Shown piece by piece: positions 1-64,000 of a stretch of DNA of 64,000 nucleotides. A program made the translations under genes and the position numbers. The notes beneath the pieces are model-generated. The model did no database searches, was not told the origin of the DNA, and saw only the letters and a program-made list of their open reading frames with translations. Within the stretch, counting starts at the first letter, position 1. Each line of letters opens with the position of its first letter. This DNA is from an uncultured Burkholderiales bacterium (lineage in GTDB: Bacteria > Pseudomonadota > Gammaproteobacteria > Burkholderiales > Burkholderiaceae_C): assembly GCA_903870145.1 (NCBI GenBank), contig CAIQBO010000035.1:62001-126000 (forward strand), written 5' to 3'.

Positions 1-1
1 C

Positions 2-1525
2 GGCGTTCAGTCCAATTGTTTGTCGGTTGAGCCGCTTGAAACAGAGTTTGGGCGCAAGCGCGTGATCAATCAAAACACGTGCAACAAAGACACCAGTTGT
101 TTGAAAGGGTTTTGCCCCAGTTTTGTCACCGTCGAAGGAGGTCAACTGAAAAAGAAAAGCAGCGCTCAACGCATTTCTTCATCCAGCTTGCCAGCTTTGC
201 CCATGCCCACTTTGCCCACACTGTCTGGCGCTTATGGCGTGGTTGTGGCGGGTGTTGGCGGCACTGGCGTGATCACCATCGGACAGTTGCTGGGCATGGC
301 CGCGCACTTGGACGGCATTGGCATCGTGACGCAAGACTCGGCCGGCTTGGCACAAAAAGGAGGCGCCACATGGAGCCATGTTTTGTTGGCTCCCTTGCAA
401 TCGGACATTCGCACTACCCGCGTTAACATGGCCGCAGCTGATTTGATTTTGGGCTGCGACCCCATTGTGACTGCAGGCAAAGAAACTTTGTCCAAAATGA
501 TCAGCGGGCGCACACATGTGGCATTGAATTCACACAGCTCACCCACTGCTGCTTTTGTTAAAAACACGATGTGGGAAAACCCTGCGCAAGAATGTGCTTC
601 TTACATTGCACAAGCTGTCGGCCAAACCCAATTGGCTTGCATGGATGCAGACAATTTATCTACTCAATTGATGGGCGACACAATTTACATCAACCCCATG
701 CTACTGGGTTATGCCTGGCAAAAAGGTTGGGTGCCTTTGACTTTAGAAGCTTTATTGCGCGCCATTGAATTGAACGCGGTAGCAGTTCAAAATAATTTAG
801 CGGCCTTTGAGTGGGGCCGCCATGCAGCGCACCAATTGTCAGCCGTTCAAGCCTTGCTCAACCCTGGTCAAGTGATTGAATTTAAAAAGCGTGATCGATT
901 GGAAGATTTGGTCTCTAAACGCGTTGCCTTTTTAACTTCTTATCAAAATGCAAGTTACGCACAAAGTTACGAAAATTTTGTCTTTCAAGTTCAAACCAAG
1001 GAAGTGGCATTGGGACAAACGCTTTTAAGCGAAACAGTGGCTCGAAACTTATTCAAATTAATGGCTTACAAAGACGAGTACGAAGTAGCTCGTTTGCACA
1101 CTGAGCGCAGTTTCACCGAGCGTATTGAAAACATGTTTGAAGGCGACTTCAAAGTTCATTACCACTTAGCGCCTCCGTTGATTGCCAGGCGCAATGAAAA
1201 AGGCGAGTTGGTCAAACAAAAAATGAGTCCTCATCTGCGCTTTGGATTTGAAGTGTTGAAACACTTTAAATTTTTACGCGGCAGCGCCTTGGATATTTTT
1301 GGTGCATCGCACGAACGCCAAACCGAACGCGCTTTGATCCAAGAGTACCGCAGCAGTGTGGAATCTTTACTGTCTGGCTTAAAAACAGAAAACCACAGTT
1401 TGGCTGTCAAGGTCGCCAATATGCCAGAACAAATCAAAGGTTTTGGTCATGTCAAAGAGCGCCATTTGGCCGCTGTGCGCATGCAATGGCAACAAGCGAT
1501 GACTCAATTCAAAGAAAAAGTTTGA
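2..1525 (+). CDS. Indolepyruvate ferredoxin oxidoreductase, C-terminal part (5' truncated by window edge)
   Basis: The reading frame is open from the first bases, so the gene begins upstream of the window. Four cysteines near the left edge, ending in CNKDTSCLKGFCPS, are the 4Fe-4S ligand cluster that ends the ferredoxin-like part of fused indolepyruvate:ferredoxin oxidoreductases. The segment around GVGGTGVITIGQLLG is the gamma (pyruvate/ketoisovalerate oxidoreductase) domain. The remaining 250 or so residues match the C-terminal extension known in long fused proteobacterial forms. The family oxidatively decarboxylates aryl-pyruvates to aryl-acetyl-CoA, reducing an electron carrier. The thiamine-diphosphate domain is not in view, so substrate range cannot be judged. 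The gene runs toward the putative origin that follows. Confidence 0.88.
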   Translation, partial: GVQSNCLSVEPLETEFGRKRVINQNTCNKDTSCLKGFCPSFVTVEGGQLKKKSSAQRISSSSLPALPMPTLPTLSGAYGVVVAGVGGTGVITIGQLLGMAAHLDGIGIVTQDSAGLAQKGGATWSHVLLAPLQSDIRTTRVNMAAADLILGCDPIVTAGKETLSKMISGRTHVALNSHSSPTAAFVKNTMWENPAQECASYIAQAVGQTQLACMDADNLSTQLMGDTIYINPMLLGYAWQKGWVPLTLEALLRAIELNAVAVQNNLAAFEWGRHAAHQLSAVQALLNPGQVIEFKKRDRLEDLVSKRVAFLTSYQNASYAQSYENFVFQVQTKEVALGQTLLSETVARNLFKLMAYKDEYEVARLHTERSFTERIENMFEGDFKVHYHLAPPLIARRNEKGELVKQKMSPHLRFGFEVLKHFKFLRGSALDIFGASHERQTERALIQEYRSSVESLLSGLKTENHSLAVKVANMPEQIKGFGHVKERHLAAVRMQWQQAMTQFKEKV

Positions 1526-1785
1526 GTAATTTGTTTTTCTCTATCTTCTTCTTATAGATAGATTAATACATAGTAGTAGTAGATAAGGGCTGCACCTGCT
1601 TGTGGATAAGTCCTTTTTTACGATAGAAATCAAGCCTCTTTTCGATTTGGATAACTGTGCACGACGCTGCATCACTGCTGTCGTTGAGAGTTGAACAACT
1701 TTGAAATATGGACAAGTGATGTGGATAAGTGGTGACTTGTTCCAAATCTTTCCACAAGTTTGTACTTTGACTTTTAAATTTTTTT
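1526..1785. other. Putative chromosomal replication origin (oriC)
   Basis: A 260-base non-coding, AT-rich gap between two convergent genes. It holds two exact DnaA boxes TGTGGATAA at 1601-1609 and 1720-1728 in the same orientation. Near matches are TTTGGATAA at 1646-1654 and TATGGACAA at 1707-1715. Four TAG triplets in a row at 1571-1582 are followed by a GC-rich stretch (1587-1596) and then the first DnaA box. That is the order and polarity of the DnaA-trio unwinding element described for bacterial origins. Flanking T-rich tracts (1526-1570 and 1770-1795) could unwind. The mnmG-rsmG-parA-parB cluster and three parS sites 6-11 kb away support an origin-proximal position. The dnaA gene is not in view. 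Confidence 0.72.
1571..1609 (+). other. DnaA-trio / GC cluster / DnaA-box unwinding element
   Basis: TAG repeated four times (1571-1582), then ATAAG, then a GC-rich block, then TGTGGATAA (1601-1609). In established origins the strand carrying 5'-TAG-3' trios is the one on which the DnaA filament extends from the adjacent box. The orientation here matches that rule. It is a sequence-level match only. Confidence 0.65.
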
Positions 1786-1995
1786 CTATTTTTCAAAGTA
1801 CCACTGGATGATACTTTTGGATACAAACCCAAGCATGCCAAACGCCAGTCCACCAAAAAGAACAAAGGTTCCAAATTTTCCAGCTTTTGACTCCCATGCC
1901 AGGTGACCAATGATGAAAAGCATGTAGAGAATAAAAGCGCTGATGCCAAAAGTTAAACCAAATTCAGCAATCTGCGCTTCTGTCAAACCAAACAT
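1786..1995 (-). CDS. DUF2788 family small membrane protein
   Basis: Sixty-nine residues with two hydrophobic segments: roughly residues 9-30, and residues 43-62, which are rich in glycine and phenylalanine. The sequence begins MFGLTEAQIAEFGLTFGIS, which I recognise as the DUF2788 family found widely in beta- and gammaproteobacteria. Its function is unknown. A GTG codon directly precedes the chosen ATG and is an alternative start. The stop lies in a T-rich tract at the edge of the putative origin, within an inverted repeat (TACTTTGA at 1763-1770, TCAAAGTA at 1793-1800) that may act as a weak terminator. No strong Shine-Dalgarno sequence is visible. Confidence 0.82.
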   Translation of the reverse strand: MFGLTEAQIAEFGLTFGISAFILYMLFIIGHLAWESKAGKFGTFVLFGGLAFGMLGFVSKSIIQWYFEK

Positions 1996-2041
1996 CACAT
2001 GGAGCCTGACGCAGTGATGTTTATATTTTTAGATGGTTTCA

Positions 2042-2611
2042 TCAGGGGTGCATTTTGCCAAGGCCGCCGCCATGATGGCCACCATGTTCAAAGCCCATGC
2101 CACGTTGTTTCATGGCTTTGCTGGCATGTGCATCAAAAACTTTTTGTTGCTGTGGGTTCAATGTGGCATAAAAAGTTTTGGTGGCGCTCATGCGCGTGTT
2201 GATTTGTGCATCGCGTGCAGCTTTCATGGCCATCATTTTGTCAATGCGCTCAGGTGTGCTGAGTTTTTCCATTTCGTCATGGTTCAGGGGTGCAGGGCGA
2301 GTCATGGGGTTTTGAAAAGCAGATGCAAAAGTCGCCCAAGCCGCTTCTTGCCCTGTTTGCAATTGAAGAAACACTTTGAGCTCTTGCAGCCGTTTGGCAT
2401 GGTGTTCTGCCTGTCTGGCTTGCATGTGACCCATGTGTTGTTCACCCATTTTGGGGTTCATCGTGCGCATTTCAATTTGCATTTGCATCGGAGGGCCGCC
2501 TTGCGGCATGACGAGCATGGGTGCGCCTTGGTTTTGGGCAAAAGCGTTCATGCTCAGGCCACAAGCGAGCAACAAGCCCAGACTCAAAAAACGGTTGTGT
2601 TTGATTTTCAT
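2042..2611 (-). CDS. Spy/CpxP-like periplasmic LTXXQ-motif protein
   Basis: From the chosen ATG the protein is 189 residues, starting MKIKHNRFLSLGLLLACG, a clear Sec signal peptide ending near the AFAQ site. The mature part is rich in Met, His and Gln. It has two LTxxQ-like stretches (LQLQTGQEAAW and FYATLNPQQQKVFD), the hallmark of the Spy/CpxP family of periplasmic chaperones and stress sensors. The His/Met-rich C-terminus (GGHHGGG) could bind metal. The start was chosen over an in-frame codon 27 bases upstream because an AGGA motif precedes it at a good distance. No CpxR-like regulator gene is adjacent. The family call is good; the role in metal or envelope stress is inferred. Confidence 0.75.
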   Translation of the reverse strand: MKIKHNRFLSLGLLLACGLSMNAFAQNQGAPMLVMPQGGPPMQMQIEMRTMNPKMGEQHMGHMQARQAEHHAKRLQELKVFLQLQTGQEAAWATFASAFQNPMTRPAPLNHDEMEKLSTPERIDKMMAMKAARDAQINTRMSATKTFYATLNPQQQKVFDAHASKAMKQRGMGFEHGGHHGGGLGKMHP

Positions 2612-2703
2612 TGGAGGTCCTATGTTGTTGACCCTCACGCGCAGTTGCGTTCAGGCAGACTGACAGTTTGAACGTGGCGTGTTTCAGCTTCTTGCCGCCT
2701 TTG

Positions 2704-3594
2704 TTATGAATTGTAAAGACCAGCCCTAAAATCGTTGACAGCTTGAACCAGCTCTTCTTGAGTGTTCATGACAAAAGGGCCATATTGAGCAATGGGCTCG
2801 TTTAAGGGTTTTCCTGCGATTATCAATACACGTGCTCCAGCTTGGCCCCGCAATTGAACGCCATGGCCCTCGTTGTTCAAAATAGCCATGCGGTGAAGGC
2901 CCACGTTGACCTGCTCATGGGCACTGATGACCGCTACGCTGGCGCGATAGACAAACACAAAGGCGTTGTGCGTGGGGTCTAAGGCTTGCTGAAATTCGCA
3001 GTTTTGATCGAAATGCAAGTCCAAATACAAGGGGTTGGTGGGATGTTCGGATGCGGATCTGTGCACCGCTCCTGTGATGCCGTGGCTTTGTCCGGAAATG
3101 ACGCGCACCAAAAAGCCAGCATCGTCGCGGTACTCGGGGATGTTTGGGCTTTGTATGTCACGGTATGAAGGCGCGCACATTTTTTGATGCGAGGGCAGGT
3201 TCAACCAAAGCTGAAAACCCTCCATTACGCCACTTTCTTGCTCGGGCATTTCACTGTGAACCACGCCTTTGCCGGCGGTCATCCACTGCACGCCGCCGTT
3301 TTGCAGCAAGCCTTCGTGCCCGGCGCTGTCTTTGTGACGCATGCGCCCAGCAATCATGTAGGTCACTGTTTCAAAGCCGCGGTGGGGGTGGTCAGGAAAG
3401 CCGCCGCCATAGTCTTTGGGGTCGTCGCTGCCAAAGTTGTCCAGCATCAAAAAAGGGTCTAGCCGGCGCTGCTGGGCGCTGGTTAAAACGCGCGTGAGTT
3501 TGACCCCGTCGCCATCGCGCGTGGCTTGCCCGGCGATTTGCTGTTCTACGCGGCGGCCAATGAATTCAAGAGGTGTTTTGTGCATGCTCCACAT
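2704..3594 (-). CDS. Pirin family protein
   Basis: 296 residues, a bicupin typical of pirins. The metal-binding set is visible as HPHRGFE (His69, His71) and HSEMPEQ (His113, Glu115). The N-terminal GRRVEQQ...GDGVKLTRVL region and the C-terminal cupin (near PLNEPIAQYGPFVMNT) are also family-typical. Bacterial pirins have been described as quercetinases or redox-linked regulators, but the substrate is rarely known. A second ATG nine bases downstream is an alternative start. It stands alone, 110 bases from the divergent hemerythrin-like gene. Confidence 0.85.
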   Translation of the reverse strand: MWSMHKTPLEFIGRRVEQQIAGQATRDGDGVKLTRVLTSAQQRRLDPFLMLDNFGSDDPKDYGGGFPDHPHRGFETVTYMIAGRMRHKDSAGHEGLLQNGGVQWMTAGKGVVHSEMPEQESGVMEGFQLWLNLPSHQKMCAPSYRDIQSPNIPEYRDDAGFLVRVISGQSHGITGAVHRSASEHPTNPLYLDLHFDQNCEFQQALDPTHNAFVFVYRASVAVISAHEQVNVGLHRMAILNNEGHGVQLRGQAGARVLIIAGKPLNEPIAQYGPFVMNTQEELVQAVNDFRAGLYNS

Positions 3595-3703
3595 GATGCC
3601 GTAGGCAAGAAATTTTTGCAGGCTTTTTCTTGATCTGCGTCATATTGGGAGCGTCTTGTTTCACGCAAACTCAAGAGCGGTGAAGGTCAAAAATGGATGT
3701 TTC

Positions 3704-4282
3704 ATGAAAAAAAGAAGTTTGGAGATCATTCGCGACGAGCACGCGTCTCTGGCCGCGATGCTGCAGTCAATGCGCATGCTGGTGCAGCGCGGCCCGGCGC
3801 AAGATGCACCGCAATTTTTTGAGGTGCTGCGCTCGATGCTGTTCTACATTGACGAGTTTCCCGAGCAACTGCATCACCCCAAAGAGTCCAACCTCTTGTT
3901 TCCTAAAGTTGCCAAGAAAGCGCCCCAACTCATGGGCGCCATTGACCGGCTCGAGCGCGATCACCTGCACAGCGAAAAAGCCGTGCGCCAGTTGCAGCAT
4001 TTGCTGCTGGCGTGGGAGTTGGTGGGGGCCTCGCGGCGCAGCGCCTTCATGGATGCCTTTGAGCCCTATGTCGCGGCTTATTTGGAGCACATGCAGCTCG
4101 AGGAAAGCGTGATCTTGCCAGCCGCACAAGTGGCATTGAGTGATGAAGATTGGTTGGCCTTAGACCTGGCCTTTGATCAAAACGCCGACCCGCTCACAGG
4201 CAAGTACCCGCCAACGCAGGCGTATGAGCAACTTTTCAGGCGCATCGTGATGCACGCGCCCGCCCCGATCGGCTTGGGCTAA
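3704..4282 (+). CDS. Hemerythrin HHE-domain protein
   Basis: About 192 residues from the ATG giving MKKRSLEIIRDEH. Histidine and acidic residues spaced along four helices form the di-iron hemerythrin pattern: IIRDEH, QLHHPKES, DHLHSEK and YLEHMQLEES. Such proteins bind oxygen or nitric oxide, or protect iron centres. The C-terminal 50 residues (LALDLAFDQNADPLTGKYPP) are usual for the proteobacterial cytosolic form. An in-frame upstream codon would add 16 residues that do not look family-like. The last four bases overlap the convergent oxidoreductase gene. Confidence 0.82.
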   Translation: MKKRSLEIIRDEHASLAAMLQSMRMLVQRGPAQDAPQFFEVLRSMLFYIDEFPEQLHHPKESNLLFPKVAKKAPQLMGAIDRLERDHLHSEKAVRQLQHLLLAWELVGASRRSAFMDAFEPYVAAYLEHMQLEESVILPAAQVALSDEDWLALDLAFDQNADPLTGKYPPTQAYEQLFRRIVMHAPAPIGLG

Positions 4283-5397
4283 GGCAGGGGGGGGTAGTCG
4301 GTGTAGCCCTTTTCGTTGCCGCCGTAGAAGGTGCTGCGATCGGGTGTGTTCAAGGCGCTTGCTTGGCGCAGGCGCAGGGCCAAATCAGGGTTGGCGATGA
4401 AGGCTTTGCCAAAGGCGATCAAATCTGCGCCGTGGGCCAGCGCATGCTCGGCCAAGTCGCGGTCATAAGCGTTGTTGAGCATCCAGGCGCCCAGCCCGCC
4501 GGCTCGCTGGTAGGCCGCCTGCAGCGCGGCGTAATCAAAGGGCACATCGCCCTGCTGGTAATCGCGCGCAGCCCCGGTCGAGCCCTCGATGGTATGCACA
4601 TACGCCAAGTGCAAAGGCGCGAGCAGTTGCGCCACGTGCTCGAACAAGGCTTGCGGGTGATCGTCACTGGCGTCGTTGGCCGGCGTCACGGGGGAGATGC
4701 GGATACCGCAGCGCTCGCCGCCAATCTCCTCGCACACGGCCAGCATCACCTCCTGCAAAAAGCGCGCACGGTGGGCCATGCTGCCCCCATACGCGTCTTG
4801 TCGGTGGTTGCTGCCCGAGCGCAAAAACTGGTCTATCAAATAGCCGTTGGCTGCATGCACTTCGACCCCGTCAAAACCGGCTGATATGGCGTTGCGAGCG
4901 GCCCTTCGGTAGTCTGAAACGATGCCGGGTAACTCGTGGATTTCCAGGGCACGCGGCGCAGAAGTTGGGGCAAAGCTGGGCACGCCGTCTTGGATCAAGA
5001 CCGTTTTGGTTTTGGCTGTGATGGCCGAGGGTGCGACCGGCGCTTGGCCACCTGGTTGTAGGCTGGTGTGCGAAACACGCCCTACATGCCACAGCTGCAT
5101 CACGATCTTGCCGCCTTGTGCATGCACCGCTTGCGTGATGGGCTGCCAGGCCTGAATTTGCTCGGTGCTCCAAATGCCGGGGACATCGGCGTAACCTTGA
5201 GCTTGGTGGCTGATGGCGGTGGCTTCTGTGATGATCAAGCCTGCCCCAGTCAGGGGGTTGGCGCGTTGGCTGTAATACTTGGCCATCAGGGCGGTGGGCA
5301 TGGCGCCAGGGGCGCGGTTGCGCGTCAGGGGCGCCATCACGATGCGCGAGGCCAAGGAAAGAGCACCAGCTTGGCAGGGGTCAAATAATGTTTTCAT
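4279..5397 (-). CDS. Old Yellow Enzyme family alkene reductase (NemA-like)
   Basis: About 372 residues forming an FMN-binding TIM barrel. Typical motifs are IVMAPLTRNRA at the N-terminus, QLWHVGRVSH, and FDGVEVHAANGYLIDQFLRSGSNHR with the His/Asn pair that contacts the substrate, followed by AYGGS. It ends with LIAFGKAFIANPDL. These enzymes reduce activated C=C bonds of enones, maleimides or nitro-compounds with NAD(P)H. The start is the ATG before KTLFDPCQAG; the 37 codons upstream in frame do not look like protein. It is divergent from the MFS gene, with a perfect 6-3-6 inverted repeat (5422-5436) between them that may be a shared operator. Confidence 0.88.
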   Translation of the reverse strand: MKTLFDPCQAGALSLASRIVMAPLTRNRAPGAMPTALMAKYYSQRANPLTGAGLIITEATAISHQAQGYADVPGIWSTEQIQAWQPITQAVHAQGGKIVMQLWHVGRVSHTSLQPGGQAPVAPSAITAKTKTVLIQDGVPSFAPTSAPRALEIHELPGIVSDYRRAARNAISAGFDGVEVHAANGYLIDQFLRSGSNHRQDAYGGSMAHRARFLQEVMLAVCEEIGGERCGIRISPVTPANDASDDHPQALFEHVAQLLAPLHLAYVHTIEGSTGAARDYQQGDVPFDYAALQAAYQRAGGLGAWMLNNAYDRDLAEHALAHGADLIAFGKAFIANPDLALRLRQASALNTPDRSTFYGGNEKGYTDYPPLP

Positions 5398-5421
5398 GGG
5401 CCTGAGCATAAAGTTTTTTGC

Positions 5422-5436
5422 ATTGTCATGGACAAT
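5422..5436. promoter_or_regulatory. Inverted repeat ATTGTC-ATG-GACAAT in divergent promoter region
   Basis: A perfect 6-base inverted repeat with a 3-base spacer lies 26 bases upstream of the reductase start and just before the ATG chosen for the MFS gene. Its size and place fit a dimeric repressor site controlling both genes. No regulator gene is adjacent, so the binding protein is unknown. Confidence 0.35.
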
Positions 5437-5447
5437 CGGCCTTGAAA

Positions 5448-6668
5448 ATGTTTTCTTCACCCTTGACCCTGCCCCCCAGCCTTGGCCGCCTGATTTTTTT
5501 GACGGCATGCTTGTCTTTGGCGGCGGCTGTGGCCTTGGGCATCACCCGCTTTGCCTACGGCCTTTTGCTGCCCCCGATGCGCCAAGACTTGGCCTGGAGT
5601 TACACCTTGGCCGGCGCAATGAACACCATGAACGCGCTGGGGTATTTGGTGGGCGCCTTGCTCTGTCCTTGGGCATTGAGGCGGCTGGGGGCTTTGACGG
5701 TCTTGCTGGCAGGCGCTGGGTTGGCCACGGTCTTCATGGCCTTGACCGGATTTTTAACTGATTCAGGCTGGCTGTTTTTACAGCGCTTTGTGGCCGGCGT
5801 TTGCAGCGCCAGTGTGTTTGTGGCGGGCGGCTTGTTGGCTGCGCGCTTGGGCCTGCATCGGCCCGCGCAGTCGGGCTTGCTGCTGGGAATTTACTACGGG
5901 GGCACGGGCTGGGGCATTGCCTTGTCTGCGCTGGCGGTGCCCGCCTTGCTGGCGCTGGCGCAGGACTTGGAGCACCCCTGGGCGCTGGCTTGGTGGGGGC
6001 TGGGCTTAATGTGCCTCGTTCTCACAAGCCTTGTTTTTATGAATGTTAAGAGTTTGCGAGCGCTTACTTCAGAGCGCGGACCTGAGCTCGAAAATCAGCC
6101 CTCGCTGGCTGTGGATTGGCGAGCCTGGCGTGCTGCCTTACTGGGGTATGGGCTGTTTGGGTTGGGCTACATTGGTTACATGACCTTTGTCATTGCCTTG
6201 CTGGGCGAGCAGGGCACGGGGCCTGTCGGAATCACTTTTTTCTATACCGCTTTGGGCTTGTCGGTGGTGGCTTCCTCGCGCGTTTGGGCCGGCCTTTTGA
6301 ACCACTACAAGGGCGGGCAAGCACTTGCCATTTTGAATGCTTTGCTGGGCTTGGCCACGCTCTTGCCGGCCTTGACTTCGGCGTGGCCGATGTTGCTGTT
6401 GTCTGGCATCTTGTTTGGTGGCGTGTTCTTGTCTTTGGTGGCCTCTACCACCGCCATGGTCAAGCACAACTTAGCCCCAGCGCAATGGGCCGCAGGGATC
6501 AGCGCTTTCACGGTGGTCTTTGCTGCGGGTCAAATCATGGGCCCGATGGTGGTGGGCTTGATTGCGGACGGCCCTTGGGGCTTGTCGGGTGGGCTGGTTT
6601 TTTCTGCTGCTGCTTTGTGCTTGGGTGCGGTCGCTGCGGCACGCCAAAAACCCTTGCAGTCGCTCTAG
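5448..6668 (+). CDS. YbfB/YjiJ family MFS transporter
   Basis: About 406 residues with twelve predicted hydrophobic segments. The signature ALGITRFAYGLLLPPMRQDL in the first helix is characteristic of the YbfB/YjiJ branch of the major facilitator superfamily, whose substrates are mostly unknown. The ATG at 5448 gives a family-like N-terminus; a TTG thirty bases earlier is possible but lies across the inverted repeat at 5422-5436. Divergent transcription from an alkene reductase suggests a detoxification pair, with the carrier exporting or importing the reductase substrate. That link is inference. Confidence 0.82.
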   Translation: MFSSPLTLPPSLGRLIFLTACLSLAAAVALGITRFAYGLLLPPMRQDLAWSYTLAGAMNTMNALGYLVGALLCPWALRRLGALTVLLAGAGLATVFMALTGFLTDSGWLFLQRFVAGVCSASVFVAGGLLAARLGLHRPAQSGLLLGIYYGGTGWGIALSALAVPALLALAQDLEHPWALAWWGLGLMCLVLTSLVFMNVKSLRALTSERGPELENQPSLAVDWRAWRAALLGYGLFGLGYIGYMTFVIALLGEQGTGPVGITFFYTALGLSVVASSRVWAGLLNHYKGGQALAILNALLGLATLLPALTSAWPMLLLSGILFGGVFLSLVASTTAMVKHNLAPAQWAAGISAFTVVFAAGQIMGPMVVGLIADGPWGLSGGLVFSAAALCLGAVAAARQKPLQSL

Positions 6669-6689
6669 GCAAGTTAGGCCAAGGCCGCC

Positions 6690-7475
6690 TTAGACATCAT
6701 GGCCGGGATTTTCGCGCTCGAGTTTGCGCAGCAGTGCGGGCCACACAAACGCACCACCCAAGCCGCCCGTTTGGACTTTCGTGGCCGCGCCTGTGCCATC
6801 GATAATTTGTTGACTCACCGGTATCAATGCCTTTGGCCCGGCTTGCCCTGACAGCGCGTCGACTTGGATGCGGCAGGTGTTCTCAAAGGTGTACATGGAC
6901 AAAAAAGCATCGGCGATGGTTTTGCCGACAGTGAGCAAGCCATGGTTTTTGAGCATCAGAAAATTGGCCTGCCCCAAGTCGGCCTGCAAGCGCGGCTTTT
7001 CCTCGTCTTTGAACGCAACGCCCTCGTAATCATGGTAGGCCAAGGAGGCCAAGACAAACGTGCTTTGTTGGCTGATGGGCAAGATGCCATGCTGCTGAGC
7101 GCTCACGCCGACCCCGGCGCGGGTGTGCGTGTGAAGCACGCAGCCGGCATCGGGGCGTGCCTCATGCACGGCGCTGTGAATGACAAAGCCAGCCGGGTTG
7201 ACGGGGTAGGGGTTGTCGCCAATTTTGTTGCACTGCATGTCGACTTTGACCAAGCTGGAGGCGGTGATCTCATCAAACATCAGGCCATAAGGGTTGATCA
7301 AAAACTCGTGCGTGCTGCCGCTCACGCTGGTGGGCAGTTTGGCGCTGATGTGGGTGAAGACCAGGTCCGTCCATCCGTACAAAGCGCTCAAGCGGTAACA
7401 GGCAGCGAGGGCGACACGCAGCTGCCATTCATCGGGGTGCACTTGGTCTTTCAGGCTGGGGGTTGTGGGGTGCAT
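6690..7475 (-). CDS. Class II aldolase/adducin family protein
   Basis: 261 residues from the ATG giving [11 protein letters not shown], preceded by GGAAAG. It has the zinc-binding pattern of class II aldolases: a VLHTHTRAG pair of histidines and a third histidine in [12 protein letters not shown]. The central [21 protein letters not shown] segment is typical of the aldolase II/adducin family in Burkholderiales. The family includes L-fuculose-phosphate aldolase and ribulose-phosphate epimerase-like enzymes, but this branch has no settled substrate. It is divergent from mnmG, about 130 bases apart. Confidence 0.83.
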
Positions 7476-7602
7476 GTGGCGCTTTCCAAAGGGGTTGTTG
7501 GGGACAAGCCAAGAGCTTACAGATAAAATCAAGCTCTTGGCCCCAAGGCCTGCCAAGGCGCGGCAAGCGCCGGCCCTTTATTGTCAATGCACTGGTGACT
7601 TC

Positions 7603-9651
7603 ATGCTTTACCCTGAACAGTTCGATGTGATCGTCGTTGGCGGCGGACACGCGGGCACCGAAGCGGCGCTGGCTTGCGCGCGCATGGGCTGCAAGACGCT
7701 TTTGCTGTCGCACAACATTGAGACGCTGGGGCAGATGAGTTGCAACCCCTCCATCGGCGGGATTGGCAAGGGGCACTTGGTCAAAGAGCTCGATGCGATG
7801 GGCGGCGCCATGGCGCTGGCCACCGACGAGGGCGGCATACAGTTTCGCATTTTGAACAGCTCCAAAGGCCCCGCCGTGCGTGCCACACGGGCTCAAGCAG
7901 ATCGAATTTTGTACAAAGCCGCCATTCGCCGGCGACTGGAAAATCAAGAAAACCTGTGGCTTTTCCAACAAGCCGTAGACGACTTGTTGGTTGAGTCTGA
8001 CGGGGTAGAAGACCGAGTCGTGGGCGCTGTGACGCAAGTGGGTGTTCGCTTTCGCTCCAAAACAGTGGTTTTAACAGCCGGCACTTTTTTAGACGGCAAG
8101 ATCCACGTGGGCATGCAAAATTATGCGGCTGGCCGTGCGGGCGATCCGCCAGCGATCAGTTTGTCGGCGCGCCTCAAAGAGCTCCAACTGCCGCAAGGCC
8201 GATTGAAAACAGGCACGCCGCCGCGCTTGGATGGCCGCAGCATCAACTTTAGCCAGTGCCTTGAGCAAGCAGGAGACGGCATGCCCCATGGGCACAATCC
8301 TGATGGGGGGGTGCCGGTTTTCAGCTTCATGGGCACTGCGGCCATGCACCCTGCACAAATGCCGTGTTGGATCACCCACACCAATGAGCGCACGCACGAG
8401 ATCATTCGCTCAGGGTTTGACAGAAGCCCCATGTTCACCGGCAAAATTGAGGGCGTTGGCCCGCGCTATTGTCCCAGCGTGGAAGACAAAGTCAGCCGTT
8501 TTGCGGACAAGACCAGCCACCAGGTTTTTCTCGAGCCCGAGGGTTTGAGCACGCACGAGTATTACCCTAACGGCATCTCAACGAGCCTGCCTTTTGACAT
8601 TCAATACGACTTGGTTCGTTCGATGAGAGGTTTGGAAAACGCCCACATTTTGCGGCCCGGCTACGCCATCGAGTATGACTACTTTGACCCCCGTGCTTTG
8701 AAGAGCAGTTTTGAAACGCGGCAGATAGGCGGGCTTTTCTTTGCAGGGCAAATCAATGGGACAACCGGTTATGAAGAGGCGGCCGCGCAAGGCTTGTTCG
8801 CCGGCATCAACGCGGCTCTTCAGTGCCGCGAGCGACTGGGGCAATCCAACAGCATGGGCGGCGCTTGGCTGCCATCGCGCGACCAAGCCTATCTTGGCGT
8901 GCTGGTAGACGACTTGATCACCAAGGGCGTGACCGAGCCCTATCGCATGTTCACCAGCAGGGCGGAGTATCGCTTGCAACTGCGTGAAGACAATGCCGAC
9001 ATGCGCCTGACCGACGTGGGGCGCCAGATGGGCTTGGTGGACGATGCACGCTGGGAGGCCTTTAGCCTAAAACAAGAGGCTGTTTCACGTGAAACACAGC
9101 GCTTGAAGACCACGTGGGTCAACCCGCGCAACTTGTTGGCCACAGAAGCCGAGCGTGTGCTGGGCAAGGCGGTGGAGCATGAGCACAACTTGTTTGACTT
9201 GTTGCGTCGGCCGGGGGTGAGCTACGCCTGCTTGATGAGCTTGGACGGCGGGCGATGGGCCACAGAAGCTGTTTCACGTGAAACATTGGGCGCCTTGTCG
9301 CCTTCGGTGATGGAGCAGGTCGAGATTGCAGCCAAATACTCCGGCTACATTGACCGGCAAAAAATCGAGGTCGAGCGGGCTTCGCATTTTGAAAACTTGC
9401 GCTTGCCCGAGGGCTTGGATTACATGCAAGTGGCGGCTTTGTCGATCGAGGCGCGCCAGAAATTGGCCAAGTACCGGCCTGAAACCTTGGGGCTGGCATC
9501 GCGGATCTCTGGCATTACCCCGGCCAGCATTTCCTTGCTCTTGATTCACTTGAAAAGGGCGGGCGCTCGTGGATTCAAGCCAGTCCAAGAGGTGGAAACC
9601 GCACCAACGCTGAAAGTGCCTGAAGAAAAAGACGGAAGCCTGGCGGCATGA
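7603..9651 (+). CDS. mnmG: tRNA uridine-5-carboxymethylaminomethyl modification enzyme MnmG (GidA)
   Basis: 682 residues. With MnmE, this FAD protein installs the carboxymethylaminomethyl group at U34 of certain tRNAs. The N-terminal dinucleotide fold [15 protein letters not shown], the conserved [17 protein letters not shown] stretch and the [11 protein letters not shown] motif are all present. The C-terminal helical domain ends in [13 protein letters not shown], followed by about 30 extra residues. The start is the ATG before LYPEQFDV. The gene overlaps rsmG by four bases (ATGA). Two perfect parS sites lie in the coding sequence and encode the same AVSRET peptide at residues 493-498 and 556-561. 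Confidence 0.97.
9081..9096. other. parS centromere site 1 (inside mnmG)
   Basis: TGTTTCACGTGAAACA, a perfect 16-base palindrome identical to the widely conserved chromosomal parS consensus bound by ParB. It lies within mnmG, where it is read as V-S-R-E-T. parA and parB are 2-3 kb downstream. Confidence 0.93.
9270..9285. other. parS centromere site 2 (inside mnmG)
   Basis: A second perfect TGTTTCACGTGAAACA, 189 bases after the first and in the same reading frame, again encoding V-S-R-E-T. Spacing of two identical sites within one gene suggests selection for ParB loading as well as for protein sequence. Confidence 0.93.
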
Positions 9652-10484
9652 GGCAGGCTTTTGACGACCAAGCGCCAGATGCCTTAAGGCGAGGCGTTGA
9701 AGCCCTGGGCTTGGTGGTCTCCAAGCAGCAGCAGCAGCAGTTGTTGGCCTACATGGCGTTGATTCAAAAGTGGAACAAGGTCTACAACCTGACCGCACTG
9801 CGCGAAGCGCCCGAAATTTTGACCCACCACGTGCTGGACAGCTTGTCTGTCATAGGCCCATTGCTGCGCCAGATCGAGGGCGGCGGTGGTGGTGGTGGTG
9901 GTCACAGCGCGGCCAGCAACACACGTGCTGTGCTGGAGGGTGCCGAGCAAGGCGCAGTGCGAAGCCTTGCCGCGCAGACGCAGACAGCATCGGCCCCTTC
10001 ATCGGAATTTGCATTGCCTAGAGGGCAGGCACCAGGCGGCCAGCTGCAGCGGCCCCTGAAGTTGTTGGATGTGGGCTCTGGGGGCGGCTTGCCAGGTGTG
10101 GTGATTGCCATCTGCTGCCCAGACATTGCGGTCACCTGTGTGGATGCGGTTTCTAAAAAAGCAGCCTTTGTTCAGCAAGTTGCCGCCAGCTTGCAGCTGC
10201 CCAACTTGAAAGGCCTGCATGCTCGGGTTGAAACCCTTCAAGGCCCGTTCGATGTGATTTGCTCACGCGCTTTTGCCTCATTGGCAGACTTTGTGGCTTG
10301 GTCAGGACAGGCCTTGGCGCAGGGCGGCATTTGGATGGCCATGAAGGGGCGCACACCGCAAGATGAGGTGGCCGTGCTGCCGCAGGCCTTTCAAGTGTTT
10401 CACGTGGAACAACTGCAAGTGCCAGGGCTGGATGCACAGCGCTGCGTGGTGTGGATGAAAAACACGCCCACCATGCAAGCTTAA
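9648..10484 (+). CDS. rsmG: 16S rRNA (guanine527-N7)-methyltransferase RsmG (GidB) with low-complexity insert
   Basis: 278 residues, against about 205-220 usual for the family. The N-terminal helices ([13 protein letters not shown]) and the SAM-binding segment [18 protein letters not shown] followed by [14 protein letters not shown] identify RsmG. Between them, residues 77-135 form an insertion beginning with eight glycines and continuing Ala/Ser/Gln-rich, with no family counterpart. The glycine run is coded mostly by GGT triplets (around 9881-9900), and residues 27-31 are five glutamines from a CAG/GCA run, so both are candidates for triplet slippage. It overlaps mnmG by four bases and carries a third parS near its 3' end. 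Confidence 0.95.
9881..9901 (+). repeat. GGC/GGT triplet run in rsmG
   Basis: Consecutive GGN codons encode eight glycines at residues 78-85 of RsmG. Length change by whole triplets would keep the frame. Confidence 0.7.
10396..10411. other. parS-like site 3 (inside rsmG)
   Basis: TGTTTCACGTGGAACA. Read on the other strand it is TGTTCCACGTGAAACA, which fits the consensus TGTTNCACGTGAAACA. It encodes V-F-H-V-E within the RsmG C-terminal part. Confidence 0.82.
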
Positions 10485-10569
10485 AAAAACAAAATCAAAC
10501 AGCGCGCCGCACGCAGGCCGGGCGCAACGCACAGGCCATTACACTTAAGGCCTGACTTGAAAGTTTGAA

Positions 10570-11184
10570 ATGTTTGGAATTTCTGATTACGGCGCGTTCA
10601 CAGCCGCTTTTGTACTGCTTTTGTTTCTACCTGGACCTGGTAACTTGGCTTTGATCACTTCAACCAGTCAAGGCGGCTTGGCTGGTGGGGTGGCCTCGGT
10701 GTTGGGTTTGTTGTTGGGCGACCAGATCTTGCTGTGGATGACGGTGGCCGGGGTGGCGGCGCTGCTCAAAACCTACCCAGATTTGTTCATGGCGCTGCAG
10801 TGGGTGGGCGCCGCGTATCTGGCTTGGTTAGGCGCCAGAATGGTTTTGGCCAAGGCCGGCGAGGGCCCCTCGATTCAAATCACGCCGGGTAAATATTTTC
10901 AGGAAACCATGTTCATCACCTTGCTCAACCCCAAGGCGATCATGTTTTACTTTGCATTTTTCCCCCAGTTCATTGACCCTGTGCAGCACCAAGGGTGGAT
11001 CACTTTTGCGGTCATGGCGGTCACCATTGCGGTGCTGGGTTTTGTCTATTGCATGGGCGTGGTCGTGATCACGCACACCATGGCCCAGCGCATTCGGGCC
11101 AACCCCATTACCGCTGGTTTTTTGCAAAAAATCGCAGGCGTTTGCTTGATTGGTTTTGGCCTCAAGCTGGCTTTGAGCAAGTAA
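10570..11184 (+). CDS. LysE family amino-acid exporter (RhtB-like)
   Basis: 204 residues with six hydrophobic segments. The early FLPGPGNLALITSTSQGG motif and GVASVLGLLLGDQILL are hallmarks of LysE/RhtB efflux proteins, and LNPKAIMFYFAFFPQFIDP is the conserved middle motif. The family exports amino acids and related metabolites; the substrate here is not predictable. The gene sits between rsmG and parA on the same strand, a placement I also associate with betaproteobacterial origin regions. Confidence 0.88.
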   Translation: MFGISDYGAFTAAFVLLLFLPGPGNLALITSTSQGGLAGGVASVLGLLLGDQILLWMTVAGVAALLKTYPDLFMALQWVGAAYLAWLGARMVLAKAGEGPSIQITPGKYFQETMFITLLNPKAIMFYFAFFPQFIDPVQHQGWITFAVMAVTIAVLGFVYCMGVVVITHTMAQRIRANPITAGFLQKIAGVCLIGFGLKLALSK

Positions 11185-11212
11185 TTATCCAGAAACACAA
11201 CAAGGCACGGAC

Positions 11213-11983
11213 ATGGCTCAAATATTTTGTGTTGCCAATCAAAAAGGCGGCGTGGGAAAGACCACCTCGGCGGTGAACTTGGCAGCAGGCTTGGCCAAAG
11301 TGGGCCAACGCGTGTTGCTGGTTGACCTGGACCCACAAGGCAATGCGACCATGGGCTCAGGCGTGGACAAGCGCCAATTGAGCTTGAGCGTGTACGACGT
11401 TTTGCTCGAGTCGGCCAGTGTGAAAGAGGCCGCTATTTTTTCTGAAAAATGTGGCTATCACGTCTTGGGCGCCAACCGCGAGTTGGCCGGAGCAGAGGTT
11501 GAGTTGGTCGATGTGGAGCGGCGCGAAAAACGCTTGAAAGCCGCGCTGGCCGTGGTGGAGGATGAGTTTGATTTTGTCTTGATCGATTGCCCGCCCTCTT
11601 TGTCCATGCTGACCTTGAACGGCCTGTGTGCAGCGCATGGTGTGATCGTTCCCATGCAGTGCGAATACTTTGCTTTAGAGGGTTTGACGGACTTGGTCAA
11701 TACCATCAAACAAGTGCACGCCAATTTGAACCCCGACTTGAAAATCATTGGCTTGCTGCGCGTGATGTTTGATCCGCGCATCACCTTGCAACAACAGGTC
11801 AGCGAACAGCTCAAAACACATTTTGGCAACAAAGTTTTCAACACCGTGATACCGCGCAATGTGCGCTTGGCCGAGGCGCCAAGCTACGGTTTGCCGGGCG
11901 TGGTGTTTGACCCGTCTGCCAAGGGCAGCCAAGCCTTTGTCGAATTCGCCAAAGAGTTGGTGCAGCGCATTCCAACTTTGTGA
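11213..11983 (+). CDS. parA: Chromosome-partitioning ATPase ParA (Soj)
   Basis: 256 residues. The deviant Walker A box NQKGGVGKTTSAVNLAAGLA lies at the very N-terminus, as in chromosomal Soj/ParA proteins without an extra DNA-binding domain. VDLDPQGNATMGSG and FVLIDCPPSLSMLTLNGL are the other nucleotide-binding motifs. It drives segregation of the origin region with ParB and parS. It is followed 91 bases later by parB, and three parS sites lie 0.8-2.1 kb upstream. Confidence 0.96.
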   Translation: MAQIFCVANQKGGVGKTTSAVNLAAGLAKVGQRVLLVDLDPQGNATMGSGVDKRQLSLSVYDVLLESASVKEAAIFSEKCGYHVLGANRELAGAEVELVDVERREKRLKAALAVVEDEFDFVLIDCPPSLSMLTLNGLCAAHGVIVPMQCEYFALEGLTDLVNTIKQVHANLNPDLKIIGLLRVMFDPRITLQQQVSEQLKTHFGNKVFNTVIPRNVRLAEAPSYGLPGVVFDPSAKGSQAFVEFAKELVQRIPTL

Positions 11984-12074
11984 GTGCCAAGTTCAATGCA
12001 AATACAGCGCCATTCAAACCATGAGGCAATGCGAGAGGGCAAAGCAGAGATGAAAAAATCATTGAAAGAAAAAG

Positions 12075-13001
12075 ATGGTCACTAAAAAACCAAAAGGCCT
12101 TGGCCGCGGGCTGGAAGCCTTGCTCGGACCCAAAGTGCATGACGAACCCAGCTCGCCCGAAGCGGTCGAGGCGGCGGCCAATCGCTTGCCCTCGCATTTG
12201 CCCTTGACGCACTTGGTGCCCGGCATGTACCAACCGCGCACGCGCATGGACGAGGGCGCTTTGTACGAATTGGCCGAGTCGATCAAGGCCCAAGGCATCA
12301 TGCAGCCGATTTTGGTCAGGCGCTTAGGGCAAGGCCCAGACAGCGGCAAATACGAGATCATTGCCGGCGAGCGGCGCTTTCGTGCAGCGCGATTGGCCGG
12401 CTTGAGTGAGGTGCCTGTGCTGGTGCGCGATGTGCCCAACGAAGCCGCCGCTGCCATGGCCTTGATTGAAAATATGCAGCGCGAGGACTTGAACCCATTG
12501 GAAGAAGCCCAGGGTTTACAACGCTTGATCAAGGAGTTTGGCCTGACTCACGAAACGGCAGCCCAAGCTGTCGGGCGCTCGCGAAGTGCGGCCAGCAACT
12601 TATTGCGCTTGCTCAATTTGGCCGAACCGGTGCAAACCATGTTGATGGCCGGAGACATTGACATGGGCCACGCACGGGCACTTTTGTCGCTCGACAAAGC
12701 CGCGCAAATCACGGCCGGCAATCAAATCAGCGCTAAGAAAATGTCGGTGCGCGAGGCTGAGCGCTTGGTCAAAAAGATAGGCGCAGACTTTTCCTTGGTA
12801 CAGCAAAAACCGAAAAAAGAAAAGTCGCGCGACATCCGCCGGGTGGAAGAAGAACTCTCAGACCACTTGATGGCGCAAGTGGAGGTGCGAATTAAAAAAC
12901 GCGTCAAGCGCCACGGCCGCATTGAAGAGATGGGCGAGTTGTCAATTCAATTTGGTTCGCTCGAAGAACTCAACGGATTGATTGACAAACTCAGAGCGTG
13001 A
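12075..13001 (+). CDS. parB: Chromosome-partitioning protein ParB (Spo0J)
   Basis: 308 residues, starting MVTKKPKGLGRGLEALLG, a typical ParB N-terminus that contacts ParA. The CTPase/nuclease-like domain is shown by YEIIAGERRFRAARLAGL and MALIENMQREDLNPLEEA. The helix-turn-helix for parS is in EFGLTHETAAQAVGRSRS. The C-terminal dimerisation domain ends in GSLEELNGLIDKLRA. The last 11 bases overlap the convergent oxidase gene. Target sites are the three parS copies in mnmG and rsmG. Confidence 0.96.
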   Translation: MVTKKPKGLGRGLEALLGPKVHDEPSSPEAVEAAANRLPSHLPLTHLVPGMYQPRTRMDEGALYELAESIKAQGIMQPILVRRLGQGPDSGKYEIIAGERRFRAARLAGLSEVPVLVRDVPNEAAAAMALIENMQREDLNPLEEAQGLQRLIKEFGLTHETAAQAVGRSRSAASNLLRLLNLAEPVQTMLMAGDIDMGHARALLSLDKAAQITAGNQISAKKMSVREAERLVKKIGADFSLVQQKPKKEKSRDIRRVEEELSDHLMAQVEVRIKKRVKRHGRIEEMGELSIQFGSLEELNGLIDKLRA

Positions 13002-14418
13002 AAATCTTTCCTGGGTTCATGATGTTCAAAGGGTCTAAGGCCTTCTTGATCGTGCGCATCATGTTCACCGCACCTTCACCCGCTTCGGTCACCAGAAAGT
13101 CGATTTTGTGCAGGCCGATGCCGTGTTCGCCCGTGCAGGTGCCGCCCAAACGCAGGGCGCGGCTGACCAGTTTGTGGTTGAGGTCTTCGGCCACCTCGCG
13201 CTCGCGCGGCTCTTCGGGGTTGATCAAATAGCCGAAGTGAAAGTTGCCATCGCCCACGTGGCCAACCAAAAAATAGGGCAAGCCGCTGGCATCGGTCTCG
13301 GCAATCGAGTCGAGCAAGCAGTCGGCCAATTTGCTGATCGGCACGCAGGTGTCAGTGCTGATGGCGCGGCACCCTGGCCGGCTTTGCAGGGCTGAGAAGT
13401 AGGCGTTGTGGCGCGCTGCCCAAAGGCGTGTGCGCTCTTCGGGGGTGGTGGCCCACTCAAAGGCATTGCCGCCGTGCTCGTTGGCGATCTCTTGCACGGT
13501 TTGGGCTTGCTCTTGCACACCCGCAGGCGAGCCGTGGAACTCCATCAAGAGCATGGGCTCTTCGCGCAGGCTTAACTTTGCATGCTTGTTGACCATGCGC
13601 ACGGTGTTGTGGTCGATCAACTCCACGCGCGCAATGGGCACGCCCATTTGGATCACTTGAATCACGGTTTGCACGGCCGCTGCAATGCTGGGAAAAGAGC
13701 AAGTGGCTGCAGAGATGGCTTCAGGCAAGGGGTACAAGCGCACCGTCACTTCCGTGATCACGCCCAAGGTGCCTTCGCTGCCCACAAACAATCGCGTCAA
13801 GTCATAACCGGCGCTGGATTTTTTGGCGCGGGTACCGGTGCGAATGACCTCGCCGCAGGCGGTCACCACTTCCAAGGCCAACACGTTCTCACGCATGGTG
13901 CCGTAGCGCACGGCGTTGGTGCCGCTGGCGCGGGTTGCGCTCATGCCGCCCAAGGTGGCATCGGCGCCGGGGTCGATCGGGAAAAACAAACCGGTGGACT
14001 TGATTTCTTCATTGACTTGCTTGCGCGTCACGCCCGGTTGCACGGTGACGGTGAGGTCTTCGGCGTTGATCGACAAGACCTTGTTCATGCGCGTCAAGTC
14101 GAGGCTGATGCCTCCTTGCACGGCCAACAGGTGGCCTTCCAAGGAGGAGCCTACGCCAAACGGGATCACCGGTACTTTGTATTGGCTGGCCAGGGCCACG
14201 GCATCAGAGACGTCTTGCGTACTTTCAGCAAAAACCACGGCTGACGGGGGCGTGACGGGGGCAAAGGCCGACTCGTCGCGGCCGTGCTGCTCGCGCACGA
14301 CCAGCACGGTCGAGCAATTGGCGCCAAAGCGCGTTTTCAAGGCGTCCAAGAAAGCCTGCGGCACATCGCGGGCTTGAATCACGGGGGCCAAATGGGCGGG
14401 GCGGCTGGGTGCATTCAT
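12991..14418 (-). CDS. FAD-linked 2-hydroxyacid dehydrogenase (D-lactate/glycolate oxidase type)
   Basis: 475 residues from the ATG giving MNAPSRPAHLAP, which is preceded by GGAGA. The FAD-binding PCMH fold shows as VIPFGVGSSLEGHLLAVQGGISLDL and PGADATLGGMSATRASGTNAVRYGTM. GSEGTLGVITEVTVRLYPLPE follows, and the C-terminus has VGHVGDGNFHFGYLINPEE and GTCTGEHGIGLHK. This architecture is shared by D-lactate dehydrogenases (cytochrome), GlcD and D-2-hydroxyglutarate dehydrogenase. No GlcE/GlcF partner is adjacent, so a stand-alone D-lactate dehydrogenase is the likeliest reading. Confidence 0.88.
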   Translation of the reverse strand: MNAPSRPAHLAPVIQARDVPQAFLDALKTRFGANCSTVLVVREQHGRDESAFAPVTPPSAVVFAESTQDVSDAVALASQYKVPVIPFGVGSSLEGHLLAVQGGISLDLTRMNKVLSINAEDLTVTVQPGVTRKQVNEEIKSTGLFFPIDPGADATLGGMSATRASGTNAVRYGTMRENVLALEVVTACGEVIRTGTRAKKSSAGYDLTRLFVGSEGTLGVITEVTVRLYPLPEAISAATCSFPSIAAAVQTVIQVIQMGVPIARVELIDHNTVRMVNKHAKLSLREEPMLLMEFHGSPAGVQEQAQTVQEIANEHGGNAFEWATTPEERTRLWAARHNAYFSALQSRPGCRAISTDTCVPISKLADCLLDSIAETDASGLPYFLVGHVGDGNFHFGYLINPEEPREREVAEDLNHKLVSRALRLGGTCTGEHGIGLHKIDFLVTEAGEGAVNMMRTIKKALDPLNIMNPGKIFTL

Positions 14419-14533
14419 GGGGGTATCTCCAGAGATTGGATACTCGGGCTCAAACTGGTTCAAAATCGGAGTTTACGCTGTGATGCCATTTTTTGCATTC
14501 ACGGCTGTGGCAAACCAATGCAGGAACACCACC

Positions 14534-15103
14534 ATGGGCAAACGACTGACACAAATTGCCACCCGCACGGGTGACCAAGGCACGACCGGTTTGGGCAACA
14601 ACCAACGGGTCTCTAAAAACAGCTTGCGCGTGCACGCCATGGGCGAGGTCGACGAGTTGAACTCGCACATCGGCGTGTTGCTGTGCGAAACCATGCCAGA
14701 CGGGGTGCGTGATGTTTTGGTTGAAATGCAGCACCAATTGTTCAATTTGGGTGGAGAGTTGTCGATTCCAGGCTTTGAGTTGCTCAAGGCCGAGGCGGTT
14801 GCCGCGCTGGACCAAGCGCTGGAGCAGTACAACGCGCAGTTGCCCAAACTCGAGGAATTCATTTTGCCCGCAGGAACCCGCGCAGCAGCCTTGGCGCATG
14901 TGTGCCGAACGGTGGCCAGAAGGGCTGAGCGGGCCACCGTGGCCTTGGGCAACGAGGAAGCTTTGAACGCCGCGCCGCGCCAGTACTTGAACCGCTTGTC
15001 TGACTTGATGTTTGTGTTGGCGCGCGTTTTAAACCGCATGGATGGGGGCACCGATGTGTATTGGCAAAGCAAGCGGATCACGGACACCCAAGCAGCCCCG
15101 TGA
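14534..15103 (+). CDS. PduO-type cob(I)alamin adenosyltransferase
   Basis: 189 residues from the ATG giving MGKRLTQIATRTGDQGTTGL, preceded by AGGAA. The N-terminal TRTGD(x)GTTGL phosphate-binding motif, the MGEVDELNSHIG segment and the C-terminal RRAERATVAL...YLNRLSDLMFVLAR identify the PduO/MMAB class of ATP:cob(I)alamin adenosyltransferases. They make adenosylcobalamin. This fits a cell that uses cobalamin, as the methionine synthase at 31-34 kb also shows. It stands alone, divergent from the oxidase gene. Confidence 0.9.
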   Translation: MGKRLTQIATRTGDQGTTGLGNNQRVSKNSLRVHAMGEVDELNSHIGVLLCETMPDGVRDVLVEMQHQLFNLGGELSIPGFELLKAEAVAALDQALEQYNAQLPKLEEFILPAGTRAAALAHVCRTVARRAERATVALGNEEALNAAPRQYLNRLSDLMFVLARVLNRMDGGTDVYWQSKRITDTQAAP

Positions 15104-15175
15104 CTGTCGCCTAGGTGCATTCATTGGGGGTTTTCAGGGTGACAACTGCGCACGCGCGCTGATACCCTAGTGCAC

Positions 15176-17338
15176 ATGAATGCCAGCCCCCATCTCGCCC
15201 GCCTTGCCCAATTGCCCACAACAGCGCCCACAGGTGCACCTGCGCATGTGCCGCAGATTCGCTTGTATCAAAATTGGTTGAAAGAAACCCAAGGACTTGC
15301 GTTTGATTCGTACCATGATTTGTGGCAATGGTCGATCACGGATTTAGACGCGTTTTGGCAAAGCATTTGGGACTACTTTGATGTGCGCTCGCCCACACCG
15401 CACAGCGCCGTGCTGGCCCGCAACGCCATGCCTGGTGCTGTTTGGTTTCCCGGCGCGCAGGTCAACTACGCGCACCAAGTTTTAAGGCATGTGGAGGCAG
15501 CGCATGCTGCTGGTTTTCCTGCCGTGATCGCGTGCAATGAAAAAGGCCAGCAACAAGAACTCAGTTGGCCGGAGTTGAAGCGACAGGTGGCCTCGATGGC
15601 CTTGCATTTGAAGGCGCAAGGCTTGCAACCGGGCGATCGCGTGGCCGCCTATTTGCCCAATATTCCGCAAGCGATGGTGGCCTTTTTGGCCACCGTCAGC
15701 GTGGGCGGTGTGTGGAGTATTTGCGCGCCGGACATGGGCAGCATGGCCGTGCTCGATCGCTTCAAACAAATCGAGCCTAAGGTGCTGATCGTGTGTGACG
15801 GCGTGACCTATGGGGGGAAAGACCACGACCGCATGACCGTGGTGCAGGCCTTGAAAGATGCGCTGCCCACAGTTGAGCATGTGATCTTGCATGACAACTT
15901 AGGGCTTGCCGATTTGGCCAGCAATGAAGTTGCTGCGGCCGTGCGACTGTCTCAAACCACGGGGCATCACGGGCCAGAAGTCGATGCCTTTGAGCCGCTG
16001 TTTTTGCCCTTTGACCACCCGCTGTGGATTGTTTATTCAAGCGGCACCACCGGCTTGCCCAAACCCATCGTGCACGGCCATGGCGGCACCGTGATCGTGG
16101 CTTTGGCACTTAAAATTTTGCACAACGATGTGGGGTGCAGTTACCACTCCAACACGTGGGGCGAGCGGTTTCACTGGTACAGCTCTACCGGCTGGGTCAT
16201 GTGGAACGCGCAAGTCGGCGGCCTGATGAACGGCTGCACTTGTGTGATCTACGACGGCAATCCTGGGGGCAGCAAAGACAACCCAGACTGGAGCACTTTG
16301 TGGCGGTTTGCTGCGCAAACGAAAGTCAGCTTCTTTGGTGCAGGCGCAGCGTTTTTTGTCAACTGCCAAAAAGCTGGCATCGATTTAAGCAAGTGTGGAG
16401 ACTTGTCTTGCGTGCGCGCCCTGGGCACAACAGGCTCTCCGCTTTCGCCAGAAACCCAAAATTGGGGCACCGAACAATTCAAGCGCATTGCGGAACTTTC
16501 AAAACAAGAGGCGCCTGATATTTGGTGGTGCAACATCTCGGGCGGCACTGATTTTTGTGGCGCTTTCATCGGCGGTAATCGTGAGCTGCCACAAGAAGCC
16601 GGCGTGATGCAATGCCGCTTGCTTGGCTGCGCCGTGGAGGCTTGGAATGAGGCCGGAGAACCGGTGCATGGCGCGGTCGGTGAATTGGTTTGCGTGCAGC
16701 CCATCCCTTCCATGCCTTTGTACTTTTGGGGTGACAAAGACAACTCGCGCTACTTGGCCAGTTACTTTGAGATGTACCCGCCAGGCCATGGCCGCAAAGT
16801 GGGCGGGGGCAACGCAGGCCCTGAGATGGGCGGCGTGTGGCGCCACGGTGATTGGTTGCGCATAGGCGCTGCAGGCCAAGGCCGGCAAGGCGGCGAGGGC
16901 TGCGTGATCTATGGCAGGAGTGACGCCACCATCAACCGACATGGCTTGCGCATGGGCACCAGCGAGTTGTACAGCGCCGTGGAGGCTTTGCCCGAAGTGG
17001 TCGACAGCATGGTGGTGGATTTGGAGTACTTAGGACGCGAGAGTTACATGCCTTTGTTTGTGGTGCTGCGTCAAGGGCTGAGCTTGAATGATGCGATCAA
17101 AGCCAGCTTGAACAATGCCATCAAAACCGCTTTGAGTCCGCGCTTTATTCCCAATGAAATTTTTCAAGTGGCAGAAATCCCGCGCACCTTGTCGGGCAAG
17201 AAACAAGAGTTGCCGATTAAAAAATTGATGTTGGGCCAGCCGCTTGAAAAAGTGGTCAATCAAGAGGCCATGGCCAACCCCGATTGCTTGGCTTGGTATG
17301 TGGCCCTGGCCAAGGCGCACCTGGCCAAAGCGGCTTGA
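15176..17338 (+). CDS. Acetoacetate-CoA ligase (acetoacetyl-CoA synthetase)
   Basis: 720 residues. The AMP-forming ligase core is clear in LWIVYSSGTTGLPKPIVHGHGG, with the downstream acceptor and hinge motifs near GDWLRI and GRSDATINRHGLRMGT, and the catalytic lysine region LSGKKQELPIKKL near the end. The N-terminal FDSYHDLWQWSITDLDAFWQSIWDYFDV pattern is specific for acetoacetyl-CoA synthetases over acetyl-CoA synthetases. It activates acetoacetate to acetoacetyl-CoA, often for polyhydroxybutyrate or ketone use. It is somewhat longer than the usual 650 residues, mainly from a glycine-rich insert near residue 540. A GTG six bases earlier is an alternative start. Confidence 0.9.
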   Translation: MNASPHLARLAQLPTTAPTGAPAHVPQIRLYQNWLKETQGLAFDSYHDLWQWSITDLDAFWQSIWDYFDVRSPTPHSAVLARNAMPGAVWFPGAQVNYAHQVLRHVEAAHAAGFPAVIACNEKGQQQELSWPELKRQVASMALHLKAQGLQPGDRVAAYLPNIPQAMVAFLATVSVGGVWSICAPDMGSMAVLDRFKQIEPKVLIVCDGVTYGGKDHDRMTVVQALKDALPTVEHVILHDNLGLADLASNEVAAAVRLSQTTGHHGPEVDAFEPLFLPFDHPLWIVYSSGTTGLPKPIVHGHGGTVIVALALKILHNDVGCSYHSNTWGERFHWYSSTGWVMWNAQVGGLMNGCTCVIYDGNPGGSKDNPDWSTLWRFAAQTKVSFFGAGAAFFVNCQKAGIDLSKCGDLSCVRALGTTGSPLSPETQNWGTEQFKRIAELSKQEAPDIWWCNISGGTDFCGAFIGGNRELPQEAGVMQCRLLGCAVEAWNEAGEPVHGAVGELVCVQPIPSMPLYFWGDKDNSRYLASYFEMYPPGHGRKVGGGNAGPEMGGVWRHGDWLRIGAAGQGRQGGEGCVIYGRSDATINRHGLRMGTSELYSAVEALPEVVDSMVVDLEYLGRESYMPLFVVLRQGLSLNDAIKASLNNAIKTALSPRFIPNEIFQVAEIPRTLSGKKQELPIKKLMLGQPLEKVVNQEAMANPDCLAWYVALAKAHLAKAA

Positions 17339-18322
17339 TCAGTTCTTGTGTAAATCGGCGTTCAAGCTGCCCCAGCTTTCGGTGCGGGGGATGGCTTGCA
17401 CCGCGCCGGTTTGTGAGTCGCGGCGATACAAGATGCCGTTTTGCCCAGACAACTCGCGGGCTTTGAGAACTGTGCCATCGGGCATTTTCACGCGCGTGCC
17501 GCCCGTGATGTAGCAGCCCGCCTCGACGATGCAGTCGTCGCCCAAAGAAATGCCAAGCCCTGAGTTGGCGCCGAGCAAGCAGCGCTTGCCAACTGAGATC
17601 ACTTCTTTGCCGCCGCCCGACAAGGTGCCCATGATGGAGGCACCCCCGCCCACATCACTTTGGTCGTCGACCACAACGCCTGCGCTGATGCGTCCCTCCA
17701 CCATGGAGGCGCCCAAGGTGCCTGCGTTGAAGTTGCAAAAGCCTTCGTGCATGACGGTGGTGCCTGCGGCCAAATGCGCGCCCAGGCGCACTCGGTCTAC
17801 GTTGGCAATGCGCACGCCAGAGGGCACAACGTAGTCGGTCATGTACGGAATTTTGTCAACTGCTTTGACATCCAAGAGCGTGCGCGCGGCACGCGCACGC
17901 AGCCTGGCCCCTTGCACTTGGTCCAGTGGGCAAGGGCCCATGGAGGTCCAAGCTACGTTGGCGAGCAAACCAAACATGCCGGTCAAATTGGCTTGGTGCG
18001 GCTGGATCAACCGGTGGCTGAGCAAATGCAGGCGCAAGAACACATCGTGCGCGTCTTGGGGCGCCTGGGCCAAGCTGGCGATGCAGGTTTGAACGGCCAC
18101 CACGTTGACGCCGCGCAGGGCGCAAGGCCCCAAGGCAGGCACAAAAGCTGCGCCCAAGGCGCTGCTCGCTTGCGCATCCGTCAAAACCTCTGTGCCAGAA
18201 GTGGCAAGGCCATCGGTCAAGGTGGGTGCGGGGTACCAAGTGTCAAGCACCGTGCCGTCGCTGGACAGGGTGGCCAAGCCGCAAGCTTGTGCGCTGCGGG
18301 TGATGAAAGGAGGGGTTTGCAT
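17339..18322 (-). CDS. dapD: Tetrahydrodipicolinate N-succinyltransferase, long actinobacterial-like form
   Basis: 327 residues. The left-handed beta-helix hexapeptide repeats start near VDRVRLGAHLAAGTTVMHEG. The active-site stretch FCNFNAGTLGASMVEGRISAG followed by VGGGASIMGTLSGGG closely resembles the DapD of Mycobacterium rather than the shorter (about 275-residue) DapD usual in proteobacteria. The enzyme succinylates tetrahydrodipicolinate in lysine and peptidoglycan biosynthesis. Its stop lies directly against the end of the convergent acetoacetate-CoA ligase gene. No other dap gene is adjacent. Whether this is the only DapD of the organism cannot be told from the window. Confidence 0.85.
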   Translation of the reverse strand: MQTPPFITRSAQACGLATLSSDGTVLDTWYPAPTLTDGLATSGTEVLTDAQASSALGAAFVPALGPCALRGVNVVAVQTCIASLAQAPQDAHDVFLRLHLLSHRLIQPHQANLTGMFGLLANVAWTSMGPCPLDQVQGARLRARAARTLLDVKAVDKIPYMTDYVVPSGVRIANVDRVRLGAHLAAGTTVMHEGFCNFNAGTLGASMVEGRISAGVVVDDQSDVGGGASIMGTLSGGGKEVISVGKRCLLGANSGLGISLGDDCIVEAGCYITGGTRVKMPDGTVLKARELSGQNGILYRRDSQTGAVQAIPRTESWGSLNADLHKN

Positions 18323-18381
18323 AGAAAAGCTCCGCTAAGACCATGCGCACGCGCATGAAGGCAAAAATAAAACCGTGATTA

Positions 18382-19482
18382 TCAGTCCAGTTCTGCCAGC
18401 GCGATGCGGTGACGTTGGAGAACTTGGCCTGCGCTGCCCTTGAGGGTCAGCGCAATGTGGCGAGCGGGCCAGTCCAGCTCGACCAGCGCGAAGTGGTTTT
18501 GTGTGACGAGCTCGCCCATGCGGTTAGGGCCCGCCTCACTTGCACCGGCCCAAGCGTGTGTCATGCCACTGGAGGTCAATTCAAACAGTGGGTAATGCTT
18601 GGCGCGTTCGTGGCGGTAAAGCGCGCCAATGTGCCGGTCGCCTGAGAGAAACACCACGCCCTTGGCTTGTGTGCGCTCAATCAAATCGAGCAAACGCGAC
18701 TGCTCCGCTGGAAAGTTGGCCCAGCCCTCCCAGCCGTGGCCTTGCACAATCACCTGCACCCCAGAGACGATCAAGCGCAGATCGGCGCTTTGCAAAAGTT
18801 GCGCTTCCAGCCAGCGCCATTGGTCAGGCCCGAGCATGGTTTTGGCGGGGTTGGGGTCGGGCAGGTAGCGCTCTTTGCCCGGGGCGTCGCGCTGATCGGT
18901 GACGCGCAACTTGGAGCGAAACCAGCGCTCATCGAGCAAGATCACTTGGACCTGCTGGCCAGGCGGGCCAAAAATTTGGGCGTGGTACAAGCCCTCGCGT
19001 GCGCGCCGCGGATCGTCTTGCCGCAGTTTCCAAAAATCCATGAAAGCTTGTTTGGACGCGAGTTTGTGCGGGAAATCTGCGCCGCCATCGTTCAGGCCAA
19101 AATCATGGTCGTCCCAAATGGCCAGGTGCGCCACCGTTTGGCGCAGCCGCGCAAAGCCCGGCTGTGCCGCCTGCGTGCTGTAGGCCTTTTGCAGATTGTC
19201 CAACAGCCAAGGCTGGGTGCTGGCATACACAGTGTCCCCGCCAAAAATGAACAAATCGGGCCGGCCGGCCAAGATCGCGTCCCAGATCGGCTGAGCTTTT
19301 TTCTGGTCTATGCACGATCCAAAGGCAATTTGGGTAAGCCTTGCGGGCCAAGGCGGCAAGGCGCTGTTGTCCTGCAGTCCTGCGCCTGGCAGCGCGGGCC
19401 CTTGCACAGGCACTGCGCAGCTTGGCAGGCTGCTGGCCAGCGCTGCAGCGCTGACGGCATGGAGAAGTGTTCTACGGTCCAT
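18382..19482 (-). CDS. PhoD-like metallophosphatase, exported lipoprotein
   Basis: 366 residues. The N-terminus has a double arginine (MDRRTLLHAV), a hydrophobic stretch and a lipobox-like LPSC, so export and lipid attachment are likely. Metal ligands of the PhoD-like fold are visible in IAFGSCIDQ, FIFGGDTVYA, IWDDHDFGLND and VVFLSGDRHIGALY. The family hydrolyses phosphomonoesters or diesters outside the cytoplasm. It is divergent from the TetR gene with 178 bases between them. Confidence 0.83.
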   Translation of the reverse strand: MDRRTLLHAVSAAALASSLPSCAVPVQGPALPGAGLQDNSALPPWPARLTQIAFGSCIDQKKAQPIWDAILAGRPDLFIFGGDTVYASTQPWLLDNLQKAYSTQAAQPGFARLRQTVAHLAIWDDHDFGLNDGGADFPHKLASKQAFMDFWKLRQDDPRRAREGLYHAQIFGPPGQQVQVILLDERWFRSKLRVTDQRDAPGKERYLPDPNPAKTMLGPDQWRWLEAQLLQSADLRLIVSGVQVIVQGHGWEGWANFPAEQSRLLDLIERTQAKGVVFLSGDRHIGALYRHERAKHYPLFELTSSGMTHAWAGASEAGPNRMGELVTQNHFALVELDWPARHIALTLKGSAGQVLQRHRIALAELD

Positions 19483-19544
19483 CGGCAGACTCTTTTAAAA
19501 GAAGAAAATCAAGTCAAGTCAGGCAAGACGATTGCTGCCAAGTA

Positions 19545-19554
19545 TGGCATGCCA
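19545..19554. promoter_or_regulatory. Palindrome TGGCATGCCA in divergent promoter region
   Basis: A perfect 10-base palindrome in the 178-base gap between the phosphatase and TetR genes. It could be an operator, but short palindromes of this kind also occur by chance. The rest of the gap holds no gene that I can see. Confidence 0.2.
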
Positions 19555-19660
19555 ACACGCCAATAGGGTCCAAAGAGCAGGGGCCAAAAGTACGGACAGA
19601 CAGAGCGACTGTTTTATGACTGGCGAGTCTGAAATGCGACAGGCAGGCTAAAATCAGGCC

Positions 19661-20302
19661 ATGCCCCTGAACGCGCCTGAACCCGTTAAAAAATCTTTCA
19701 AACTCCAAATGCTGCAAGCGCGCGAGGTCGCGATCACCCGCGCGGTGAACCGCTTGTTGGCAGAAAAAGGGTTTGATGCCATGACGGTGGACGAAGTGGC
19801 CGCCGAAGTGGGCATTGCCAAAGCCAGTCTGTACAAGCACTTCAGCAGCAAAGAGGCCTTGGCCTGCGCGGCCATGGTGCAGGCCATGCAAAGGGCGCAA
19901 GAGTTTATTTGCGGTTTAGAAAGCGGTGATGCACAGCTTCTGGCAAGCACGGCGCTGGCCAAACTACAAGCCCTCACGCGCTGGACGCTGGGGCTCAAAC
20001 TGAGCGGGCAAATGCCGTCTTTGCCGAGTCAAAATTCCAGCCTGCGCGCAAGCTTGATGGCCAGTCGGCCCTACATGGATGCGCTGATGCAAGTGAGCGA
20101 AATTTTGGGGGCGTGGGTTGTCAAAGCCCAAGCCGAAGGCCAAGTCAATCCGAACTTGCCACCTGTGGCGGTGCTCTACACTTTGTATGCGCGCGCATGC
20201 GACCCGGTGCTGGAGTTTTTGAAAATGAGTCAACTGCACACCGATGAAGAAATCATGGACATCGTGATGGCCACCTGTTTTGAAGGCTTGAACGCACGCT
20301 GA
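19661..20302 (+). CDS. TetR/AcrR family transcriptional regulator
   Basis: 213 residues. The N-terminal helix-turn-helix is typical: AITRAVNRLLAEKGFDAMTVDEVAAEVGIAKASLYKHFSSKEAL. The C-terminal ligand-binding part is all helical and not diagnostic. The start ATG has no clear Shine-Dalgarno, and a TAAAAT hexamer lies only a few bases upstream, so a leaderless message is possible. The following peptidase gene starts 40 bases downstream on the same strand and may be co-transcribed. The target is unknown. Confidence 0.88.
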   Translation: MPLNAPEPVKKSFKLQMLQAREVAITRAVNRLLAEKGFDAMTVDEVAAEVGIAKASLYKHFSSKEALACAAMVQAMQRAQEFICGLESGDAQLLASTALAKLQALTRWTLGLKLSGQMPSLPSQNSSLRASLMASRPYMDALMQVSEILGAWVVKAQAEGQVNPNLPPVAVLYTLYARACDPVLEFLKMSQLHTDEEIMDIVMATCFEGLNAR

Positions 20303-20342
20303 ACGCGGCAAGCCCCCGTTGTCCTTTTTAAGGCTCAAGCCA

Positions 20343-22226
20343 ATGAAAAACCCCCTCCAACCTGGCGCGTGGCCATCCCCTTTGTCTGCGCAGTTGTTGG
20401 CCCAAGCCGGCAGCGCGCTCATGTGGTCGCAGCCCATGGGAGACGATGTCTGGTGGGACGAAGTTCGGCCACACCAAGCAGGACGAACTGCCATCGTCAG
20501 CCGTCAGCAGGGTGATATTTTGAACGCGCCTTGGAGCGCCAGGAGTCAGGTGCACGAGTACGGCGGCATCAGCTGGTTGGGCCTGATTCGTCAGGGCCAA
20601 CAGATGCTGGCCTTTGTCAACAAAGACGATCAGCGCATCTACATCACGGCGCCCAAAGGGGAGCCGCGGGCTTTGAGCCCGCAAGCCCCGCCGGGGCAAA
20701 GCCATCGCTACATCGACATGATTTCTGTGGGCGATGAAATTTGGTGCATCCGAGAAAGGCACGAGGAGGGCCGTGTCTCGCGTGATCTTGTGGCGATCAG
20801 CGATGCGGGGTTTCGCAGCTTAGAGGCCTCTTCACATTTTTATGCGCACCCACGGCTCTCGCCCGATGGCCGACATTTGTCTTGGATTGCATGGGAGCAT
20901 CCGCAGATGCCGTGGGACGGCACCGAAGTGCGTGTGGCCGATGTGCATGACGGCAAACTCTCCAATGTGCGCGCGCTGGCCGGCGGCTTGCAAGAGTCGT
21001 GTCTTTGCCCCGAGTGGGGGCCAGGCAATGTGCTTTACTACATCTGCGACAAAAGTGGTTGGTGGAATCTTTGGCAAGTGAATTTGCAAGGTCAGCAAAG
21101 CCATGTGATAGACGAGGCCAGCGAGTGGGGCTTCCCACTGTGGCAATTGGGCATGCGCGCCATCACGGTGTTAGAGGACGGCCAGATCATCTCGGTTCAC
21201 GGCCCGGTGGCGGCGCGAAAAATAGTGCGGGTTGATCCAGTCAAGCGCAGCATGCAAGAGCTGGGGTCAGACTTGACGGAGTTCAAGCCCTCGATCAGCG
21301 CTGGGCGCGGCAAAGCCTACGCGGTGGGCGCCAGCGGCTCGGTGATTTCACAATTGCTGGAGATTGATGTGGCGACCTGGAAGATCAGCGCAGTCATCTC
21401 GTCCATTGGCGCGCCCGTTGATGTGGCGTACTTTCCAACGCCGCACGAAATCAAAGCATTGCGAAGCGATGGTCGTGAAGTGTTTGCCATTTTGCATCCT
21501 GCGCATCACCCTGATTTGGAGCCTTCAGAAAAGCCGCCGTTGATGGTGGTGGTGCATGGTGGGCCAACGGCCAACTCATCTGCCACACTGTCGATGAAAT
21601 ATGCCTACTTCACCTCGCGCGGGATCTCGGTGGTGGATGTCAACTACGGGGGCTCAACCGGCTATGGCCGCGCTTATCGCAATTTGTTACAAGGCCAATG
21701 GGGCATTGTGGACCGTGAGGATGTGTTGGCTGTGGTGGACGCGCTCATTGCCCAAGGCACTTGCGACAAAGACAAAGTGTTGATTCGTGGGGGCAGCGCC
21801 GGGGGCTTCACCGTGCTCAATGTGCTGGTCAACAGTCAGCGTTTTGCAGCGGGTGCTTCTTATTACGGCGTGGCCGATTGCAGCGCGCTGGCCGCTGACA
21901 CACATGACTTTGAGTCGCGTTATTTGGACGCCATGATCGGCGCCTACCCGCAAGAAAAAGCGCTGTACCAAGAGCGCTCACCGCTGACGCATGTGGCGCG
22001 CTTGAGCTCGCCCTTGATCCTCTTTCAAGGCTTGGAGGACAAGGTGGTGCCCCCTTCACAATCAGAAGCCTTTCGCGATGCGTGCGCGGCCAAAGGCCTC
22101 AAGCATGCGTACATCGCTTACGCGGGCGAGGGGCACGGTTTTCGGCAAGCCGCCACCATCGTCTCTTCACTCGAAGCAGAGCTGAAGTTTTATGGTGAAG
22201 TGCTGGGCTTTGTGCCACATCTCTAG
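20343..22226 (+). CDS. S9 family prolyl oligopeptidase-like peptidase
   Basis: 627 residues from the ATG giving MKNPLQPGAWPSPL. The first 370 or so residues form the beta-propeller that gates the active site. The C-terminal alpha/beta hydrolase domain has the nucleophile in LIRGGSAGGFTVL, an aspartate in GLEDKVVPPSQSEA, and a histidine in YAGEGHGFR. The family cleaves short peptides, often at dipeptidyl or acyl-aminoacyl ends. No signal peptide is seen, so it is cytoplasmic. It probably shares a transcript with the TetR gene just upstream. Confidence 0.9.
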   Translation: MKNPLQPGAWPSPLSAQLLAQAGSALMWSQPMGDDVWWDEVRPHQAGRTAIVSRQQGDILNAPWSARSQVHEYGGISWLGLIRQGQQMLAFVNKDDQRIYITAPKGEPRALSPQAPPGQSHRYIDMISVGDEIWCIRERHEEGRVSRDLVAISDAGFRSLEASSHFYAHPRLSPDGRHLSWIAWEHPQMPWDGTEVRVADVHDGKLSNVRALAGGLQESCLCPEWGPGNVLYYICDKSGWWNLWQVNLQGQQSHVIDEASEWGFPLWQLGMRAITVLEDGQIISVHGPVAARKIVRVDPVKRSMQELGSDLTEFKPSISAGRGKAYAVGASGSVISQLLEIDVATWKISAVISSIGAPVDVAYFPTPHEIKALRSDGREVFAILHPAHHPDLEPSEKPPLMVVVHGGPTANSSATLSMKYAYFTSRGISVVDVNYGGSTGYGRAYRNLLQGQWGIVDREDVLAVVDALIAQGTCDKDKVLIRGGSAGGFTVLNVLVNSQRFAAGASYYGVADCSALAADTHDFESRYLDAMIGAYPQEKALYQERSPLTHVARLSSPLILFQGLEDKVVPPSQSEAFRDACAAKGLKHAYIAYAGEGHGFRQAATIVSSLEAELKFYGEVLGFVPHL

Positions 22227-22287
22227 GGTGAATGTCAGCGCAAAAAGACGAGCACAAAATGCGCGCTGAAAAAAATTCAATAGCAAC

Positions 22288-23109
22288 TCAAAGTGTCAAA
22301 GTCAGTTGCGGCTGGAATGCGGCCTGCTCGTTTTTGCGCGCGTAGCCCAAAGGGTTGGCCACCACGCGGCATGCGCCCGCATGGTAATCATGCGCGCAGT
22401 GCAAGTGGCCATGCAGCCACAACTGCGCGTGCACCAGCAAGTCATCCAAGGCGTTGCAAAACCCTGCGGTGCCCGGCGTGCGGCCATAGCGCGGATCGGC
22501 GCTTTGCAAGCTGGGCGCAAAGTGCGTGACCACCACCGTGGCGCCCTCAAAAGTTTGGGCCAAAGCCGCACGCAACCAAGCTTGATCTTCAAGCGCTTGG
22601 GCTTTGACGGCGCCGGATAAAAATGGCAAGCCATGTCGATGCGTGCCGGTTTTGCGCAAATAAAAATCAGCCGCGCGCTGTGCTTTCTCGCGTGCTTTGA
22701 GTTGCAGCGTCAAGGGCCCCGTCAGTGGCACGAGCGCCTCGAAGTCGCTCCACAAGGTGCAACCGACAAAGCGCACGCCATTTAAAATTTCGCTGCGCCG
22801 GTGCAGCCAATGAATGTGCAAACGTTCACACGTCTGGCGCAGTCGCGCATGGGCCAGGTCGAAGTCCAAGCCGTCATACTCATGGTTGCCGGGCACATAA
22901 AAAACAGGCACCGGCCACGCCGCCAAATCTGCGCGAGGTGAGAAGCGCGCCAAGCCAAAATCCGTGTCATGCTGGTCCAGCAAGCAAGAGCCGGTTTGAT
23001 ACGAACCAATGTCACCGGCCAATATCAGCACATCTGCATCCGGCGCTGGCGAGGGCGCAAAGTGGGGGTGCGTTTCTAAATGCAAATCGGACAAGAGCTG
23101 AATTTTCAT
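22288..23109 (-). CDS. Calcineurin-like metallophosphoesterase
   Basis: 273 residues from MKIQLLSDLHLETHPHF. The dimetal motifs are in order: DLHLE, LILAGDIGSY, VPGNHEYD, VVVTHFAPS and LWLHGHLH. Such proteins hydrolyse phosphodiesters or nucleotides; this branch (Ser/Thr phosphatase-like, about 270 residues) has no known substrate. It overlaps the upstream LysR gene by four bases (ATGA), so the two are translated from one message. That pairing is unusual, because LysR genes are more often divergent from their targets. Confidence 0.87.
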   Translation of the reverse strand: MKIQLLSDLHLETHPHFAPSPAPDADVLILAGDIGSYQTGSCLLDQHDTDFGLARFSPRADLAAWPVPVFYVPGNHEYDGLDFDLAHARLRQTCERLHIHWLHRRSEILNGVRFVGCTLWSDFEALVPLTGPLTLQLKAREKAQRAADFYLRKTGTHRHGLPFLSGAVKAQALEDQAWLRAALAQTFEGATVVVTHFAPSLQSADPRYGRTPGTAGFCNALDDLLVHAQLWLHGHLHCAHDYHAGACRVVANPLGYARKNEQAAFQPQLTLTL

Positions 23110-24116
23110 GCGCGTGATTTGGTGTTGGCATGGGCCGAGCGCGTTGACACAGAGGAGCGAAAAACCTCGTTTGCGATGTTGAGTAAAACCTCGCGCAACC
23201 AAAGATGATCGCTTTGCATGTGCTTACGCCGGTGCCACAGAGCTTCAACGTGCACCGGCTGCACATCAAATGGAAGCTCACACAAAAACAATTCATGCGC
23301 CATGCCGGTGGTGGGCACAAAGTGTTTGGGTAAAACGGTCAGCAGGTCGGAGTTGACCACCATGCGCCCCGCAGTGAAAAATTGATTCACCGTCATGACC
23401 ACACGCCGCTCGCGACCCAGGGAGGCCAAAGCCTCGTCCACAAATCCAAATGGACGGCCCGAGAAACTCACCAGCAAATGGCGCGCAGCGCAATAGGCCT
23501 CGATGTCAATGGGTTTTTTTGCCAATGGGTGACCGCGGCGCATCACGCACACGTACTCGCCGTCATACAAACGTTGATGCTCAAAGGCAATGGCTTCACC
23601 CGCTTGTGCTTTGGCGGTCAGGTCGGCCAGCACGGCAGGAAAGTAACCCAGAGCCATGTCGGCCAAACCCTCTTCGAGCATGTGCCGCGGGTCGCGCGTG
23701 GTCAAGGGCATCACGCGCACGGAGATGCCCGGGGCTTGGTGCTCAAGCTGTTCGGCCAGGCCGCCCATCAACTCGGCCGCTGTGGCATCGGCCATGGCCA
23801 GCACAAAGGCGTTGCGCGCGTGTGCGGGAGCAAAGTGTTGAGGCACCAACGCGACTTGCAGTTGGCGCAAGGCCTCACGAACACTGGGCCACAAAGTTTC
23901 TGCAAAGGGTGTGGGCGCAATGCCGTGCCCTTCGCGGCGAACCAACTCATCGCCCAAGGCCTCTCGCAATCGGCGCAGTGAGTTGCTCACGGCGGGCTGG
24001 GTGATCGAGAGGTTGCGCGCGGCGCGGGTCAAGCTTTTCTCGGCCATGACTTCGTCAAAGACCCGAAGTAAATTCAAGTCCAGCGTCCGAAAATTGGTGT
24101 GGATGGCTTCAATCAT
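23106..24116 (-). CDS. LysR family transcriptional regulator
   Basis: 336 residues. The N-terminal winged helix-turn-helix is in LNLLRVFDEVMAEKSLTRAARNLSITQPAVSNSLRRLREALGDEL; the LDLNLL pattern places it in the NodD/LinR/NahR-type subgroup that often responds to aromatic or nodulation-type ligands. The effector domain follows. It is divergent from the membrane-protein gene with about 130 bases between, where ATGAAT occurs twice (24124-24129 and 24140-24145). These may be parts of its own operator. It is translationally coupled to the phosphoesterase downstream. Confidence 0.9.
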   Translation of the reverse strand: MIEAIHTNFRTLDLNLLRVFDEVMAEKSLTRAARNLSITQPAVSNSLRRLREALGDELVRREGHGIAPTPFAETLWPSVREALRQLQVALVPQHFAPAHARNAFVLAMADATAAELMGGLAEQLEHQAPGISVRVMPLTTRDPRHMLEEGLADMALGYFPAVLADLTAKAQAGEAIAFEHQRLYDGEYVCVMRRGHPLAKKPIDIEAYCAARHLLVSFSGRPFGFVDEALASLGRERRVVMTVNQFFTAGRMVVNSDLLTVLPKHFVPTTGMAHELFLCELPFDVQPVHVEALWHRRKHMQSDHLWLREVLLNIANEVFRSSVSTRSAHANTKSRA

Positions 24117-24247
24117 CACTGTTATGAATGGTTGGCATCATGAATATAAAGTTGAATCACACCAGAGTAAACCCTAATATACGTCCATGGTCAAGAAGAA
24201 AGTGAATGTTTCACCCAAGCTCAAGACCCCTGAATAAGGAACGCACC

Positions 24248-24742
24248 ATGAACCGTAGTTTTGTACACCTTGAGTACCCTTTGTCTCACCCTGGCGTGGA
24301 CCGGGCAGAGCAAGCCGTGGCCAGCCTGCAAAGCCTGCGCGCAAACTTCAGCGCGACACGCACTTTAGCCGCCTTTCTGTTGGCTTCTGTGGTCTCGATT
24401 TTTGTGGTGGTTGCAGATCAAATGATGGACACGTGGGCGGATGGTCATTGGATGGCCGCCTGGGTCGCGCTTTGGGCCGTTGCCTTTGCGGCTTTGGGCT
24501 TGTTCTCTGGCGTCAGCAAAGACTTGGCTTTCAAAACTAAAACATCCCTTGACGCTTGGGCTATACGCATGTCGCAGCGCCGCTCGGACGAGCGCATGTG
24601 GGCGATTGCGCAAACCGACCCCCGCTTGATGGCTGATTTGCAAACCGCGATGACACACAGTGAAGGCGAAGTTGCCTTGGGTCAGGAAGCCTCGTATCGG
24701 CGTATTTCACGCATGCTGCGTACACAGCAAAACTGTATTTGA
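24248..24742 (+). CDS. Hypothetical two-span membrane protein
   Basis: 164 residues from the ATG preceded by GGAACG. Two hydrophobic segments are visible: TLAAFLLASVVSIFVVVADQM and WMAAWVALWAVAFAALGLF. After these comes a charged cytoplasmic tail with many arginines. I do not recognise a named family; similar short proteins occur in Comamonadaceae as hypotheticals. It is followed by a strong hairpin terminator and is divergent from the LysR gene, which could control it. No function is proposed. Confidence 0.7.
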   Translation: MNRSFVHLEYPLSHPGVDRAEQAVASLQSLRANFSATRTLAAFLLASVVSIFVVVADQMMDTWADGHWMAAWVALWAVAFAALGLFSGVSKDLAFKTKTSLDAWAIRMSQRRSDERMWAIAQTDPRLMADLQTAMTHSEGEVALGQEASYRRISRMLRTQQNCI

Positions 24743-24769
24743 TCGCAAGTCCTGCGCTCAGGCCCAGCA

Positions 24770-24795
24770 AAAGCCTCCTGCGGGAGGCTTTTTGT
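24770..24795. terminator. Bidirectional rho-independent terminator
   Basis: Stem AAAGCCTCC / GGAGGCTTT with a 4-base loop and a T run on the + strand; the A run before it gives T residues on the other strand. It lies between two convergent genes, so it can end both. Confidence 0.9.
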
Positions 24796-24804
24796 TGGGG
24801 GGTC

Positions 24805-25674
24805 TCACGAGCCCTTGGCCGCTGTTTGCGAAGCCCAATAAATGCCGGGCAAGATCAAACAAGCCCCCACCCCATGGTGCCACCCCAAAGACTCTCCAAG
24901 CACTGCCCAAGCGAGTACGCCGCCGAACAAAGGCCCTAAATACAAACTGGCGGCAATGCGACTGGCACCCAAGATTTTTTGTGCGTAAGCGTAAGATAAG
25001 TAAGCGCCCACACCTGGAAAAATGGCTGCCAACACGACCAAACTGGAGGCCTGCCAAGTCCATGCGGGCGCCGCAGTGAGTAACCATTCCCACGCGGCAA
25101 AAGGCAAAAGCACCGCACTGCCAAACAAGCAAGTCGCAGCCAAACGTGCGCGCGGGCTCAGGGGACTTGCCCATTTTTTCAGCAGCAAAGCATAGGCCGC
25201 CCAACATGCGGTGGCCACCATGATCAAGCCATCGCCCAGAACCCAGGTGACCTCCGACAAAGCCGCCCATTGGCCTTTGACGACCACATGCATCACGCCG
25301 GTCAAGGCCAGCAGCACCCCACCGGTTTGGCGCCAGCTGAAAGATTCTTTGAGCCAAAAAACCGCGCCCACCGCAATCAAAACCGGAGCGGCTGCATAGA
25401 TCAAAGCAATGTTCATGGCACTGGTGGTTTGTGCGCCCCAGTAGACCCAGGCGCCGCACATCAGCATGCCCAAGCTGCCCAGCACCACATATTCACGCCA
25501 AGCGCGCAAAATTGAATCACGTTCGCGCCACAGCTCATGGCGCGAGAGTACGGCCAAGATCAGGCCCGCTAAAAACCACCGGCCTAGCGCCAACACATGC
25601 GGCGTGATAAAGCCCGGCGCAATGCGGGCGATCAAATAATTCACAGACCACAAAGCCGGCGTGATCCACAGCAA
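24805..25674 (-). CDS. EamA/DMT superfamily transporter
   Basis: 289 residues with ten hydrophobic segments in two EamA repeats. Typical stretches are ALWSVNYLIAR near the start, IALIYAAAPVLIAVGAVFWLKESFSW and the matching second repeat ASLYLGPLFGGVLAWAVLGESLGWHHGVG. These carriers move amino acids, sugars or other metabolites, and the substrate is not predictable. The start is uncertain: the reading frame continues upstream (ending ESRQQLAQA) almost into the pckG stop, with no ATG. The listed start is a TTG, so translation may be coupled to pckG. It ends at the terminator at 24770-24795. Confidence 0.82.
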   Translation of the reverse strand: MLWITPALWSVNYLIARIAPGFITPHVLALGRWFLAGLILAVLSRHELWRERDSILRAWREYVVLGSLGMLMCGAWVYWGAQTTSAMNIALIYAAAPVLIAVGAVFWLKESFSWRQTGGVLLALTGVMHVVVKGQWAALSEVTWVLGDGLIMVATACWAAYALLLKKWASPLSPRARLAATCLFGSAVLLPFAAWEWLLTAAPAWTWQASSLVVLAAIFPGVGAYLSYAYAQKILGASRIAASLYLGPLFGGVLAWAVLGESLGWHHGVGACLILPGIYWASQTAAKGS

Positions 25675-25712
25675 TGCTTGCGCCAGTTGCTGGCGCGACT
25701 CGGTGGAGGTCC

Positions 25713-27584
25713 TCAGACTTGTGCCAAGCGCTGCTCCAGCGCGGCCTTGGTCTCTAGCAATGCTTTGGGCAGTCTGTGCGCCAATTGCTCAAAGTGCGTG
25801 CTGTGCAATTGAAGCTCTTGTTGCCAGGCGGCTTTGTCAATGCTGGTGACTGTGTTGAACTCGGCCGCACTGAAGCTCAAGCCGGCCCAGCTGATTTCAT
25901 CGTACGTGGGGGCAAAGCCGAACATGGTTTCATGCGCTTTGGCTTTGCCTTCGATGCGGTCGATCATCCACTTGAGCACGCGCATGTTCTCGCCGTAGCC
26001 GGGCCAAACAAATTTGCCAGAAGCGTCTTTGCGAAACCAGTTGACGCAAAAGATGCTGGGCACGGTATGGCCAGAGGCTTTGACGCGCTCACCCATTTGG
26101 AGCCAGTGGGCAAAATAGTCGCTCATGTTGTAGCCGCAAAACGGCAGCATGGCAAAAGGATCGCGGCGCACCACGCCTTGCGCGCCGGTGGCCGCTGCGG
26201 TGGTCTCGGACCCCATGGTCGCGGCCATGTAAACGCCCTCGGTCCAACTGCGCGCTTGGGTCACCAAGGGCACGGTGCTTGAGCGGCGGCCACCAAAAAT
26301 AAAGGCGTCGATGGGCACGCCAGCAGCGTCGTCCCACGCGGGGTCTAAGGCGGGGTTGTTGATGGCGCTGACCGTGAAGCGGGCATTGGGGTGGGCGGCT
26401 TTGGCGCCGGTGTCTTTGGCAATTTGCGGGGTCCAGTCCTTGCCTTGCCAGTCGATCAAGTGGCCGGGCAATGTGCCTGAGTCTTTTTCCATGCCTTCCC
26501 ACCAGACGTCGCCCTCGTCGGTCAAGGCCACGTTGGTGAAGATCACGTTCTTGTCCAAACTGGCCATGCAGTTGGGGTTGGTGTGGTAATTGGTGCCGGG
26601 GGCCACGCCGAAGTAGCCCGCCTCCGGGTTGATGGCAACCATGCTGCCATCGGGTTGGGGCTTGATCCAAGCGATGTCGTCGCCAATGGTGGTGACCTTC
26701 CAGCCCTCAAAGCCTGCGGGCGGCACCAACATGGAGAAGTTGGTTTTGCCGCAAGCGCTTGGGAATGCCGCAGCCACATGGTATTTCTTGCCTTGGGGGT
26801 TGGTCACGCCCAAGATCAGCATGTGCTCGGCCAACCAGCCTTGCTCGCGGCCCATGTTGGAAGCAATGCGTAAAGCAAAGCACTTTTTGCCCAGCAATGC
26901 GTTGCCGCCGTAGCCTGAACCGTAGGACCAAATTTCGCGTGTCTCAGGGTAGTGAACGATGTATTTGACGCTGGGGTTGCAAGGCCAAGCGCTGGTGTCT
27001 TTCGCGCCGCCGACCAAGGGGGCGCCCACCGAGTGCATGCAAGGAACAAAGGCGCCGTCTTTGCCCAATACATCAAACACGGCTTTGCCCATGCGGGTCA
27101 TGAGTTTTTGATTCACCGCCACGTAAGCGCTGTCGGTCAACTCAATCCCAATGTGGGAGATGTGCGAGCCCAATGGCCCCATAGAGAAGGGCACAACGTA
27201 CATCGTGCGGCCTTGCATACAGCCCTCAAACAAGGGCTGCATGGTTTTGCGCATCTCGGCCGGGGCCATCCAGTTGTTGGTGGGGCCTGCGTCTTCTTTT
27301 TGGGCTGAGCAAATGTAGGTTCGGTCTTCCACGCGCGCCACATCGGAGGGGTCCGAGCAGGCCAAAAAGCTGCCGGGGCGCTTGGCTGGGTTGAGCCTTT
27401 TAAAGGTGCCGCTGTCTACCAAGTCTTGGCACAAGCGGGCGTATTCTTCATCGGAGCCGTCACACCAATAGACTTGGGCAGGTTTGCACAAGGCGGCCAT
27501 GTCGGCCACCCAAGCCAGCAACTTGGTGTGTTGGACATAGGCTGGGGTGTTCAAGGACAAGCCTTGCATCACGGGTGAATTCAT
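25713..27584 (-). CDS. pckG: Phosphoenolpyruvate carboxykinase (GTP)
   Basis: 623 residues, the usual length for GTP-dependent PEP carboxykinases. Motifs are [12 protein letters not shown], the P-loop region [17 protein letters not shown] with the reactive cysteine, [12 protein letters not shown] for metal binding, and [14 protein letters not shown]. It converts oxaloacetate plus GTP to PEP, the first step of gluconeogenesis from acids. That fits a cell living on organic acids. A strong hairpin (27609-27648) lies just upstream in the leader, and a 7-3-7 palindrome (27753-27769) lies further up, so expression is probably regulated. Confidence 0.96.
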
Positions 27585-27608
27585 GGGAGGGGCTCCAAGG
27601 TTTTAAAA

Positions 27609-27648
27609 TCGTTTTTTGAAAACCTTGCAAGGCGTTTTCAGAAAACGA
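27609..27648. promoter_or_regulatory. Strong hairpin in the pckG leader
   Basis: Left arm 27609-27623 (TCGTTTTTTGAAAAC) pairs with right arm 27634-27648 (GTTTTCAGAAAACGA) over 15 positions, with a single T/G position, and encloses CTTGCAAGGC. The hairpin is only 24 bases from the pckG start codon, so it could act in the leader RNA or as a protein site in DNA. Confidence 0.5.
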
Positions 27649-27752
27649 CGAGCCCGCCCGACGACCAAGCGTTTCAGCTTGTAACCGCGTCGTAACCCAT
27701 GGCTAATTTTAAGGACGCTGGGCAAGCAGTGGGGCCAGATTGCCCAAAGATC

Positions 27753-27769
27753 TATGCAAAACTTGCATA
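27753..27769. promoter_or_regulatory. Palindrome TATGCAA-AAC-TTGCATA upstream of pckG
   Basis: A perfect 7-base inverted repeat with a 3-base spacer, about 170 bases upstream of pckG. Its form suits a dimeric regulator. The rest of the 27649-27790 gap holds no gene that I can support. Confidence 0.4.
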
Positions 27770-27792
27770 AAGTCAAGACCAAGGCATCCATG

Positions 27793-27820
27793 AAAAACCC
27801 GCATTCAAGCGGGTTGGGTC
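27793..27820 (-). terminator. Rho-independent terminator after the small membrane protein
   Basis: On the minus strand AACCCGC (27815-27809), a six-base loop and GCGGGTT (27802-27796) form a perfect 7-base stem followed directly by a T run. It ends the recQ-small protein transcript. Confidence 0.85.
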
Positions 27821-27856
27821 AGGATGCAAATTGCAGGGCGAGCCCCTGCCCATCAA

Positions 27857-27991
27857 TCAGGCCATGAACACTGCAATAAAAGCCAACAAGAAAATCAAAA
27901 CCGCGCCGGCCACGGGGATCACGACGGGAATATGTTTGACCACGCCTTCAACGGGATCTTGGCTGGCGTGTGTATCGTTGTGTGCTGACAT
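27857..27991 (-). CDS. 44-residue single-span membrane protein
   Basis: A short frame downstream of recQ, starting MSAHNDTHASQDPVEGVVKH and ending in the hydrophobic stretch VVIPVAGAVLIFLLAFIAVF. An AAGG lies a good distance before the ATG, and a perfect terminator follows 37 bases after the stop. The layout (polar His/Asp-rich head, one transmembrane helix) resembles small subunits attached to membrane complexes, but I do not recognise a named family. It begins 53 bases after the recQ stop on the same strand. Start, stop and terminator together make it a likely real gene that automated callers may miss. Confidence 0.7.
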   Translation of the reverse strand: MSAHNDTHASQDPVEGVVKHIPVVIPVAGAVLIFLLAFIAVFMA

Positions 27992-28044
27992 GGGAGAACC
28001 TTAATAAGTACAGCTGGGTATTTTAACCAAGACAGCGGGCTTGT

Positions 28045-29928
28045 CTAATTTGCAGCTTGCGCCGGGGTTGTTTGCGCCACGCGGCAGACATCGAGCACTT
28101 GTTGGCCGTAGGCCTGCAATTTTTTAACGCCCAAGCCGCTGATGCCTTGCAAGTCGTCCAAAGACTGCGGCGCGTGGCTGGCAATGGACGCCAAGGTCGC
28201 GTCATGAAAGATCACATAGGCCGGCAAATTGTGCTCACTTGCAACTTGCGCACGCCAAGCTTTGAGGTTGATGTACCTGACCAAGGCGTCTTGCCCCAAA
28301 TTGGCCGCTGCGGGGCCCGGAGCATGAGGTTTGCGGCTGCGTTTTTCGGGGCGCTGGCTGATGGAGGCGCGCAGTTGCACCGTCAACTCGCCCTTTAAAA
28401 CCGCACGAGAGCCTTCTGTCAGCTGCAAGGTGTTGAAGACTTCGCCCTGCACATTCAAGGCGCCCATGGCAATGAGTTGGCGCAGCACACCGCGCAGCTG
28501 CACTTCGCTGTATTGCGCACCAATGCCAAAGGTGCTCAAGCTGGTGTGGCCGTATTGGGAGACTTTTTCTGTGGCCTTGCCGCGCAAGATGTCCATGATG
28601 TGGCCCGAGCCAAATGAAAAGCCGCTGTGCTGCTGGGTCCGAAACACGGTGGAGAGCAACTTGCGCGCAGCATCAGTGCCGTCCCAAATGGCAGGGGGGT
28701 GCAAGCAGTTGTCACAGTTGCCGCAAGGCGTGCTGGCTTCGTCAAAGTAAGACAGCAAGCGCACGCGCCTGCAATCGGTGGCCTCTGCCAGCGCCAAAAG
28801 CGCGTCGAGTTTGCCGCGCATGACTTGCTTGAAATCGTCATGCGCGGGGCTCTCGTCGATCATGCGCCGCTGGTTGACCACATCTTGCAAGCCGTAAGCC
28901 ATCCAGGCATCTGCGCGCATACCGTCGCGCCCTGCACGCCCTGTTTCTTGGTAATAGCCTTCGATGTTTTTGGGCATGTCCAGGTGCGCCACAAAGCGCA
29001 CATCGGGCTTGTCGATGCCCATGCCAAACGCAATGGTGGCCACCATGACCACACCTTCGTCGCGCAGAAAACGGTCTTGGTGGGTTTGCCGCAAGGCAGC
29101 ATCCAAGCCGGCGTGGTAGGGCAGCGCATCGATGCCAGATTCGGCCAACATTTGCGCCACTTCTTCGACGCGCCTGCGTGACTGGCAATAGACCACACCG
29201 GCTTCGCCCTCGTGCTCGCGTTCAATGAAGCGCAGCAGTTGCGTGCTGGCGTCTTTTTTCTCCACGATGGTGTAGCGAATGTTGGGCCTGTCAAAACTGC
29301 TGATAAACAGTTGCGCCGCCTCGAGCTGCAAGCGCTCGACGATGTCCGCACGCGTGAGCGCATCCGCCGTGGCGGTCAAGGCCACTCGAGGCACGCCGGC
29401 ATAGCGCTCATGCAAGACGCTCAGGCCGCGGTATTCAGGCCGGAAATCGTGGCCCCATTGGCTGACGCAATGCGCCTCGTCAATCGCAAACAAACTGAGC
29501 AAGCCGCGCGCATGCAAGGCGTCAAGTTGCGCCAAAAAGCGCGGCGTGGTGATGCGCTCTGGCGCGGCATACAGCATTGTGATCTCGCCTTGCCGCAGGC
29601 GCTGCTCGACTTGCTGCGCCGCTTCAGGGCTGAGGGTGGAGTTCAAAAAATCAGCGCGAACCCCAGCCTCGTGCAAGGCGCCAACTTGGTCGTGCATCAA
29701 GGCAATCAAAGGCGAGACCACAATGGTGATGCCCTGCCCCGCGTTTTGCCGGGCAATGGCCGGAATTTGGTAGCACAGGCTTTTGCCGCCGCCGGTGGGC
29801 ATCAAAACCAGCGCATCATGTCCGCTGGTGACGTGCTCGATGATGTTTTGCTGCGGGCCTCGGAAAGACTCGTAACCAAAAACCTCACTGAGGATGCGCA
29901 AAATGCTCGGGTTGGGGGATGTAGACAC
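28045..29928 (-). CDS. recQ: ATP-dependent DNA helicase RecQ
   Basis: 627 residues. Helicase motifs are [16 protein letters not shown] (Walker A), [20 protein letters not shown] (DEAH plus aromatic loop), VALTATAD, and [10 protein letters not shown] (motif VI). The zinc-binding part of the RQC domain shows [11 protein letters not shown], and the C-terminal HRDC domain is intact (LSGL-like [14 protein letters not shown]). It unwinds DNA 3'-5' in recombination and repair. The start is GTG giving [10 protein letters not shown]. The gene is divergent from metH, with 130 bases between. Confidence 0.97.
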
Positions 29929-30023
29929 GGCTTGTATTGTCTACGAAGGGGCAAGCACAGGACTTTCTTTGAGTTGCTCAGTGGGCCCCGCCAGACAAAA
30001 ACTGAAGTAAAAGCTGTAGGAAG

Positions 30024-30052
30024 TTGTGTGTGTCAGTTAGATTTTTTACAAT
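30024..30052 (+). promoter_or_regulatory. Sigma-70 promoter of metH N-terminal gene
   Basis: TTGTGT (30024-30029), 17-base spacer, TACAAT (30047-30052). Transcription would begin at about 30058-30060, right at the ATG (30059), so the message may be leaderless. No Shine-Dalgarno is seen before that ATG. Confidence 0.6.
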
Positions 30053-30058
30053 AGCGCC

Positions 30059-31111
30059 ATGAAAGCATTGACATACACCCGCGGCCAAGCGCTGCCCGAG
30101 ATCTTGAATCAGCGCATTGCCATCTTGGATGGCGCCATGGGCACCATGATTCAGCGGTTCAAATTGGGCGAGGCCGATTATCGCGGCGAGCGCTTCAAAG
30201 ACATCGCTCAAGACGTCAAAGGCAACAACGAGTTGCTCAGCTTGACGCGCCCCGATGTGATCAGCGATATCCATCAAGCGTATTTGGCCGCTGGCGCCGA
30301 CATGATCGAGACCAACACCTTTGGCGCCACCAGCATTGCCCAGGCCGACTACGACATGGCTGACTTGGCTGTGGAGATGAACCACGCCTCGGCAGCTTTG
30401 GCGCGAGCGGCTTGCGACAAGTATTCAACGCCTGACAAACCTCGCTTTGCCGTGGGCGCTTTGGGCCCCACGCCCAAGACTGCCAGTATCAGCCCCGAAG
30501 TGAATGACCCTGGCGCGCGCAATGTGGACTTTGAAAGCTTGCGAGCTGCGTACTACGCACAAACGCAGGCCTTGGTCGAGGGCGGGGTGGATGCTCTTTT
30601 GGTGGAAACCGTTTTCGATACGCTCAACGCCAAGGCGGCTTTGTTTGCCATTGAAGAGTATTTCCAAGCCAGCGGGCAACGCTTGCCCTTGATCATCAGT
30701 GGCACCGTGACCGACGCTTCGGGCCGCATTTTGAGCGGCCAAACCGTCACGGCTTTTTGGCACAGCGTGCGCCACGCACGGCCCTTGGCAATCGGTTTGA
30801 ACTGTGCCTTGGGCGCCACGTTGATGCGGCCCTACATTCAAGAGCTGGCCAAAGTTGCAAGCGACACCTTCATCAGTTGCTACCCCAACGCCGGCTTGCC
30901 CAACCCCATGAGCGAGACCGGTTTTGACGAGACCCCTGAAGTCACCAGTCGTTTGCTGCATGAGTTTGCAGCTGAAGGCTTGGTCAACATTGTGGGGGGG
31001 TGCTGCGGCACCACGCCCGAGCACATTGGGGCCATTGGCAATGCCGTCAGCCCCTTGGCACCGCGCGGGGTGCATGTGGGCGCATTTTACAAAGAGGCCG
31101 CCTTGGTTTGA
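30059..31111 (+). CDS. metH: Methionine synthase, homocysteine-binding N-terminal half (split MetH)
   Basis: 350 residues, matching only the homocysteine S-methyltransferase module of Met[14 protein letters not shown] and [14 protein letters not shown]-like segments start the barrel. Zinc-binding cysteines are in GLNCALG and [10 protein letters not shown]. The usual single 1200-residue MetH is here two proteins, this one and the one starting at 31270, separated by 158 bases with an SAH riboswitch. Split MetH is known in Burkholderiales. This half accepts the methyl group onto homocysteine, but needs the cobalamin half to work. Confidence 0.93.
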
Positions 31112-31163
31112 GAGGTGTCAAGTGCGCCGGGGATAGCACTTGGCACAGAGGTTAAAATAAGCC

Positions 31164-31225
31164 CGCCCCAAGGAGCGTTGCAGCCCGTCCGAGCCACACT
31201 GTGCCGGCGGGTCAGGCTTGGGGCG
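31164..31225 (+). promoter_or_regulatory. S-adenosylhomocysteine (SAH) riboswitch aptamer
   Basis: The paired stem CGCCCCAAG (31164-31172) and CTTGGGGCG (31217-31225) encloses GGAGCGTTGCAGCCCG and GGCGGGTCAGG. These contain the conserved core of SAH riboswitches (AGGAGCGNTGC followed by CAGGCTNGG). In the family, SAH binding turns on genes that recycle SAH and homocysteine, including metH. The element sits between the two metH genes and directly upstream of the cobalamin half, so only that half should respond. Confidence 0.88.
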
Positions 31226-31243
31226 CTTTCTATTGCAACCACG

Positions 31244-31267
31244 CTCACCTGCGTTGACCGAGGTGAG
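31244..31267 (+). promoter_or_regulatory. Ribosome-binding-site sequestering hairpin (riboswitch expression platform)
   Basis: CTCACCT (31244-31250) is the exact complement of AGGTGAG (31261-31267), which contains the Shine-Dalgarno sequence just before the GTG start at 31270. The hairpin would hide the ribosome site when the aptamer is empty. It gives a translational ON switch. Confidence 0.75.
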
Positions 31268-31269
31268 TT

Positions 31270-34029
31270 GTGTCTGATTTCGTTGCTGTTCCCCCCTTGA
31301 AACTCTCTGGTTTGGAGCCTGTCCAAATTGGTGAGGGCTCTTTGTTTGTCAACATTGGTGAGCGCACCAACGTGACGGGCTCCAAAGCCTTTGCCCGCAT
31401 GATTTTGAATGGCGAGTACGAGCAAGCCTTGGCCGTGGCGCGTCAGCAAGTGGAAAACGGCGCGCAAATTATCGACATCAACATGGACGAGGCCATGCTC
31501 GACAGTCAAGCGGCGATGGTGCGATTTTTAAATTTGATCGCCTCTGAGCCCGACATTGCACGCGTGCCGATCATGGTCGACTCCTCCAAGTGGAGCGTGA
31601 TCGAAGCGGGCCTGCGCTGCATACAAGGCAAGGGCATCGTCAACTCCATCAGCATGAAAGAAGGCGTTGAAGCCTTCAAGCAGCAGGCGCTTTTGGTCAA
31701 GCGCTACGGCGCGGCCGCGGTGGTCATGGCCTTCGATGAAAAAGGCCAGGCCGACACCTACGCCCGCAAGATAGAAATTTGTGAGCGGGCTTACCGCGTG
31801 CTGGTCGACGAAGTGGACTTTGCGCCTGAAGACATTATTTTCGACCCCAATATTTTTGCCATTGCCACCGGCATTGAAGAGCATAACAACTACGCGGTCG
31901 ATTTCATCGAGGCCACGCGCTGGATTAAACAGCACTTGCCCGGTGCCAAAGTCTCGGGCGGCGTTTCTAACGTTTCGTTCAGCTTTCGCGGCAATGACCC
32001 GGTGCGCGAGGCCATTCACACGGTATTTTTGTACCATGCGATTCAAGCGGGCATGGACATGGGCATCGTCAACGCCGGCATGGTAGGTGTCTACGATGAG
32101 CTCGAACCCGAGTTGCGCGAGCGCGTGGAAGACGTGGTCTTGAACCGCCGACCTGATGCCGGTGAGCGCTTGGTCGACGTGGCCGAGAACGCCAAGGGCG
32201 CGGCCAAAGATGAGTCGCACAAATTGGCGTGGCGCGGCACGCCCCAGGCGCCGGTGGCCACAGCCCAGCGTTTGTCGCACGCCTTGGTGCACGGCATCAC
32301 CGACTTCATCAGCGTGGACACCGAAGAGGCCTATCAGGAAATTTTGGCCAAAGGCGGGCGCCCCTTGCATGTGATCGAAGGCCCTTTGATGGACGGCATG
32401 AACATCGTGGGCGATTTGTTTGGTCAGGGCAAAATGTTTTTACCTCAAGTGGTCAAGTCTGCGCGCGTGATGAAGCAAGCCGTGGCGCATTTGGTGCCCT
32501 ACATCGAAGAGGAAAAACGCTTGCAAGCCGAAGCTGGGCAAGACGTCAAGTCCAAGGGCAAGATTGTGATTGCCACGGTCAAAGGCGATGTGCATGACAT
32601 CGGCAAGAACATTGTCACGGTGGTGCTTCAGTGCAACAACTTTGACGTGGTGAACATGGGCGTGATGGTGCCGTGTCATGAAATTTTGGCCAAAGCCAAA
32701 GAAGAAAACGCCGACATCATTGGCTTGTCGGGCCTGATCACACCCAGCTTAGAAGAGATGCAATACGTGGCCAGCGAGATGCAAAAAGACGCGTATTTCA
32801 ATTTGCGAAAAATGCCCTTGCTCATCGGCGGCGCCACCACCAGCCGGGTGCACACGGCTGTGAAAATTGCGCCCCATTACGAAGGCCCCGTGGTCTATGT
32901 GCCCGACGCTTCGCGCAGCGTGAGCGTGGCGCAAGGCTTGCTGTCTGAGCGCGCAGACGCCTATATCCAAGAGCTTGAAGCAGACTACGCCAAAGTGCGT
33001 GAAATGCACGCCAACAAAAAGCAAACGCCCATGTGGCCGCTGGCCAAGGCGCGCAGCAACAAAACGAAAATTGATTGGGCTGCTGCCACACTGCCTGCCC
33101 CTAAATTTGTCGGCCGCCGTGTGTTTAAGAATTTCGATTTGGCAGACATTGCGCGCTACATCGACTGGGGCCCATTTTTTCAAACCTGGGATTTGGCTGG
33201 GCCTTACCCTGCTATTTTGCAAGACGAAGTGGTCGGCATTGAGGCGCAAAAAGTTTTCAATGATGCGCAGCAAATGCTGCAAAAAATCATTGAAGGGCGC
33301 TGGCTCAGCGCGCATGCGGTGATGGGCTTGTACCCCGCCAACAGCGTGAACCACGACGACATTGTTTTGTACACCGACGACTCGCGCAGCCACGTGGCCA
33401 TGACGTGGCACGGGCTGCGCCAACAAACCGAAAAACAGGGGGGCAAACCCAGCCGCTGCTTGGCTGATTTTGTGGCCCCGCGCCTCAATGCACAAGGTCA
33501 AGAAACTGGCTTGAAAGATTATGTGGGCGTGTTTGCCGTGACAGCAGGCATTGGCGTAGAAAAGCGCGAACAAGCCTTTGAAGCGGCGCATGACGACTAC
33601 AGCGCCATCATGCTCAAAGCACTGGCCGACCGCATGGCAGAAGCCTTTGCGGAGTGCTTGCACCTGCGCGTGCGCACAGATTTATGGGGCTACGCCGCGC
33701 AAGAAAGCACCGACGTGCCAGCCCATTTGAAAGACTTGATTGCTGAAAAATACCAAGGCATCCGGCCCGCGCCGGGCTACCCAGCCTGCCCTGACCACAG
33801 CGCCAAAAAAGGCATGTTCGAACTCTTGCGATGCCAAGACATTGGCATGGGCTTGACCGAGAGTTTGGCCATGACACCGGCGGCCAGTGTCAGCGGTTTT
33901 TATTTGAGCCACGCGCAAAGCCAGTATTTCAATGTGGGCAAAATCGGTGAAGACCAAGTGCAGGACTTGGCCAAACGTCAAGGCGTGGACGTGGCTGCGG
34001 TCAAGCGTTTGCTTGGGCCCAATTTATAG
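31270..34029 (+). CDS. metH: Methionine synthase, folate/cobalamin/activation half (split MetH)
   Basis: 919 residues. The pterin-binding barrel begins [20 protein letters not shown]. The cobalamin cap follows, then the B12 domain with [10 protein letters not shown], whose His442 is the axial cobalt ligand. The C-terminal SAM-binding activation domain includes [12 protein letters not shown]. It carries the methyl group from methyltetrahydrofolate through cobalamin to the homocysteine half encoded upstream. The start is a GTG preceded by a strong AGGTGAG ribosome site, which is paired with an upstream anti-site as part of an SAH riboswitch. The 3' end overlaps the convergent MFS gene by six bases. 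Confidence 0.97.
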
Positions 34030-35277
34030 ACTCCTGCGTTTGTTCGTCAGCGATCTGGCCTGAACCAACCACAATGCCAGCACGCCCAAAATGCCGGCAA
34101 CCAGCAGCCAACGCAAACCGATGCTGTAGCCATTTTGGGTGGTCCACAGCAGACCTAAGCCCCATGGCGCGATGGCGCGCCCTAGCGCCATGGGTAAGCC
34201 CAACACCCCATTGAGCCGCCCGACATGGTCGCGACTGACATATTGCGCAACAGCCGTCCCTCTGACAATGGTGTTCAAGCCATTGCCCAAGCCATAGAAA
34301 AGCACAAACATCAGCGCTGCCCATTGTGTCAACCCACCGGCGATTAAAAACACCAAGCCGAGCGGGACCAGACATGGAATCCAAAGGTTGGCGGCGTGCA
34401 CATCCAAGTGTTTCTCAAACCAAAACAACAATAAGCGCCCCAGCACTTGAACCGCTCCAATTGCTGCGGGGACAGCAATCACCCATGCCGGGGGTAGTTG
34501 GGCCTCCTCTAACAAACTCACCATGTGGGTCGACAAGGCCGAGCTCACCATGGCCGTTAAGAACAAAAAACCAGCCAACAGCAAGAAGGGGGCGCTTTGA
34601 AGAAGTTGCTGAAATTCTGGAGATGCTGGTTCTGGGCGGGGCGGCGAAGCAGGCACAGGCTGCTCTGGCACGTCAAGGCGTTGAGATGCAGGTGCTTGCT
34701 TTAACAACCAAGCATGCAATGGCACACACACGAGAGCATGCAGCAAAGCCAAAACCCACAAGGCATCGCGCCAGCCTAGGGCGGTGATCAACCAAGATGA
34801 CAAAGGGATGAAAACGGTGCTGGCCAAACCCCCTAAGAAGGTCATGATGATGATTGCGCGTCGGTAGTCCGTGGGAAAGCGGCGGGTCAGAACCGCAAAA
34901 GCCGGGGGGTAAAGAGTGGCCGAAAGCCCCACCCCCAGCGCCAACCACACCGCATAAAACCCAGCCAATGATGTGACGAAACTGTGCGCCACCAAGCACA
35001 AACCCACCCACGCCGAGCCCCAAGCCATGACGCGCCGCTCATGGCCTTGGTCTATCCAGCGGCCAATCGGGTAGGCCATCAAACCATCGGCCAACAAAGC
35101 CAAGCTAAAAGCCAAAGAAGATTCTGCACGCGTCAAACCCAGTTCGCGCTCGAGCGGGCCCATCAGCAAAGAGAAGGTGTAGAAAACACTGCCCCAACTG
35201 ATCAACTGGGCCAAAGACAAGCAAGCTGAAAAGGCCTCTAAGCCAGGTGTCCACGAGAATTTGATAATGCCGCGCAT
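34024..35277 (-). CDS. MFS transporter (monocarboxylate/oxalate-formate type)
   Basis: 417 residues from the ATG giving [16 protein letters not shown]; the longer in-frame extension upstream is not membrane-like. Twelve hydrophobic segments occur in two groups of six, with a hydrophilic Pro/Glu-rich loop (about residues 190-215) between them. [23 protein letters not shown] in helix 1 and [13 protein letters not shown] in the first cytoplasmic loop fit the MFS branch near monocarboxylate and oxalate/formate carriers. Substrate unknown. It starts 10 bases after the comM stop on the same strand. Confidence 0.82.
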
Positions 35278-35287
35278 GCCTGCATTA

Positions 35288-36835
35288 TCAAGGCGGCGAA
35301 AGTGCTCTGCGGTATTGCACCGCCTCGGCGATGTGCGCCGCTTGTGTGCCGTGGCTGCCAGCCAAATCGGCAATGGTGCGTGCCACTTTCAAAACCCGGT
35401 GCGTGCTGCGAGCGCTCCAAGCCAGGCGCGTGGCCACCGCTTGCAAAAAGGCCAGGGCGTCCGCTTGCATGTGCAAATGGGCGTCCAAGGCTGCGCCGGC
35501 CAAGGCTTGGTTGGGGCAGCCTTGTCGCTGCAGTGCAAACTCGCGCGCGTGCAGGCTGCGCCTGGCGATGGGCTCGGTGCCCTCGCCGGGGGGGCTGCTG
35601 ACCAGTGTGCGCACATTTTGGCTGGGCACTTCAATGTGCAGGTCAATGCGGTCAAGCAAAGGGCCGCTTAATTTGGCCATGTAGCGCCGCACTTGATCGG
35701 GCGTGCAGCGGCATTGCGGGCCTTGCGCGGCCGTGTCACTGGGCTGGCCGGCATAGCCGCACGGGCAGGGGTTCATGGCGGCGATCAGCTGAAAGCGCGC
35801 TGGAAACTCCGCACTGCGCGCAGCGCGCGAGATGGTGATGGTGCCGCTCTCCAAAGGTTCACGCAGGGCCTCTAAAGCTGAGCGAGGAAACTCAGGCAGC
35901 TCGTCTAAAAAAAGCACACCGTGGTGGGCCAATGAAATCTCACCTGGCCGCGGCGGCGAGCCACCCCCCACCAAGGCCACGGCACTGGCCGAGTGGTGCG
36001 GGTGCCCGGTGGGCCGCTGCGCCCAGTGCGCCAATTTAAAACGCCCGGCCAGGCTGGCCAAAGCGGCCGCCTCTAACGCCTGGTCAACGTCCATAGGGGG
36101 CAGCAAACCGGCAAATCGATGCGCCAGCATGGACTTGCCAGAACCTGGCGGGCCCACCATCAAAACGCTGTGACCTCCGGCAGCGGCAATCTCCAAAGCG
36201 CGCTTGGCGCCGGCTTGACCTTTGACATCCGACAAATCAGCGTAGCGTGCACAGGCCGGCAGGGGTGTGCTGGACAGGCGCACCCAGCCTGGCTCATGGG
36301 CCGATTCCTCGGCAGGGGGGGCGGCAAACTGGCGCACCACATCGCTCAAGTGGTGCGCGCGAAAAACACGTGTACCAGGCACCAAGGCGGCTTCCTCGGC
36401 GCTGCCAGGGGGCAGCACCAAGCCGGTGTTGACCTGGCTGCTGCGAAGTGCCAAGCCCATGGACAAGGCGCCGCGCACAGGACGCAATTGACCCGACAAA
36501 GACAACTCGCCGGCAAACTCATATGCAGCCAAACGCAATGCATCGATTTGACCGCTGGCGGCCAAGATGCCCAGGGCAATGGGCAAGTCAAACCGGCCAG
36601 AGTCCTTGGGCAAATCGGCTGGCGCTAAGTTGACCGTGATGCGCTTGTTGTGCGGAAACGCAAACCCTGAATTTTGCAAAGCCGAGCGCACACGTTCACG
36701 TGCTTCTTTCACTTCGACATCGGCCAAACCAACCAAAGTAAAGCAGGGCAAGCCGTTGGCCAAATGCACTTCGACTGTGACGGCGGGGGAGGCCAAGCCC
36801 ACCAATGCCCGACTTTGCACCAAAGAAAGACTCAT
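35288..36835 (-). CDS. comM: YifB/ComM family Mg-chelatase-like AAA+ ATPase
   Basis: 515 residues. The N-terminal Lon-protease-like fold (VEVHLANGLPCFTLVGLADVEVKEARERVRSAL) precedes an AAA+ module with Walker A VGPPGSGKSMLAHR, Walker B GVLFLDELPEF, and the arginine-finger region, then the Mg-chelatase-type C-terminus. ComM is a hexameric helicase that promotes branch migration during natural transformation. The ATG at 36835 is preceded by GGAG; one codon group upstream is the alternative. Its leader region contains the NtrC-like site of the divergent nitrogen operon. Confidence 0.93.
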   Translation of the reverse strand: MSLSLVQSRALVGLASPAVTVEVHLANGLPCFTLVGLADVEVKEARERVRSALQNSGFAFPHNKRITVNLAPADLPKDSGRFDLPIALGILAASGQIDALRLAAYEFAGELSLSGQLRPVRGALSMGLALRSSQVNTGLVLPPGSAEEAALVPGTRVFRAHHLSDVVRQFAAPPAEESAHEPGWVRLSSTPLPACARYADLSDVKGQAGAKRALEIAAAGGHSVLMVGPPGSGKSMLAHRFAGLLPPMDVDQALEAAALASLAGRFKLAHWAQRPTGHPHHSASAVALVGGGSPPRPGEISLAHHGVLFLDELPEFPRSALEALREPLESGTITISRAARSAEFPARFQLIAAMNPCPCGYAGQPSDTAAQGPQCRCTPDQVRRYMAKLSGPLLDRIDLHIEVPSQNVRTLVSSPPGEGTEPIARRSLHAREFALQRQGCPNQALAGAALDAHLHMQADALAFLQAVATRLAWSARSTHRVLKVARTIADLAGSHGTQAAHIAEAVQYRRALSPP

Positions 36836-36845
36836 TTTGACTCCA

Positions 36846-36862
36846 TGCACAAAGTTGGTGCA
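36846..36862. promoter_or_regulatory. NtrC-type enhancer site
   Basis: TGCACAAAGTTGGTGCA. It matches the NtrC consensus TGCACC-N5-GGTGCA with one mismatch. It is about 125 bases upstream of the sigma-54 promoter, a normal enhancer distance. Confidence 0.65.
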
Positions 36863-36985
36863 ACATAAGGGGCTGCTTGGCAGCCTTGGTGGTTTTTGAA
36901 CGCAAATTCATTTGTACACCAAGGGGCCAAAGACGTCGTCCAATCAGAGGGGCGTCAGGCCGCACCCACCAAGCCGAATTCGTTT

Positions 36986-37001
36986 TGGCACGCTAAATGC
37001 T
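36986..37001 (+). promoter_or_regulatory. Sigma-54 promoter of the porin-glnK-amtB operon
   Basis: TGGCACG-CTAA-ATGCT. The invariant GG (-24) and GC (-12) are 10 bases apart, as required, and five of seven flanking positions match TGGCACG-N4-TTGCW. With the NtrC-like site this points to activation by nitrogen limitation. Confidence 0.75.
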
Positions 37002-37041
37002 TAAACCGTTCAGTCCCTTTTCAATATTTCAGGAGTTCCCT

Positions 37042-37788
37042 ATGAAAAAGATTGCTTCCCCTCTTTTATTGGTCATGTCTTTGGCTGGCGTTGGCAGCGC
37101 TTTGGCCCAAACCGCCCCGGCCGCAGCGCCCGAACCGGTCTCCACTTTGTCGTTCAATGTAGGCGCCACATCCGAGTATCGGTACCGCGGTATTTCGCAA
37201 AGCCGTTTGGATCCAGCGCTTCAAGGCGGTGCAGATTACGCTGACAAGGGCGGCGCCTATGTGGGCATTTGGGGCTCGAGCATCAAGTGGATCAAAGATG
37301 CCGGGGGCAATGGCAACGCTGAGATTGACTTGTACGGCGGCTACAAATTCAGCGTAGGCGATGTGTCCTACGACGTGGGCTTTTTGCGCTATGAATACCC
37401 CAGCAACAACTTGGCTGTGAGTGCCAACACCAACGAGTTGTATGGCGCCGTCACGATCGGCCCAACCACCGTGAAATACTCACAAAGTACAGGCAATTTG
37501 TTCGGCTTTGCCAACAGCAAAGGCAGCTCCTACCTGGACCTGAGCGCCACCTTTGATCTGGGCGATGGCTACTCCTTGGTGCCCCACTTGGGTTATCAAT
37601 CGGTCAAAAACAATGCCGACTACTCCTATACAGATTACGCACTGACCTTGGGCAAAGACATGGGCAATGGCTTGGCGGCTTCAGCAGCCTTGATTGGCAC
37701 CGACGCAGGCAAAGCTTTTTATTACACCCCCGCAGGCAAAGCCACTGGCAAAGCCGGCTTGGTGTTGGGCTTGAAGTACAGCTTTTAA
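37042..37788 (+). CDS. TorF-like putative porin
   Basis: 248 residues from MKKIASPLLLVMSLAGVGSA, a signal peptide cut near ALAQ. The mature part alternates polar and hydrophobic residues as in an outer-membrane beta barrel. It starts with VGATSEYRYRGISQSRLDPALQGGADY, the signature of the TorF/Gcw_chp family. It ends with an aromatic residue (YSF), as outer-membrane proteins do. AGGAG precedes the start. Lying first in the glnK-amtB operon and after a sigma-54 promoter, it likely admits ammonium or small nitrogen compounds; that is inference. Confidence 0.85.
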   Translation: MKKIASPLLLVMSLAGVGSALAQTAPAAAPEPVSTLSFNVGATSEYRYRGISQSRLDPALQGGADYADKGGAYVGIWGSSIKWIKDAGGNGNAEIDLYGGYKFSVGDVSYDVGFLRYEYPSNNLAVSANTNELYGAVTIGPTTVKYSQSTGNLFGFANSKGSSYLDLSATFDLGDGYSLVPHLGYQSVKNNADYSYTDYALTLGKDMGNGLAASAALIGTDAGKAFYYTPAGKATGKAGLVLGLKYSF

Positions 37789-38154
<366 letters not shown>

Positions 38155-38176
38155 TGCCAGAGAAAGAGAACTTCAA

Positions 38177-39700
38177 ATGAAAAAACTATTTGCCTCCCTC
38201 GCATTGGGATTGAGTCTGTGCTTGTGCACGGCAGCGTTTGCGCAAACAGCGCCTGCCGCCCCTGCTAAAACCGAAGCCAAAGCAGAAGCAGTGCCAGCAA
38301 CTGCGCCCGCTGCAGCCCCTGCTGCTGCGCCTGCAGCAGCCGAAGCAACGGCAGCGCCAGTTCTTGTTCCCAACAAAGGCGATACCGCCTGGATGATGGT
38401 CTCCACTGTGTTGGTCATCATGATGGTGGTGCCCGGCCTGGCATTGTTCTATGGCGGTTTGGTGCGCAGCAAAAACATGTTGTCGGTGCTGATGCAAGTC
38501 ATGGTCACCTTCTCATTGATCACGGTCTTGTGGTTCATCTATGGCTACAGCTTGGCCTTCACCGAGGGCAATGCCTACATTGGCGGGCTCGACCGCTTGT
38601 TCATGAAAGGCATTTGGGACAACGCAGCGGGCACTTTCGCCAATGCAGCAACTTTCAGCAAAGGCGTGGTCATTCCTGAGGTCACATTCGCCGGCTTCCA
38701 AGCCACCTTCGCGGGCATCACTTGCGCGTTGATCGTGGGTGCATTTGCCGAGCGCATCAAGTTCTCGGCCGTGCTTTTGTTCATGACCTTGTGGTTCACC
38801 TTCAGCTACTTGCCCATCGCACACATGGTCTGGTTCTGGATGGGCCCTGACGCCTACACCGCCAAAGAAGTGGTTGACGAGATGAACAACAAAGCGGGCA
38901 TGATTTGGCAGTGGGGCATGCTCGACTTTGCCGGTGGCACGGTGGTTCACATCAACGCTGCTGTGGCCGGTTTGGTGGGCGCATTCATGGTCGGCAAACG
39001 TGTGGGTTACGGTCGTGAAGCCATGACCCCGCACAGCTTGACCTTGACCATGGTCGGCGCCTCTTTGCTGTGGGTGGGCTGGTTTGGATTCAACGCCGGC
39101 TCTGCTTTGGAAGCCAATGGTTTTGCTGCCCTGGCCTTTGTCAATACCTTGCTGGCAACAGCAGCTGCGGTGCTGGCATGGTGCGTGGGTGAGGCGCTGA
39201 TGCGCGGCAAGGCATCGATGTTGGGCGCGGCCTCTGGTGCTGTGGCAGGCTTGGTGGCGATCACGCCAGCAGCGGGCAACGTGGGCATCGGCGGCGCCTT
39301 GGTGATCGGCGTCGTGGCTGGCTTTGCATGCTTGTGGGGCGTCAATGGCCTGAAGAAAATGCTGGGCGCTGATGACTCGCTCGATGTCTTCGGTGTGCAC
39401 GGCGTGGGCGGCATCGTGGGTGCTTTGTTGACCGGTGTCTTTAACTCGCCCAGCTTGGGTGGCCCTGGCTTTGTGGCCGATTGGGTGACAGCCGGCATGG
39501 TCACTGCAGCAGATTTTTCTGTGGCAGCCCAGGTCTGGACACAAGCCAAAGCTGTCTTGGTCACCATCGTGTGGTCAGGCGTGGTCTCCTTGGTCTCCTT
39601 CAAGTTGGTTGACCTGACGGTGGGCCTGCGCGTGACGGAAGAGGAAGAGCGCGAAGGCTTGGACATCAGTGCGCACGGCGAAACGGCTTACCACGGCTGA
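38177..39700 (+). CDS. amtB: Ammonium transporter AmtB
   Basis: 507 residues. A signal peptide (MKKLFASLALGLSLCLCTAAFA) is followed by an Ala/Pro/Glu-rich stretch of about 45 residues, then eleven membrane helices starting GDTAWMMVSTVLVIMM. AmtB motifs include LPIAHMVWFWMG, DFAGGTVVHINAA (first pore histidine) and VFGVHGVGGIVGALLTGVF (second). The long Ala-rich periplasmic lead is not in E. coli AmtB but occurs in some beta-proteobacterial homologues. It ends before a strong terminator. Confidence 0.96.
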   Translation: MKKLFASLALGLSLCLCTAAFAQTAPAAPAKTEAKAEAVPATAPAAAPAAAPAAAEATAAPVLVPNKGDTAWMMVSTVLVIMMVVPGLALFYGGLVRSKNMLSVLMQVMVTFSLITVLWFIYGYSLAFTEGNAYIGGLDRLFMKGIWDNAAGTFANAATFSKGVVIPEVTFAGFQATFAGITCALIVGAFAERIKFSAVLLFMTLWFTFSYLPIAHMVWFWMGPDAYTAKEVVDEMNNKAGMIWQWGMLDFAGGTVVHINAAVAGLVGAFMVGKRVGYGREAMTPHSLTLTMVGASLLWVGWFGFNAGSALEANGFAALAFVNTLLATAAAVLAWCVGEALMRGKASMLGAASGAVAGLVAITPAAGNVGIGGALVIGVVAGFACLWGVNGLKKMLGADDSLDVFGVHGVGGIVGALLTGVFNSPSLGGPGFVADWVTAGMVTAADFSVAAQVWTQAKAVLVTIVWSGVVSLVSFKLVDLTVGLRVTEEEEREGLDISAHGETAYHG

Positions 39701-39739
39701 GTGCATTGAATTGATTTCTGAATAAGATGTCTAGCTTGA

Positions 39740-39768
39740 ACAGCCCGCCTTGGCGGGCTGTTTTTTTG
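39740..39768 (+). terminator. Rho-independent terminator of the nitrogen operon
   Basis: ACAGCCCGCC (39740-39749) and GGCGGGCTGT (39752-39761) form a ten-base perfect stem followed by seven T residues. Confidence 0.95.
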
Positions 39769-39783
39769 TCAACACGCCATCCA

Positions 39784-39800
39784 TGCTGATGCAATCAGCA
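39784..39800. promoter_or_regulatory. Palindrome TGCTGAT-GCA-ATCAGCA upstream of the SMP-30 gene
   Basis: A perfect 7-base inverted repeat with a 3-base spacer, 84 bases upstream of the chosen start of the SMP-30-like gene. It has the form of a repressor operator; no regulator gene is adjacent. Confidence 0.4.
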
Positions 39801-39883
39801 CTGTTGGGCGGGTTGGCTTGGCGCAAGGCACAATCGCCCAACGTACTGCTTTGGGGTACGGGCGAACTGCAAAGGTTTTGAAC

Positions 39884-40846
39884 GTGACCTCTCTAACCAA
39901 TTTACAAGTCCCATGCCTAACGCCCACTTGGCACCGCGTGACAAGCCAAGCCGATGTGTTGGGTGAGTCACCCTTTTGGCAGCCGGCAGAAAACCGTTTG
40001 TATTGGCTCGATATTCCGGGCCAGCGCTTGCGGCGTTTGTGCATTCAAGACAAGCTGCACGCGCAAGGTGAAGTAGAAGATTGGACCTTGCCAGAAGAGC
40101 CTGGCTGCTTCGCACCAGCAGCCCTTGGTGGTTGGATCATGGCGCTTCGCAGCGGCATTTACCGCGCACACGAATGGGGTGGGCCATTGACGCTGTTAGC
40201 GTCTGCGCCTTATGACACCGCGCATCTGCGCTTTAACGATGGCAAGTGCGACCCCGCGGGGCATTTCTGGGGCGGCTCGATGTACGAGCCGCGCGACCGC
40301 GCCGCTGGCGTTTTGTACGCTTACCAAACTGGCGCCGGCCTGCAAGCCAAAGCCGATCAAGCCACCGTGGCCAATGGCCTGGCTTGGTCGCCCGATGGGG
40401 GCAGCTTGTATTGGTCTGACACAGGTGCACACCGCATTCGCGTCTGGAACTACGACGCGGCCAGCATGGGCTTGTCCAACGAACGTGTGTTGGCACAGTT
40501 CCCCATGAAGCCCAAAGACTGGGTGTGGGGAACGCCAGAGGCCAGCGCCTATGCGGGACGGCCCGACGGCGCCACCGTCGACGCGCAAGGCTTTTATTAC
40601 GCCGCCATGTACGAGGGTCGCCGCTTGGCCAAGATCGCACCCGATGGGCGCGTGGTGGCCTTCATTGAAACCCCGGTGCAGTGCCCAACCATGCCGTGTT
40701 TTGGCGGAGACGATTTGTGCACTTTGTTCATCACCACATCAGCGCACGGGCGCAGCCCACAGGAGCTCCAAGCGCTGCCTGATTCGGGGTGTGTGTTTGC
40801 CATGCGGGTTCAAACACCGGGGTTGGCGGTGAACTTTTTCAAATAA
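39884..40846 (+). CDS. SMP-30/gluconolactonase/LRE family protein
   Basis: 320 residues from a GTG preceded by AAAGG. It is a six-bladed propeller of the SMP-30/gluconolactonase family: DVLGESPFWQPAENRLYWLDI at the start supplies the metal-binding glutamate, RFNDGKCDPAGHFWGGSM and VANGLAWSPDGGSLYWSDT follow, and RPDGATVDAQGFYYAAMYEG carries the other metal ligands. Members hydrolyse sugar-acid lactones or other lactones. An in-frame TTG 66 bases upstream could be the start instead. It lies between the amtB terminator and the catabolic island and is separated from the island by a GntR-type palindrome. Confidence 0.83.
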   Translation: MTSLTNLQVPCLTPTWHRVTSQADVLGESPFWQPAENRLYWLDIPGQRLRRLCIQDKLHAQGEVEDWTLPEEPGCFAPAALGGWIMALRSGIYRAHEWGGPLTLLASAPYDTAHLRFNDGKCDPAGHFWGGSMYEPRDRAAGVLYAYQTGAGLQAKADQATVANGLAWSPDGGSLYWSDTGAHRIRVWNYDAASMGLSNERVLAQFPMKPKDWVWGTPEASAYAGRPDGATVDAQGFYYAAMYEGRRLAKIAPDGRVVAFIETPVQCPTMPCFGGDDLCTLFITTSAHGRSPQELQALPDSGCVFAMRVQTPGLAVNFFK

Positions 40847-40871
40847 CGCAGAGGTTTTCAGGCCTCCAAAG

Positions 40872-40883
40872 ATGTCCGGACAA
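40872..40883. promoter_or_regulatory. GntR-type operator copy A
   Basis: ATGTCCGGACAA, one mismatch from the TTGTCCGGACAA copy at 42333. It covers the position of a -35 box for the TATAGT hexamer at 40901-40906, which would read into the cysteine-synthase-like gene. Confidence 0.6.
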
Positions 40884-40981
40884 GTTGGCGGCGCCTGCTA
40901 TATAGTCTGGCCTTGGCTGCGACTTGCGAAGTTTGACTTGGCGCTTGATTTGCGCAGCCGATTTGAACAACAAGGACCGCC

Positions 40982-42022
40982 ATGCAGATGCAAGATCGTT
41001 CGGGGAGAGCCCTGCGCTTAGAGGGGGTACGACACATGATTGGCCGCACACCCTTGCTGGCTCTGAATTTGCGTTTCCAAGGAAACGCTTGCCGCGTGTT
41101 TGCCAAAGCCGAGTACTTCAATTTGACTGGCAGCATCAAAGACCGGATGGCCTTGCATATTTTGGAGTCTGCCGTTCAAAGTGGTGATCTTGCCCCAGGA
41201 GGAACCATTGTGGAGGCTACTAGCGGCAATACGGGCATTGCCTTTGCGGCATTGGGCGCTGCCATGGGAGAGAAGGTCGTGATTTACATGCCTGATTGGA
41301 TGAGCTCTGAGCGCAAGGCATTGATACAGTCGTATGGTGCGCAAATCCGACTGGTCAGCCAAGAAGAAGGTGGTTTTTTGGGCAGCATTGCCATGACGCA
41401 GAAACTCGCGCAAGAAACGCCATTGGTATTTTTGCCGCGGCAATTTGAAAATGAGGCCAACGTCCAGGCCCACGCCTTGAGCACAGGGCCTGAGTTGTTA
41501 GCGCAGTTGGCAAGTCTAGGGCTGAAACCAGATGCGTTTGTAGCAGGCGTAGGCACAGGGGGAACGGTCATGGGCGTGGCGCAGGCATTGCGAGCAGCAT
41601 GTCCCCGCGTGAAGGTACACCCTTTAGAGCCTGCGGAATCGCCGACGCTTTCAACCGGACACAAAGTTGGGCGGCATCGAATTCAAGGCGTGTCAGATGA
41701 GTTCATTCCTAGCATCTGCAAAATTTCCGATCTGGATGATGTGATTGCAGTGCACGACGGAGATGCAATTTTGATGGCGCAACGTTTGGCACAGGAGCTG
41801 GGATTAGGGGTGGGCATATCTTCGGGTGCCAATTTTTTGGGGGCCTTGCAATTGCTCCAGCGACATGGTTGGAGCAGCACCGTGGCAACGGTTTTTTGCG
41901 ATGACAATAAAAAATACTTATCAACCGATTTGTCGCGGCAAGAGCCCGTGCGCTCAGGGTATCTCAGCGCGCAAGTGGAGCTTGTCAGTTATGAGGCGAT
42001 ACCGGCATCTTCAAACAGGTGA
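40982..42022 (+). CDS. Cysteine synthase/cystathionine beta-synthase family PLP enzyme
   Basis: 346 residues. The PLP-lysine region is [17 protein letters not shown]. The substrate loop is [15 protein letters not shown], and the phosphate cup is [15 protein letters not shown]. The C-terminal [12 protein letters not shown] segment is also family-typical. The fold catalyses beta-replacement of O-acetylserine and similar substrates. Three things separate it from an ordinary housekeeping cysK: its place at the edge of a catabolic island, an operator of the island's GntR type in its promoter, and a C-terminal extension beyond the usual 305-325 residues. The reaction could be sulfur or nitrogen incorporation into a non-standard acceptor. 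Family call firm, substrate unknown. Confidence 0.88.
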
Positions 42023-42061
42023 CAGGCCGGCGCATCCAAGCCCCTCAGTCAAGGCGTCGCA

Positions 42062-42331
42062 ATGAACAATCGCAAAGACATCATGGACGACAAGACCGAT
42101 TTAAACCCACCAGAAACCGCAGAGTGGCGTGGCGCCCCGCGGCCCTTGACTGAGACGCAAGCACCGCAAAGGGCAATTTATATTTTGCACGAATGGGCCC
42201 ATGTGGCACGACATGCCGATGTTGCTTTAAAGTTGCTTTTAATTTCTGAGAATTTGGTGCAGGTAGGGCGGGTTACGGGCTCGCGGCTCGCCGGCGGTGT
42301 GTCGTTGACAAGTTTGCGCTGTGGGCTATAA
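42062..42331 (+). CDS. Doubtful small ORF or gene remnant
   Basis: 89 residues with an ATG and a weak AAGG before it. The first 45 residues (PPETAEWRGAPRPLTETQ) look protein-like, but I recognise no family. The 3' third runs through the strong promoter at 42305-42332, which argues that at least the end is not under coding selection. It may be a remnant or a chance frame. Apart from this and the promoter/operator, the 42023-42408 gap holds nothing that I see. Confidence 0.25.
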   Translation: MNNRKDIMDDKTDLNPPETAEWRGAPRPLTETQAPQRAIYILHEWAHVARHADVALKLLLISENLVQVGRVTGSRLAGGVSLTSLRCGL

Positions 42332-42332
42332 T
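42305..42332 (+). promoter_or_regulatory. Consensus sigma-70 promoter of the acyl-CoA operon
   Basis: TTGACA (42305-42310), 16-base spacer, TATAAT (42327-42332): both hexamers are perfect. The palindrome TTGTCCGGACAA follows directly and covers the predicted transcription start. Confidence 0.88.
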
Positions 42333-42344
42333 TTGTCCGGACAA
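42333..42344. promoter_or_regulatory. GntR-type operator copy B
   Basis: TTGTCCGGACAA, a perfect 12-base palindrome joined to the -10 box. Occupancy would block transcription initiation, which is how repressors of the GntR family usually act. Confidence 0.8.
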
Positions 42345-42408
42345 GTATTGGAAAAATTGCAGCGCCTGGCGAGCCTTTTCCCCTCATGTTTTTGCACAAG
42401 GAGATGTC

Positions 42409-42714
42409 ATGACCACGTTGATCGTTTTATTCAACCTGAAAGATGCAGGCAGTCGTGTGGACTACGAACGATGGGCGCGGGAAGTGGATATGCCCACTGC
42501 AGGGGCGCTGCCCTCGGTGGACAAGTTTGAGGTGCTCAAGGCAGCGGGCTTACTGACAGGCGGCGCGTCGCCGTATGAATACATTGAAATTTTGCGCATC
42601 AACGACATGACACAACTGGGCAAGGACGTGGGAACCACGGCCATGCAAGAAGTCGCAGCGCAATTCCAAGCGTTTGCGGACAATCCAGTGTTCATCTTGA
42701 CGCAGTCGCTGTGA
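42409..42714 (+). CDS. HapK/REDY-like small dimeric alpha-beta barrel protein
   Basis: 101 residues. MTTLIVLFNLKDAG, YERWAREVDMPTAGALPSVDKFEV and YEYIEILRINDM are characteristic of the REDY-like/HapK family of small ferredoxin-fold barrels, related to EthD. Such proteins act as cofactor-free oxygenases, isomerases or accessory proteins in ring catabolism and pigment pathways. AGGAG lies eight bases before the ATG. It is the first gene of a six-gene operon driven by the consensus promoter at 42305. It overlaps the next gene by four bases. Its role in the pathway is unknown. Confidence 0.75.
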   Translation: MTTLIVLFNLKDAGSRVDYERWAREVDMPTAGALPSVDKFEVLKAAGLLTGGASPYEYIEILRINDMTQLGKDVGTTAMQEVAAQFQAFADNPVFILTQSL

Positions 42715-43514
42715 GTCAGTACCCCGAACTCTCAGGCAAGGTGGCCATCGTCACCGGAGCAGGCCGACCTGGCGGCTTGGGCGCTGCCATTGCGCAACGC
42801 TTGGCGCAAGAGGGTGCCAAGGTGGTGGTGGCTGATTTAGACACTGTCCAAGAAATGCATGCGGTTGTTCAAGAAATCATCGATCATGGGGGTCAAGCCA
42901 TGGCGCTGCCCTGCAATATGTTGGACGGCAGCGCAGTGGAAAAATTGGTTGCCGACACGCAGGCAGCCTACGGCGGCGTGGACATCTTGATCAACAACGC
43001 AGGCGTGGGCTATTTGATGAAGCCTATCGTTGAGATGTCACTGGACGAGTGGGACACGGTCTTGGGTGTCAATTTGCGCGGCATGTTTGCAGCCACCCAA
43101 GCAGCGGCCAAACGGTTCATCGCGCAAGGCCGCGGTGGTCGCATTGTCAACATAGCGAGTCAAGCGGCCAAGTCAGGGTTTACGCATGCGTCTGCCTATT
43201 GCGCCTCCAAACACGGCGTGCTGGGTTTGACGCGTGTGGCAGCGATTGAATTGGCGCAGCACCAAGTCACGGTCAATGCGGTATGCCCCAACCATGTCAC
43301 CACGGGTTTGGGTGCTTGGCAAAACGAGTATTTTTCAAAGCTCTTGGGCAAGTCTGTCGAGCAGTATTTGGCGGAGATGCGTGCGCGCATTCCCTTGGGG
43401 CGTGCGGGTTTGACCAGTGACACAGCCAACGCCTGCGCGTTTTTGTGCTCAGACCAAGCGCAATACATCACAGGCGAGGCCATGAATGTCTCTGGCGGTG
43501 AGGAAATGCATTGA
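42711..43514 (+). CDS. Short-chain dehydrogenase/reductase
   Basis: 267 residues from a GTG inside the GTGA overlap with the preceding stop. The Rossmann motif GAGRPGGLGAAIA is a variant of TGxxxGxG. NNAGVG and the catalytic set Ser (IASQAAKSG), YCASK (Tyr and Lys) are all present. NVSGGEEMH ends the protein, as in many 3-oxoacyl reductase-like SDRs. It oxidises a hydroxyl or reduces a ketone with NAD(P). In this operon it could act on a ring alcohol or on a hydroxyacyl intermediate. Confidence 0.9.
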   Translation: MSQYPELSGKVAIVTGAGRPGGLGAAIAQRLAQEGAKVVVADLDTVQEMHAVVQEIIDHGGQAMALPCNMLDGSAVEKLVADTQAAYGGVDILINNAGVGYLMKPIVEMSLDEWDTVLGVNLRGMFAATQAAAKRFIAQGRGGRIVNIASQAAKSGFTHASAYCASKHGVLGLTRVAAIELAQHQVTVNAVCPNHVTTGLGAWQNEYFSKLLGKSVEQYLAEMRARIPLGRAGLTSDTANACAFLCSDQAQYITGEAMNVSGGEEMH

Positions 43515-43515
43515 C

Positions 43516-44403
43516 ATGAACAACGGAAATAATTGGGCATGGCCACACGGCGCCAAGCTCGCGCTGTCTTTGGTGGTCAACGTTGAAGAGGGCGCTGAAT
43601 ACAGCGTAGCCGATGGCGACCCTACGCCAGAGCCCGTGGACGAGTTGGGTGTGACGCTCAAAAAGCCCATTCGAATGCACGGCAATGAATCAAACTACCA
43701 ATACGGTATCAAAGAAGGTGCGCCGCGCGTGCTCGAGTTGCTTGATCGCTACAAGATGCCAGCGACGTGGACCGCAGCTGCCTTGGCCCTGGAGCGCGCA
43801 CCGGGCCTAGCGAAAGCTATTCGAGAAAGAGGCGACGAGACCTGCTCGCACGGGTGGCGTTGGGAGCATCAATTTCGCTTCAACGAGGCCCAAGAAAGAG
43901 AGTTCATTCAAAAAGCAGTACGCAGCATTGAGCACAGCACAGGCACGCGGCCGGTGGGTTGGCTCTCACGCTATTTGCACACCGAGAACACCCGGCGCTT
44001 GTTGCAAGAAGAAGGCTTTTTGTACCACATGGACGACTACAGTGCAGACACGCCATTTTGGGCAGCTGTGAGCGGTTCGGACAAGCCGATGGTGATCGTG
44101 CCATATGCGCTGGACTCTAACGATATGAAGATGTGGCTGTCACCCGCGTTCACACCCGACATGTGGCTGAAGTACGCCTGTGACACTTTGGATGTGCTGC
44201 TGGTGCAAGGCCAAACAGCCAGGCAACCACGTATGATGTCTTTGGGCTTGCATCTGCGCATCATCGGCCGGCCTGGGCGCATTGGGGCGCTAGAAAAGTT
44301 TTTGGCGCATGCCTCACAAGCCCAAGGGGTATGGATCACCACACGCCGGCAGGTGGCCGAGCATTTTGCTGTGGCCGTGCCGCCTTCGAAGGTGGTGGCA
44401 TGA
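43516..44403 (+). CDS. PuuE/cyclic-imide-hydrolase-like polysaccharide deacetylase family protein
   Basis: 295 residues. It has the polysaccharide-deacetylase fold, but with the markers of the PuuE allantoinase and cyclic imide hydrolase branch: LSLVVNVEEGAEYS replaces the usual TFDD motif. ETCSHGWRWEHQ supplies the metal-binding histidine. TGTRPVGWLSRYLHTENTRRLL and GFLYHMDDYSADTPFW follow. This branch opens cyclic amides or imides rather than deacetylating sugars. It lies one base after the SDR stop and overlaps the lyase gene by four bases. A cyclic N-containing substrate or intermediate is therefore a reasonable inference. Confidence 0.83.
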   Translation: MNNGNNWAWPHGAKLALSLVVNVEEGAEYSVADGDPTPEPVDELGVTLKKPIRMHGNESNYQYGIKEGAPRVLELLDRYKMPATWTAAALALERAPGLAKAIRERGDETCSHGWRWEHQFRFNEAQEREFIQKAVRSIEHSTGTRPVGWLSRYLHTENTRRLLQEEGFLYHMDDYSADTPFWAAVSGSDKPMVIVPYALDSNDMKMWLSPAFTPDMWLKYACDTLDVLLVQGQTARQPRMMSLGLHLRIIGRPGRIGALEKFLAHASQAQGVWITTRRQVAEHFAVAVPPSKVVA

Positions 44404-45233
44404 CTTTGCTGGCCAAAGCGCGGTCACTTTTATTTGTTCCTGCCGACCGACCTGAGCGCTATGCAAAGGCGTTGGCAAGTGGTGCCGATGTTGTTTGCAT
44501 TGATTTAGAAGACGCCCTACAGCCGCAAGCGCGCGAGGGGGCGCGCAAAACATTGACAGACTTTTTTAAAAGCCTCAGACCAGCGCACCGATTTGGCGTT
44601 CGCATCAACCATTTAAGCAACTTGGATGGTCTTCGTGATGTGTTGTCGCTGCATGCTGCCGAATGTTCGCCCGCTTTTGTTGTGATGGCCAAAACACAAA
44701 GTGCAGTAGAAATGCAAATGTTGGCGGCTTTACTGCCGGGCGTGCCATTGATCGCTTTGATTGAAAGCGTCAAGGGGCTTGAAGCAGCCAATGCGATTGC
44801 ACAAGCGCATGCACAAGTCCAGGCACTGATGTTTGGCGGTGCAGATCTGTCAGCGCAACTGGGCTGCGACATGGCATGGGAGCCGTTGCTGCACGCCAGG
44901 TCAAGTTTGGTCATGGCCGCGGCGACCAATGAATTGGCTTTGTTCGATATGCCATGGTTAAACGTTCAAGACCTTCAAGGCGCAGAGCAAGAGGCGGCAC
45001 GTGCAGCAGCACTTGGCTTTTCCGCCAAGGCATTGATTCACCCTTTGCATGTTGCACCGGTGCACGCTGGGTTGGCCCCGACAGCTCAGGCTTTGGCGCA
45101 AGCGCAACGAATCCTTGCGCAAGATGGGGCAAACCAAAGCGCAGCTCAGGGCGTGCTCACAGTAGATGGGCAGATGGTAGACCGGCCTGTGGTTTTGGCG
45201 GCGCAGCGTTTGCTGCGGCGTGCAGGCATTTGA
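44400..45233 (+). CDS. HpcH/HpaI-fold CoA-ester lyase (CitE-like)
   Basis: 277 residues. ARSLLFVPADRPERYAKALASGADVVCIDLEDAL is the signature of citrate lyase beta subunit-like proteins, with ALIESVKGLEAA (Mg-binding glutamate) and MFGGADLSAQLG (aspartate). Single-gene relatives cleave malyl-CoA, methylmalyl-CoA or citramalyl-CoA to acyl-CoA plus glyoxylate or pyruvate. Placed just before a MaoC hydratase and an acyl-CoA dehydrogenase, it probably performs the final C-C cleavage. It overlaps the upstream gene by four bases. Confidence 0.88.
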   Translation: MTLLAKARSLLFVPADRPERYAKALASGADVVCIDLEDALQPQAREGARKTLTDFFKSLRPAHRFGVRINHLSNLDGLRDVLSLHAAECSPAFVVMAKTQSAVEMQMLAALLPGVPLIALIESVKGLEAANAIAQAHAQVQALMFGGADLSAQLGCDMAWEPLLHARSSLVMAAATNELALFDMPWLNVQDLQGAEQEAARAAALGFSAKALIHPLHVAPVHAGLAPTAQALAQAQRILAQDGANQSAAQGVLTVDGQMVDRPVVLAAQRLLRRAGI

Positions 45234-45255
45234 AAATTCACACGAGAAAGAATAT

Positions 45256-45774
45256 ATGGTTCAAAACGTCAAACAAGTCGGCCCCAACCGGTTCCGAGAA
45301 ACTTTTGGGCGGTATTTTGAAGAGTTCACGGTCGGTGATATTTACGAACACCGACCACGCAGAACCATCACTGAAACAGAAAACACCTGGTTCACTTTGC
45401 TGACCATGAACAACCACCCCTTGCACTTTGATGCCGATTACGCCAAAGCCTCAGAGTTTGGACGTTGCTTGGTCTCCAGTCCGTTCACGGTGGCCTTGAT
45501 CGTTGGCATGAGCGTGACCGATGTGTCTCAAAAAGCCATTGCCAATTTAGGTTGGAGCGATATCAAGATGACGCACCCGGTCTTTGCCGGCGACACCTTG
45601 AGTGCTGAGTCTGAAGTGCTGGCCAAACGCGACTCTGGGTCTAGACCGACGGCCGGCATCGTGACCGTTAAGACGACGGGATTTAACCAAGACGGGGCGA
45701 TCGTTTGCAGTTTCACACGCATGATCTTGATTCCGCGTCTAGGCCACAGTGTTGAAGACAAGGCGGACTATTGA
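45256..45774 (+). CDS. MaoC-type acyl-CoA hydratase (mesaconyl/itaconyl-CoA hydratase-like)
   Basis: 172 residues, a hot-dog fold hydratase. The active-site stretch LLTMNNHPLHFDADYAKASEFGRCLVSSPFTVALIVGMSV resembles mesaconyl-CoA and itaconyl-CoA hydratases more than (R)-specific enoyl-CoA hydratases, which have GDxNPIH. It would hydrate a branched or dicarboxylic enoyl-CoA to the hydroxyacyl-CoA that the CitE-like lyase cleaves. The ATG at 45256 has AGAAAG before it; an upstream GTG is possible. The stop overlaps the next ATG. Confidence 0.85.
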   Translation: MVQNVKQVGPNRFRETFGRYFEEFTVGDIYEHRPRRTITETENTWFTLLTMNNHPLHFDADYAKASEFGRCLVSSPFTVALIVGMSVTDVSQKAIANLGWSDIKMTHPVFAGDTLSAESEVLAKRDSGSRPTAGIVTVKTTGFNQDGAIVCSFTRMILIPRLGHSVEDKADY

Positions 45775-46928
45775 TGTCAAGCTGGAACATGGAGGACGAA
45801 CGCGCGATTCTGGACAGCATCGACGTTTGGGTTGAGAAAGAGGTGCGCCCTATTGCCAAGCGCTTTGACCACGCCGATGAGTACCCGCATGACTTGGTGG
45901 AGCAGATGAAAGCACTCGGTCTGTTTGGCGCAACCATCAGTCAAGATTATGGCGGCCTGGGCCTCTCGGCCGGAACCTACGCCAAGATTGTGATTCGAGT
46001 TGCAAGCGCATGGATGGCGCCCACCGGGATATTCAATTCGCACTTGATCATGGCCACAGCCATAGAACGCTTTGGAACTGACAAACAAAAAAACGAATAC
46101 CTGCCGCGCATGGCCCGAGGAGAGTTTCGCGGCGGCATTGGTTTGACAGAGCCCAACGCAGGAACCGACCTGCAGGCCATTCGCACCCAAGCGCAACGCG
46201 ATGGCGATCATTACGTCGTCAACGGTGCGAAGACGTGGATCACCAACAGCGGACAAGGCGACGGCTTGCTGCTGCTGGTCAAAACAGACCCGCAAGCACA
46301 GCCGCGCCACAAAGGCATGAGTTTGTTCATTGCTGAAAAGGCGGAAGGCTTCATCGTTGCCAAGAAGATGGAGAAACTTGGTTACAAAGCCATTGACACC
46401 TGTGAGCTGACTTTTGACAACTACCGCGTACCGGCTGAAAACTTGCTGGGCGGTGAGGAGGGCAAAGGCTTTGCACAAATTGCTGGGGGCTTGGAGTTGG
46501 GGCGCATCAACGTGGCCGCGCGAGGCTGTGGCATTGCTCAAGGGGCATTGGAGTTAGCGCTGCGCTACGCGCAAGAGCGCAGCACTTTTGGCAAGCCCAT
46601 TTGCGAGCACCAGGCCATACAGCTGAAGTTGGCTGAGATGGCCACACAGGTAGCGGCCGCCAAGTTGCTGATCGAACAAGCAGCGATCAAATACGATGCG
46701 GGCGAACGTTGTGATTTGGAGGCCGCGATGGCCAAGTATTTTGGCTCAGAAGCCGGCGTGTTTTGCGCCAATGAGGCAATGCGAATTTTTGGCGGCTACA
46801 GCTACAGCACCGAATATGAAATCGAGCGCTACTACCGCGATGCCATGCTGATGTGCATTGGAGAGGGCACCAACGAAGTGCTGCGCACCATCATTGCCAA
46901 GCAGTTGATTGCGCGCAACCCCGCTTAA
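45774..46928 (+). CDS. Acyl-CoA dehydrogenase
   Basis: 384 residues, usual for the family. FAD- and substrate-binding motifs include GGIGLTEPNAGTDLQAIRT, YVVNGAKTWITNSGQGD, TFGKPICEHQAIQLKLAEMA and FGGYSYSTEYEIERYYRDA with GEGTNEVLR. It introduces a double bond in an acyl-CoA, passing electrons to ETF. The sequence is close to the short-chain/glutaryl/methylsuccinyl-type group, but the exact substrate cannot be fixed. The gene is last in the operon; a short palindromic hairpin (GGCTGCGCAGCC, 46933-46944) follows and may end it together with the convergent gene. Confidence 0.92.
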   Translation: MSSWNMEDERAILDSIDVWVEKEVRPIAKRFDHADEYPHDLVEQMKALGLFGATISQDYGGLGLSAGTYAKIVIRVASAWMAPTGIFNSHLIMATAIERFGTDKQKNEYLPRMARGEFRGGIGLTEPNAGTDLQAIRTQAQRDGDHYVVNGAKTWITNSGQGDGLLLLVKTDPQAQPRHKGMSLFIAEKAEGFIVAKKMEKLGYKAIDTCELTFDNYRVPAENLLGGEEGKGFAQIAGGLELGRINVAARGCGIAQGALELALRYAQERSTFGKPICEHQAIQLKLAEMATQVAAAKLLIEQAAIKYDAGERCDLEAAMAKYFGSEAGVFCANEAMRIFGGYSYSTEYEIERYYRDAMLMCIGEGTNEVLRTIIAKQLIARNPA

Positions 46929-46947
46929 ATGAGGCTGCGCAGCCGCT

Positions 46948-47949
46948 TTAGTTGTCTAGGAGAACAACCGATTTTCCTTGATTCTCACCGCGCATCAATC
47001 GACAAAAAGCAGCAGGAACCTGGTCCAATCCGTGCTGGATGTCTTCACGAAAATGAAGTTGCCCTGCTTGGTAAAATGCACCCAACTCTTTGGTCATTTG
47101 TCGCATGTGCTGCCAATGGTCGTACACCACCAAGCCGCGGACAGTGGCACGCGAACGAATCAGTAAACCCGCATTCAATTGCGAGGGGCTTGCGCCGTTG
47201 TATTGCGCCATCAAGCCACACAGAACAACGCGGGCATGAAGCGCCAAATTTTCAATGGCCGCATCGAGTACTTCACCGCCAACGTTGTCAAAATATACAT
47301 CAATCCCCTTGGGGCACAGTTGCTTCAAGGCGCTTGTCAACGGCGTATTTTTGTAATCAATGCAGTCGTTGAAACCGGCCACACGTTTGACCCAATCACA
47401 TTTTTCGGGGCCGCCGGCAATCCCGATCACACGGCAACCCGCAATCCGGGCGAGTTGACCCACAGTGGCGCCAACTGCGCCGCTGGCTGCAGAGACCACC
47501 AAAGTTTCGTTGGGTTGAGCTTGGCATAGGAGGTTAAATCCGACCCATGCCGTCAAGCCTGGCATGCCCAGGCCGCCCAGCGCCAGAGAGCTTGGGTTAA
47601 TTTGAGGATCCACCCGGCGGCACTGCGGGATCGACTGAGCATCCAATACCGCATGGGTTCTCCAGCCGCACGGAGCGACCCACTTTTCTCCTACAACCAT
47701 GCGCAAGTCATGTGACTCGATCACCTCCACCAGGCCTTCACCTCGGACCAAGTCGCCTGGGTGGATGGAGGCGCTCAGGTGTTTGCCTGCCATCGCACTG
47801 CGCAGATAAGGGTCCATCGACAGGGCGTGAACACGAACCAAAACTTCGCCAGATTGAGGGCCGGACAGGTGGGCATGGCCCATGGCAAAGTCACTCACTT
47901 CGGGAGCGCCTTGAGGGGTGTGCGTGAGGGTAATTTGTTGAATTTGCAT
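46948..47949 (-). CDS. Zinc-independent MDR family NADP-dependent oxidoreductase
   Basis: 333 residues. It has the medium-chain reductase fold without zinc ligands. The nucleotide motif is VSAASGAVGATVGQLARIAGCRVIGIAGG, and DVYFDNVGGEVLDAAI is typical of leukotriene B4 12-hydroxydehydrogenase/curcumin reductase-like enzymes. LGGLGMPGLTAWVGF supports this. It reduces a conjugated C=C next to a carbonyl with NADPH. It is last in the six-gene TRAP operon that begins at 53419, 45 bases after the hydrolase gene. Confidence 0.88.
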   Translation of the reverse strand: MQIQQITLTHTPQGAPEVSDFAMGHAHLSGPQSGEVLVRVHALSMDPYLRSAMAGKHLSASIHPGDLVRGEGLVEVIESHDLRMVVGEKWVAPCGWRTHAVLDAQSIPQCRRVDPQINPSSLALGGLGMPGLTAWVGFNLLCQAQPNETLVVSAASGAVGATVGQLARIAGCRVIGIAGGPEKCDWVKRVAGFNDCIDYKNTPLTSALKQLCPKGIDVYFDNVGGEVLDAAIENLALHARVVLCGLMAQYNGASPSQLNAGLLIRSRATVRGLVVYDHWQHMRQMTKELGAFYQAGQLHFREDIQHGLDQVPAAFCRLMRGENQGKSVVLLDN

Positions 47950-47994
47950 GGGGCTTTGCGCAAGGCAGTTGTTCAGGTCGACAGGGCCACAACG

Positions 47995-48870
47995 TCAAGG
48001 CGAGGTGCGCAAGGCGCACTGTCGCAAGTGATCGGTCATGATGCGATAGCGTTCTTTCATGTCAATGGGGGTGTTGACCGTTTGGATGTGATCTGGCAAT
48101 TGAAAACTCAACAACTTGTCGATGTACTTGAGAAGCACAGAGCCTTCCCATCGAAACACTGTCGTTGGAATTTTGAGGGCCATTACGTGTTCAACTTTTT
48201 CATGCGCCATGGCGGCGCGGTAGGCTGCGCTGTACGAGGGCCCTGCGGCTAAAAACTCCATCATGACGGCGTGAATTTCTGCCGCACTGGGCTCACGTGG
48301 ACTGATGCGGTGGCTTGGGGTATTTTCAAACCACGGAAAGTGAGTGAGCATGCCACGAGCCATCTGCCATGCTACTTTCAAATGATCGCGATTGTCATTT
48401 GGGGTCAAATCTGGAAAGTAATGCGCGAGCAAGTGTTGACGTTCATGGTCATCCAAGTGAGCCGCATTGTCTAAAAATAAATGCGCAATTTGATCGGGGT
48501 ATCGGTGGGCATAGGCGATGGCCAATTGGGCGCCGGTGGCTGACCCATACAAGAGGCAGGGTGCGCCAATGGTTTTTTGCAAGCAGGCGTTCAGGGCCGG
48601 CAAGTAGTCAGACAAACTGGTCGGTTGCTGGGGCAGGCTATCGGAGCCTCCGTAGCCGGGTGTGTCCATGGCGAGCACATGAAACCATGGCGCCAGCAGT
48701 TTCATCCAGGGCTCGAACATGAGCGAGCTGCGAGGAGAGGGGTGAAGCAAAACCACAATGGGCTTGCGAGCGGCGGTCAATGTGCTGTCGGTCGATGGCG
48801 AGTTGATTTCACGGTACTGAATGCGCAAGCCCTCAACTTGGCAAGAGTGCAGCTCAATGCAATCTGTCAT
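47995..48870 (-). CDS. Alpha/beta hydrolase family protein lacking the canonical serine
   Basis: 291 residues from the ATG overlapping the transporter stop by four bases. The fold is clear: VVLLHPSPRSSLMFEPWM for the oxyanion hole, MDTPGYGGSDSL, and the nucleophile elbow. That elbow reads YGSATGAQLAIAYA, so the central position of Sm-x-Nu-x-Sm is alanine instead of serine. Related clusters contain members with other residues here. It may act as a lyase or binding protein, or the neighbouring serine may substitute. It sits in the TRAP operon, so it handles the imported compound or a product of it. Confidence 0.8.
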   Translation of the reverse strand: MTDCIELHSCQVEGLRIQYREINSPSTDSTLTAARKPIVVLLHPSPRSSLMFEPWMKLLAPWFHVLAMDTPGYGGSDSLPQQPTSLSDYLPALNACLQKTIGAPCLLYGSATGAQLAIAYAHRYPDQIAHLFLDNAAHLDDHERQHLLAHYFPDLTPNDNRDHLKVAWQMARGMLTHFPWFENTPSHRISPREPSAAEIHAVMMEFLAAGPSYSAAYRAAMAHEKVEHVMALKIPTTVFRWEGSVLLKYIDKLLSFQLPDHIQTVNTPIDMKERYRIMTDHLRQCALRTSP

Positions 48871-50141
48871 TTCAACAAGGCGGTAGAAAGGCCTGGCCAC
48901 AAGATGACCGTCAACAACCCGACCCCGAGCAAAACAATGAATGGAACAACAGCCTTGCAGCATTCAGCAAACGAGGTTTTGAAGGCCACAGAGGCCACGA
49001 TCAAATTCAGCCCCATGGGAGGGGTCAGGTAACCAATTTCCAAATTAACCAACATGATCATGGCAAAGTGAATCGGATCCATTCCCATGGCGCTGGCCAT
49101 GGGGGCAAGCAGTGGCGCCAAGATCAAAATGGCAGAGCCAATGTCAATCAAGCAACCTGCAATCAGAAGCAGCACATTAACGGCAATTAAAAAGCCGATC
49201 TTGCTGCTGACTTGGCTGGCCATCCATTGCGCCGCCATTTCCGGCACATGCTTTTCACCCAAAAAAACATTGATGCTCACGGCCATGATCAACATGGGGA
49301 AGAGAGCCCCAGACATTTTGATGGTGTCTTGAGATATCTGAAAAAGTTTGGCCAGTGTCAATTGACGATGCACCAGCATGTCGATCAAAACCGCATAGAA
49401 AAGAGCCACCACAGCCGACTCGGTGGCGGTGAAGTAGCCGCTGTAGATGCCACCAATGATGATCACGGGCACCATCATGGCGAACACGCCACTCCAAAGC
49501 GAGGCGAGTATTTCTGCCCTATCCCATGCCGCAGATTGCCGCAAATGGCGGTTTTTATAGACCGCATAGACGCCGAGTAGAAAAGCCAAAAACAATCCTG
49601 GAAGCACCCCGGCTTTGAACAAGTCGGTGATGGAGACGCCGGTCATGATGCCGTACAAAATCATAGGGATTGACGGCGGGATGATGATGCCCAAAGTGCC
49701 GGCAGCGCAGAGCAAACCCAAAGAGAATCGATGGTCGTAGCCCGCCTTCACCATGGCTGGATAAAGCACACCACCGACAGCCAGCATCGTGACTGTGGAC
49801 GAGCCTGAAATGGCTGCAAAAAGCGAACACGACAAAACCGCCGCCAATGCCAAGCCGCCAGGGATTGGCGCTGTCAGCGCAGCCATCACGCGCACCAGTC
49901 GAGATGCAATGCTGCCATTGGCCATCACGTTGCCTGCCAGAACGTACAATGGGATGGCTAGAAAATTCTCATTGCGTGCAATTTGCCAAGCATCAATGGC
50001 TGTGTAGCCAATGGCGCCATTGCTGTAGAAGTAGTAAAGCCAAGCTGAGGACAGGCCCAACACGACGATCATGTTTTGCCGCAGCCACAGCAGCATGGGA
50101 ACCATCACGGCAAGTCCCACCAGGGGCCAGATCGAACTCAT
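48867..50141 (-). CDS. TRAP transporter large permease (DctM)
   Basis: 424 residues with about twelve hydrophobic segments. GTLGIIIPPSIPMILYG and the C-terminal NLEIGYLTPPMGLNLIV are the best-known DctM motifs. With the small subunit and binding protein it imports organic anions, using a sodium gradient. It overlaps dctQ upstream and the hydrolase gene downstream by four bases each. Confidence 0.94.
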   Translation of the reverse strand: MSSIWPLVGLAVMVPMLLWLRQNMIVVLGLSSAWLYYFYSNGAIGYTAIDAWQIARNENFLAIPLYVLAGNVMANGSIASRLVRVMAALTAPIPGGLALAAVLSCSLFAAISGSSTVTMLAVGGVLYPAMVKAGYDHRFSLGLLCAAGTLGIIIPPSIPMILYGIMTGVSITDLFKAGVLPGLFLAFLLGVYAVYKNRHLRQSAAWDRAEILASLWSGVFAMMVPVIIIGGIYSGYFTATESAVVALFYAVLIDMLVHRQLTLAKLFQISQDTIKMSGALFPMLIMAVSINVFLGEKHVPEMAAQWMASQVSSKIGFLIAVNVLLLIAGCLIDIGSAILILAPLLAPMASAMGMDPIHFAMIMLVNLEIGYLTPPMGLNLIVASVAFKTSFAECCKAVVPFIVLLGVGLLTVILWPGLSTALLK

Positions 50142-50722
50142 CGGGTGGTGTCAGTTGCGGGTTTGCCAAGGTCGCCGTCGCTTGGGTTGGCGAAGGCTTG
50201 AACTTGAGCTTGCGTTGGCGCATCATTCTCGCCCTGCGCCGGCGCAGGGCGCAGGGCAGGCCAAATGCTGTACATCCAATGACGAAAAACAGCCAGCACA
50301 AAAGCCAGCATCATGAACAGTTGAAAAGGCCAAATTTGCCACTGCAAAACAGGGTCGGTTTCTTGCAACGCAATGCTCTCTTGCATCATTTGCCAGCACA
50401 GAACTGAGGCGCCAGCACAAAACAGAGCAAACCCGATGTCAGTCAATCGATCCCAAAAAGCCTGGAGCGGCGCAGGCACCAAGTTGTCAAAGAACTTGGG
50501 CCGCAGGTGCGAGCCTGCAGCCGAAGCAATACCGATGCCGATGAAAGATAAAAACACATTGGCATAAATGGCAATGGGCGTGGCCCAAATTTTGCCACTG
50601 CCAAGTGCTTCACGATTCAAAATGTCCCAGCCCAAAACCAAAACCATGACCAAAAATGCCAGAGATGTGCAAGCTTGCTCAAATCGCAGCATCAACCGCA
50701 GTGTGATTTGTGCTGTGTTCAT
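50138..50722 (-). CDS. TRAP transporter small permease (DctQ)
   Basis: 194 residues with four hydrophobic segments; GWDILNREALGSGKIWATPIAIYANVFLSFIGIGIA fits the DctQ family. The C-terminal tail (about 30 residues) is hydrophilic and Pro/Asn/Gln-rich. It bridges the periplasmic binding protein and the large permease. The stop overlaps the DctM start. Confidence 0.88.
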   Translation of the reverse strand: MNTAQITLRLMLRFEQACTSLAFLVMVLVLGWDILNREALGSGKIWATPIAIYANVFLSFIGIGIASAAGSHLRPKFFDNLVPAPLQAFWDRLTDIGFALFCAGASVLCWQMMQESIALQETDPVLQWQIWPFQLFMMLAFVLAVFRHWMYSIWPALRPAPAQGENDAPTQAQVQAFANPSDGDLGKPATDTTR

Positions 50723-50745
50723 GGTGGGGCCTATTCAAGCCAGGT

Positions 50746-51738
50746 TCATTTGGTTGCAGCGATGTCTTTGGCCAGATCGTCGTAGATCTTTTTCGCATCG
50801 GCCCCCAAACCACTCAAGATCTCTTCACTGGCTTTTTTGCCTGCTGCTTGCCACTGTGCCATCTCAGAAGGCGTGGGCCGGTAGATGCTCAGGCCTTTGC
50901 TTGCGGCCGTGGTCAAAAATTGGTCGTTACCGGCGCGCGTGGCAGCGGCTTGATCGCGCGTGCTCCAGCCATTTTGAACAGCACTCTTTTGCTTGGCGTT
51001 GAGTTTGTCAAACCACTCTTTGTTGCACAAGATCGTGCCGGAGTCAAAGGCGTGGCCCGTCAACGTGTAGTGCGCGGCCGCTTTGGCGATCATGGCGCTG
51101 TAGATCACAAGGCCTGCCTCGCCGCCTTTGATGAGGCCAGTTTGCAAGCCGGGCATGGTCTCGGCAATGGGCAAAACAACGGGCTCTGCGCCGGTGGATT
51201 TGACCCAGGCTTGCGATGCGCGTGCCTGTGTGGCGCGCAGCTTGACGCCTTTGACATCGGCAGGTGATTTGATCGGCTGCACGCCATAGGTGTGCGTGAA
51301 ACCCACCTCCACAAATTGAAGCAATTCCACGCCTTTGGCTGAAAAGAGTTTTCGGTAGGTCTCGGTCAGACCTTTGTCATAGGCGTAATCAACTTGTTTG
51401 AAATTAGAAAAAAGGTAAGGCAGTTGCAGCACGCCAACTTCAGGCAATATGGTTGAAGAGCCCTGCAAAGAAACGCCAGCACAGGCAATACGGCCGCGGC
51501 GCAAATTCGACAGCAAGTTGCCCTCATTGGGATCGCTGGTGTTCAAATCAACCTTGATGGTTGCGCCACTGTCGCGTTCAACATTTGTTTTGAATTTTTG
51601 CCAAAACTCAAGGAATACGCTACCAGGGGGCGCGAAGGCGCCAGTTTGTAAAACGATAGGCTCTTGTGCACTTACCGTAGAGACAAGCGTGGCGGCCGAC
51701 AGCGCAATGAAAGTCAGCAGTGTGTTTTTGTGTTTCAT
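50746..51738 (-). CDS. TRAP transporter substrate-binding protein (DctP)
   Basis: 330 residues from MKHKNTLLTFIALSAATL, a signal peptide cut after VSAQ. DctP features are ADVKGVKLRATQARASQAWVKSTGAEPVVLP, where the arginine salt-bridges the carboxylate of the ligand. AGLVIYSAMIA and the rest of the closing helix region follow. The ligand is therefore expected to be a carboxylic acid. It lies second in the operon, after the FAD oxidase, 50 bases from it. Confidence 0.93.
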   Translation of the reverse strand: MKHKNTLLTFIALSAATLVSTVSAQEPIVLQTGAFAPPGSVFLEFWQKFKTNVERDSGATIKVDLNTSDPNEGNLLSNLRRGRIACAGVSLQGSSTILPEVGVLQLPYLFSNFKQVDYAYDKGLTETYRKLFSAKGVELLQFVEVGFTHTYGVQPIKSPADVKGVKLRATQARASQAWVKSTGAEPVVLPIAETMPGLQTGLIKGGEAGLVIYSAMIAKAAAHYTLTGHAFDSGTILCNKEWFDKLNAKQKSAVQNGWSTRDQAAATRAGNDQFLTTAASKGLSIYRPTPSEMAQWQAAGKKASEEILSGLGADAKKIYDDLAKDIAATK

Positions 51739-51787
51739 GGTGGAGCCATTCAAAATGATGGATGTGCGGATTGAAAATCAGTTTGTT

Positions 51788-53419
51788 TCAGGATGAAGCC
51801 GCAATTTCTGACGCATTGGGGCTCCCCGCTGCAAGCCCTAAACTGCCAGGGTTCATCAAACCGTGAGGGTCCAAGGCTTGTTTGAGGGCAAGTACCAACT
51901 GCCGTGTGTTGGGCTGAAGCCGTTGAAGATAAGGATAGGCGCGGCCATGCTGAAAATGAACAGCACCAAACGAGTCTAGGCACTGCGTGACCTCTGTCCA
52001 GAGTTGACTGACCAGGGCATGGGCAGCGGGAGACGGTGGGCGTTTCTGCCAAGCCGCCGTCAGGCTTGTTCCCAGCACATCCACATGGATAGGCAGGATT
52101 TCATCGGGCCAATAAAAGCAGGGCTCGAATAAAAACGCACGGTCTAAATTGGCTGTCAAAGGGGAGTAGACAATGTTGTGCGTTTGCATTTCCTTGGCGT
52201 GCGCTGCAATTAAAGTTTCAATGCTGCGCACCACCTCTTGCGCCTTAGACAGCGGCACGATGCCATGTACGGGCACCCACCGGTCGCCGTTGTAGCCCAG
52301 TACCGAACGCAGGGGCTGAAATGGCTGAGCGCGAAGCACCGTGGGGACGGAGGCGGGTTGGACTACGCCCTGGTGCGCAACAGCGATCTGGGCCACCCGT
52401 GCCAGACGCCCGTCAACATGAGCCTGGCTGTCACCATCCAAGGCCAAGTGGATCGAGTAGGGGTGCACCGCAAGGTACTGCGTGCCCGTCAAGGCCAGAC
52501 TGGCCGCGCTTTTCAGACCCGAGATCAAATCGGGAGCTGCCCGAGTGATTCGACTGAGTGTTTGAAGACCGGTGGCCAGTTTGTTGCCGGTCTGGGCGGA
52601 GTGGACAGCTTTGAATGCATCGATGCCGAAGCACTCTGAGCCCAGGCCTTGGCGCATCAAGTCAATTTGTGCGCCCACCATGTCTGCCAGTGTTGGAAAG
52701 CCAAAGGAGGCATAACCTTGAGCCGCAGGCACAGGAATCAACCTCAGCGTGGCCTGGGCTTTGATGCCCATGGCGCCCGCGTCCCCCAAAAATAAACCCG
52801 TCAAGTCAGGCCCGCCCCAGCGCGCAAAGGGCGATGCCCCCGAGAAGCCCGCACTTCCAGTGTGCAGCAACTCGCCATTGGCAAGCACCACGCTCAAAGA
52901 CAGAACCGATTCGGCGGCGCTGCCGTGTTGCCCTGCGCCAAAGAACATGCTGTTTTGCGACAAGGCGCCACCCACTGTGGCGCGCAAGCCCGACAAGGGG
53001 CCTGCGTAGGGCGTGGTGTAGCCGCTGCCGCTCAGTGCGTCCCGCACTTGTGCCCAAGTGCAACCGGCCTCTAGCGTGATGTACAGGTCGTGGGTGTTGA
53101 CTTCAACAACACGGTTCATGCGCGACAAGTCAATGCACGCATAAGCTTGAGCAGGCAAATAGCCGCCGGTGTAGGACATGCCCCCGCCACGCGGCGCCAA
53201 TGCCAAGCCGGCGCAGTGGATGCTGGCGCTGGCGCTGGCCAAGGAGGCCGAACTGCGCGGGTACAAGATGAACTGTGGCAGCTGCGGAGACTGGAAAAAA
53301 ATGTCGTGTGCGGCCAACTGCAGGGCGGCAACATCCTCAACGACGGCGTCAGTTCCACAAACAAGCCGCAGCGCATGGGGCAAGTCTTTGAGATGCTCGG
53401 TTTTCGGAATGATTGCCAT
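51788..53419 (-). CDS. FAD-linked oxidase of the vanillyl-alcohol oxidase type
   Basis: 543 residues. The PCMH-type FAD domain shows APRGGGMSYTGGYLPAQAYACIDLSRMNRVVEV, LEAGCTWAQVRDALSGSGYTTPYAGPLSGLRATVGGALSQ and an AMGIKAQATLRLIP segment. The C-terminal end PHGLMNPGSLGL matches VAO/p-cresol-methylhydroxylase/D-lactate dehydrogenase enzymes. It likely oxidises a hydroxyl or activated C-H of the imported compound. It is the first gene of the TRAP operon, following an operator/promoter pair at 53464-53508. No cytochrome partner is next to it. Confidence 0.85.
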   Translation of the reverse strand: MAIIPKTEHLKDLPHALRLVCGTDAVVEDVAALQLAAHDIFFQSPQLPQFILYPRSSASLASASASIHCAGLALAPRGGGMSYTGGYLPAQAYACIDLSRMNRVVEVNTHDLYITLEAGCTWAQVRDALSGSGYTTPYAGPLSGLRATVGGALSQNSMFFGAGQHGSAAESVLSLSVVLANGELLHTGSAGFSGASPFARWGGPDLTGLFLGDAGAMGIKAQATLRLIPVPAAQGYASFGFPTLADMVGAQIDLMRQGLGSECFGIDAFKAVHSAQTGNKLATGLQTLSRITRAAPDLISGLKSAASLALTGTQYLAVHPYSIHLALDGDSQAHVDGRLARVAQIAVAHQGVVQPASVPTVLRAQPFQPLRSVLGYNGDRWVPVHGIVPLSKAQEVVRSIETLIAAHAKEMQTHNIVYSPLTANLDRAFLFEPCFYWPDEILPIHVDVLGTSLTAAWQKRPPSPAAHALVSQLWTEVTQCLDSFGAVHFQHGRAYPYLQRLQPNTRQLVLALKQALDPHGLMNPGSLGLAAGSPNASEIAASS

Positions 53420-53463
53420 CAATAAGGCCGCTTTGAGAATTGGAGGGCGCTGGGGTTCTAGAT

Positions 53464-53475
53464 TTGTCCGTACAA
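53464..53475. promoter_or_regulatory. GntR-type operator copy C
   Basis: TTGTCCGTACAA, which reads TTGTACGGACAA on the minus strand. It lies four bases after the -10 box of the TRAP-operon promoter, as copy B lies directly after its -10 box. Confidence 0.78.
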
Positions 53476-53479
53476 CTTT

Positions 53480-53508
53480 ATGCTAAAGAGCCAAGGCAAT
53501 CTTGTCAA
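53480..53508 (-). promoter_or_regulatory. Sigma-70 promoter of the FAD oxidase-TRAP operon
   Basis: On the minus strand, TTGACA (53508-53503), 17 bases, TAGCAT (53485-53480), then the GntR-type operator. The -35 box is perfect and the -10 box has four of six consensus bases. The rest of the 53423-53581 gap contains no gene that I see. Confidence 0.72.
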
Positions 53509-53581
53509 GAAAAATCGCACGGGAAAAATGAAAAACACAGTCGCACGTAACACTGCGCTATGCGGCTTTTCGCAGGAAACG

Positions 53582-54328
53582 CTAGCTCGATTCGTGTTTG
53601 AGAATGGTGGTGTAGCGAAACATGTCAGATCGGTGCAGCGATATCGCTACGGCAATCAGTTTTCCCTTGCGGTCGTAGTAGGTACGGCTGGCGCGCAGGG
53701 AAGGAGAATTTTTGGTGACATTCAGCTGAGCCGCAGTGACTGCATCCAGCGCGACAGCCTCGAAAGTTTGTTCAATCCGCCCAAGCGTGCGCGAATCAAG
53801 CAAAGCAAGCAACACGGGTAAAGCGCTGGAGGGGTTGAGAAGTTTTTCGCGTCGTCCAGGCGTCTGGGGGGGGAAGTACAAATGTGTCAGCGCAAAGGGG
53901 CGGCCAGCCTCGCCGTGCTCGCCTCGCTCGCTGCGCAAAGCTTGTAATTCGATGCAGAAAGTTCCGCTTGCGCAGCCCAAGCGGGCGGCCATGACTTGAC
54001 TGACGGGGGTTTCATTGGCTTTCAGCAGTTGCAAACGGCTTTCCTTGCCGTATTGATGCAAGTCTTCAATGCTGTCGACAACTTGCCGATAACGCACAGG
54101 AGGTTTATCTGAGATGACCACCGAGCCCGAGCCTTGACGGCGCACAATCAGGCCGCTTTCTTCAAGAATTCTCAAGCCTTCACGCACCGTGTGTCGACTG
54201 ACTTTCAGTTGTTCGCACAACTCAGCTTCTGCAGGCAAGGCAGAGCCAACCGAAAATTTCTTTTTGACGATGTCGTTGATCAGTGCGTCAGCAATGGCGC
54301 GGTAACGAGGGATTTTGGGCAGGGTCAC
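53582..54328 (-). CDS. GntR family (HutC/UTRA subgroup) transcriptional regulator
   Basis: 248 residues from a GTG giving a start close to TLPKIPRYRAIADALINDIV. The winged helix-turn-helix reads LPAEAELCEQLKVSRHTVREGLRILEESGLIVRRQGSGSVV. The C-terminal part ending near the tyrosine-rich SRTYYDRKGKLIAVAISLHRSDMFRYT is the UTRA ligand-binding domain. The gene lies third after DUF1838 and the CoA-transferase. Four TTGTCCGKACAA-type palindromes at the island promoters are its likely sites, including one upstream of its own operon (autoregulation). The true start could be an in-frame codon further up inside the preceding gene. Confidence 0.85.
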   Translation of the reverse strand: MTLPKIPRYRAIADALINDIVKKKFSVGSALPAEAELCEQLKVSRHTVREGLRILEESGLIVRRQGSGSVVISDKPPVRYRQVVDSIEDLHQYGKESRLQLLKANETPVSQVMAARLGCASGTFCIELQALRSERGEHGEAGRPFALTHLYFPPQTPGRREKLLNPSSALPVLLALLDSRTLGRIEQTFEAVALDAVTAAQLNVTKNSPSLRASRTYYDRKGKLIAVAISLHRSDMFRYTTILKHESS

Positions 54329-54347
54329 GCTGGAACAGTTCAAAAAA

Positions 54348-55652
54348 TCAGAGGTTTCTGCGAAGTGTACGCCACGCTTGGTGTAAGTGTTCACGGTGCT
54401 CAGGGGCGGCAATGGCAATCAGTGCAAGGGCGCGATCATCAAGTCCCAAGTGCCGCAGGTGTGCCGCACCGTGCTCTGTGACCACCGTGTCCACATCTGA
54501 GCGCGACATGCTGACGGCTGAGGGATCTAACATCGGGACAATGCGCGACTGCTGCGCGCGCCCGGCCAAAGCAGTGGCCGCAACGATGCCCATTCCTCCT
54601 TGGCTGGCACGTGCGCCACGCGTTAAGTCAACCAAACCGCCGATGCCGCTGACTTGCCGCCCTTTCAAGGTGGCGCAATTGACTTGTCCCAAAAGATCAA
54701 TCTCCAGAGCAGAGTTGATCGCCTTCAAATGCGGCAGGCCAGCCAGAGTGGCGTAGTCATGGGTATGGCTGACTGGGGAGAACTGCACCAGGCAAGGATC
54801 TGAAACCGCTTGGTACAGCGCCGCGCTTCCGATTGCCATGCCTGTGCAAACGGGGGGTGAATGCACTGAGGACAAAAGCAAACTGCCGCTTTCGATCAAG
54901 CCCAACAATGCATCTGAGACCATGCCCGAATGCACCTTCAAATGCCGATGTGATGTGAGCGCGCCCATCACTTCGGCCTGCAAACGGCCCAAGCCAAATT
55001 GCAGGGTGTCGCCATCGCTTACAAGTTGTGCCACTTGCTTTGCCACTGCGCTCAGCGCAGGGTTGCCGGTGCCTGGGGCAATGCTCAATGGCGGCAGGGC
55101 CGCCTGGGCCCAGGCGTTGATGCGTGAGACAGGAACAAAGGGGCCACGAGTGCGCGGCAGCATGGGGTTCATGTGCGCTAGAACGATCGCGTCTGAATGA
55201 ATCGCTTGCATGACCGAAGGTGTGAAATCGGCGGCTAAAGACAAGCTGCAATGACCCTGATCATCGGGACTGGCCAAATGTAGCATCACAATATCAAAGC
55301 GGCCTGGTTGACTGAGGTAGCGAGCGATCTCGCTGTAGTGCAAGGGCAAGTAGTCCAGCGCACCACGCTGCCAACTGGCATGAAATTCGGGAGATAAAAA
55401 GAAAGAGGTGGCTTTGGCTTGAGGGTGCAAAGCTGAAGGATCAAAGCGGTTCACGCCCGGAATCCAAGCGCCACAAAATGAAACGCCTGCTGCAACCTCT
55501 GGCTGCTCAAGTAACCATTGTTGAAACAACGGAGACTGACCTGCGCAGCCCGGCCAGTAGACGCTCGCGCCAGGGCGCAGGAAATGACACAGGTCTTGGG
55601 GGCTTAATTGCTTGGGCATGAAGCTGTCGAATGAAAGAGAGACAAGCGGCAT
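54348..55652 (-). CDS. Acetyl-CoA hydrolase/4-hydroxybutyrate CoA-transferase family protein
   Basis: 434 residues from the ATG giving MPLVSLSFDSFM. INSALEIDLLGQVNCATL contains the expected catalytic glutamate, followed by VSGIGGLVDLTRGARASQGGMGIVA and VTEHGAAHLRHLGLDDRALALI. These are typical of class I CoA-transferases such as 4-hydroxybutyrate- and acetate-linked forms. It probably loads CoA onto a pathway acid. A second ATG (MPKQLSPQ) 33 bases downstream is possible. It lies 19 bases upstream of the regulator gene on the same strand. Confidence 0.88.
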   Translation of the reverse strand: MPLVSLSFDSFMPKQLSPQDLCHFLRPGASVYWPGCAGQSPLFQQWLLEQPEVAAGVSFCGAWIPGVNRFDPSALHPQAKATSFFLSPEFHASWQRGALDYLPLHYSEIARYLSQPGRFDIVMLHLASPDDQGHCSLSLAADFTPSVMQAIHSDAIVLAHMNPMLPRTRGPFVPVSRINAWAQAALPPLSIAPGTGNPALSAVAKQVAQLVSDGDTLQFGLGRLQAEVMGALTSHRHLKVHSGMVSDALLGLIESGSLLLSSVHSPPVCTGMAIGSAALYQAVSDPCLVQFSPVSHTHDYATLAGLPHLKAINSALEIDLLGQVNCATLKGRQVSGIGGLVDLTRGARASQGGMGIVAATALAGRAQQSRIVPMLDPSAVSMSRSDVDTVVTEHGAAHLRHLGLDDRALALIAIAAPEHREHLHQAWRTLRRNL

Positions 55653-55677
55653 GGGTCCGCGGTCTTCACAGAAGATC

Positions 55678-56553
55678 TCACTTTTTGTTGCTTTGTTGCT
55701 TTTTGTAGTAAGTCCAGCTGGTTTCGTTCGGACTTGTAAAAGTTGTGGGTGAGCTTTGGTATTGTGGATAGTGCGCGCGCGTGTACTCTCGCAGATCCAG
55801 GGGCAACTCGTCGAAGCTGGAAAACTTTTTACCATGCCCGCTGTAGAGCAGGTAGCCAGGGCGGGTGCCCATTTTCATCCAAGGCAACCACGGACCGGTG
55901 CGAGACCATGAGTAGGTAATCGGAACACTGCTCGTTTGGGGATCGTTCAGGTCAGAGGCTTTGGCGAAAAAAGTGAAATGCTCAGACGCCAAATAGGTCG
56001 GCCCGGTGGACTCAGCAGGAAATTCGGCAGGCAGCAGTGCGTTGGGGTAGGCCAGCGGAATATCAAGCCTTAAAAAAATGTCGTTGCCGCTTTGCATGAA
56101 TGGAAAGCGACCCACCTCGCCTGGCTTGGTGGCGGAGTAGCGAGAGTTGACGGGGTCGTTGGCGACTTGCACAACGGTGTTGGTTTCTTGTGTGAAGGGG
56201 TTAACCCATTTGCTCAGGACTTCCCCGCTGGCCAGGTCTTTGTAATAAGCCACCTCCCGCGTGATGAACTGCGCACTGCCGTCTTCGAGCTTGACAAAGC
56301 GGCCCACGTTAAAGCCGTCGAGCCGCATGATAGGGCGTGGCCGCTCACCGGGCACCACGGCGAACAGGGTGACCCACCAGTTGGCAAAGGCCTCGCGCCC
56401 GTCGTTGCTCGCACGCATGCGCATGAACGAGTCTAACTGTCCGGTAGCTGAGCTCAAGTCCAAGGCTGCGGCATTGCCGGAAAAGCCCAGTGTGCCAGCC
56501 CAAAAGCCAGCCAGCATGGCCCAAAGAGCGATGTGTCGAGGATGAAGTGACAT
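55678..56553 (-). CDS. DUF1838 family exported protein
   Basis: 291 residues. A signal peptide (WAMLAGFWAGTLGFSGNAAA) leads into GQLDSFMRMRASNDGREAFANWWVTLFAVVPGERPRPIMRLDGFN, which I recognise as DUF1838. Many aromatics (WSRTGPWLPWMKMGTRPGYLLYSG) and a lysine-rich C-terminus are seen. The family often occurs beside catabolic genes and has no established activity; a role in periplasmic handling of an aromatic or steroid-like substrate is only a guess. AGGAA precedes the ATG. It is the first gene of the operon with the CoA-transferase and regulator, divergent from the methyltransferase operon across operator copy D. Confidence 0.82.
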   Translation of the reverse strand: MSLHPRHIALWAMLAGFWAGTLGFSGNAAALDLSSATGQLDSFMRMRASNDGREAFANWWVTLFAVVPGERPRPIMRLDGFNVGRFVKLEDGSAQFITREVAYYKDLASGEVLSKWVNPFTQETNTVVQVANDPVNSRYSATKPGEVGRFPFMQSGNDIFLRLDIPLAYPNALLPAEFPAESTGPTYLASEHFTFFAKASDLNDPQTSSVPITYSWSRTGPWLPWMKMGTRPGYLLYSGHGKKFSSFDELPLDLREYTRAHYPQYQSSPTTFTSPNETSWTYYKKQQSNKK

Positions 56554-56617
56554 GTGGTTTCCTGATTCAAGGCGGGACCTGGAAGGAGGCAGCTGATCCA
56601 GATCAAAAAAGTTAAAG

Positions 56618-56629
56618 TTGTCCGTACAA
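56618..56629. promoter_or_regulatory. GntR-type operator copy D
   Basis: TTGTCCGTACAA, identical to copy C. It lies in the 152-base gap between divergent DUF1838 and methyltransferase genes, so one bound repressor could control both operons, including the regulator gene itself. I do not see a consensus promoter in this gap. Confidence 0.78.
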
Positions 56630-56705
56630 CTGAAAACGAACCGATGTTATCATCAATTCATGCCCCGCTCTTGAGGGCTAGAGACATATGGAAGGAACTT
56701 TTCCA

Positions 56706-57920
56706 ATGACAAACCCATCACCCCCCCAGCCCAGCTGGCGGCAAATTGGCCGGCACGCGGTGTTTCCCAATGCGACACATGACGAGGTGGCTCGGTTTGA
56801 TTTCTTGATGCGGCTGAACATGCATCTGGCGCAAGCGGTGCAGCCCGGGGTCAAGCTCGCCTATGACACGCGAGTTGCGCCGGCTTTCGCAGCCGAGCAT
56901 GGCCGCCAGCCAGCAGACCGCCATGAGGTGCGCAAGGCGATGCAAAAAGATTTGCATTACCAACTCTGGAGTGCCTTGCGCCGCAACACCATGGAGCAGC
57001 GTCAGCAAGCTGGGCGCAGCGTGGTATTTCGGCAATTGGCGCAGCTCAGAGCCGCAGCTGACAAAATCAACGAAGGCGCGAGCACGCTCAAGCTGGACAG
57101 CAGCATTGTGCAGCCGCGCTACGCCAGCGTGGTGGACATCCATTGCATGCCGGGCAATTACCACACAGAAGAAGTGGCACGCGACATTGCCCCGGGGGCT
57201 AATTACGATGCAGGCTTGTTTGTGACCACGGCTGGCGCCTTGGGCAGTTACTCCGATGGTGGAGGACAGGCGGTGGTGGATTGGCTCAAAAAGAACAAGC
57301 CTGGGTGGTCACCCAAACGCATCTTGGACATTGGATGCACCATTGGCCACAACGCGGTGCCATTGGCGCAAGCCTATCCCGATGCGCAGGTGGTGGCCAT
57401 TGACACGGCAGCCCCGGTGCTCAGATACGGGCATGCAAGAGCTGTGTCTTTGGGTGTTGGCAATATCGAATTTCAGCAAGCCAGTGGCGAGGCGGTGCCA
57501 TTTCAAGAAGGTGAATTTGACTTGGTGACCACCGCCATGTTTTGGCATGAGACCTCCACCAAAGCCATGCCGCGGATCATGAAAGAGGTTCACCGCGTTT
57601 TAGCACCTGGTGGACTAACCCTGCATTTGGAGCAACCGCAGTACCAAAATATGGCGCCGTTTGAAGCGTTCATGCGTGATTGGGACAGCTACAACAACAA
57701 CGAGCCATTTTGGACACGCATGCATGAGGTTGATCTGGACGCGTTGATGACGCAAAGCGGATTTCCAAGTGGCGCGTACTTTGAAACCACGATGCAAGCC
57801 AAGGTCGATCGCACACTTTTTCCCGCACCGGCCGGTTCTGAGCCAGGATCACATGAAGATTACGGTCGCACGCCCAAGTGGACTGCCTTTGGCGCGATCA
57901 AACCAGGAGCACTCGCATGA
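56706..57920 (+). CDS. Class I SAM-dependent methyltransferase with long N-terminal domain
   Basis: 404 residues from the ATG preceded by GGAAGG. Residues 207-211 (LDIGC) begin the SAM-binding motif, followed by AYPDAQVVAIDTAAPVLRYGHARA and later TTAMFWHETSTKAMPRIMKEVHRVLAPGG. The first 190 residues are a helical domain that I do not recognise (LMRLNMHLAQAVQPGVKLAYDTRVAPAF). It could methylate a small molecule of the pathway. It overlaps the next gene by four bases and is under operator copy D. Confidence 0.8.
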   Translation: MTNPSPPQPSWRQIGRHAVFPNATHDEVARFDFLMRLNMHLAQAVQPGVKLAYDTRVAPAFAAEHGRQPADRHEVRKAMQKDLHYQLWSALRRNTMEQRQQAGRSVVFRQLAQLRAAADKINEGASTLKLDSSIVQPRYASVVDIHCMPGNYHTEEVARDIAPGANYDAGLFVTTAGALGSYSDGGGQAVVDWLKKNKPGWSPKRILDIGCTIGHNAVPLAQAYPDAQVVAIDTAAPVLRYGHARAVSLGVGNIEFQQASGEAVPFQEGEFDLVTTAMFWHETSTKAMPRIMKEVHRVLAPGGLTLHLEQPQYQNMAPFEAFMRDWDSYNNNEPFWTRMHEVDLDALMTQSGFPSGAYFETTMQAKVDRTLFPAPAGSEPGSHEDYGRTPKWTAFGAIKPGALA

Positions 57921-58318
57921 GCAGCGCCCACCTTCAAGAGCCTGAAAATCTAGACCCCGTGGTCATGGCCAATCGCCGTGCCAAAGGCAAGCGACCACAA
58001 TTTTTGGACGATCCGGCGGTTGAGCGCGTCATGTCCATTGCAATGAGCGTGGCTGCTGAATTGGCGGTGGCGCGTGAGCGCATTGATACCTTAGAGCGTT
58101 TGCTGGCACAAAAAGGCATTTTGAGCGCGGCAGAAATTGAAGCGTTTCAGCCCGATGCAAAGGCGCAGACTGATCGCAACGATTGGGGCCGCAATTACAT
58201 CGCCCGAGTGCTGCGTGTGGTCGATCAAGACGTTCAAGCCATGGCCGGGGTGCAAGATCCCTCTCTTGAATTGATCATCCAAGAGTTGGGCGCCAATGCA
58301 GAAAAACCTGGCCACTGA
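57917..58318 (+). CDS. Hypothetical coiled-coil partner of the methyltransferase
   Basis: 133 residues, starting in the ATGA overlap with the methyltransferase stop. A predicted helix with heptad-like hydrophobics runs through MSIAMSVAAELAVARERIDTLERLLAQKG, and the C-terminal half is charged. I do not recognise a family. Translational coupling to the methyltransferase suggests that the two proteins form a complex. It ends 19 bases from the convergent CaiB gene. Confidence 0.7.
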   Translation: MSSAHLQEPENLDPVVMANRRAKGKRPQFLDDPAVERVMSIAMSVAAELAVARERIDTLERLLAQKGILSAAEIEAFQPDAKAQTDRNDWGRNYIARVLRVVDQDVQAMAGVQDPSLELIIQELGANAEKPGH

Positions 58319-58336
58319 TAACGGCCTGAGCGTGTC

Positions 58337-59497
58337 TCAGCTTAAAACCCCAGCACTTCGCAAGGATTCAATTTGGGCTGGGGTGTAGCCAGCTTCTTGC
58401 AACACCTCTTGGGTGGAAGCGCCAAGTGCGTCAAGATGGCCGTTGAGCTGGCCGGGCTCGTAGCGAAACTTGATAGGTAAGCCTAAATGGGCTTGCCCGT
58501 TGGGCTGCTCAATGCGCAAGCCGCGGGCCGCTGCGTGCGCACTGTTGATGGCCTCGTGCAAGCTGCGCACAGGGGCCCAAGCAAGGTCTAAAGGGTCCAA
58601 TAAAGCTTGCCATTGGGCCAGTGTTTTTTGCGCAAAGCGCTCGCGCAAGAAAGCCCGCACAGGCTCGTGCGCTGCGCCCGGTGGCTGCAGCGCAATGGGG
58701 ATGAGCGCTTGCCCTTCGAGCGCAGTCAGCAGTGCTTTGACAAATTTAGGTTCACCTCCAGCCAGCGCCAAATGTCTGTCGTCTGCACAGGCGTAGATGG
58801 CGTTGAAAGACGAGCCGCCCCAAGAGCGTTCGTCCTTCACAACCGGCGCACGCTCTTCAGCAAAAACCGGCCCCATCACGTTGGGCGTCCAGGCCAGCAA
58901 CGCGTCATACATGGACATGTCGATGTAGTCGCCAAGCCCTGAAGTTTCTCGCCGAAAAAGCGCCATCAAAATGCCGGACAAAGCCATCAGTGAAGCGGCC
59001 ATATCCGAAGCGGGTACGCCCGGAATTGCGGGCTGACCGTCAGCACCCAAGTTGACAGACAACAGGCCGGCTTCAGCTTGCACAGCCATGTCGTGCGCCG
59101 CTTTGTGCGCCAATGGCCCGACTTGGCCAAAGGCGCTGATGGCGCAATACACAATGCGTGGGTTGACGGCGCGCACGTCTTCATAGCCGATGCCAAGACG
59201 ATCCACCACGCCAGGTCGAAATGCTTCAACGATGACATCGGCATCACACGCCAATTTCAGGAAAACATCACGCGCTTGAGGCGCTTTGAGGTTCAGAACG
59301 ATGCAACGTTTGTGGCGGTGTGTGTTGCGAAACCAAACGCTGTGGCCGTTTTCAGACAAGCCCACATTGCGCACGGGCTCACCTTGAGGGGGCTCGATTT
59401 TGATGACGTTGGCACCGTGGTCGGCCATCATCATGGTCAAGTGGGGGCCTGGTAAAAATTGCGACAGATCTAACACGCGCAAGCCTTGCAGTTTCAT
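58337..59497 (-). CDS. CaiB/BaiF family (class III) CoA-transferase
   Basis: 386 residues. RVLDLSQFLPGPHLTMMMADHGANVIKIEPP is the classical N-terminus. The catalytic aspartate lies in AHDMAVQAEAGLLSVNLGADGQPAIPG, and IDMSMYDALLAWTPNVMG follows. Class III enzymes move CoA between carboxylates such as oxalate, itaconate, succinate or carnitine. It overlaps the amidase gene by four bases. Together with the class I transferase and the ligase it gives three possible CoA-activation routes in one island. Confidence 0.92.
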   Translation of the reverse strand: MKLQGLRVLDLSQFLPGPHLTMMMADHGANVIKIEPPQGEPVRNVGLSENGHSVWFRNTHRHKRCIVLNLKAPQARDVFLKLACDADVIVEAFRPGVVDRLGIGYEDVRAVNPRIVYCAISAFGQVGPLAHKAAHDMAVQAEAGLLSVNLGADGQPAIPGVPASDMAASLMALSGILMALFRRETSGLGDYIDMSMYDALLAWTPNVMGPVFAEERAPVVKDERSWGGSSFNAIYACADDRHLALAGGEPKFVKALLTALEGQALIPIALQPPGAAHEPVRAFLRERFAQKTLAQWQALLDPLDLAWAPVRSLHEAINSAHAAARGLRIEQPNGQAHLGLPIKFRYEPGQLNGHLDALGASTQEVLQEAGYTPAQIESLRSAGVLS

Positions 59498-60831
59498 GCT
59501 GTGCAAACTCCATTTAAATGAAGCGATAAGAGAGTGTTTTCATGTCCCATGGGTGCAATGGACTGCAGACCGCTTGGCAATTGACTTTGTTCTGCCGCAA
59601 GCGGGGTGCTCATGGCGGGCAGGCCCGCCATATTGGCAATGGCGGTGAAGTCGGCTTGGTTGACGGGTGCTGGCGTCTCAAATGAAAACGCACATTGCGG
59701 CGCCGTGGGCAGCAGCATCACATCTCCGTGCTCAAACCAGCGTTCAGTCTCTTCTTTGGCCAAAGCAAAGACTTGCAGTGCCTGCGCCAATGTGGTGGTC
59801 GTCTGTTGTTCGCCGTGACGCATGAAGCGGGCAAGGTCAGGTGAGAACAGGTCAGGATGCTGCGCCCAATCTGCCCGGTGTTCAATCAGCAAATCAGCTT
59901 CAGCCAAAATGAGGCCAGCGCGCCTTGCGCGACCAAACGGATAGTCTGTCAAGCTGATTTCACAGACCTCGTCACCGCGCTGTCGCAAAGCCGTTAAGGC
60001 CTTGCGGTAGGCGCTGGCCACATCTAACGTGACACCCAACGATTCGATATCAGAGGCGGCGACAAAGCGCGGTCGTTGGAGTGCTTGAAAAACAGGCACT
60101 TGGCGCGCATCTGGGCAGTCTGCATCATAGGCACTGATTGACGGCAGGACCAATGCCAGATCGCGCTGTGATCGTGTCAAGGTGCCGATGTGGTCCAGCA
60201 ATCGGCAACAGGCCACCGAGCCTTGCGTCGAGACTTTGCCAAAACTAGCTTTGAATCCGACCACGCCGCAGTAGGCAGCAGGAATGCGCACTGAGCCCAT
60301 CGTGTCAGTGCCAAGGGCCAATGCACACAGCCCCGCCGCCACAGCGGTGGCTGACCCGCCACTGGAGCCGCCGGGTGTGAAGCCGGCACGCAGCGGATTC
60401 TCGCAGCGCCCAAAATGAGGGTTGTCGTTGGTGGCGCCCAATGCTGCTTCATGCATGTTCAGCTTGCCCATGACCAGCATGCCTGCTTGCCGAAGTTGGC
60501 GCACCACAAAAGAGTCACGGGTGGCCATGCGTGCGCGCCGCGTTGCCATGCCCGCAGTGGTGGGCATGCCCATCACATCGATGTTGTCTTTGACGGCCAA
60601 GCTCAGTCCATCCAGGGGCCCAAGCAGCTTGCCATGTTTGCGCCGCGCATCGCTCTTTGCCGCATCACGCAGGGCACCTTCATCATCGATGTGCAGGTAA
60701 GCATTTAACACAGGGTTGCGCGCATGGATGCGCTTTAACAAAGTGTGGGTCAATTCAAGGCTGGTGCAAACGCCGCTTGAAAGCGCGTGTGATTGCGCGC
60801 TGAGGTCTTGCATCGAAAGTGAATTCAACAT
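59494..60831 (-). CDS. Amidase signature family protein
   Basis: 445 residues. The Ser-cisSer-Lys triad is visible: Lys in LAVKDNIDVMG, the first serine in GFTPGGSSGGSATAVAAGL, and the nucleophile in GTDTMGSVRIPAAYCG. These enzymes hydrolyse amides such as indoleacetamide, malonamate or N-acyl compounds. It lies between the CoA-ligase gene (7-base gap) and the CaiB gene (4-base overlap). Its presence and that of the PuuE-like hydrolase suggest a nitrogen-containing substrate. Confidence 0.9.
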   Translation of the reverse strand: MLNSLSMQDLSAQSHALSSGVCTSLELTHTLLKRIHARNPVLNAYLHIDDEGALRDAAKSDARRKHGKLLGPLDGLSLAVKDNIDVMGMPTTAGMATRRARMATRDSFVVRQLRQAGMLVMGKLNMHEAALGATNDNPHFGRCENPLRAGFTPGGSSGGSATAVAAGLCALALGTDTMGSVRIPAAYCGVVGFKASFGKVSTQGSVACCRLLDHIGTLTRSQRDLALVLPSISAYDADCPDARQVPVFQALQRPRFVAASDIESLGVTLDVASAYRKALTALRQRGDEVCEISLTDYPFGRARRAGLILAEADLLIEHRADWAQHPDLFSPDLARFMRHGEQQTTTTLAQALQVFALAKEETERWFEHGDVMLLPTAPQCAFSFETPAPVNQADFTAIANMAGLPAMSTPLAAEQSQLPSGLQSIAPMGHENTLLSLHLNGVCTA

Positions 60832-60838
60832 GGCAGTG

Positions 60839-62233
60839 TCAAGCAAAGCGTTTGTCAATCAGACGAATAGGTTTTTGGCGGCTCTCGATGCCCGTCAATT
60901 CGGCCAATGCTTTGGGGGCCAGCAGCTCCACTTGTATCTCAACGCCCAACTTGCGTTTGAGCAATTCGCGATAAGCTTGCGCATGGGCTGGGGTTTTTTC
61001 GCCATGCGTCTCGATGCTCACGATCAACTCATCGCGGCCAGCCGCGTCGCGCAAAGCGGTGCATAAAAATTCCCCCGCAAAATCGGCTCGCTCCTCCAAG
61101 ATCGGCCCCATGGCTTGCGGGAAGATATTGATACCGCGCAGTTTGACCATGTTGTCGCTGCGGCCCAAAAAGCCTGCAATTCTTTGGAAGTTAAAGCCCA
61201 GCGACGATGGCCTTGTGATGACTTGCGTGATGTCATGCGTGTTAAAGCGAATGATGGGGTAAATATCGTCTTTGTAGAGGCAGGTGACGACGATGTCGCC
61301 CACATCGCCTTGCGGCACTGGCAGTCCCGTTTCAACGTCTGCCACTTCCACATACTGGGCGTCCTCCATCAGGTACAGGCCGTCGTGATCGGGCCCCTCC
61401 CCTGCAATGGCCCCGGTGTCTCCCACACCGTACCAATCGTACAACTCTGCGCCACCCCAAGCCTGTGACAATGTCTCGCGCGACTCACGGCCCAAGTGAC
61501 CGCAAATTCGTTTGACGGGGATGTCTTTGCCTGGCGTGATGCCTTGCTCGCGTGCCACATCGGCCAAGCGCTTGATGTAGTCGGCAAATCCAACCACGAC
61601 ATTGACCCCAAAGTCTCGCATCAATTCGACTTGCTTGACCGAGGGCGTCTCCACACCCGTGCCAGGGGTGATCAACAAAGCGTTGGTGTAATGCAAAATT
61701 GCTTCACGCACATAGTGGCCCCCATTGATCATGCCGTGGCCATAAACAGAGTGCACTACTTCTTGCGCTTGAAGGCCTTGCATTCGGTAAATGCGGGCCA
61801 GCAGCAAGCTTTGAATTTCTCGGCTCTTGGGGCTAAACAGCAAAGGTTGAGGCCGCCCGGTGGTGCCGCTGGTGGTGTGCAAAATCATGGGCCAGCGACT
61901 GCCGTTGATGGGGATATCAGCGCCATGAAAATCACCCAATGGCGGCGCCATTGCCACGCTGTCCATGATTTCTTGTTTGCCAAATGTGGGCAGTAGAGTG
62001 ATGTCTTGCAAACCAGAAATATCTGCCGGCACCAAGCCCTTTGCGCCCCACAAGCGTTGGTAAAACGGGATTTGCCAAGCACGTGCCATCAGCTTTTGAA
62101 AGCGTTGGTTTTGCAAGTCAAAAAGCGCATCGCGGCTGATCTTGGCCAGCCTGTGCGTGAATTCATCGCCCAGCGGATAGTCGCTCAAAATTTGCCGAAT
62201 ATCGAAGGACTCAAAGTAAGAAAGGTGGTTCAT
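60839..62233 (-). CDS. Phenylacetate-CoA ligase (PaaK)-like AMP-forming ligase
   Basis: 464 residues from MNHLSYFESFDIRQIL. The AMP-binding core has WPMILHTTSGTTGRPQPLLFSP and the adenylate-binding segment IYPIIRFNTHDITQVITRPSSLGF. The C-terminal domain has GRSDNMVKLRGINIFPQAMGPIL, as in PaaK. It makes acyl-CoA from an aromatic or related acid using ATP. The exact acid cannot be told. The gene follows two MmgE/PrpD genes and precedes the amidase gene by seven bases. Confidence 0.9.
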   Translation of the reverse strand: MNHLSYFESFDIRQILSDYPLGDEFTHRLAKISRDALFDLQNQRFQKLMARAWQIPFYQRLWGAKGLVPADISGLQDITLLPTFGKQEIMDSVAMAPPLGDFHGADIPINGSRWPMILHTTSGTTGRPQPLLFSPKSREIQSLLLARIYRMQGLQAQEVVHSVYGHGMINGGHYVREAILHYTNALLITPGTGVETPSVKQVELMRDFGVNVVVGFADYIKRLADVAREQGITPGKDIPVKRICGHLGRESRETLSQAWGGAELYDWYGVGDTGAIAGEGPDHDGLYLMEDAQYVEVADVETGLPVPQGDVGDIVVTCLYKDDIYPIIRFNTHDITQVITRPSSLGFNFQRIAGFLGRSDNMVKLRGINIFPQAMGPILEERADFAGEFLCTALRDAAGRDELIVSIETHGEKTPAHAQAYRELLKRKLGVEIQVELLAPKALAELTGIESRQKPIRLIDKRFA

Positions 62234-62286
62234 CTGGGATCGGTTTGAAGGGTGGGCTTCGGGAGTGCTTTGCAAGTTGGCCGGTG

Positions 62287-63717
62287 TTATGTGCTGACGA
62301 CTGGCTCCAGCATCAGGCGAACCCAGTCACGGACATCGTCCACTTGTGCCAAGGCGCAGCAACTGGCATGCAAACTTTGTGAATGTGCCAAACTCATTCC
62401 TGCATGAGCGCAGCAGGCATCAAATTTGGCGCGCTGTGCAGCAGTGGAAAGTGGGCGCAGGGGATGCCCTAAAACGGCAGGCAAGTCAATTGTCAAGCTG
62501 CGTTGATCGTGAGTTTGCACGAGTAAGCTTTGTGGGCTCAAGGCGTTGGGGTCAGTGCATGCGTTTGGCACAGCCCGCACCTTTTGTGCCAGCGCAAGGC
62601 GCTCGGGGTCACGCAAGGACTCGGCGCTGAAGTCGTCCAAATTCACGCGCTGTTCAAGCAAATAAGTGGCCACCAAATACGGCAAACACAAGCGCGCATA
62701 GTTCACGTCCATGTCGACTTTGGCGGGCCGGCCCACCAGTCGCACAATCAAAGGCGGTGCGGCCAATTCAACGCAAACCACCTGGCTGGCCGTCAACCCG
62801 TGTTGTTGCATCAACACACTCAAACCGTCCAGCGCGCCATGACCGGCTCGGCCTGTAGGGAAGGGTTTGTGGCTGAGCTCACTGATGCGCCAAACGTGCC
62901 CTAACTGCGCAAACACATCTTGAACTTGTGCGCGCCGGGGTGCTAATGGGGCATCAAATAGCTCGTAGTAACCAAAGGGCCCTTCCAGCACGTCTTTGGG
63001 CCCACTAAAGCCTGCCAAGGCCAAGTCAAGCGAGACCACAGCCGTGCGCGAGGCCAGACCCACTTGCAATGCCAACATGGGCGAGCCTTCGGTGTGGGCT
63101 TGCATGGTGCCAGCCAATTGGCTGTAGGCGATGCCCAAAGCATCGGCGGTCTGCGCGCGCGTGCAACCAGTGAGTTTGGCTAACCCGATGACGGCGCCCA
63201 ATGCGCCGCACATGGCGGGACGAAAAAACCGCATCGGCGCAATTTGTGCAATGCCGATGGTGCATGCCACATCGACCGCCAACACCAGCGATGCGATCAA
63301 GGCTTGGCCTGTAACGGGTGTGCCTGCTTGACTCAGGCGCTCAGCCTGAGCCACCAGCGCTGGCAAGATGGCGGCCATCGCGTGGACCACAGCTTGCTCA
63401 TGTACGCAGTCAAATTCTTGGTTGTGGATTTGATAGGCGTTGAGCATGGCCGCGCTGGGGGCAGGCCAAAGCTGGCCGTTGTGCCACTGGCGCGCGCCAT
63501 ATGTTGGGCCCGACGCCGGGGCCATGCTTGTGGTGCCAATTTGCCCCCAACTTTGGGCTGCAGTTGTGACCTGTGCCAAACGCGGATGCATGCTGCCAGC
63601 CACGGCAACCCCAAGCGAGTCGGTGATGAAAGTGATGGCCGCCTGCACTGCCGAGGCAGGCAAATCAGACCAGCAGATGGCCTGGGCATGGTCGAGTAAA
63701 ACGTCTTCTAATTTCAT
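62287..63717 (-). CDS. MmgE/PrpD family protein
   Basis: 476 residues. SLGVAVAGSMHPRLAQ at the N-terminus, AYQIHNQEFDCVHEQAVVH (active-site region), and FKPFPTG-like SHKPFPTGRAGHGALDG are typical of the family. Known activities are 2-methylcitrate dehydratase and cis-aconitate decarboxylase, but many catabolic relatives are uncharacterised. The gene overlaps the upstream partial MmgE/PrpD-like gene by four bases and precedes the ligase gene by 53 bases. Confidence 0.88.
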   Translation of the reverse strand: MKLEDVLLDHAQAICWSDLPASAVQAAITFITDSLGVAVAGSMHPRLAQVTTAAQSWGQIGTTSMAPASGPTYGARQWHNGQLWPAPSAAMLNAYQIHNQEFDCVHEQAVVHAMAAILPALVAQAERLSQAGTPVTGQALIASLVLAVDVACTIGIAQIAPMRFFRPAMCGALGAVIGLAKLTGCTRAQTADALGIAYSQLAGTMQAHTEGSPMLALQVGLASRTAVVSLDLALAGFSGPKDVLEGPFGYYELFDAPLAPRRAQVQDVFAQLGHVWRISELSHKPFPTGRAGHGALDGLSVLMQQHGLTASQVVCVELAAPPLIVRLVGRPAKVDMDVNYARLCLPYLVATYLLEQRVNLDDFSAESLRDPERLALAQKVRAVPNACTDPNALSPQSLLVQTHDQRSLTIDLPAVLGHPLRPLSTAAQRAKFDACCAHAGMSLAHSQSLHASCCALAQVDDVRDWVRLMLEPVVST

Positions 63718-64000
63718 GGTTGAATGATTTTGTACAAGGCATTGAGCGAGGTCGCAGAGGCTAATTTTTCAGTCACCGTGATGGCCGCTTCAATTCGCAC
63801 CTGGCCCCAGCCCGCAGCCTCCATGAGCATCCGGGCCTTGGCGCGCAAGGCCGAGTCTGTCAAAGGCTGGTCAGGGTCGCCATAGGTGTCATGGACCAAA
63901 GCTTGGCTGCTAGTGCCGTCTCTCCAGCTAATGCAAACGCGCGCGCCGTAGTGCTGCGGGTAACGCAGCTCTAAACTGCGATCTTGGTGCACTGAAATGC
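63714..64000 (-). CDS. MmgE/PrpD family protein, C-terminal part (5' truncated by window edge)
   Basis: At least 93 residues, with the start beyond the right edge. GARVCISWRDGTSSQALVHDTYGDPDQPLTDSALRAKA resembles the C-terminal domain of MmgE/PrpD proteins (G-D-P-x-x-P-L/M-S/T-D motif). The stop overlaps the start of the next, complete MmgE/PrpD gene, so two paralogues are arranged in tandem and could form a heteromer. The operon promoter lies further right. Confidence 0.75.
   Translation of the reverse strand, partial: ISVHQDRSLELRYPQHYGARVCISWRDGTSSQALVHDTYGDPDQPLTDSALRAKARMLMEAAGWGQVRIEAAITVTEKLASATSLNALYKIIQP

Follow-up and report, generated by a model that had tools for sequence, protein, structure and literature searches.

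Predicted operators of a HutC-type GntR regulator define a probable local regulon in an accessory catabolic island of a Burkholderiales bacterium

Regulators of the HutC subfamily, such as DasR, YvoA/NagR, PhnF and HutC, combine a GntR winged helix-turn-helix with a UTRA domain. According to the accessible text of PMC4494728, even-spaced GT-N4-AC palindromes are usual for this subfamily, with known exceptions, and the operator NyGTMTAKACNy, which has a TA centre, is a consensus and not a defining feature. We analyzed a 64,000-nucleotide stretch (the window) of contig C35 from a 2.89-Mb genome (G000), in which an original prediction had placed a HutC-type GntR gene inside a catabolic island. 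The product of this gene (gntR, 53582..54418, minus strand) possesses an N-terminal PF00392 domain (69 bits, cut-off 27) and a C-terminal UTRA domain, PF07702 (58 bits, cut-off 23.8), in agreement with the predicted family. Its best relatives with solved structures are DasR and YvoA. The identities PhnF and HutC were rejected, since the scores (96.3 of 156.8 bits and 94.5 of 220, respectively) fall below the NCBIfam curated cut-offs. The true start of gntR probably lies downstream of the listed TTG. The locus shares with the subfamily the GT-N4-AC palindrome, a site at the promoter of the regulator's own operon and the local catabolic regulon. It differs in the operator centre: all six core sites read GT-CCGK-AC, a spacing of four bases, and have CG at the centre (CCGG/CCGT), where the consensus has TA (PMC4494728, accessible text).

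Two other systems were compared by gene content. The pathway of itaconate degradation (RipABC / Ict-Ich-Ccl) resembles the island in bringing together a CoA-transferase, a MaoC hydratase and a CitE-like lyase, whereas the island adds a PuuE-family protein, an amidase, MmgE/PrpD, an AMP ligase and a methyltransferase. RipB (236.6 of 340 bits) and RipC (239.2 of 375 bits), though the best NCBIfam hits, and the PuuE allantoinase TIGR03212 (241.2 of 424.6 bits, below the equivalog cut-off) remained under their curated cut-offs. Therefore, itaconate and allantoin pathway identities were rejected. Plasmid clusters of sphingomonads (Sphingomonas sp. JE1 pJE1 and Novosphingobium), of the HapK-SDR-methyltransferase type, are also similar, and no description of their function was found in the literature searched. 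The three examined clusters all carry HapK, an SDR, a methyltransferase with a small partner, MmgE/PrpD, an FAD oxidase and a LeuD-like protein; a cupin is present on two of them, and LeuC, HMGL, CaiB, isochorismatase and PuuE-like genes on one of the three. In contrast to the island, these plasmids (L045, L046 and L048) have no site with up to one mismatch, and pJE1 encodes an annotated GntR that is no close relative. On L045, which alone of the three comes with annotations, the annotated GntR gave no match to the island GntR (tblastn, E<=1e-15).

Four palindromes had been predicted in the window, and their positions and letters were exact: ATGTCCGGACAA at 40872..40883 (operator A), TTGTCCGGACAA at 42333..42344 (operator B), and TTGTCCGTACAA at both 53464..53475 (operator C) and 56618..56629 (operator D). 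The set is larger than four, as at least six core sites are present, two of them past the window end; two weaker operator copies were seen besides. Sites of the island beyond the window stand at C35:129280, 130875, 140063 and 140096. The core TGTCCGKACAA occurs at 6 places in 2.89 Mb, all within one 37-kb stretch (C35:102873-140074), and its reversed control gave 2 forward and 1 reverse matches genome-wide. The strict pattern TTGTCCGKACAA was detected at 5 places in 2.89 Mb, all at C35:104333-140074, and its reversed control at none in the genome. When one mismatch was allowed, the loose pattern TTGTNCGNACAA gave 6 matches in the window alone against 2.93 expected, and 7 of 100 shuffles reached 6. 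Thus, the count within the window is weak evidence for the motif, and the genome-wide result of the strict pattern is decisive. Since TTGTNCGNACAA also has an exact match within the coding sequence of gntR (54209..54220, TTGTTCGCACAA, judged a chance match) and one listed match each on contigs C3, C36 and C49, it was rejected as an operator definition, and only the CCGK core is island-specific. The claim that the sites occur only in the island is accordingly correct for the CCGK core and incorrect for TTGTNCGNACAA. Random scatter of the motif over the genome was not seen, all six core places lying in the island. As background, 40 strict places in 33 genomes were counted among the 396 family genomes that lack a close GntR homologue. 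From this, about 0.0008 strict sites are expected per 36 kb, with a Poisson probability of about 3e-18 for at least 5; the model assumes a mean genome of 4.4 Mb and is rough because some background matches cluster (in G106, in a CRISPR-like array).

The island covers about 38 kb (C35:102.85-141.2 kb): it starts at window position 40.85 kb and runs on for about 15.2 kb after the window stops. A distance of 39.6 kb separates its flanking genes in this genome, versus 1.24-2.94 kb in 16 of 18 genus relatives; in the other two they are on separate contigs. By this genomic comparison, the island is an accessory insertion. It holds a TonB receptor, TRAP and MFS uptake systems, ring/amide hydrolase families, and genes for CoA activation and CoA-ester breakdown. 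The regulon, with its six or more sites, extends 14 kb beyond the window and, by our reading of the gene layout, takes in roughly eight to ten transcription units. The original count of four sites and at least five units was thus too low.

Operator A, the weakest supported of the four in the window, is backed by a single genome. It overlaps a candidate -35 and lies 98 bp 5' of its putative target, a gene for a PALP-fold enzyme (40982..42022, plus strand; cysteine-synthase-like, below curated cut-offs). This gene was not found in the islands of two relatives, G366 and G037, and no site with up to two mismatches was detected within 6 kb of a 62% PALP homologue in G794. The ATG variant represented by operator A is also present at gntR promoters in other genomes. 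Operator B has an equivalent place in G366 and G037. It directly abuts the -10 of the promoter TTGACA-16-TATAAT (42305..42332, plus strand) of the HapK operon, which begins with a HapK/RedY-like protein (42409..42714, plus strand) and continues with an SDR, a PuuE-family protein, a CitE/RipC-like lyase, a MaoC/RipB-like hydratase and an acyl-CoA dehydrogenase (42711..46928, plus strand). Operator C belongs to the FAD oxidase operon (46948..53422, minus strand), which also encodes TRAP DctP-DctQ-DctM, an alpha/beta hydrolase and a zinc-type reductase; the minus-strand promoter TTGACA-17-TAGCAT ends 4 bases before the operator. Hence two sites do follow a -10 box directly or within four bases, as had been proposed. 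Over the whole island, four promoters (HapK, TonB, hyp238 and FAD oxidase) have the operator starting 0-4 bp after a candidate -10. The TonB promoter has a further copy at a distance of 33 bp, which overlaps its -35, and the site of the memb238 gene is in the promoter spacer.

Operator D overlaps a candidate -35, and a promoter scan without shuffled control found no good sigma-70 promoter there on either strand. It lies between the gene for a SAM methyltransferase family protein with its small partner hyp131 (56688..58318, plus strand) and the divergent, presumed gntR operon, which starts with a DUF1838 protein (55678..56553, minus strand), followed by a CoA-transferase (AcetylCoA_hyd_C, 54348..55835, minus strand) and gntR. 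As the homology of the CoA-transferase begins at residue 74, its real start is probably near 55616. The remaining genes on the minus strand (58337..64000), which encode CaiB, an amidase, an AMP-binding ligase, a first MmgE/PrpD and the 3' end of a second, are the lower part of a presumed operon whose start, at C35:129247, lies past the window end and just below the operator at C35:129280. The ECH/VOC pair retains a degraded operator copy, ACGTCCGGACAA, at C35:130875, and carries a site in both G366 and G037.

Three of 399 family genomes yielded a close GntR homologue (E<=1e-40), and the same three have at least four strict sites (G000, 5; G366, 8; G037, 4), all others having three or fewer. 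G366 and G037 belong to two genera other than that of G000. Two related loci on contigs equal in length to those of G366 and G037 were not taken as additional genomes. Despite the shuffled gene order, sites are found in all three at the HapK operon, the CoA-transferase-gntR operon, the methyltransferase and the TonB receptor, some of them as W-variant or one-mismatch copies. The predicted site at the gntR operon is confirmed, operator D heading the operon here and a site being likewise present in the two relatives. In addition, G366 has a second, unlinked TonB receptor gene with two sites near its start, spaced by 19 bp; no target gene was made out for sites 131933 and 149400 of this genome. 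As judged from sequence, related gene blocks in other bacteria carry the same regulator-operator pair. Four genomes of genus g200 (same order), with a GntR 35-38% identical, have one or two ATGTCCGGACAA just upstream of gntR, and Tistrella pTM2 (GntR 28-29% identical) has ATGTCCGGACAA between CoA-transferase-gntR and MmgE. Among further genomes with a GntR homologue, G409 (L040) showed no site with up to one mismatch within 20 kb, G532 (L041) one-mismatch copies only, and G449 no site in its 3.7-kb locus.

The regulator family, the insertion and the sites were established in silico, as were the confinement, co-occurrence and conservation of the latter. The local regulon is well supported because the core is confined to the island, regulator and sites co-occur, and the sites are conserved at homologous promoters; this upholds the original proposal of a local GntR regulon that marks a catabolic island. 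Very probably, the island GntR represses its units via (W)TGTCCGKACAA until a pathway compound binds. The regulator would bind this 12-bp palindrome at roughly eight to ten promoters and repress these units, including its own operon, and a pathway substrate or intermediate would bind the UTRA domain and cause derepression. The palindromes might instead derive from a repeat or a mobile element, as the motif matches of G106 belong to a CRISPR-like array, but the sites have only about 12 bp in common, their flanks differ, and they stand at homologous promoters in shuffled gene orders. This explanation was rejected for these reasons and has almost no probability.

It is also very improbable that another regulator, encoded elsewhere, binds the palindrome and gntR is a passenger. 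The sphingomonad clusters, with neither a close match to the GntR nor a site, and the GntR homologue of G409 without a site would fit such a regulator; however, a close GntR homologue and at least four sites coincide across 399 genomes, a site is found in the gntR promoter region in the three islands, the four g200 genomes and Tistrella, and even-spaced GT-N4-AC is the usual HutC type (PMC4494728, accessible text). Somewhat less improbable, though still unlikely, is a GntR that binds the sites and, at part of them, works as an activator or has a dual role. The overlap of sites A and D with a candidate -35, and the spacer position at memb238 rather than after the -10, are compatible with this, whereas four promoters have the site starting 0-4 bp downstream of the -10, where occupancy would block the polymerase. 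With repression by the island GntR as the preferred reading, the analysis assigns to a catabolic island a regulator, an operator and a regulon, all of them predicted, and provides sister islands for comparison. The GntR and its operator are a candidate biosensor, as a compound releasing GntR from TTGTCCGGACAA would point to the pathway substrate.

Imidase/half-amidase chemistry opens cyclic imides, maleamate amidases have an isochorismatase fold, and dimethylmaleate hydratase belongs to the aconitase family. The encoded enzymes suggest imides or substituted maleates as the substrate. Maleimides are oxidation products of tetrapyrroles, from which such compounds could conceivably derive, and HapK is a protein of the prodigiosin cluster. 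We tentatively consider, as a possibility that is more doubtful than probable, that the island encodes an undescribed catabolic pathway for linear tetrapyrroles (phycobilins, chlorophyll/heme breakdown products) via maleimides and maleates. The TonB receptor and a CpeT-like carrier would take up bilins, which would be cleaved into substituted maleimides. Ring opening of the latter by imidase/half-amidase-like enzymes would give dialkylmaleates, and hydration and cleavage of these, in part at the CoA-ester level, would lead to central metabolites. GntR would then sense a maleate- or bilin-like compound. Pointers in this direction are the CpeT-domain protein beside the TonB receptor, the HapK/RedY-like protein and the PuuE-family proteins, together with an aconitase-type hydratase, an isochorismatase and an HMGL-type lyase in the relatives' islands. 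No description of such a pathway was found in literature covered at the level of titles and abstract beginnings, with few subscription journals. If the substrate is a bilin or maleimide, the regulon would offer a genetic handle on possible bacterial recycling of photosynthetic pigments.

HapK was rejected as a marker; it was present in 4 of 329 family genomes, two of which (G258 and G296) have no close GntR homologue. The CpeT-like protein would be a putative bilin binder or carrier. As a sure bilin marker it is weakened, because the PF06206 domain, found in 2 of 399 family genomes, lies beside an esterase gene in the other one (G302, 3.5 kb seen), the G037 homologue alone gave no PF06206 match, and no CpeT homologue was detected in 60 kb of G366 (tblastn, E<=1e-20). 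CpeT and CpcT are not mentioned in the accessible part of PMC10151467. An AlphaFold model from three sequences reached a pLDDT of 38.8. The CpeT/CpcT domain PF06206 itself (L008:4530-5567) scored 66.8 bits against a cut-off of 21, and a profile of three homologues matched CpcT 4o4o with an E of 1.1e-6.

The original prediction described a GntR regulon that defines a catabolic island, with four palindromic operators (A to D) at window positions 40872, 42333, 53464 and 56618. These four positions were confirmed. Within the window alone, a loose pattern allowing up to one mismatch gave six matches against 2.93 expected, which is not impressive. The decisive evidence came from a genome-wide motif search of the source genome G000 (2.89 Mb, 66 contigs), as had been proposed. 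The window corresponds to C35:62001-126000 of this genome. TTGTCCGKACAA was found at five places, all on the window's contig C35 (104333, 115464, 118618, 129280 and 140063). The pattern TGTCCGKACAA, which admits site A, was found at six, namely these five and C35:102873. Thus, the four reported sites stand, but the count rises to at least six, since the places at C35:129280 and 140063 lie past the window end. Weaker copies were detected at C35:140096 (TTGTCCATACAA) and C35:130875 (ACGTCCGGACAA).

The regulator and the operator were then searched for in the same 399 family genomes. When up to six first-look candidates were scored per genome, three genomes had a GntR homologue at E≤1e-40: G000 and its relatives G366 and G037, each of a different genus. 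At least one operator place was present in 36 genomes, and at least four only in G000 (5), G366 (8) and G037 (4). The remaining 33 genomes had 40 places in total, with a maximum of three per genome; G087, of the same genus as G000, had one. This co-occurrence and the restriction of the core sites to C35 support and extend the predicted regulon. Four genomes of genus g90 (G329, G090, G192 and G266) have two or three strict TTGTCCGKACAA places each and no close GntR homologue. In G106, TTGTCCGGAC lies within a CRISPR-like repeat array of about 70 bp per unit (G106:C3:140605-141513; L043:8397-9514), so that a motif search picks up this array as if it were the operator.

Sister islands were compared over 60 kb each of G366 and G037 (tblastn, E≤1e-20). 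Of the 37 G000 island genes that were given names, G366 has matches to 25 and G037 to 29, with 22 matched in both, and the gene order differs among the three genomes. The three island stretches have 7, 8 and 7 sites when strict W-variant and one-mismatch forms are both counted, and 19 of these sit in gaps next to named genes. Site G037:24231 is inside an ORF, in a 5′ portion that is itself doubtful, and two G366 sites (131933 and 149400) have no assigned target gene. In all three islands, a site accompanies the HapK operon, the CoA-transferase-gntR operon, the methyltransferase and the TonB receptor. Sites at the FAD oxidase (downstream of memb238 in G366), DUF1838 and the hyp238/memb238 region are each present in two of the three. 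The ECH/VOC pair has a site in G366 and G037 (a one-mismatch copy in the latter), and G000 has the weak 130875 copy. An unsupervised count of near-palindromic 12-mers in the three islands ranked TTGTACGGACAA (8) and TTGTCCGGACAA (7) at the top; the next reached 6. On a contig other than that of the island, G366 carries two operators 19 bp apart (G366:C6:98278-98308; L042:8279-8309), inside the long ORF of a second TonB-dependent receptor and ahead of the plug domain. The pair probably precedes the true start of this gene, which is likely a distant member of the same regulon.

Order-wide, a GntR homologue at E≤1e-35 was detected in 8 of 399 genomes, G000 included. In four genomes of genus g200, ATGTCCGGACAA lies directly before gntR, as one copy in G671 and as two copies 38 bp apart in the others. 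The copies in G532, close to PuuE and gntR, all carry one mismatch. No copy was found near the G409 homologue, even with one mismatch, and no match in the 3.7-kb locus scanned in G449. In plasmid pTM2 of Tistrella mobilis (Alphaproteobacteria), whose GntR is 28-29% identical, a site lies between CoA-transferase-gntR and MmgE-ligase-amidase. Thus, the pair extends beyond one island, but is not universal among homologues. In an alignment that left out G366, the HTH stretch SRHT.RE was common to six GntR proteins with intact sites, those other than the Tistrella protein (SRYTVRE); site-less G409 also has SRHT.RE, and G532 has SRHTARD. The sphingomonad plasmids pJE1, pSA1 and KACC 22771 (L045, L046, L048) carry a sister set of HapK, SDR, methyltransferase, MmgE and FAD oxidase, to which one of them adds LeuC/LeuD, HMGL and a PuuE-like pair. 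However, they lack the operator of the G000 island, and the annotated GntR of pJE1 is of a different sort.

The gntR gene (window 53582-54418, minus strand) encodes GntR and UTRA domains. Since the protein also resembles DasR and YvoA, it is of HutC type; none of the best 25 of 27 NCBIfam hits reached a known equivalog cut-off. It is the final gene of a presumed DUF1838-CoA-transferase-gntR operon, with operator D at the head. A promoter scan for best candidate −10 boxes, run without a shuffled control, placed the operator 0-4 bp past the −10 at four promoters: HapK (TTGACA-16-TATAAT, 0 bp), TonB (TGGACA-16-TATTAT, 0 bp), hyp238 (TTGCAA-18-TATACT, 2 bp) and FAD oxidase (TTGACA-17-TAGCAT, 4 bp). 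At the TonB promoter, a second copy overlaps the −35. This geometry favors steric repression; that of operators A and D is less clear. By analogy with the family, GntR would repress the island promoters and a ligand would release it.

The island encodes uptake genes (TonB, TRAP, MFS), an FAD oxidase, a PuuE-family protein, an amidase, a CN-hydrolase, two MmgE/PrpD proteins and an AMP ligase. CoA steps are represented by CaiB, another CoA-transferase, MaoC, a CitE-like protein and an acyl-CoA dehydrogenase. The relatives' islands additionally hold two further PuuE-family proteins, an isochorismatase, an aconitase-type hydratase with its small-subunit partner, an HMGL lyase, another CaiB and an amine oxidase. 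In part on the basis of general chemistry, we read these enzymes as a route in which cyclic imides or amides are opened to give (substituted) maleates, which are then broken down. A HapK-like protein and a CpeT-domain protein adjoining the TonB receptor in G000 hint at a pyrrole pigment. The CpeT-like protein has homologues in G037 and G671, and a three-sequence profile matches CpcT. The hint is weak because the G037 homologue gives no CpeT match by itself, none was found in 60 kb of G366, the gene in the other family genome with a CpeT domain lies beside an esterase, and structure modelling gave no usable result. Of 329 family genomes, 4 have HapK, and no close GntR homologue was found in two of these. 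G366 is absent from these matches, yet its island has a HapK homologue; it was probably outside this smaller draw.

The island is flanked by genes for an SMP-30 lactonase (window 39818-40846) and GlcF (C35:142443-143699). Each was present in 19 of 20 genus genomes, G000 included (E≤1e-60); G790 had neither at this threshold. Of the 18 other genomes having both, 16 carry them on a single contig 1243-2936 bp apart, whereas G787 and G800 have them on separate contigs. Since the spacing in G000 is 39,599 bp, about 38 kb was gained here or lost in the relatives. Alignment to three empty sites extends at the left edge almost to the lactonase stop codon, to a distance of a few bases, and at the right edge it resumes, in two of the three, inside the gene that follows the cupin gene. 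No integrase was found among the 37 named island genes. The GC content of the window's island part is slightly lower (0.558 versus 0.571). At window 1-4000, GC is 0.49, and the other 4-kb blocks range from 0.53 to 0.60.
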